Source: Bugula neritina
Taxonomy: Eukaryota > Bryozoa > Gymnolaemata > Cheilostomatida > Bugulidae
Direction: 5' to 3'
DNA: 64,000 bases
Assembly: GCA_964035545.1 (NCBI GenBank)
Contig: OZ037773.1
Span: forward strand, 8,768,751 to 8,832,750
The position numbers were made by a program, and so were the translations under genes. This document shows positions 1-64,000 of this stretch, piece by piece. Numbering within the stretch: the first letter of the stretch is position 1; every line of letters starts with the position of its first letter. The notes below the pieces were generated by a model. That model made no database searches, was not told the origin of the DNA, and saw only the letters and a program-made list of their open reading frames with translations.

Positions 1-1534
1 CATTGCTGAGCTCAAGCTACCAACGAGGTCTTTATACTTCTGCTCCATTTCTGTTACTGTCTTTTCAAGGTTTTCATTCTCCATTCTCATTTTATTCACC
101 TAAAAATGAAGATATAGATTATTTTTAGATATTCCACATGAGTAGAAAACTCCCAAAGCCAACACTGGCCAGTATTATCATAGTGAAGATGACTCTAAAT
201 AGTAATACAAGTGGCTGAGCAACTTTAATTAATAATGATTTCAAAAACCCTAAAGTTTTATTCGAAAAATAGTCTAAAGAAATTTGCATTCAAAGAATAA
301 GTTGTTTTAAAGATATGATGTCATGGTACCTACAACTGGCATTAAACGCTAATTTATAAAATATTTAAAACTTTTAATTGTAACATAATACAATATAGCA
401 TAATATAATATATTTTTTAATGAAATTGAACAATTAAATATATTATATAAGATTGATTTGATATATTACAATACGTAATATAATATTATTCTAATCAAAG
501 ACAATGTAGTATCTTATAATATGATACAGCCTAATGTAATATAATATAATATATTATAACAAATACTAAAACATATAATATCATGATTTGTGATATAATA
601 ACATATGCTAATATGGTTTAGAAGTTGCTCAAATTTGACCAAGTCACTCAGTAAGTAATGAAAGCTTAACGCTATTACATAAAAAATAATAATTTATCCA
701 CAGATAAGCAGCTTAAAATAGATCTCAGGAACATGTATAGTTACATAATTATAAAATGAACAAGGTTTTTAATACTTTATTAGATAACATGCTGTTTGAA
801 ATTTATATAATGATTTCTAAAATAGTTTGAGCAAGAATGAATAACTAGCCTCTCTTTCAAGTTCACTTGACTTATTTTCTTCAGCCTCTAACTTTTCTTT
901 GAGCTCTTTGATGTTTTCCTCTAGAGCTCCTTGTGTTGTGAAAGCATCGCCTTCCACTTGCTGCAGCTGAAAGTACAAGAGAAACTTGTCAGCAACATTG
1001 ATGTCTTCATTGTAGGCGTGATATACACAGAAGCGCACACAGACAAACAGACAGATGCACACTCTATTAGATTTATATTTTACCTTCCTTTCCACTTCCT
1101 CTCGTTTAGTTGTCTCCCCTTCCAAAGCTTCTGATTTGTCTTTAAGAGTTTGTTCCAGCTGTTCAGCTCTGTCAGCAGCATCTGATGCATCGTTCTTGAG
1201 TCTAAATAATATTCAGTTAATATTACATGATAATTAGTTCATAATACATAGTAAATAGTTTATATTACATAATAACAGTAAACCAGTAAACAGTAAACTT
1301 TAAATGCTGTTTGATTCCTAAGTTAGTGCAATTTCATATGAAATATAACTTCAATAGTGAATGTGTGTCAACTAGGTAAATCTATCACTAAATGTAAGAG
1401 CATAATACAAATAATATAACATAATTTAGCATAAAACTTATAGTGTTTCTACAAATGCTTTAGTCAGCTAATAAAACATACTTTGATATTTTATTTCTAA
1501 CGGCATCAAAGTCGACGTTACATGTTTCTGCCAT
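1..1534 (-). CDS. Tropomyosin-like coiled-coil protein, 5' end (partial)
   Basis: Four exons on the minus strand assemble in frame: 1482-1534 (start codon at 1534), 1084-1201, 850-966 and 1-99. They give 129 codons and the gene continues beyond the left edge. The protein begins MAETCNVDFDAVRNKIS and then becomes an uninterrupted heptad coiled coil rich in E, K, L and A, with no proline until the edge. The start (a short leader, then an A-x-x-A-x-x-RAEQLE-type stretch) resembles short-form tropomyosins, which bind along actin filaments. Exon lengths of 118 and 117 bp add 39 codons each, a multiple suited to a coiled coil. The intron after exon 3 appears to be GC-AG: the donor at 849-848 reads GCTAGT, and the only nearby GT would run into a stop. 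Other coiled-coil proteins (golgin or myosin-tail types) cannot be excluded because only the N terminus is here. Confidence 0.68.
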
Positions 1535-3083
1535 GTTTGCCTTCAGTCCTGTGTATTAGGTATAAGTCCTGTCAGCGTGCAGCTACTAGTTAGGATCTCT
1601 ACAGTACACCCTGTGTAGTACAGCACTCTGCCCAGATATTGCCTAAATCTAACAAACTTTAAGCTTAAATTGAATGGGAGGCTAATTAGTCTCCAGCTAT
1701 ACAGCACATGAATAGATCTTAAGCTATTATTATGTGCTAGTAAATTTCTAATTATATTCCGAAGCAATCTTTCAAAGGGGTATAAAAGGCCACCCTGAGA
1801 TGATGCGTTAGGATCACTCTAGGATCTCAAACTATGCGGCTTTGTGACCTTTAGCTGGTATTAATTAGCTCAGAAGATGGTAATTAATTACATGTATTAT
1901 GCTGTAAAGCTACCTGGTAATGGACTATATAATTAGTTTAACTATTAGCCCAGTGACTTAATTACCATTTGGGCTTTCCTGCCTTGCCTCATACTCCTGC
2001 TTATTTAGAAATACTCACTGCAAAGCTATGAGTATTGTGTATGGTCTATTTATATCTTCTATTAGCATAATTTAGAAGTGAAAAAATGCAGAAATCAAAG
2101 AACTACATCTGCAGCTATACCGTGCAAATACTCTGCACTGTTCATAAATAAAGTACACTGGCTTTCAGAGTGATTGTAAACTGCGTATGAGTTTGCTAAA
2201 AGCACCATTGGGGAACTAATCACTGAAAGTATGCAATGAAGCTATATTGTGGTTGCTTGTACTAGTATATAGTAGCACATGCTGTAGAAATATTGATGAT
2301 AAAAAAATATTATTCAGATATAAAATTAGCAAAAATGATCAGGTCTTTGGTTCCTTTCATATGCTCAACTTTTATCTTTTTATGTTTATACTTTTCTACT
2401 TTAATATAAAGTTGAAACTGTTATTTCATATAAAATACTTATAATCATTTATAACTATAGTAAAATTGTCTTTGGGTAGTTTTTAACTATACATTATAAA
2501 TAAAAATAAGATAACTCTAAACAACAAATCTGCAAGGCTAGAAAGCAAAATAAATATGTAATTGCTAAAACATATTCAGTTATTGCATTGGTCCAATAAA
2601 AAGTTATGATTTTAGAGTTAAAATTTAGACAGATAGCTTTCTTCTGTTTGTTAAATAAATATAATTGCTGTAACATCATTTAGAGTTATGCTCTCTTGAT
2701 TCCATTGTGCCCAACTCATATCTTAGCTACTTGAGGATTTTATGCAGAAACTTCAAAGCACAAAGTTAAAAGCAACAAAAATAAAAGCATTGCGCAGATA
2801 GACCATCAGTAAGGACAGAAGATGGCTGTACCAAATGGTGTTCTAAGTGCCCATAAAATATGCTATTACCACCTTCAGGTAGGCAGTTAGCTCTATCAAG
2901 ATTCTATTATATGTGAAACATTACTTGTAATTTGTGGGCACATTGATTGAAGATATGAGCTATAAATTACAATAAGTAGGCTGAAGTTATGGGAACTGAC
3001 TGCTAAAGAAACCCGTTAAATATCTTTATATCTGCAAATTTGTTGTAAAAGGGGTAAACAAATTTTAGTTAAAGCTATGATTT

Positions 3084-3305
3084 GAAGAGAGTAGTGGTGA
3101 TTTAGTGGTAGGAGTACTGTCCTAGTAAACACAAGGTCAATGGTTTGGGTCTAAACACAGCGGTGATGTTAGCAAGAGCATCCAGTCATAACTGCTTTTG
3201 TGCCACATTAAAAAAAGTTCTTGGCCAGCTTTAAAAAGTCCTTTTCATGGGCGGTTCTTACAGAGATAGTGGCTATTAGTTTAGTGAGATTTTTATAATT
3301 TGAAA
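3084..3305 (+). repeat. tRNA-derived SINE copy 1
   Basis: The head resembles a tRNA with pol III boxes: an A-box-like TTAGTGGTAGG near 3111 and a degenerate B-box-like GGTTTGGGTCTAA near 3141. The body (AGCAAGAGCATCCAGTC near 3170) and tail align with a second copy near 12.9 kb over roughly 200 bp, including the shared order of head, central block and AT-rich tail. The central block resembles the conserved central domain of some invertebrate SINEs (Meta/Ceph type); that match is from memory and unverified. The copy is diverged, so it is an old insertion. Confidence 0.6.
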
Positions 3306-6300
3306 GAAAAACTATTATCAAAAAATACCAAAGCTTCAATTTAGAAAGCAATGTGCATTGAAAAAGCAAAAGCCTAAAACTGCATGGTTGTAATTTAGCA
3401 CATTTTGGTGTATTTGACTTACAGAACTTCAAATTTATTATGATGTTTATACAGTGCAGTCACTGGCCACCTATAAATGATAATTTAGCTGGAAACTTTA
3501 AAAAGTTAATCATCTACACTTTTGAAACTCTTGATGAAACTGTAGAAGTTTACATTTGATCAAAATGAAGCTTTTGATTAGTCTTTGTTTTATATTAACT
3601 TTGACAACCATAACGCAGTAGCCTGCGGGCTAATGAAGTTTGTTATAAAACAATTATTGCTGTAGTGTGGATAAAAATGTCACAAATTATGAAATCATTT
3701 TTTTAAACTAAACTACTGCTGCTGCTACTGTTGCTGCTGCTGCTAGCTACTACTGTTGATGTAAGATTCTGGTTAAACCTGAGCCCAATGTAAATTATAT
3801 ATTCTACATACACACAGGGTGCAAAACACTATGCTAAATAAAACCAACAGGCTCATAGTGACATAAAAAGCAGATTGCTGTTAGCTTCAGATATATAGCT
3901 TTAGAGTTGTCTTTCTATGGTATATGAGATATTTTATGTTATCAGTATAATTAGTGATATTTGTAAATTCTTGGCTAAAAAAGAATGGAAATTATTCTTT
4001 TGTGCTAATGTTGCTAAAAGTATATTTAAAATCAAAAAAGAAATATAAAATAAAAAAATTTAAACAGCATTAAAGAATGTATATATCAATATTGTGTTAA
4101 ACTATTTGACTGCATTTACTAAATTTGCTATCTAATAAATTAATTTTATGAATGACTACTACGCAATGCTAATGTTTTACTTTTCTCTTTGATAATACAA
4201 GTTGGATCTTTAAATATAAATTATTATTTCATGGTTAATAGTGACTGAAGAAAATATATCATATAAACTTTGATTACTCTACTGTGACTTGCATATTAAT
4301 ATATAATTTAAGATGCTACAGCAGCTACTGACCTGTCTAACATGCACCATGTTTGTTGTAGGAGCTCTGTAACAGTTACATGAGCTTTCCTCTTAAAAAG
4401 CTTTGTAATAATAATTTGTGTAGTGAATAGACCATTTTAAACTACTGTAAAATTACTTTTAAGTAAGTTATTTTAATGGTGCCAAAACAGTCAATTCCAA
4501 ACAGAAGCAGTATTGCAGTTATACTGAAAATGCAAAAGAGAGAGAAGACTTCTTAATTTTGACACTAGGCAGCAAGTGATTTATAGAAATATAGAAATGA
4601 AGGTTAATAGCAGGTGTTTTGACATTTTCTGTGGAGACTATATCTGTTGAGTTTTGGTGACAAGAAAATTCCGGGTGTAAATAGTAAATATAGAGTCAAT
4701 AAAAAGTAATTTATGACAAATCGTGAATAAAAATAAACGCACAGTAAAATAGTTGCATAGTTTAAAACTAGTCTAGGTCTAATTATACTGTAAATATATG
4801 CACGTACACCAGGTGCTCTGTACCAATGTAGTCAGGGGCTAAACCGTTAAACATTACTTCTAATACAATTATAATTACTACATTCTTACCATTGCAACAT
4901 GCTTAAGTGCTGTACCAGAATTCGGAAAAGGAACTGCATTCAGGCTATAAGCTAATGCCTAAGCTTTTAATTAATGGCCAAATAATAATATTTTATTAAC
5001 AATAATGGTGTTAGAACATACATGCTTTGCTAACATCATCTAATTGCTGCACTGAATGGGACACCGGTTCAGATTAACTCTATGTATGTGCGAGTGTTTT
5101 GGTGTAAAAATACAAAATAAGTCTATAGAATATATAAGCGCAAATGTCTGCTTTCCCTAATCCGCTTTATCCACAGTGACATAATTGAAAGAGGAAATGA
5201 TAAAAAATTTGGATTTTGTGACAAATTAAAAACACATTGAGAAAAACTAACACATATAATTATGACAATCACAAATGCAAGTTGCGTCTGTCAAGCATTA
5301 GGCAAAAACCATAAGAAATACAGTGAGTTTAGCTACTTTGTGCAGCTGTAGATTTTAATGCAGAAAATTATTGACCAGAAAAACTCTGTGCAAACATCCA
5401 TATAATATAATATTCTTGATTTGTAAAAGCTGTTCATGCAAAAGAAGGGCTTAGATTTAAAATGCTCTACCAGCTACAGTTTTCTAAACTATGAATTAAA
5501 CTTTTTAGTTCAATTATGAAACTTCAAGTATTACTCAAGCATCTTTCAAGTATACTTCTAATATTGCTCAAGTGTTACTCTAGTAGATTTCGAGTATTCA
5601 TTAATGCATACTCACACTAAAAAAATCGAATAATTGCATAAGCTGTGAAATCGTTATATATATAAGTATCAACTCCAAAGTTTATTATAATAACTATGCT
5701 AAATGTTGTTAATATTAAATTTAATTAGGCAGGTGCTGTGTAGACACATAATATTATACAGAACAGAGTAACACTGGATAGTAAGAGAAATGTTATATTC
5801 CAGGCCTATCTTTTAGTCATATGATAATAATGTTATGCTATATTTTACTATAATTGTTGCGCTTGAGCTAAAATAGAATAAAATGAAAATGTAATGTTTT
5901 AACAATATATAAATATTATTTATATATAATCATATAAAATAAATTTTTTATGGTAAATATTTTTTCTTCTTCAAAGTAGGCTGCGTATAAAACCGGCAAA
6001 AGAAACAAGGTGATGTCATTGTTAAAGAATTTGCACTCATTGGCTTAACTTCTTCCATGACATCAGCAAATGAATATTGACCAATCAAATTATTCATGAC
6101 ATCAACAGATATATTATCAGCCAATAAGATACAGACACTCTGTGGTGGGCGGAGATTGATATCCCATTGTTTAAACAGACCAAACAGTGCCAACAGCTGC
6201 ATAGAATTATGTAGGGTTCTACTTCTTAGAAATCTTTTCTCCTAATCGTTTTATGATAGTTTTTATTGCAAGTGTTGACTTGAAGAAATATTTTTACTTT

Positions 6301-7587
6301 GCATTGTGGTACAAACACATGGTTTTACCCTTTCAACAGGAACCTTGTGTTTTTTATAAAAAAGAGAAGCAGATATGCTCTTAAATTGCCATGGAAACTT
6401 TTTTGCAAAACTGCAGATCAACTTTGAAATATCTAAAAAACTGTCAAAGTGCTCCAAATTTAGCCAATGCTTGGATTTTGCTCAAAATAGTATTAGACAG
6501 TATCTTTTTCTGGTTTTTCTAAGTTTTATAAATACAAAAATAAACATCTTCCATGTTTTAGTTGCCCTGGATGCCGCAAAATTTGCTTAGATGTAATAAA
6601 AGTTTTGGTACATTTTGAAAATGAGCAATTCATATTCGATAGTCAAGTGTGAAAAGCTTGCAACAAATCTACAACCTGCTAACTTAACAATTAAACAACA
6701 ACAAAAACTATTTGTATTTCAATAGGTCTGTTTGTGTTTATCACGTGTCCTGCATTTGATTAGAATTTTATTTAATTATGAGCACTCATTCTCACATTAT
6801 AATTATACATCATTACACTAGGCTTTTAATACTTAAAGTTACTATTATATATAGACAGATTTAAGTTTAATTTTTGCAGCTCAGCATTTGCTTAGTTTGC
6901 ATAGCTTGTTCGCCCAATCTGGTTTGAAGAATTTTTGGCAAAGATGAAACTCATGTATTAATAAAATTTGGCTGTAAATTGCGATCAAAAACAATCTTTG
7001 AGTTTCATCTATCCATGCCATCAGTTAGTGGCTTAGCCATACAGTCTAAATGGAAAGGTATAAATTGTCTAAAATAATAATTACATAATAAAAGAGTATA
7101 AAATTGTACCAGACAAGGTTTTATTTTATAAAAAAATGTTTAAGATATTATTATACAATTCTAAAAATATTACCAATTTTTAGAAATGTTTTAAAATATA
7201 TTAATATAATTATAATATCAGGTTTATTAAAAATTGACGATAGTTAGAAGTGGCAAAAGCCAAAACCGAATTTGTGCCATAAATCTTAAAATAAGATCAG
7301 CACCATGCATCATGAGAGTAAACACTTATGATGAATTATAGGAAAACATAAAATAGAAACTATAACATACCTAATTTAGGCTATAATATAAAAACATTCT
7401 ATAGCATCTTCGTTTTCGTAATAAAATCTAGAAAAACTAGTTGTAGTTTAAAATCATTTTTCATGCCTTTAGGAATAATGTAGCTGTATAATTTATACTT
7501 GTATGTCAAGAATCAAATGTTGAAAACAATTAGTTGTGAACCAAACACTTGTAGATGTGTTAATAAATAGAAGTATAAGAAACTAAG

Positions 7588-7593
7588 TTTATT
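7588..7593 (-). promoter_or_regulatory. Candidate polyadenylation signal of Otx
   Basis: AATAAA on the minus strand (TTTATT on plus), about 280 bp after the Otx stop codon. It is plausible by position, but other AT-rich hexamers exist nearby. Confidence 0.35.
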
Positions 7594-7871
7594 TAATGCT
7601 GGCCAGATGCTACAAAAATAATGGCAAACTGCTCAAGTCATATTAGAAAATATTGTTAGTAAATATATCTTATATACAATTGTAATATCTTTAGCCGTAA
7701 TGGGCTTCATTTGCAGAGCTTCTTATATATTACATGAGAAATTCAATTTCTATTTAATTTTAGATATTCATGCCAAATCAAAGCTATCGTCTACCAAACA
7801 TCACAGCGTATATGAGTATAAACGGGAATGAGTAAACTGAAGTCAGTAAGAGTGAATTCAGTTGTTCTGGT

Positions 7872-24569
<16,698 letters not shown>

Positions 24570-25289
24570 TCTAGCTTCCTGGTCTAACCTTTTGCAACAA
24601 AACAAATCAGGCAATTAGCGAATGCAGTGATAATAACATCACACTTATATTTGCCTGTGCTTTGCAGGTATTTAATTTGTCACATGAGTGTGTTAAGAGT
24701 GTATGGTCAACGCAAACATTAGTTGCCAAAACCAATACTCTACATGCATCTGAAGTGGTAATCCAAGAATGCATTGTGACAAGGAGTTGTGAAACACGAC
24801 CATTGATACACAGTTTCATAACACTTGCATTTTTAAAGTAAACATATTTTAATAGATTGAGCTAGAATCATATTTTACACAGTGGCAACTTAGTTCCAAA
24901 TTGCAATGCATCTGTATAACAACACGTTAGGTGTATAACATTTACTAAGACAGGCATTGAGGTTACTGCCAAGTGCTTTGGTAAAAGCAATACAGCTCAT
25001 ATTTACTTTGAAACAGTTATTTCACTAATGAAGCTTTAAAAACTACTAAATGTTTTCAATTACTTTAACTTTTTTGTTCAGTAAAACTGACTTCAAAAAA
25101 CTTTAATAAAAAGAGTTTAATTCTTACTTGAAGTTTTAGGTGATTGTGGTCCGTCTTGTTTTCTGCTGCTAATGAAATACAGGTCATGGAAATTTCTGGG
25201 GAAATGTTGACCAGTCTCTTTTGGATAAGACTACAGAAGATCAAGAGAAACACAGAAATGTTTAAAAGATACAATCACCACTTAATATA

Positions 25290-25425
25290 TTACCATTCCA
25301 GACCTGCCAACATATCACCAAGCACCTGCCATGAGCCTTATACCAGACCTGCCAATATGCAATCAAGCACCTGCCATGAAGTTTACACCAAACTTGTTAA
25401 CCTATAACCAAGCACCTGTTACAAA
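25290..25425. repeat. Minisatellite, unit about 45 bp, three copies
   Basis: Three imperfect copies containing the motifs CCAGACCTGCCAA and CAAGCACCTGCCATGA. The third copy is the most diverged. Confidence 0.75.
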
Positions 25426-26099
25426 AATTCAACTGGACTACCAACCTAAACTATTTACAATCTAAAGAATAACTATCTATTAGCTCAATCTTACAGAATC
25501 ATAAGAGTTGCTTACAAAGTGCAGAACAAAAATACAGAAGTTAAAATACAATAGCATATATATTGTTACTTTTGCATTGTAATCTAGCCCAAGTAATGTT
25601 TGCTCAGTTTGATCTAACACTAAAGTATATAAACCAATGCTGCATTAAGCTGGCTGCAAGTAGCTATCTTTGCTGAATGTTTACTTCAATTTGAAGCTAA
25701 AAAGAATGCAGGCTTTATGTTTCAACCAGAGGTACAATAGACATGTAGAACTACCTGCTTAGCATGACAGAGGTTGGTAAACTTGACCCAGAAAGTTACT
25801 GAAGGGAGCAATTAACCTTTGAACCACCAAATCATACAGTCTACATAGCTTGATGTGATGCTAACACAGTTCTTCCTTTTACCATTCAGATTATTGCTGC
25901 TTACAACTTTAAACACACCCTTGAATGAATTATGCATGTACTTCTGTAACTTACCATTACCTACCTATATATATCTTTAGATTGTGCCACTCTAATTTAT
26001 TTCAACTAAAATCATATTTGCACTCTTTGCACTGTTTTACAGCATACAGAAAATTCCAATTTCAAAAATATTTATCATTAAATTATCATTTAACTAGTA

Positions 26100-26215
26100 G
26101 ACGCCCACACACCAATCTACACACCCTGCTAGCACCACACCACACACCTTGCTACGCAACATACCACACACCCCACAACACATACCACATTACACACCCT
26201 ACTATAGATACTATA
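26100..26215 (+). repeat. AC-rich low-complexity stretch
   Basis: Degenerate ACACACC/CATACCACA-type sequence. No coding content is supported. Confidence 0.6.
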
Positions 26216-26450
26216 TGGAGAGACACTATGTTGCTACATACCATATTACGAATCATGCAATAACTCATCGAGCTAAGGACTGTAATACAGCTTAGAAACA
26301 ACATAGCACACACTATAGGAAACAGTACAGCACTACTATGGTAAATTGTTTCAAGCTGAATGAACAGTTGGCTGTCATGACTTTGGTTAAAAAGCTTTAA
26401 AATAGTTTCATTGCTTAGTGTTCAGTATAATCGAGTACGACATACAATAA

Positions 26451-26494
26451 ATTAGCATAGCAAATCGTAACATAGCATAGCAAATCATAACATG
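26451..26494. repeat. Two-copy 20-bp tandem repeat
   Basis: The unit TAGCATAGCAAATCRTAACA is repeated twice in tandem. Confidence 0.75.
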
Positions 26495-26864
26495 AATTGG
26501 TATTCTAAAATATTTTGCAATGTAGCAAATATATAAGGGGTAGTTATATGACACTCGCTATATTTCCTTAACTAGAATACATATAGATTAAAGACAATGA
26601 TGCATAGCCACCTTACACTAAAAAGAAACTGCATTCATCTATGAAAAACAATTTATTTGAAACTCTGTTATATAACGGAGTTGCGCTAGAAAGGTGTACT
26701 TCTGTGTCAGTTTAGGACTTTTGATTCACGTCTGCGTAGTTAGTCAGGTGATCATAAATTATTTCAAAGTTAATTACCAACCGAATGGCTCCTTCATGAC
26801 AGAAGATAAATGTTAATGGCTGACATATTTTCATTCATCATCGGTTGGAGGAAAGATGGTTTAA

Positions 26865-27187
26865 TATAAAAGTTACTTCAGACCTAGCTTAGATATACTT
26901 CATGCAGCTGATTGATCTACACGCAGTTTGTTTTTTACAGTACACGTAGAGACAGGAGAGATTTAAAGTAGCGTTTGAGGTTGCATGCTTCAGTTACTAT
27001 GCTTATAGAATACTATAATCCAGTCCCATTAATCAGCCCTTACGTTGTTATTCTTGATATGCCCTTCTATGAACACAGCAAAAAGAAGAAGGAAATTCTT
27101 GAATTGAGAAAAGATTTCTCCAGACTGATACTGGAGAACCATTATCTGGGTTTTAATGATACAAGAGATCATGTGAAACTTTGGTAA
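26865..27187 (+). CDS. Candidate small gene, 70-codon ORF behind a TATA-like box
   Basis: An open frame from ATG at 26975 to a stop at 27187 is preceded by TATAAAAG at about 26868, at a spacing compatible with a 5' UTR of roughly 80 bases. The product has no recognisable domain and no signal peptide. Its second half is charged and helical-looking (EHSKKKKEILELRKDFSRL). Base composition is less AT-biased than the flanks. It may be a real lineage-specific small gene, an exon of something larger, or chance; I do not recognise it. Confidence 0.22.
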
Positions 27188-30100
27188 TTCTGACGTCTCA
27201 ATCTACTGGTTATGATTAATGATCCGTAAAGCTAATTTTTTTAAATTACAAAGATGTGTTTTTTTATGAAAAATTATTAAAAATGTTTTAAATAAAACCA
27301 GATAGACTAAACTTGCACATTTTTCTAAGAAACTAAGAAACTGTTTAATCAATGTATAAAGTCAGAAAACCTCTATTTAACCTTGACTGTTATAGCTTAT
27401 AACTTTGAGAGATGGTTTTTATAAATCTTAGCTTTTCTAAGACTTTCGTGACTTTATTGATAGTATGAGGAAGCTGGATGCCGTCTGATTCACAGCACTT
27501 AAATGATGGGCAGATAAATGATGTCTAAATTTGATTTCATGTCCATCTCTTCAGTACAAGCATCCAATATAATAACAAGTATCCTCTAATATTGCTCAAT
27601 TGTGTTAACTCCTTTTTAAACCATATCACAATACAATTATATCATGTATAAAAGTTATTTTAAGTGTAATAAATAATGTAAGGATATAGCAAACACTAAA
27701 CAAACTATAATATACATTATACAAAAACTTTAGTGTTATTTTGTATTAGCTCGGAATGTTAGGAGAAAAAATAGATCTGAAGAAGTGCGAGACAAAAAGC
27801 GGTAATAAAGTAATCTTGTAGTCCGTCAGTTTCAACACTTCTAGCTGCCCACCACATGCCTTGACAAATTCTGATAGATTAGAAATTGGAAAGAAGTCTC
27901 AACATCCGCCTGCACAACATAAATGCAATTTGAGGGTCGAATCTTATCCTGTTCCAAAATAGCCCAAATTATAAATGCTGTAATATTATATTAATTGCCG
28001 CAATCTGTCGAAGTGTCGTAAAAATCCTGTTATCAAAACTGTTTCAATATCTGCTTCAACATATTTTTGTAATCATAAATTCAGGTTTTTTAAGCTGTTT
28101 AACGAGAATAATATTAATTTCATGTGTTCGAGTTGATTTTTTGATAGATAATTCAGAGCTGTGACCATTTGAACATGAGTTCTATGACCTTAATGATAGC
28201 TGTTGCATAAGCATAACAGAGTTGTTGATGAGCATATTATGCTGAAAAGGCAACTGAATGACATGTTTTCATCACATAATAAAACAATGATTCTATGACT
28301 GATAGCTAGTTGCTGTTAGATTTGCAAGTTGAAAAGCTCCTAAAATGAGAGGCACACTTTGCTGAAGTATCAGCAATGTTTGTAGACATCCCTTCTGATT
28401 TGGACCTACCCTTCTGCTGCCAGGCTTTACTGAGAACCACTTTAATAAAATAATGTAACAATTATTTAGTCAAATATAATTCAATTAGATGCTATAACTT
28501 TGTTAACATATTCTATTGATTTGCAAATATTACTTTATAGAAGAATAAAAACAAAAGATGGTGTTTTAATTTTTTACTATAAAAAATATGATAATGTTAT
28601 CAAAATAATGTTACTCCTAATTGTAAAACTTCAATTGAGTTGGGTATTGCAAATTAGAAGCTATAAGATAGTTTTTAAAAAGTTATCTATATATAAAAAA
28701 CCAAATAATATTCAAGTCGCTATTTTGTTAACTTTTGTTGCATAAAAATATACAACCCAAATATTATAAGCAGCGCATCACACATGAAAGCATGCTGCTG
28801 CATGTGATCAAGTGATTAGAAGGGTCAGCGGACTGTGTGTCGGTAACTGACATTGTCCGAAAGTACTACACAAATAGACAGATCATTTTCTCACCCTCGC
28901 TTGATGACGTCATGCAGCTCCGTACATTTGTTTTGTCAGCTAAGAACTCATCTACTAAGACTGCTTTATAAACTCTATGGCGGTGATATCATATTATTAT
29001 TATTACGTGGTTTGATCAGAATTGCTGAGAAAGTTTATAAGTTTATAATATTTATTTTTCAATAAATCAAGATGTGTGCCTATAAAGTAGAAGAGTTAAA
29101 GCTGGAAAACATTTCAGTAACATCATGTAGCAGTAATTTGTCTGATTGACCACACAAAATGCAAGGTCTTGACTACGCATGGAAAATTGTTTGAACATAT
29201 TCTGCCTTATTTGTATGGTATGGTGAAATAAAAACATGTGAAGAGAAATAACTCTATGGATTACATTCCCCAGACGGCATCTTATAAATATGACATTGGT
29301 TCAGGGTATGCTGGAGTTGCTAGAGTGAAAATATGACAAAAATTTCCCACAACAAATCAAAAATATTTAAATTCTCTAGCACGTGTAACTGTGCAGACAT
29401 GATAGAATTTTTACATGAATATGACTTCTACAACCGTCCTGTATAATTATTATACAGCAACTTATTACACAATTAAAGTCATGCTTGTAGCTAAAACTGC
29501 TTGGTTCATGCAACTATAGAAGTTTTGCTATAAAATTGCTAGTTTATCAATCAAATTGTTCAAGTTTGAAAAGTGTAAAATTTATACTTTGCATTTTTCG
29601 TACGATTGCATAATACATGGTATATTTTGTTCTCTACTATAGAAGCTTTGGTATGTTATAGCAATCTGACAACTAAAGTGTAGCACATAATTATAATATT
29701 TGTTGCCACAATATTTTTACATTAGAAGTATCTGTTTTAGGTCTGTATTAAAGGCACTTTGTAAGAACCTGTACATTTGTGACACTAGCCAGCTGCAGTG
29801 TCATGTTGCATGGCAGTTTAATGAAACAGATTTACATGGCTAATTATATAACAATTGTTTGTATTAGATAATATTGTAAATGCGAGCCAAATTATTATTA
29901 TAGCATTTAAGAATAATTTTTTATTGCCCAGTTTAATAGGAACTCCGATTTTAAAAGCTCAAAATGTGGATTCCTATTGTAGGCGTTTTTTCAGATGTGA
30001 GGTAATTATGATGGATGATTCACTTTCGTATAAGAAACATTGCAAAAAAATTTGCAATAGGAAGATTCTGGTGAAACCAAAGTGTTATTAACCATATTTA

Positions 30101-30546
30101 TTACTTGTAGTTAATATACTAGTGCGGTTTGCCTCTAAAGTAAAAACTGTGAATAATAACATTGCTAATGACTGGTCCAGTACATTTTTTTATACAATAA
30201 CACATTAATTATCCAGGGTGATGATTTACATAAAAACTTGAATATTCTTTGCATGATTGCATCAATAATTGAAGTTTGGTAAAGCAAAATGTGATGAACA
30301 ATAACTATTTTGCAATTTGCAAGTGTGTAAATATTTATTTTATTTGTTTAGTAATTTCGTATTAAGATCAAGTCAGAAGATAATACATTCAGTGAGAAGT
30401 TGCATTCTCTTTGATGAACTGAAAAATATTTTATCGAGTTACCCTCTCGTGCATTTGCTTCGAAAATTTATTTTTACTAAGCAACTATACTCGACTCGCC
30501 TAATTGTTTACATCTCTGTTTCCTGTTGAGCTGGAGGAGAACATAA

Positions 30547-34726
<4,180 letters not shown>

Positions 34727-35204
34727 CAGCTATTGTATTTAGTATTTATCTCCACCACGTTGTACTTCATCTCTCTTTCCATACATCTGGAATTATCTTT
34801 AACTGCTTGTATTTTTCCGTCTATTCTGTTTTACTAACTGAAAACAAAATTCAAGTGTTGTTAAGAAATTCGCTTAATTTATTTTTGTTTTTGAATAACT
34901 ATTATTTGTAAAATAATGATAAAATTGCTAGAAGTTCTTTTGACAGATGGTTGTATTCTGTCTTGCCTATGAATTATTGTACCATAATTAATTCTGCCTT
35001 GCTAACACCAGTGCTGCATGTAGGCATATACTGTAATGTGCATTGAGCTCTCCTGACAGTTAACTAGCTGCATCTATTCATCTCCTTATTCTTTGTTTTT
35101 CCTTCAAATATTGCTGACACTGATTCTCTGATATTCTCTCAATCAGTTTTTGTGGAGCTGATTTTAGTTATTTTTTTTGTTTCCAGCTAATTTTATTTAT
35201 TCTC

Positions 35205-35210
35205 AATAAA
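35205..35210 (+). promoter_or_regulatory. Candidate polyadenylation signal of ZFPL1
   Basis: AATAAA 479 bases after the stop codon. Confidence 0.5.
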
Positions 35211-35559
35211 TCCATCTTCAAATGCTGTATTTAGACTTATTTAAACTTTGTACACATGACTTGTAATCCAGCGTCTAAAGAGACTTTTAAGGCATTTCAA
35301 TAAACCTATCAAACATAAGATTTGCTGATATCTGAATAAATTTCAATGACAGACTTTGCCTATAATTCCCACTACTTAGACTTAAAGCTCAGTGTTTAGC
35401 ATAAGTTGCCTCTAATGAAGCAAAACATATCCATTCAATAATTGTTATTCACTCTAAGAACAGCAAATCACATGCTAAGCTGGATTAGAAAACGACAATT
35501 AAAGAGTCTAGACTCAACATTTCTTAGAACAGGTTTTATATATCTTAGTTTGAGTTGCA

Positions 35560-35567
35560 TATAAAAC
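35560..35567 (+). promoter_or_regulatory. TATA-like box, array gene 1
   Basis: TATAAAAC, 137 bases before the start codon of the first array gene. The position would allow a 5' UTR of about 100 bases. Confidence 0.35.
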
Positions 35568-35696
35568 AACCAATAACTTGTAGAGTAATACATAAATAGC
35601 ATTTATAATACTGGCAGAATCTGTTGCAGTCACTCACACAGCGCATTCAGCAAGTTGAAGCAGATCCAGCAATATCGCTTTCTATAAACCTGCGAG

Positions 35697-38536
35697 ATGA
35701 GTCATTGGAATGTTTTACTGTGTGTTCTATTAAGTGAGTATCACCAGGCTTGTATTAGACTTGTGTTGAGGTATAACTGAAATATTATAAATAATTTTAG
35801 TTTTGTCCAGTATTTTTTGCATTTTATATAAGTGAGTTGAATACAGAATTATTAATTTGTGAGAAAATATACACGGAAATAAAGCATTATTAATGGCTTT
35901 TTTGTATTAAATTCAATAATATGATGGCGTTATAAAGCTTGTGGTCATATATGTGAACAATTTGTACTCTGCAATATTTTTACTTTTTAGTTAGACAATC
36001 ACTTGTAAATTAAGAGTAAATTAAATATAATAATATAATAGTAAAATAAATTCTAATGACTTTGTAATGCATGCAGCCGGTATTTTTGCCTAGATACCTT
36101 AGTATTTATACAGAATTAAATATAATAACCTGATTATTACACCCTCATAACTACACTGCTTACTACACCCCTGTCACTCCTCCTAAATAGTATACTGCTT
36201 ACTACACTCCTGAAACTCCCCTTAACTACATTGTTTACTACACCCCTGTCACTCCCTCTAAACATACTGCTTACTACACTCCTGATACCGCTTGCAGTAT
36301 CGAGTGCAGCTGTACGAGCAGTGAAATGGGAGAACAGAGCTCACAATGCATTTGAAGCAGCGCAGTACAATGTTGCAACTAGACTTGACACTACCAAGAG
36401 AGCGGCTATCCTCAAACTGACCATAGGTGGCTGGTTGGTAAGTTTTAGCTCTCCCAAAGTTTATATGAACTAATAACTGAGTAGTTTTCATTCATGCTCA
36501 TCTTATTTTCCTCTAATTACTTTAATTCTTCTGTGCATGGGAGTTATCTGCTTTATGCTGGAATGCCTGAAAAACAACGTAATAATTATTGTTGATATTC
36601 AGTGCCTTATTACCTACAACAATTAGCTTTAGCAGGCAAACTAAAAATAGAAAGATATTCTAATTGAATTCAGTCTCATAAATTTTCAAAAGTGTTGGGA
36701 ATTTTAAGCCATTTGTAGAATATACAAATGTACATTATAAATGTAGAATATACAGGGAAGTTACCGTATTATTTTACTACTAGTTTACCACCAACTTTAG
36801 GTAAAAGCCAAATTACGTAATTTTAGTAGTAAACTTATTAATCCAAACCTCTCTGCCACCCTTTGAGCTGCAACATTTTAATAGAAAATTTTATTTTACA
36901 ATATTAAGCTATTATATAAACCATATGTGGTATGTTATACTACAATAGAATATCATATAATGCAATAATATATTAAGCTACAATGTCATTTTGCATTACA
37001 GTATTATGCTACACTGCAATAGTATGTTATATTACAATATTATTCGTATATAGCAATATAAAGCATAACAATATCATATTTCAGGAAAGTGTGTTGGACC
37101 CAAGGGTTCTAACTGACTTTGAGAAGTGTAAGCTTTCTAAATGTCCTTCTCACTCAGAAATCTACAAGGTAAGAAGTTATCTCCTCCTTCCCAGCATCCA
37201 TCTTATCCAAATTATCTCACCCAAACATTTGTATGGAATGTATAAATAAAATTCAATTATAATATAAAAAGTGCTTAGATTTGTCTAGTATAGCTACTAG
37301 AACAATTTATAGACACTTAGTATCGTATAATTTATAAAAAATATCTTCAGAAAAAAGTAAAAATTTTATCCTCACAATTATTCTCAATAAGACGATTGTC
37401 AAAAGTGTTTAAGAGAATATCACTGACTGAAATGATATATTTATAATTTGTATTTATTTTAAATTTTTTTCAAAAGATGTATTATAAAGAAATTCTGGAG
37501 ATTGAAATATTATTTGATACTGCATTTTCAGATTCCAGGACTGCTGCACACGGAGCACTTTTTCATCAGCGGCTGCCTTGACCTAGATGACGTGTTTGAT
37601 CCTCTGGACAGAGACTGGTTCCTGCTGCGTAACGAGCAGCTGATCTGTGACATGGAGGGAATCAAGTTCTTCTGCGACTCCGACAGCTCCCGCTTCACTA
37701 GTGACCCAAGTGGGGGCTTCTGCACCAGTAAGATGTCTTCACTGTTACTCCATGTTTAATAATGCATCAAAATTATACTCTCAAATAATATATGGAGAAA
37801 CTTAACTGTATTATTGAAAATTTGAGTAGTTTCCATAATATATGCCTTTCACGTAGTTGTTTATATTTTGTGCTACATTTATCTAAAAGTTGCTATAATA
37901 TTTGTAAACATTACTGAAAAGTATTTGTGCAAAACATAATTATTTTAATTTTGTATCATTTTCTACATTTTATATACTTTGTAAATATATGACAAAGGTA
38001 GCTCTACATATAAACATAGAATTTTTATATTATATGTAAAGTATAATAATGTTGCGAATTGTAATAGTTTGATATATCAGTTTGAAGTCGTTACCAAAAA
38101 CTCTGAATCATAAAAAATAAGCAGCGAATATAGTATTTTATATTTTATACAAAACTTTAGTCACATTTTTAACAATCTACTAACATTTCGTGCTCTTTAC
38201 AAAATTTTGAAATTTTTGATATGGTATAATTTATAAGCAGTTAAAAATAGTATATTAGTATAAAACAGAACATATATTAATTTACGTTAAAAGTTATAAT
38301 AATTCAAGGATAAGATATTACAATAGTGAATATGCTGGAATTATAATAATATTCTATAAACTTTCCCATTTTTGGCAGTGTTTATATTATTATTGTATAA
38401 TATATATAATTATAATGCATAAAATAGCATACATCTATTAAAATATTTTATTTTTTTTGAAGGTTCAAAAAAAGAAGTAGCTTGTTCATTGGCTAGAATG
38501 TATTCCTACTACGACTGTTACTATCACCTCTACTAA
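35697..38536 (+). CDS. Secreted cysteine-rich array protein 1 (unrecognised family)
   Basis: Five exons: 35697-35733, 36298-36437, 37085-37168, 37532-37727 and 38463-38536; intron phases 1, 0, 0, 1; 176 aa. A signal peptide (MSHWNVLLCVLLISSAAVRA) precedes a helical segment ending ILKLTIGGWL. Exon 3 has C-x4-C (CKLSKC). Exon 4 has GC-x23-C-x8-C-x15-C with the core DPLDRDWFLLRNEQLIC. Exon 5 has C-x10-C followed by a tyrosine-rich tail (YYHLY). Eight Cys are expected in the mature protein, compatible with four disulfides. It is the most diverged of the 8-Cys members and has the longest exon 2 (140 bp, against 107-125). A minisatellite abuts the exon 2 acceptor. The start is chosen because the ATG opens a signal peptide whose donor has the phase shared by all paralogues. 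I do not recognise the family, and the function is unknown. Confidence 0.87.
36155..36297 (+). repeat. 36-39-bp minisatellite at the intron 1 acceptor of array gene 1
   Basis: Four units anchored by ACTGCTTACTACAC-like strings at about 36155, 36194, 36230 and 36266, pyrimidine-rich (CCCCTGTCACTCCTCC). The last unit runs directly into the TTGCAG acceptor at 36297, so the repeat supplies the polypyrimidine tract. Confidence 0.85.
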
Positions 38537-38687
38537 AGACATGAGAAAAGAAATTGCTATATTTCTTACTTTAAATGTTTTAAAAATGGCTGTAAACAAG
38601 TGTGGAAATAATTGATAAATATACTTGTTTTTAATGTAATTTAATGCATTTGTAGTGAAACTAGTTTTTTTGTTCTTTGTTTAAGCC

Positions 38688-38693
38688 AATAAA
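38688..38693 (+). promoter_or_regulatory. Candidate polyadenylation signal, array gene 1
   Basis: AATAAA about 150 bases after the stop codon. Confidence 0.6.
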
Positions 38694-38932
38694 CATACAT
38701 CTAGTTCACACCTCGTATACTTAGTCTTTGTTCTTATGCTACTATAGCAACTTGCAGTATGAAACAAGTTTTTGTTAAAAAAGATCAATCAATTTTATTA
38801 CGCTAGTTACTAATTATTAGTTAAAAATTTTAAGCTGCTATAGTTAGTAAATTCAGTTAATAATTGTTAATTAGAAACTAGTTGAATTAACTTAAAATTC
38901 AAATGAAAGTTTCACTTAAGTTAATGTAAAAT

Positions 38933-39022
38933 ACTTACCCTCATGGGGATTCAAACCTCAGACCTCCAGTCTTGCAGTTGCTGTGCTAACGAATACACCA
39001 CAGGGGCGTCTGGAGTCCTAGC
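38933..39022 (-). repeat. tRNA-like sequence, probably a tRNA-derived SINE head
   Basis: Read on the minus strand, it has an A-box-like region (TGTGGTGTATTCGTTAGCAC) and a nearly perfect B box, GGTTTGAATCC, at tRNA spacing. The anticodon stem does not pair well, so I do not call a functional tRNA. It is distinct from the two SINE copies at 3.1 and 12.9 kb. Confidence 0.45.
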
Positions 39023-40228
39023 AACAGTAAATCATGCCAGTAACTTTAAGGTTTAAATTTTAAAATAATCATTTCTCAGTTGCCCATTCATAGTTATAAA
39101 ACACATTGCCTGATAAACTTAATCAATAAATAGACTGATGAATTAAAGTAGGGTACAATAGCTTTATAAATACAAAAATAAATGATAAACTGGCTATCTT
39201 CTATTGCCAAAGAGCTAAACTTGGGGCTGACAGGGGTATTTTTTACCCTCCCAATCTTTCTAGACTTGATCACAAGCTATTTGTAATTTTTGCTCTAATA
39301 GCATCTGGAACAACTCAACACATTAGAGGCAGCTCAAGTTCTCAAATTATAAATAAAAAAATATCATAATAATTTTTTGAGAAATTTCATGCCAAAACAA
39401 TTTGCATTAACATGTGAGAGACCTCTGTCTACTTTGAGATCTACAGGGTTGAATGAGCTCTAAAATTGTAGCTTGACTCAGTCAAAGAAAATACTTCTAT
39501 AGAAACTAAGAATTATTTATTAACTTAAGTGAAAGTTAACAACCTCAGCTCCGAATCTCATACAACCCATTGATCAGCCATGTTTTAGTTTGATATATGT
39601 GTATAGTTATCTTCTTACCAACTTTTTACCCTCACAGTTATAATAATACTATTTAGTTGTTGCATTTAAAGCAATGCATACAGTACGTACTAGCAAGTTT
39701 AACTTTATCCTCAGCTTTTAATTTAAAGCATGAAAAGCAACTGGCACTTTTTTATTACCTAGTTAGGAGTTGTAACATTTGTTGTTGATTCTTGACTTAC
39801 ATCTCAAAAACAGAAATAAATAATTTTATAGAAATAGCACTGGATAAATGCTATTACCTCTCATATAGTAGAAATTGCAAACCAAAACATTTGTTTGCCA
39901 GCAGACTATAAGTATATAAGTCTGGGCTGATGAACAGTCAAACTTATAAATATGACAGAATAGTATTACGGCGGCGTAGGATCAGATTAAATGCTATTCA
40001 AACCTCAATATTAAGTTGTTGTGACATTCATACATGGAAGCTTAAAGTTAGCAGCTAAATGACTTTGTTACCTGGAAACTAGCTATTATGTCCATAGATA
40101 GAATGTATTTATTTAGAGTATTAGCAGCTTTCCCTTGATCTGAATAACTTTACAAAGCCAGCCATAGCTTGTATTTAAACTGGTCACTTGAGTCTTGACT
40201 GGCTGAGAATACAGAAGCTGAAGAAACT

Positions 40229-43081
<2,853 letters not shown>

Positions 43082-44446
43082 CAAGTCTGAGAATCTGAAG
43101 GCAAAGAGCAACTATTGTTAGCACTTTCAGTACCAGAAACTCATAACTATATTGTTATATCTTATCAGAAAAGATGGTTGCAGAAAAATATGCTTACCTA
43201 CTTTGGAAGTTTGCTATTTACTTAACTTTGTGTTCATTATAAGCAGTGAAATTATTGTGTAAGCTGTAAAAATGTTAAAGTAAAGCATCGGCCTTATTAG
43301 TTGATTTACTTTACTTTAATCCCATTTTAGCCGTAATTTTTGTCTTACTTTATCAAGAAGTAATTAAGTTATTTACTTTAAAACACCTGCAAATCTTTGT
43401 AATAATAAAAATTGTAATAAAATGTGTACAAGAGCATCAGATGAATTTTTAGAAGAAAAACCAAAATAATAATAAAATATTTAATTGTTGCTTGTTGAAA
43501 AGGTTGATTGATAGATGCAATAACACATACAATTAACAGTAACAATTAACAGTGTGTTTCAGCAATATCTTCAACTAACTCTTAGTTTACTTTAAACTAT
43601 CAGACAAAAATATAATTTTAATTGAGACTAATTTCAAATCATCCTTCACACCCATTCTCTTCTCCCTTTTCAATCTACTTTACCAACGAATGAAGTTGGT
43701 AAAGTAATAGGCACTTCTCCAGATGTTAGCCATTAAATAATAACCTGCTCCAAGTTAAGAGCATTGGTAAACATTATTAAGTTTAAATAAGAAAATGTTT
43801 GTTTAATAATTCAAAAGTTATGTAAATTAAGAGCATTACATTCAGATATTGTGTAAGGAATAAAACTTCATGCAGTTTTCTCTACCTTATTACCCGTTGC
43901 TACTCTTTAGTTATGCCAGTTTATTTTAGCTATTTTTCTGTTTAACAAATGATAAGTAGCGGATATAACCAGATAGACCAAGATATTAAAATAAAAGGGA
44001 GGTTAATGAGGCTAAAATTGTACTTGCTTGGTTGGAGTACAATATTATGTAAATCTTTACTGGAATGAGCCAGGGACTAGTAAACCCAGTGTAACAGTAA
44101 AACCAGATTGCTATAAAAACATCTAGATAAAGCCCGTTAGAATGAGCATTGCAACTAATTGTGACAAAAGACAATAAAACAAGTGCATTTAGAGATAAAC
44201 AAATAGCATTCCACCTTATGCTAAACAACTTAGTGCATTGCTACCTAGGACGAGTGCATGTTGCATAACAATAAGTATTATTTACTATCAGAGGTCTTAG
44301 AACTCTCCCACATCTCAAGTAGTTACGTAATAAACCACGGAAGTCAGTGACACCTTCTACAAGAACTTCATTACTTACATAACAGCAGACTACAGGTACA
44401 GAACAGTTAAGAAAGTTGGTAAAAGAAACCAGGAGCTGATACAACT
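43082..44446. other. Intergenic region, array genes 2 to 3
   Basis: AT-rich; polyadenylation signals for gene 2 at 43404-43409 and 43416-43421. A TATAAAAA string at 44112 is 335 bases before the gene 3 start, too far to be confident. No other gene is seen. Confidence 0.55.
43404..43421 (+). promoter_or_regulatory. Candidate polyadenylation signals, array gene 2
   Basis: Two AATAAA hexamers (43404-43409 and 43416-43421), about 320 bases after the stop codon. Confidence 0.5.
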
Positions 44447-46104
44447 ATGAAGAAATCCATACTTCTGTTGGTGTGTTTGTTAGGTGAGACGTGATATAAA
44501 CTTTTGCTAGATACAGTAACTGTGGGGTAAACTAATTTGGTTAACTTAGACATCAAAATCTGAAATACAACTTTCATTTCCTATTTTTTTTTCAAATTAA
44601 ACCAAACCACATTAAATGCCTCTTTATTGAAAATAATTGTTGATGTGCAGATTTTGTTAATTATTTTTATGACTCAAGAGTTACTTCAAACTTGTATCTC
44701 AATCACAATGAAATTGTGCTAGATAAATCCAATAAGTTGAGAAAATGCACCTATTTTAATTTGTAATTTCAATGATTTAACATGCGCTCAAATTGTTGAT
44801 ATCATAATGATGCAAACAGTGTTTCTTCAAAAATATAATTTAAAACAAATTCAAGCCATAATTGTTTTACTTCTAGCTATTATTATTTCAGTTATATCAG
44901 GAAACAACTACGTAGAGGCAGAAGACTACAGTATGAAAGAATTGCTGCAACACGCTATAGATGCTGAAATTCTTAGATTGACCATAAATGGCTGGCTGGT
45001 AAGAACTACTAACAACTGTTGCTATTTATTATGATGTATACAACTTTTTTTTAGAATGATAGAACTCTGGGCTTTAGTTCAGTTGTATTTGATCTGATTT
45101 GTAAAGCTGCTAAGAAAAACAGAGTGCATTATGTTTGATCAACTCCAAGGTACTTATGGTTCTATAACTTCTGTAGGAGAATGTAAGAGACCCTCTCTTG
45201 CTATCCTCCATTGAACACTGTGAAGTGGAAATCTGCCCAGATAACAGTAAGCTTGCACAGGTAAATTCTAAGCAAACTAATTCTCTTTTTTCCTCTATCG
45301 CTCTCCTTTTCTCTTTTTCCCTATTTCTCTTTTTTTCTCTATCTCTCAAACTGTCTACATACTCTCTTTCAAAAATTCACATACAACACTCTCTTTCTCT
45401 TTCACTCTCGTTTAGAAATTCACCCATAACGCTATCTAGCTACTTGTTTCTTGTACACATAACACTCGTACACCCACTCTCTCTCTCACACATACACACA
45501 CTCTCTCTCTCACACATACACACACTCTCTCTCTCACACATACACACACTCACAACACTCACAACACTCACAACACTCACAACATCAAATATATATTTGC
45601 TGTTATAATTCTTAGGTGCCTGAAACACTCACCGATCTTCACTTCAGATTTGGGGGATGCTTAGAAGGAATGGACATACTATCTCCTTTAGACAGGAAGT
45701 GGCTTCTAAAAAGAAATGAAAGATTTATATGCAATTTGGGCGGCACCCACAAGTTTTGTGCCCCTGGAACATTCAAATTCTCAATGGACCCAAAGTCCAG
45801 GCCCTGCATGTGTCAGTACATAATTTCCTTCATAACTTTTATAAATACAGCTTATTTATATACATTACAGTCTCAAATATTACAAAACTTACATCAAAAA
45901 GTTTTGCAATCATTTCAATTCTATCTAAATTTAAAATTTATAAAATTTTAAAAGTTTATGAATAAATAGAGAAATATTATTGTGTTTTGTTTCCATAGTA
46001 ACTAATTTTGTTTATATGTTGTAGCTACGAAACAGCAAGTGGCGTGTGCCCTGTCTACAGCAGCAGGCTACTATAAGTGCTATTCTCAATACATCTACAA
46101 ATAA
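44447..46104 (+). CDS. Secreted cysteine-rich array protein 3 (unrecognised family)
   Basis: Five exons: 44447-44483, 44892-44998, 45177-45260, 45616-45811 and 46025-46104; phases 1, 0, 0, 1; 167 aa. A signal peptide (MKKSILLLVCLLVIS) leads to a VEAED segment and AIDAEILRLTINGWL. Cys layout matches gene 2: CEVEIC; GC-x23-C-x8-C-x15-C with PLDRKWLLKRNERFIC; C-x10-C; tail SQYIYK. For exon 2 I use the acceptor TTTCAG ending at 44891, because it aligns with gene 2. An upstream CTAG acceptor (ending about 44875) is also in phase and would add a few hydrophobic residues. The exon 4 donor reads GTCAGT; the PC-x-x-TKQQVAC junction then matches gene 2. Sister of gene 2. The function is unknown. Confidence 0.9.
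45473..45585 (+). repeat. CT/CA compound tandem repeat in intron 3 of array gene 3
   Basis: Three units of about 24 bp (CTCTCTCTCACACATACACA type) followed by several CACAACACT units. It is preceded by a long pyrimidine-rich stretch. It lies in the same intron that holds the (CA)n tract in gene 2. Confidence 0.88.
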
Positions 46105-48316
46105 CTAAAAGGCAAAGAAAACCCTTTCAAGTTACTCATATGTAGTGTTATGGAAACTTTAGAAAATATATGTTTGTATATGTGTAGCCTAGTTGACTTA
46201 TATAGTCATTTTTGGGCAGTACCTCATCTTTAATGTAATAAGTGAGTTGTTTATCAAAAATAAATAACTTTATTTTTGCCAAAGTTTCTTGTTTTTTGTA
46301 GCAATATAAAATGTAATAAATTGTCCAAAAAAACTAAGAAATTACTGTTATAAAAACATTGCAGTAATTGCACATAATATACTAAATTTGCAGTCTTCAA
46401 ACAGTATAAAAATAGAAAAAAAGATTTAAAAAACTCAACTTTGATTTATAAAGAAAGGCAAGTTTATTAACTTCTATCTTTATGAGTTTGCTTCAGGTGA
46501 TGTTGGATAGAAATATAGTAAAACACAATACTATAGTTTTTATCTTCTGCACCTCACACAAGGTCTTGTAACTTCTACAATAAACATTTGTATCTGAATT
46601 TCAACTTCTACTAGAAAAATAAATATTACAATATTTGTTTATTTTAAATTAGCTCTAAATAGAATAACTATGGGGTTATTTAGTGCGTTTCTAAATCTCT
46701 GCATGCAACGGCTTTGTTTGTAAATGCAACAATTTGAATTTAAAAGGAATTGAATTTAAACTGGTAGTTGAAAATAACTGTTCTTTGCTTTTGATTTATA
46801 AATAAATTACACGCTAATAAAGTAAATAACAGTTACCTGGCTACTTTGGCATATATAAAACAAGCTAGTTTAAACATGCTGCAAGTTTAAATAAATAAAG
46901 GATAGGCAAGTAAACAACTATAAGCTTCTGAAGATTAGATCCCAAAGGATAATAATGAAAACAAACTGGGTATAGGTACAGCTTTTAGCTGTATTACACG
47001 GTAAATATACCCCCCCCCCTTTATTCAAGTTTTAAATAATTTAAGGCTTTTCCTACTTTCAACAATACTAACCGCATTAGCTAGTACCTAGCAGTACATA
47101 GCTAAAATAAAGTGGACAAATGGCTCTTCAAGTGCATTGGTTTCATTCAGCTGCTTTAGGTCATCCTCATCTAATATTTCCAATACACCATTTTTCCATG
47201 AATTTTATTTTGATCTGAGAAATATAATGTAATAGTGTGATAGTTAGCTAGAAATGCATGAAGTTAGTTACTATAAGAAAGGTGCTTTTAATTTTGCTAT
47301 TAGAAATCCAAAATCTGAAGCTAACAAAAATTGGAATCCTTAAAGTTTAGAGACTGGATTTAAAATTGTCATAAATTGCATAATGTAGTAGCTTGCTGAT
47401 TTTATTCAAGTATTTAAAGAGCAAATTCAAACCAGCAAAACATTTTTACCAATATGAAATTTGTAATAGTAAGCATTTATTGATAATTTTACGAAGAATG
47501 GAAAATCATATTAAAAAGTTTACTGCTTAAAAAGGTATTTGTATAATATATTCCATCATATAACAAAATGCTACTAAAATTTTGAACCAGCTTTTTAAAT
47601 GCAGTTTTTTTATTTTACTTTATGGGGTTGTGCTGGGGTAATATGCATGCTGTAAAACCTCAATATGAGTTGTACTTGAAAAAGACAGAAAAAATTGTTT
47701 GTCAGCATAAGTTATGTTTTCTGACAAACAATAATTCAATGAAAAACTCAAGTCTACACAAATGTTATTTTTAAATGCACAATTTTTATTTTACTAAAAT
47801 TATATAAAACTCCCATTTCATAGAAAAATTTTAGTTAAATTTATCCAGTTTTCTGAACGACGAACTGATTTTTACAGCTTGTTATAAATAACAAAGGCAT
47901 TATATACTCATTGGTCTAAAATTTCATGCAGTGCAAACCCTGTAGCTTTTATGTAATTATATAATATGTTTACAGCTGTCCTACAGCTGACAAAGTAAAT
48001 GGCTTTAATTTTCTGAGGTACATTCTTAATAGGCGGTGGCTTAAAGAGTTTAAAGGAATCTACTTCAATTAATCTTGGTTTCAAAGTTTATTTTGGCAAA
48101 AGTTTGAAAATACTACTTAGTGCAGTTCTTAAAGGCTTAGAGGTATTTGGGGGCTACCAGCCATTATGAGGCTGATTATAACAGGCATGTTACTTAACTA
48201 GCTAGATGCCGATTACGTAATATGTTGGTTGGGCAAGCTAGAAATACCTTGAAGCTTTTAAAGTCATTGAGTGTTGAAGCTTGGACCACTCCACACGCAG
48301 AAGACAGCTGACAACC
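46105..48316. other. Intergenic region, array genes 3 to 4
   Basis: AT-rich; polyadenylation signal for gene 3 at 46259; a C homopolymer near 47010-47019. A TTTTAAAG string at 48257-48264 sits 60 bases before the gene 4 start codon, at the same spacing as the TATTTAAA of gene 2. No exon remnants are seen. Confidence 0.55.
46259..46264 (+). promoter_or_regulatory. Candidate polyadenylation signal, array gene 3
   Basis: AATAAA about 155 bases after the stop codon. Confidence 0.6.
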
Positions 48317-50261
48317 ATGAGACATCTCACCTTAGCAGCAGCAGCATTTGGTGAGATTGCATAATATTTTTATTTATTTTAGTACTTCAACATTCTAAAT
48401 TGCTGCTGCATTATTTTATATTCTCATTATATATTTTTTAAAACTGAAACATATTACAAACTCAAAACAAAATGTTTTTGATCAATTGCTATTTTGTAGT
48501 GCATTTGTTAATCTTGTTAAAAATAGTTATTTTTATGCATTTTATACCAAATCTAATGAAATTAAGCAAACTATTTTAATAATAATTTTCAATAAAAAAG
48601 GATTTATAGTTGTGAGCTATAGCAATAGCTATTCCTCTCACACTATTTTCACTTGAGCAAGGTTATACATCTTCGTTGACTCTACTTCTAGTACATAATT
48701 TCCAGCCATTTTATTTTATAGTGCTCGTGGCATGTATGTTGACCTTGACATGTGGGCAAGGTCACAAAAGAACTGACTTCCTGTATTTAGACAGAGTAAA
48801 TGCTCACACTGTCTCTGTGTTTTCTGTTGCCATGGGAGACTGGATGGTAAATATTCTATTCAGAAGTAATACAACTCCCAAGTCTTTAAGAGTAATGCAA
48901 ACTAGCTACAAATAGTCCCTTAGAAAGTAGACAACTATATATTACTATTACTATAAATTCATTAGTTTTACAGTTGCCATCAACCTCAAGTGGTAAATAC
49001 TAACAAATTTCTAAAGTGAATATATGGAGTGTATCTACTAAAGCTATTAGACATGTAAACTACAAAGTATAAATGAGTTATATGTAATAGATCGCTATTA
49101 GGCATGCAAACTGTAAATATCAAATGATGGTATACTTGTACTCATGCACTAATACCTACGTACTTCAGTACCAATACCATGAATTCTTGTATAATATTTA
49201 GTTGTATTTTCAGTCAGTTCAACATGACGTTATAACTAGAAATATCATTGGACGATGTCAGCTACAGTCCTGTACTTTTGTTGGAGCATTCAACAGTACC
49301 CAGGTAAAGACACCTCCACACTTACATTCATACAGTTACTGTCTCTCGTCCAATAATCTTTAAATAAAATATTATATTCATTTTGTTCTATATATTATAT
49401 TCATTTATTTATATGCAAATTGACAGCATTTATCTTATATTTTGCTATAAACCAACAATTTTAGTCTTTATATTTTAGTTATTTTAGATAATATCCTAAA
49501 GTTAATTCAATATGCCCAATGCCTGGTCAGATAAAAAGCACATCATTTTGTTATTAGCATGGTAACCGATTTGATATCTTCTGCAGATAACACTTAGCTA
49601 GAGAGTACTTTTCTAGGGATTGCTGTTACAGGTTGCAGAGAGGCTAAGAAATCACCACTACAAGTTTGTTAACTGTATTTTCCAATACGGCTTTCTGCAC
49701 CCAATTGACAGAGAGTGGTTCAAGAAGAGAAATGCTGATGTCATCTGTAAAATTGGAGGATACGACACATTCTGCAGGAACGGGCAGCCATATTTGAAGG
49801 GAAATCCTTACGGAGATGAGTGCCGAGGTAAATCATAGTTTCATTTTATCAATGAGCTTCTTAGTCAATTTCCCTCTGAAAGATATACAGAACCATAAAA
49901 AATAAAGGAGCATGGAGCAGAGATATTTTTTACGACACCTTGTAAACACTTTGAATGATCTTTTATTTTAAATAATTTAACAGAGTTCTAACTACCTATT
50001 ATAGCCAGTATTAAACTAAATTTCACAGATGTATTCATGTCTCGGTTATGCAATTAATCTATGCTCATACAAAGTGTGCTAAAGTATATTACAAGCGTTA
50101 TAAAGTAAAATAGTCTAGTTTATGAGGCTAGCAAAGGTGTTCCAATGAATAAAGTTATCTCAATTTTAGTTGGACGTACAGACTCGCTCTGCTCCTTTGC
50201 CAAGGTACAGACCTACTACGACTGCATGCATCAACACGCTCTTATACATGGCATTGTGTAA
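48317..50261 (+). CDS. Secreted cysteine-rich array protein 4 (unrecognised family)
   Basis: Five exons: 48317-48350, 48722-48846, 49214-49303, 49632-49827 and 50170-50261; phases 1, 0, 0, 1; 178 aa. A hydrophobic signal peptide (MRHLTLAAAAFVLVACMLTL) is followed by a segment ending VFSVAMGDWM, matching the W-L/W-M exon 2 ends of other members. Exon 3: CQLQSC. Exon 4: C-x23-C-x8-C-x15-C with HPIDREWFKKRNADVIC. Exon 5: C-x10-C (SF-x-KVQTYYD between the Cys) and a tail ending HGIV. Eight Cys lie in the shared positions. A ninth, CG just after the signal core, may be removed with the leader. One NST sequon ends exon 3. It is intermediate between genes 1-3 and 5-7: it keeps the DREWF core but has the 90-bp exon 3 of the later genes. 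The function is unknown. Confidence 0.88.
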
Positions 50262-50439
50262 ATCAGTATTTTATCTCTCAAGCCAAAGAGTCAAGTTGTC
50301 TCGCCAACATACCTAATGCGTTTTAGTGTCACTGATAATGTGATAAATTTGTGAAACTCAATTTCTCATTTAGCTTGTTTTGGAAATTCTTGCTGATAAA
50401 GCAATTGAAATAATCATTTGATTATAATTCATTTCAAAT

Positions 50440-50445
50440 AATAAA
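50440..50445 (+). promoter_or_regulatory. Candidate polyadenylation signal, array gene 4
   Basis: AATAAA about 180 bases after the stop codon. Confidence 0.6.
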
Positions 50446-53400
50446 GTTTATTTGTAATCACAACTATAGTCACTGCTTCTTTATTCTAGTATTCATTGAA
50501 TTGAGTGGAAATATTAAAGGAAAGATAACTGTCGTTTAACAAAACAAATACTTGTTAGCATATTACAGTAATAATATTGTCAGCCATTATAAATAATTTA
50601 TCTAGCAACAAAATATTGATCAAAATAAGAGCAAAACTACTATATATGTATAAATATAATTATTTCTACTGTGCCGTTATATTATTGAGAGCAGGCAACT
50701 CCACATTTCATGTAAAATAGATAATAGAAATTTAACTTACTGATCAATTTGAAATTTACAAAAGGGTAATTTATGCATTTTTATAGGTTTGCTGTCCATT
50801 AGCAGATTTGAAATTATGGAAAATATTTATATATTTTGTTTAATCTAACTTACATTTGCAAAAGAAACAATTAGGTTCACAGGCTACATTAGTTTGTTTG
50901 ATGATGTAAATGTATCTATTGCTGGTATACAATGACTTTCAATTAAGTTATAAATAACATGTTTGTAGTTTATATTTAGTTTTGAAGTTCTTATTTTTCT
51001 AGCCAAAACTAGATTTTTATTAAATATTTCAATTCTGCTTTGTACGGAAAAGCAGCTGAACTAAACATTTGAGTTACTCTTTACAATAAATATGTTTATT
51101 TGCAATTTTTAGCAATCTTTTTATTAAGAAAATCTAAGGCTGTTATAGACCAACCAAAAGTGACCAAACTTTACATATCTATTTTTTATATTTGCATAAC
51201 ATCAACTTTATAGAAAAATCTTAAAACTTTTAACATTGATTAACTCAAGTTACTATCAATGCGTTATAAACTTTAATATTTCGGTAGTGCCAATTCCTTG
51301 AATAAAATTATTCTAAAGATCAAAAATATTTTCAATTATATATTAATATAATGGTCTACCATCAAACATAGCAACTCTAAATCTTATAAACACCCAACTC
51401 TTAAATCACAACCTAGCTGCTCTGTTTTCTTTACTTTAAAGTTTAAACTATAAGCCTGTTGGAAATAAACAAGTTACTGATTAGACGCGAGATGAGGTTA
51501 TTATACTTAGTCTTGTTTATGTACACTTCTAGACTGAGTGAAACGTCTGAAACCTAGGATTATGCTAAGTCTCATTTTGATCTGAAGTTTTCAAATCCAT
51601 GTTTTAGAAAGAATCAGCTTGTTAAATTATAAACCCTTTTATTAACCATAACCTACCGTTACTTAAACATAATTGATTGTAATGCTACTCTGAAATGCTT
51701 AGCCATTTTTAAGATGTTTGTAACAAGCTGAAACTGGCTGTTGCTATAAACAAGCTTTATTTTTCAAAAGTTAAGCACCCGACTGAAAATCCTAACGGTG
51801 TAAATTACTTTATACTTACCTATTTCCAATCTGTCCTGTTTATAGGCATTAAGTCTAAAATAGCTTCTATGATGGCTCCCTAATTCTTTTTTTTCATAAA
51901 ATTAATTAATATTTTATTATATGTGATAATACTTTAAAGATATATTTTTTCATTTATGTTAATAACATTAGAGCGTGAAAATTTAAATATAAAGCCAATA
52001 AATATCATAAATTATATTGCATAACCTAATTTCAATTCAATGAAATATACTACTCAAAAATACTATGTATGACGTATATATAGGGTGTTTAAGGACTATA
52101 GTGGCCGCGAACTGATGTCTATCCTCAGGTGTAATAGTATAGTATTAGTATTCATGAAGTAGTCATGCTTCCCGTTACACACTTCTAGGCTGGAGCAAGT
52201 TGTGTAACTATTGAGCAAATGAGCTAAAGAAGTTTAAATTCTCTGCCGTCTGTAAAATTTACTCTATTTAAAGTAGATGTTGCTACTAACTATAATATAG
52301 TGTAAGCCCCTAATATTTGCTTGTTTAATCAATGAGATGTGATATATCTTATACTTTAAAGTTATAACACTGTCTGTAAAGGAATTGCACCTTAACATAT
52401 CAACCTATAAAACACTTTAAAATCTACTTCTAAGTTTAGCTTTGGGAGCTGTCAACTCATATATCAAAAGGCAGTCGCAGCTGACAGGTATAAGGCTTGT
52501 TAGTAGCCTGATTGAAGCTATGTTGATGAAAAATTTTGTGAATAATATTTTGTCAGTTGTTATTGTAAGCTAGCAACTAATTTATGAGTACTTTCTGACA
52601 TAGTTCTTGGTGTACTTGTGTTAACTGATCAATTGCTGGAATAAGTTTTTTTTAATAATGTTCAAAGAATAGTCTAGAAATATTTTGCAAATGGTGTACA
52701 AATATTTTACTGCCGTAGCTTTCCTTTGTTATATGACATACAACATAAAGCTTACATAAATCCACTAAAAATTAAAACTCTTCACCATACTACCCAGCTG
52801 GTAAAAGCTGAAACAGATTCTATGCTAAAAGATTTAAGGTCAACTATAAAATTGTATAGAGCAAATTTTAAAGTAGATGATTAAGTTGCTATGGGCAATT
52901 TTAGTTTCAAAAATAAAAAAATTGTATGACAATAACACGCAAAGCAGTTTTTATTTAAATCCTAATCAAAAACCTATTTTATTATTTAAGCACAATTTTA
53001 CTATAAACATCTAAAACTATTTTTCATAAAAATATAGCTTGTATTCCGGATCAAAATTACATTGTTTAGTAAATAAATGATTGTACAAAAATATTTCACA
53101 CATAATTAAACATGTGCATGAAAGCATGTCGCAGCTTCATATTGCCTGTCAAAATTGTCAGAAAAACATCAACAATGAGACGTATTGATGAAGTAACATT
53201 CAATGTGGAAACTGATTGCTCAAACACTTGCCCTTGACGGTGGCTTATTATTACGCGCATGCAATGAATAAGAATAGAATCAGTGAACCGAATCAGCGAT
53301 GCTGTGACCAAATCAGCTCTAGGGAGAAAACTTCAAAATCATCACAAAGGATGTTTACCAGCTTTACATATTAATTTCATGTTTTGAATACGTAAATAGC

Positions 53401-55002
53401 TTGATTAGATAAGTTGATGGTTGAGAAGAAACACTGAGATATTTCTTTTAAATAATTTTAAAACAGCAAATTGAGTTTGTTGGTCAACAAATGCTGTCCA
53501 CCTCATTTTCATTACTGAGTGCTGCTAAATTTAAAAAAAGAAACTCCAAAAATAACAAAAAAACATTATTTGGTCTGAAAAGCTTTTAAAGCAAGCTAAA
53601 AGCTTTCAATTATTTTTCAAAACATTATTTTAAACCTAATAAAAATAAGGAATTGGCTAAAATACATATCATGTTCAGATTTAAATGATTTTACAGAACT
53701 AAACTATAACAAGAAAATTAAAATAATACTGCATGTATTAGGTTGTTTGATGCCTATATTGTTTTTTTCATTAAGTTTTCAGAGTTATAATTATTCTAAT
53801 AATATTTAAAGCTTTGTGTGGATAATTCCTAAATGCCTTTGCACCTAGTCATTAATTGTAAAGTTCATATTAAATAGATATGCATCATATGCATGGAAAT
53901 AACACAGAATTGTAATTACTACTAAATTTTAACTTTATCAACTCCAAGCCGCGGCTACGTAAGCTAAAAGTTAAAACTAAAAGAAAAATCAGAAGTAGGC
54001 TTGTCTTTCAAATTATTTAACTTCAAATTAATGTTGAATAATTTAACAACTGTGAACAAATCTGGTTATAAAAATATGATGCAGACTTAAAGTTTTGCCA
54101 TGGAATTATTTATCGACAATTCTTATATAATTACAATAAAATTTCATGTAGTTTTATGACGTTGTTTGATGTGTAAAAATCACTTTTAGATTTCTAAATT
54201 ATTTTATGAACAAACTTCAAATGTTATTAAATAATATTGTCTGAAATTGCAGAAAAAGAAATTCTTTATAAGCTTTAAATTATCCTTAATACAAAGATTA
54301 AAATGCTAGGTGAAAATATACTGGTTGTTGAATTAGCATGCATTTTGCTATCACAATAGCTTGGGACAACACTTATTATTGCATAATGTCCTATACTATG
54401 TCATAAATGAAAGAGCAATTTCTTCATCAAATGAGTTGGAACGATTCCTGGGTCATACATCACTGAACTTGTCAAAGCAGCTTGTTTGGATTATATAGTG
54501 ATGAATTAGCTCCAGCTCTCTTAACATGGTTGTACATTCACGTGGAACAAACAGTACGTCAGGCTGGGATTTCTTCTTCTATTTAATAACCTCACACGTA
54601 ATGGACATTTGAGAAGTGACATCATCAGTCTATATCTCTATCTAACAAGTACTCGAGCTGAGTTAGGGCTGAACTGATCCGAATTATGAGCTTAAAGCAG
54701 CACTAAAATCTCCAAAATTTCTCTACAACTCTGACCAAGTTTGGAATTTCAATGGAATTCACAGTAGAAGAGTATTAAATTTAATTGTCAGTTCTGAGTC
54801 ATTAGTGATTGAAAGATACTTTTGACCTGTTGGCGCAGCCCTAAATTTCTCAGCAACTTAGATTTGCAAATTAGTATTTAGAAATATAACTGTATATGTG
54901 TATTTATAAATTTAATAAAGTTTCGTTTTAGAGCAGAATTGTTACCTCATACAGATTATGCACCCAAAAATATACATACGTCAAAAGTTTGTAAAAATTT
55001 CC

Positions 55003-55010
55003 TATAAAAG
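55003..55010 (+). promoter_or_regulatory. TATA box, array gene 5
   Basis: TATAAAAG, 69 bases upstream of the start codon, predicting a short 5' UTR of about 35-40 bases. Confidence 0.55.
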
Positions 55011-55071
55011 AAAATTATGAAGATATACTATTTATTGTACATTGAGCTATCTTTCTATCATAAGTATGATA

Positions 55072-57411
55072 ATGAAGAATTCAGTGAACATGTCTTGGTG
55101 TCCCATTTTAGCAATAGGTAAGTGGTTTAAACATTTTTATTCAGAGTTTGAAAACACCAATAGCTTGTTTTTAAAAAAATACTATAATGTATTATTAAAG
55201 GCCTATGCTATATATATTATAATACTCTATGTTATACATCTGAATGCTTTAAAAATTTATTGAAATGGCTCATATATATATATATATATATATATAATAT
55301 AATATAATATAATATAATATAATATAATATAATAGCAGTATTGATGACATTCATTCTACCCTCAACTGCTGCCGACAGCACTCTAAGAACTTTCCTATCT
55401 CAGAATCCTACTTCGTATCGGAGTTCGTTGGTACTATTCGTATATTTGGACAGCTGGTTTGTAAGTACCACATTATGTAACATAATTAAGGATACTAGAT
55501 TATATAGTGATTTCCACTCATTGCAAACAACATTATATATTATTACATTATTATATTATAGTATTACTCTAATGCTTTTAATATAAATATTTCTAAAATT
55601 AAAAATTTTCATATTGAACTTACAATAAGTATACATTGTACCCTAGCGAGCCTAATATACTATTGCAAAAATAAGCAATTTCGTTTTTTGACATCAACCA
55701 GCTATTTTTTGCATCAAGTTTTCCCAATCTATATAAGTTAACTTAAAGGTGAGAAGTTTAAAGGTACTTACACTTTATTCTACAAATAATATAATAAGTC
55801 AAAATAAAATTACATAATACAACTTTTTCATCGCAGCCTCAATGTTACAACTTGCATATTTTTAATTACCATTAAAACACTTTAATTTATCATGTTACAA
55901 TAAAATTAGAAATACTTTATTAAAACGATTTTTTATCAAGTGTTTTTAAATTTATTTAGAGTAATAAAATTGCATTTATATCAACATGTCAATGCATGAC
56001 AGATTTCAATACAACTTAATTGTTATAAGACGTGCATGCATAAAAACAACATTTTAATTTTCTTCTATGCTACTATGTCTATATAGCTGACTATATTGTG
56101 CCTTACACATGACAACATTTCTACAACAGCACAATAATTCAAGAACCGCTTCTCTATTTTGTAGTCCAGCAGCAACCAAATGGGTTTGTCTATCATCACC
56201 GAGCAATGTCAAGTCAACAATTGCTCTTCCTTCCTTCACTCAACAAAATCTGAGGTCAGTTATTGATTGAAAAATAGTTTTTACAAAATCCGAAGAGTCT
56301 GTAGTCTTGTTTCATAGTTAGTAATTTAACTGGGACTAAATTATCTATACTATACATTGTTTGACTACGTAACTTGTAGCCATAACCTACTGCAGTAAGT
56401 AGAAAAATACTATTTGACGATCAAAGATAAAATATTTCAACTGTTACCAGGCGGTAAAAGATTTAACTAAATCCTAGTAACTAAACACATCTGGCATTTC
56501 TATTCCAGGAATTTCCTACATTGCTGAAATAGATATGCCGTCGGATTAAACCTGCATTCCCATCTGTTAGCTTCTCTATAAACTATAAATCAATATTAGG
56601 TAGGATTAGGGCATTTCAACCGGATATTTGTATATAATAAGATCTCCGTTAAATTTCACATTAATAATTTACTAGCTACTTTTTGTTATAATATAGGTCT
56701 TATGTGTATACTTCTTAATGCAGGCAGCTGAATCCTTAGCCTTTCTCCATCGTCAGTTCTCCTGCTGTCTTGGGCCACACAACATACTAAGTTCCCGAAA
56801 CAGAAACGACTTCTTAGAACTAAATGTAGACATGATTTGTACTCTGGGAGGATTTGCAAACTATTGTGAAGATGGAGTGTTGCGACTCAAAGACAATCCT
56901 GACTGTTCAACCTGTGCAGGTAAAATCTCCCCTTGATCCAATTCCTTGATAAGCGCATGCAATTTTGAATAAATATATATCTCCTATAATTTACATAAAA
57001 TATTATAAAACTGTAAAAAATGGTGTTTCTTGATACTAATTTGAAACTATTTTTAATACAACTTCTCTTTCAAATACTTAAGCTATAGATACAGTCTTTA
57101 CTTGAAGCAAAATTGTAATTAAATTGACATTTATAGCTGCTGCTTTAACAAAAGACTGATGTTGCAAGTTGCAATGCTAATAAAGTTTGGGCCCCTCCTT
57201 TAAATAAAAGATGCTAAGTTATGACTCATCCATGGTGAATAGTTATTTACTATGTTAACTATCTTTTTGAAAAACAGGTAGAAATAAAAATTTTAAAAGA
57301 ATTTAAATGAATTTGCGATATATCTGTTATTTTGTAGCCTCTCTAGGAACAAGCTTGTGCGTGCTGGCTAGAACTATGAGTTACTATAACTGTATAATCA
57401 CTGAGTTATAA
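55072..57411 (+). CDS. Secreted cysteine-rich array protein 5, 10-Cys type
   Basis: Five exons: 55072-55117, 55339-55460, 56165-56254, 56724-56919 and 57338-57411; phases 1, 0, 0, 1; 175 aa. The signal peptide ends near PSTAADS. Exon 2 ends YLDSWF. Exon 3: CQVNNC. Exon 4 opens its Cys series with a CC doublet, then x23-C-x8-C, and ends NPDCSTC, so it has two more Cys than genes 1-4. Exon 5: C-x10-C (CVLARTMSYYNC). Ten mature Cys suggest five disulfides. The exon 2 acceptor is NAGNAG (TAGCAG at 55333-55338), so alternative use would add one Ala, and an AT microsatellite stands where a polypyrimidine tract is expected. A downstream in-frame ATG at 55090 could also start the leader. The function is unknown. 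Confidence 0.87.
55271..55335 (+). repeat. (AT)n/(AATAT)n microsatellite abutting a splice acceptor
   Basis: (AT)n from about 55271 to 55296 passes into (AATAT)n, ending at the exon 2 acceptor of array gene 5. Confidence 0.92.
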
Positions 57412-58786
57412 TAGCTGTGGCTTCAATATTATTGTATTGGAGCTATTTAGGAAGACTTTAGGCTATTTCTTACTTTTATATTTCACGTTTTACAAAAAAA
57501 TTATTATTGTGAACATTATTTTATACTTTTTATATTTTCAAGTTATTTGATCTGCTAATAAAGAGAAGATAACTGCTAAATTAAAAATGTGTTGGTAACA
57601 AGAATAGCTTGCTATGCCTTTTAATAATTAACAGGTTTATTCTTTTTATCTTACCCTAAGTTATCTACACAACACAACATGATATTATAATGCAGCTTTT
57701 ACAATTAAATTTAGAGTTGTCAGTCTCTGAATATATTCAGACAGTTGACAATTCTTTGGTTGAACTACAAGTAAAGATAATCTTACTTGGCACTTTTGCA
57801 TGAGGCCATAGATTAAATGCTGGTTTTGATGAGGATTATAGACTATTAAATCGTACTACCCTGGTACGCACTAACGCTTATACACTGACATTATTTTTTT
57901 ACAGTGATGGCTCCACTTATACAACAATTTAATGTTAAATTCTAAACTAAATTAGAGCTGCATTCAGTCATAGTACTAAAAATATCTAAGGGGGGGGGAA
58001 AGCACAGATTGTAACCGGCTGCACATCATTACTTATAAGATTTTTAAGAAATGTTTCAAGTCACTTGATAATAAAATATAATTGAAAGGTGAGAATTATC
58101 CTATCGGCAAAATAGACTGAGAACAACCTTTCCGAAAACAACATTATTTGAGAAAAGCATTATTAGAAGCATTTAAAAACTTAAAAAGTTGTTGAAAATC
58201 TTACGTGAATATATTATTTCGATGATAGTTCTTAGATTATCATGTTCAAACTATATTGGCAAATCTAGAGCTGTAGAAAAAATAGCTAAAATATCTGTTG
58301 AAATAACAAAAAGCTTAGCAAATGCTTAATGAAAAAACGTTTTTGACTACTAATCTTTTTAATACAGTATAATAAGTTACGTTTTACTTGCTTAGCCAGA
58401 AGGTTATGCAACTTATTAAAACAATGCAAATTGGCTAATCAATGCAAGACTATGAGTGACAGCGTGCACTATTGCTAAAAACTTAAATAACTAAATTAAC
58501 TAAAACATTAAACAAGCTTTAATTTTTGAACCAATTTAAAGCAAATAAATTAAAAAGTTTTGTAAAATAGAATAAGCTTTTGACAAAAGGAAATGCATAT
58601 AGTACGTAACGTGTATTTACCATCACTGGTGCAGCCCTAACAATTACAGCATATTCATTATTTACACCTATGATTAGTAGAGAGGTGTTGCTGAAGATGT
58701 AGCATCGCAGGTAAATCATTTGACAAGCAAAGAGTGGTCAATTTAGCTAGCCTTTGCTAAGAGCTCCAATACATTGACTCTTGACA
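57412..58786. other. Intergenic region, array genes 5 to 6
   Basis: AT-rich; polyadenylation signal for gene 5 at 57557-57562; a G homopolymer near 57990. No promoter motif could be chosen for gene 6. Confidence 0.55.
57557..57562 (+). promoter_or_regulatory. Candidate polyadenylation signal, array gene 5
   Basis: AATAAA about 146 bases after the stop codon. Confidence 0.55.
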
Positions 58787-61122
58787 ATGAAATCCTTTAC
58801 AAAGATTTGCTTTCTTGGTACAATAGCCATGGGTAAGTTTTACCAATAGTGTGACATAAATATATCAACCAAATTATATAATCTGTTAATTCATTTAATG
58901 TATTGTTGTATTCTATTTGACTATGGTTGAACATATTTTACTAAAAACCTAATACGGAGTTAGGTCTATCAATGCTATCATGTGAAATACAATTATATTG
59001 CTTAACGTAATGTATATAAATGTATATATATTGTTCATCAATGTTTTTTACCCTTAATATATGTAATTATTTAAAGTCATTTCTCTGCCATTTAAGCCAA
59101 TATACATTATGAATTAAAACTTTATGTCAACAGAAACTAGTGTAATATGAAGGTAGTATTTTACCTTTGCAGGGCTACTACTAGGACTGTGTGTGCAGTC
59201 CGCCAGTGCTAAGTCTATGACCAGTCTGCTTAATAAAGAAGGTAAACTTATAGGCAAGGCACTTACACTGATAGAATATCTGGAAGAGTTCTTTGTAAGT
59301 TTTATTTCATACAAATAATAAAAGTTAGAAATGATTACATTTTTACTATAAGAGAGATATATATATAGAATCTTTTTAATACTGTCTGAAAAGTTCATAA
59401 TGATGAAGCATAGGATTTCCAATATTTACAGCGATGATGGGCAGTTGAATACTGTTTATAGGAAGGCAGTAGCTGAATTTTCAGAAAGCTAGCCTTATAA
59501 TATATACATATCAGAATTCAGCCCTCCTTGCACTAAATATGAGCAATTAAATTGCTTTAAGTAATTTGAAATAAGCTTTGACTTTGAAAATTAAACTCAA
59601 ATTTCCCCATGCACATTTAATATAAAGATAAACTAACATATATAATTTTTTAAACAAAATTAGGCAGAACTAAAAGCCGAAATCAGTTTTTTATTTTTAT
59701 TCTATTTAGAAACATTTCCAAATGTGCATTTATTGTTTATACATTTTCTATAAGGCAGAGATAACTCCAGATGTAGATTAGTGCACAATATAGTATGTTC
59801 TGTGCAGAGATAACTTTAAGCATGTAATAGTGCAGATTATCTTATGTATTGCAGAGTAGTCATAGAGAACCCAGAATGTCCCATCTCAATGATCAGTGTG
59901 GAAATGCAAACTGCTCTCACTTTCTTGAGTCAACTACTACTGAGGTATTTTTATATTATCTGTATCATATTGCTTGGCATTGCCTTACTTTCTTTCAGAC
60001 TTGAAATCAGAGTTTCTAACCAAAAAACTACTTCTTTATACATTGCAAAAATAATATGCTATAGTTCTTATGATCACTTGATTTTCATATCCTATGCACG
60101 TTTTTTTCTTATAGCCAGTTTGAAAACAAAGGGTTACATTCAAGCATATTTTGCTGTGGTCTCAAAAGTTTCCTTTACATTTTGCTTTGATCAGTAAAAT
60201 AGTTGATAATCATTCTTTTTGAGTCATTTAGAAATTTTTATCGATTGGAGCTTTTTAATATTTCCAATGATAGAGCTTAATTTAAAGATATATTTTCGTT
60301 CCACGATCTCTTTATGACATGTCTAGTCTTGATCTATCTTCTTCTCAATTAGTTGCCTATTCAAAGCGTTGTTGGAAAATTCATACTTATTTATCTTAGC
60401 AGTTTTGTCTGACACTAAATAGCAGATTATTATAGCTGTGATCATGTGTTATGCAAGTTGCAATACCCTGCTAATTAGGGGTATCCCTCCCAATGTAATT
60501 ACCTATCATTGTATATAATAGCTAGTTTATAATAAGCACTTGAAATATGTTATCAAATTGTTTACAACAGGGTCTAAATTTAAATGACCCCTTGTGTAAT
60601 TGCTGAGATGCAATAATAGCAAGAATACATGGATAATACTTACAGGCAGCCAGAGTTCTGTCAACAATATACCTGCAGACCTACTGCTGTGTCCAAACAC
60701 TGGGTAATCTCATTAGACACCACATGAAGGTGCCCTACTTAGGCCGCGCTCAAACTCTGATATGTGAAATAGGGGTTGGCTCTGGAATCTGTAACGAGAG
60801 CAAACACATCAAGGCAACACCTGATTGTTCTCTGTGCACAGGTACATTGTTTAATATTGTTTGCATAAAAACTTAAACACGTATTACATAATAAAATGCA
60901 GGAATATATGATTTTTTATAAAATATTTTAAAAAATTCAACTCGAAATGATTAAATAATGTTACCATGATATCAGCTTCAATCTCAAGAGACTGACTGTT
61001 TATTATACACAAAATGTCTACAGAGATACAGTCTAAAATATCTTTATTTTACAGAGACCTTTGATTCTAACGTGTGTTTGCTGGCTATGATGAAGAGCTA
61101 TTTGACCTGTATTGCTGGTTAA
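58787..61122 (+). CDS. Secreted cysteine-rich array protein 6, 10-Cys type
   Basis: Five exons: 58787-58832, 59173-59294, 59855-59944, 60646-60841 and 61055-61122; phases 1, 0, 0, 1; 173 aa. The signal peptide ends near VQSASAKS. Exon 2 encodes a helical LLNKEGKLIGKALTLIEYL and ends EFF, losing the Trp seen in earlier members. Exon 3: CGNANC followed by SHFLESTTTE, close to gene 5. Exon 4: CC doublet, about 24 residues, then C-x8-C and TPDCSLC. Exon 5: C-x10-C (CLLAMMKSYLTC), with only three residues after the last Cys. Exons 1, 2, 3 and 4 have exactly the same lengths as in gene 5 (46, 122, 90, 196 bp). The DR-x-WF core of genes 1-4 is absent. The function is unknown. Confidence 0.87.
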
Positions 61123-61368
61123 CAGATAAAAGCCATGTTTATCTAACAGGATGCAATGCAAAAACCATGCAGAATTTTTATTGAATATGTTGTTCCTTGC
61201 CTTTTTAAATTACTTGTTGAAAAGTACTATTGTTATTTTGAATGTTTGCCTATTGTTTCTCTATAGCATAGCATGACAATTTGGTATTGGTTTTATTGAT
61301 TTGAAAAATGATAGTTATTTTATTAAATTTGTTTTCTTATTCAGTAATATAAAATTATCAATATTTTC

Positions 61369-61374
61369 AATAAA
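61369..61374 (+). promoter_or_regulatory. Candidate polyadenylation signal, array gene 6
   Basis: AATAAA about 247 bases after the stop codon. Confidence 0.5.
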
Positions 61375-62080
61375 TTGGCTTCTCAAGACAAGCAATTATA
61401 ATGCTTAATAATAAATAATTTTACTATATAAGCTACAGTGAGCATTTGTTACAATTTGAAAGTAAAATGCTAGTAAAAATAAAACAATGAAGCAATTAAA
61501 TAAATTTGATGTTAATCTCATGTGCCCTTAATACATTATTTCAACTGTTTTATTCGCTTAGTTAAAAGATTGCCAAAAAGCAATGTTATTTTATTTATCA
61601 TTCGAGTGTGCATTACCACAACAATTATAAAGTTGTCTCTCTTCAGAAACCTTATCATATTATTATTCTGGAATTATGTTTGATTGAGAATTGAAAGACA
61701 GTTGTATTTTCTAGTTAAAATGAAAAATTACAATGAATTACCATATAGAACAAACAGCATAGAAAAAACAGCTATGTAAATAAAAAATAGAAGTATTATA
61801 AAAAAACTGATATACCCAATAAATGCATTGAGTATACTATTTTTCTAATACTTCAAACCTAATATCTTATACCTTACAGTTAAATAACTACAAAAAAAGC
61901 AACTATAAAATTATGACAAAACTTAAAAAACACAACTTTTCTAACACACGGAGTTATAAAATAGCTTACACATGTTTTACAATTTGTAGCTTTTTTAACT
62001 AACTTTCTATGGACACAGCTCTATTCTTCCAAGCATGTGCCAAATATTTGAATCCATCATATCTGAATGTTCCACATCTC

Positions 62081-62088
62081 TATAAAAG
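62081..62088 (+). promoter_or_regulatory. TATA box, array gene 7
   Basis: TATAAAAG, 157 bases upstream of the start codon, implying a 5' UTR of about 125 bases. Confidence 0.5.
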
Positions 62089-62237
62089 CTGCTATATATA
62101 TTACACATGCTCTTATTTATTAATACATAGTAGGAGTAGCATCAGCGATATAAAATAAATCTTCTAAAAGAAGACTTTTCTTAACTGCCAACTATTTCTA
62201 CAGTAAAAATTCAAATTTAACATCAAGATATTGCAAA

Positions 62238-63999
62238 ATGAAGAAAATAAGTGAAAGATTCCAGTGTTTAGCTTTGATAGTGGGTAAGAGCTTAAATATC
62301 GTCATTACAATTTTTTTTTGTTACAAAACAAACAAACAAGCAAAGCAAACAAACAACTGTAGAGATGAAATATAAAAGTATTTAATTAACCCTATACCTC
62401 AGAATTTCAGCTGTGGTATAGCCTATAGAACTTAATGCTGTTTAGCTATATTCAACCTTGTATATTCTTCAGCTATATAACTTCTAAACAACTTCTACTC
62501 AGTGCAAATCAGTAATTAAATAAACTGATTTATTGCTTGTAGCTTTGTTGATGCTCAACCAGTATGCTGACGCTGCCTCTGATTCATTAGAAGATCGTCT
62601 AGTAGACAACTCCCAAATAAGCAGTTACATTCTAAACGCATACAACTTTTCAAACCAATACCTGGTGAGTCACTCGGGTAAATTTTCTCTAAAATGTTGG
62701 ATGAAGCGTAGCCAACTTTATCAGCATGATACTGCTTTTAGCAAAATCTGTACAAAAGCATCAAAGATGAAAAACTTTCCATAGTGTGGGTGTATGTTTC
62801 AAAGCGCTAACATTTTGACTGCAGCAAACATTCTAGATTATTTCATATTTATTTATTTAGGTAGTTTAATTTATTTCATGGTTGCAGGATTTATACAAGG
62901 ACAAAATCGAAAGGTTTAGCATCAAAGACCTATGCCGTCTGAAAAACACTGATTGTCAGCGCATATTTAAAGCACCTAAAGATCTGGTAACCTTATAAAA
63001 AGTTTTTAAAAAAAACTTCAGCTTAAAAATATTGCATATCCAAAATTTATATCTATAGAAACTATTTTGAATTGTTCTAGAATTCCTTAAGATAAATTGC
63101 AATTTCTATAATATAGTAAAATTTTGTTCAGTGTACACTATATAAATCGTGCAAATGTTTTTTCAAATCTTCACTTGTGTTTATTATTAGCAGCTCATTA
63201 TTTACTTTCAAGCTGATGAAAATCTTGGCAGACATTCATCGTGAGGTCTCTTGTTGTATGCTCCAGCAATCTACTCACACAGATAATACGAGTCATGCAG
63301 ATAATACGAGCCATGCAGATATTGCGATGGAATTTCTACAAAACAATGAGCAGACAATCTGCGAGGTTGCCCCAGAGATATGCTCTCTGGATATGACAAT
63401 CAAAAGCCTCCCTAAATGCCAGGAGCCCTGTCCAGGTGAGATAGTTATACGTGTAGTACATCTCAGTATACAATTATTGAGGCGTGTGGTGCATTGCATA
63501 GAGTGTAATAGACAAGTAGCATAGGATAATGTACGTATTTCATAATCCAGAATTAAGTTTGTCGAGATATACATCAGTATAAATATTATAAGCTAAGTTA
63601 AAAATATAAATTATATCAATTTTAAAAAATTATATGTTTTGCTGAAAGTTTAAGTCTTTTAAAGCACTGCTTATTTAGTTTGCCGTTGACACTTGAATTG
63701 CTTCAAATTGCATAATTATTATGATCCTTCTGAAATGTGTAGCCTAAATATTAGATGGCCAAGCTTTGAAAAAAATACAACACGTTCTGAAAATTTATTA
63801 AATTTTAGTTGTGCTAAAGCTTTGTGTGATTTGTTTAGCATTGAGACAAGCTCTATTCTAAGTTAACTTGATATTACATGAACATTATTGTTTTTTATAA
63901 ATTTTTTATTTCTTTGCAGTTCCTGTAAGCATAACCCTCTGCTCCCTGGCCAGAACTGCTAGTTACCATGAATGTATGCTGTCTAGGCAAGAAAAATAA
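62238..63999 (+). CDS. Secreted cysteine-rich array protein 7, 10-Cys type
   Basis: Five exons: 62238-62283, 62543-62664, 62888-62986, 63213-63435 and 63920-63999; phases 1, 0, 0, 1; 189 aa, the longest member. The signal peptide ends near YADAAS. Exon 3 has a widened spacing, C-x6-C (CRLKNTDC). Exon 4 keeps the CC doublet, but its loop before the next Cys is enlarged to about 34 residues by an in-frame 18-bp tandem repeat (HTDNTS/HADNTS/HADIAM). The next pair is shortened to C-x6-C, and the exon ends LPKCQEPC. Exon 5: C-x10-C (CSLARTASYHEC), then a tail MLSRQEK. Exon 4 is 223 bp, 27 more than the fixed 196 bp of all other members. Exons 1 and 2 match genes 5 and 6 in length. The stop codon is one base from the window edge, so downstream array members cannot be assessed. 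The function is unknown. Confidence 0.85.
63276..63329 (+). repeat. In-frame 18-bp tandem repeat in exon 4 of array gene 7
   Basis: Three units (63276, 63294, 63312) of CAYRCAGATAATACGAGY type, the third degenerate. Confidence 0.88.
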
Positions 64000-64000
64000 A

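Follow-up and report, generated by a model that had tools for sequence, protein, structure and literature searches.

A nine-gene tandem array of small secreted, cysteine-rich proteins in the bryozoan Bugula neritina, and its possible likeness to helical cytokines

Extent and gene models of the array

The window, a stretch of 64,000 nucleotides (C9:8768751-8832750) of the 215.8-Mb genome of Bugula neritina, contained seven plus-strand genes (g1 to g7) at positions 35697..63999. Their models were rebuilt from splice sites, with GT-AG introns and an open frame in each. The first, g1 (35697..38536; exons 35697-35733, 36298-36437, 37085-37168, 37532-37727, and 38463-38536), encoded 176 aa, and g2 (40229..43081; exons 40229-40268, 40733-40839, 41019-41102, 42571-42766, and 43002-43081), whose third intron contained a 1.4-kb (AC)n run, encoded 168 aa. 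They were followed by g3 (44447..46104; exons 44447-44483, 44892-44998, 45177-45260, 45616-45811, and 46025-46104; 167 aa) and g4 (48317..50261; exons 48317-48350, 48722-48846, 49214-49303, 49632-49827, and 50170-50261; 178 aa). Further right lay g5 (55066..57411; exons 55066-55117, 55339-55460, 56165-56254, 56724-56919, and 57338-57411; 177 aa), g6 (58787..61122; exons 58787-58832, 59173-59294, 59855-59944, 60646-60841, and 61055-61122; 173 aa) and g7 (62238..63999; exons 62238-62283, 62543-62664, 62888-62986, 63213-63435, and 63920-63999; 189 aa).

Beyond the right edge of the window, the array continued with g8 (C9:8833800-8836528) and g9 (C9:8837325-8839145), spaced at 1.1 and 0.8 kb. Bugula neritina therefore carries a tandem array of nine genes encoding one family of small secreted proteins. 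The first-pass annotation had described seven genes and proposed a search for copies to the right; the plus-strand tandem arrangement was confirmed, and the number rose to nine. In the next 74 kb past g9, a scan with a profile of g1 to g7 gave no match at E <0.1, and whole-genome searches with g1, g2, g5, g7, g9 and the draft proteins P0001 and P0002 (see below) revealed no intact relatives outside the array. The g9 query alone matched two further segments of 440-600 bp (86.6-87.0% DNA identity), which lay some 150-162 kb left of g9 in minus orientation and consisted solely of broken exon 2 sequence.

All nine genes had five exons and intron phases 1,0,0,1, extending to g8 and g9 the layout, including a signal peptide, that had been noted for the first seven. 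As the annotation had also stated, exon 4 was exactly 196 bp in six of the seven window genes. The exception was g7, in which the 3′ splice site at 63213 kept the frame and gave an exon of 223 bp, an alternative site breaking it; its protein carried an 11-residue insert close to the start of predicted helix C.

Cysteine scaffold, divergence and relatives

In each of the nine proteins, the 11-residue stretch of strongest hydrophobicity began at residues 4-14 (mean 2.66-3.92), and past residue 35 the same measure reached 0.99-2.04. By this simple hydropathy criterion, applied in place of SignalP, all nine are predicted to be secreted via an N-terminal signal peptide. The mature domain comprised about 145-165 residues and was longer in g8. 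Eight cysteines were common to all nine proteins, in the pattern C-x4/6-C-x22/24-C-x22-34-C-x6/8-C-x14-16-C-x8-C-x10-C. An additional pair co-occurred in all five of g5 to g9 and in none of g1 to g4. The rebuilt genes, hydropathy and cysteine alignment thus support the earlier description of a tandem, secreted and strongly diverged family with fixed cysteines.

A FastTree phylogeny placed g1 to g4 in one group (support 0.985), with g2 and g3 nearest each other, and paired g5 with g6 (support 0.841); g7 to g9 were weakly placed. For g2/g3, dN was 0.20 and dS 0.81 (dN/dS 0.25), indicating from codon comparison that at least this youngest pair is under purifying selection. In all other pairs dS was saturated or not computable, suggesting that the duplications are mostly old.

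Searches of 5.8 billion proteins with profiles of seven and 11 rows, which detect only relatives sharing five-residue words, returned P0001 and P0002 as the sole matches. These are consecutively numbered hypothetical proteins of a B. neritina draft (EB796_004036 and EB796_004037), their database entries having no function or Pfam domain. The draft derives from colonies in Virginia whose genotype was type S and is described as annotated with AUGUSTUS using transcriptome hints (PMC7576161). Their best genome matches were g6 for P0001, the two models agreeing end to end with 27 of 173 residues different, and g4 for P0002, with 10 of 160 residues different; P0002 was 18 residues short where exon 4 ends and otherwise followed the g4 model. 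No draft protein among the search matches corresponded to g5, located between g4 and g6.

Pfam scans at E up to 10, with seven and then 11 proteins, yielded no cytokine family and nothing credible, nor did a profile search of the PDB. Matches to Sar8_2 (0.014), GBD_Y3 (0.028), Tetraspanin (0.044), Moricin (0.12) and HSR (0.16) in Pfam, each in one of the 11 proteins, and to eL40 (0.19, 0.28) and SidC (0.78) in the PDB were judged to be chance. A tblastn search of phage records with P0001 gave no match, and the literature consulted on secreted tandem families of bryozoans named no such family. The array is thus real, larger than first noted and without a named family, in agreement with the first-pass annotation; the confident profile match to a named family that would have spoken against that view was looked for and did not arise.

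Hyperpolymorphism linked to allorecognition, raised by the divergence between g6 and P0001, was not supported: a neighboring ORF outside the family differed from protein P0003 at 35 of 331 residues, an imperfect baseline in that P0003 is only presumed to belong to B. neritina or a close relative. The closer agreement of g4 with P0002 weakened the idea further.

Predicted fold and exon layout

The model of P0001, the counterpart of g6, was of moderate confidence and predicted a four-helix bundle with up-up-down-down topology, long AB and CD crossovers and a short BC turn. Among its best-listed structure matches, 40 of the first 41 were cytokines, nearly all long-chain; the Foldseek E-values were non-significant. 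A fold of this kind, up-up-down-down with long loops, has been described (PMC7378365). In BFVD, the best E-value was 0.69, and the viral IL-10 homologues listed there (ranks 6, 8, and 9) were not significant. Rank 2 in that search was Bov2.b3, listed without function.

For an independent check of the fold, the databases offered no family member besides P0002, and its model did not bear out the first. Built from the same alignment rows, this second model had low confidence (pLDDT 57.2), and the long-chain cytokine topology was not seen in it; no cytokine occurred among the 50 VIA matches listed, P0002 being a poor test as it is without most of the predicted C-D crossover. Its Foldseek list included one leptin-receptor-complex chain (rank 15, probability 0.10), as well as the insect salivary protein Ppsp15 at ranks 1-2 and pheromone-binding proteins (probabilities 0.07-0.12). 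Hydrophobic moments gave little support for amphipathic helices: across helices A-D of the nine proteins, comparison with shuffles gave values below 0.05 in six of 36 windows (helix A of g6, g8, and g9; helix B of g7; helices C and D of g8).

The gene structure could be compared with the predicted fold. In g6, exons ended at residues 15.3, 56, 86, and 151.3, so that on the P0001 model exon 2 would correspond to helix A, exon 3 to the A-B crossover, exon 4 to helices B and C plus the crossover from C to D, and exon 5 to helix D. Helices B and D were free of indels across the nine proteins, end residues aside. The g7 insert and a 1-residue gap in g9 fell near the start of helix C, and gaps of four residues (g1 to g4) and one residue (g4) lay inside helix A. 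Of the additional cysteine pair, one member mapped to the end of helix B and the other just before helix D, two sites that would meet at one end of an up-up-down-down bundle.

Long-chain class I cytokines (IL-6, G-CSF, CNTF, LIF, EPO, growth hormone, and prolactin) are likewise secreted, and the modeled bundle resembles theirs in its two long crossovers and short B-C turn. In the genes of IL-6, G-CSF, GH and EPO, the coding sequence spans five exons and the intron phases are 1,0,0,0; the Bugula genes agree in exon number and in three of four phases (1,0,0), and differ in a last intron of phase 1 placed directly before helix D. In the EPO and growth hormone genes, exon 3 encodes the AB loop, exon 4 helices B and C, and exon 5 the CD loop with helix D, nearly the same division as that predicted here, a likeness we regard as a lead. 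A short-range cysteine pair in the AB region is common to both groups. In contrast, the Bugula proteins have eight to ten conserved cysteines, where vertebrate ones have few, show no sequence match to these cytokines, and occur in a lophotrochozoan. Intron phases differ among helical cytokines, fish type I interferon genes being described with four phase 0 introns (PMC4929537).

On this basis, we consider it about evenly balanced whether the family folds as a disulfide-braced four-helix bundle with long-chain helical cytokine connectivity. The first-pass annotation had held that the sequence does not decide among roles. Its interpretation is supported in part: no family emerged by sequence, but the fold model and gene layout both point, with moderate strength, to a long-chain helical cytokine layout, which sequence alone could not reveal. 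Because no cytokine profile recognized the sequences, membership in the IL-6, growth-hormone or Unpaired families is not claimed for the array.

Candidate roles

The genome encoded two STAT loci (C4:3.714 Mb and C5:11.198 Mb) and a JAK-like gene (C1 near 14.548 Mb) in which a FERM_F2 domain and a tyrosine-kinase-like domain lay on the same strand; the piece of this gene taken as an SH2 domain had no credible match. The receptor domain PF09067 gave no match in the genome and sub-cut-off signals in two prokaryote controls, and PF09240 gave no signal anywhere and was hence uninformative.

We infer that cells may release these proteins, each with a signal peptide and a putative disulfide-braced domain in which helix A, a long AB crossover, helix B, a short turn, helix C, a long CD crossover and helix D follow one another. 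The released proteins would bind surface receptors as extracellular ligands, with JAK-STAT, a pathway encoded in the same genome, as the probable receptor output. Several ligands of differing specificity could have arisen as the genes duplicated in tandem and diverged around their fixed cysteines. To such a helical-cytokine-like working, which we favor as the leading reading, we give somewhat less than an even chance, and JAK-STAT ligand function is held at lower confidence than the fold. A stronger version, in which the nine proteins are IL-6/EPO-like ligands that act on JAK-STAT via a receptor of gp130/Domeless type, form the first lophotrochozoan helical-cytokine family and go back to a cytokine gene of the bilaterian ancestor, with its five-exon layout still recognizable, seems unlikely.

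Pfam contains a model for insect Unpaired (Upd), to which the Bugula proteins gave no match in the seven- and 11-protein scans; they are also shorter than Upd and cysteine-rich. Drosophila Upd1-3 are presented as invertebrate IL-6-like JAK-STAT ligands (PMC13203501, PMC5385356, PMC8226699), with Upd2 homologues reported from Drosophila species only (PMC5385356). One study reportedly located no IL6 superfamily member in invertebrates; it notes that something IL6-like has been reported in Drosophila (Upd3) and in the sea star Asterias forbesi, the latter under that study's BLASTp threshold (PMC8226699). The literature consulted on helical cytokines and receptors in molluscs and other invertebrates named no lophotrochozoan helical cytokine. 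Vertebrate-type messengers such as IL-6 are not known from this animal branch, so the likeness, not yet secure, would matter. If true, it would supply a type of ligand described in recent surveys as absent from most invertebrates, make the origin of cytokine signaling testable beyond insects and vertebrates, and explain the failure of profile searches, since only fold and exon layout would remain. Even without a cytokine reading, this is a well-defined family: its nine secreted proteins share one fixed cysteine scaffold, and their source is a fouling animal noted for its symbiosis.

The array could instead encode bryozoan-specific secreted, disulfide-rich helical proteins that do not signal, such as defence effectors, small-molecule carriers, brood or larval-coat proteins or symbiont-related factors, their cytokine likeness being merely a common four-helix arrangement. 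Homologues found in B. neritina alone, the lack of a family by sequence, tandem expansion with strong divergence, the non-significant Foldseek E-values and a P0002 model without a VIA cytokine match are consistent with this possibility, whose probability we place a little under one half; against it, the P0001 model matched almost exclusively long-chain cytokines and not mixed helical bundles, and the gene layout suits a cytokine fold. A carrier akin to odorant- or pheromone-binding proteins, enclosing a hydrophobic ligand in a cage of helices laced by disulfides, appears improbable. Insect odorant-binding proteins have a classic six-cysteine pattern with C-x3-C, unlike the spacing in the nine Bugula proteins, and the Ppsp15 and pheromone-binding matches that suggest such a carrier came at low probabilities from a model of pLDDT 57.

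That the genes are artefacts, with wrongly joined exons or decaying copies, is very improbable. The frame-breaking candidate 3′ splice site of g7 exon 4, where another was chosen, and the two relics of g9 exon 2 could be read in this way, but phases, exon order and cysteine frame were the same in nine copies, g2/g3 showed purifying selection, and the transcriptome-hinted P0001 and P0002 followed g6 fully and g4 save for 18 residues, respectively.

Divergence of the array from draft proteins

Two genes of the array have counterparts among the hypothetical proteins of the B. neritina draft, and both differ considerably from them: g6 (58787-61122) at 27 of 173 residues from P0001 (EB796_004036), and g4 (48317-50261) at 10 of 160 residues from P0002 (EB796_004037). 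A neighbouring ORF outside the family (L026:2166-3176) differed at 35 of 331 residues from P0003, a database protein presumed to come from B. neritina or a near relative. Such high protein divergence in all three sequences suggests that the compared animals may belong to different cryptic lineages, or that diversity is very high.

The draft annotation of P0002 stops exon 4 18 residues short of that of g4 (49632-49827). Either the draft is misannotated here, or exon 4 is alternatively spliced, or the donor site differs between alleles. All five genes g5-g9, g6 among them, encode an extra pair of cysteines that is absent from g1-g4; P0001 retains one of the two but has Phe in place of the other, at its residue 147.

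Repeats and partial copies

Two minus-strand copies of a segment around g9 exon 2 were found at C9:8675573-8676136 (L059) and C9:8686352-8686781 (L060) of contig OZ037773.1 (C9). These are 440-600 bp long, 86.6-87.0% identical to that segment and have a broken reading frame; their carrier was perhaps a mobile element. Within the window, near-identical inverted ORFs at 16718-16969 (+) and 19362-19613 (-) enclose a transposase-like ORF (18546-18875, +), all judged by eye, a layout (16718-19613) like that of DNA transposons whose inverted ends are long.

GC skew falls strongly across 40001-44000, probably because of a 1.4 kb (AC)n run (41107-42549) in g2 intron 3.

Flanking genes

In the left part of the window, ORFs look like an Otx-type homeobox gene (7875-11110 and 24351-24614, both minus strand) and a tropomyosin-type coiled coil (820-1212, minus strand). 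Another tandem family lies beyond the right end of the window. It comprises repeated 'SDIPLCVLVTSRTTTLLK...'-type ORFs of about 220-330 residues (L027:6276-6938, L028:571-1404 and more as far as roughly C9:8.908 Mb), with ORFs of another type scattered among them. A Pfam scan of two 'SDIPLCVLVTSRTTTLLK...'-type ORFs gave no match; one scanned ORF of the interspersed type had weak beta-propeller-like matches.
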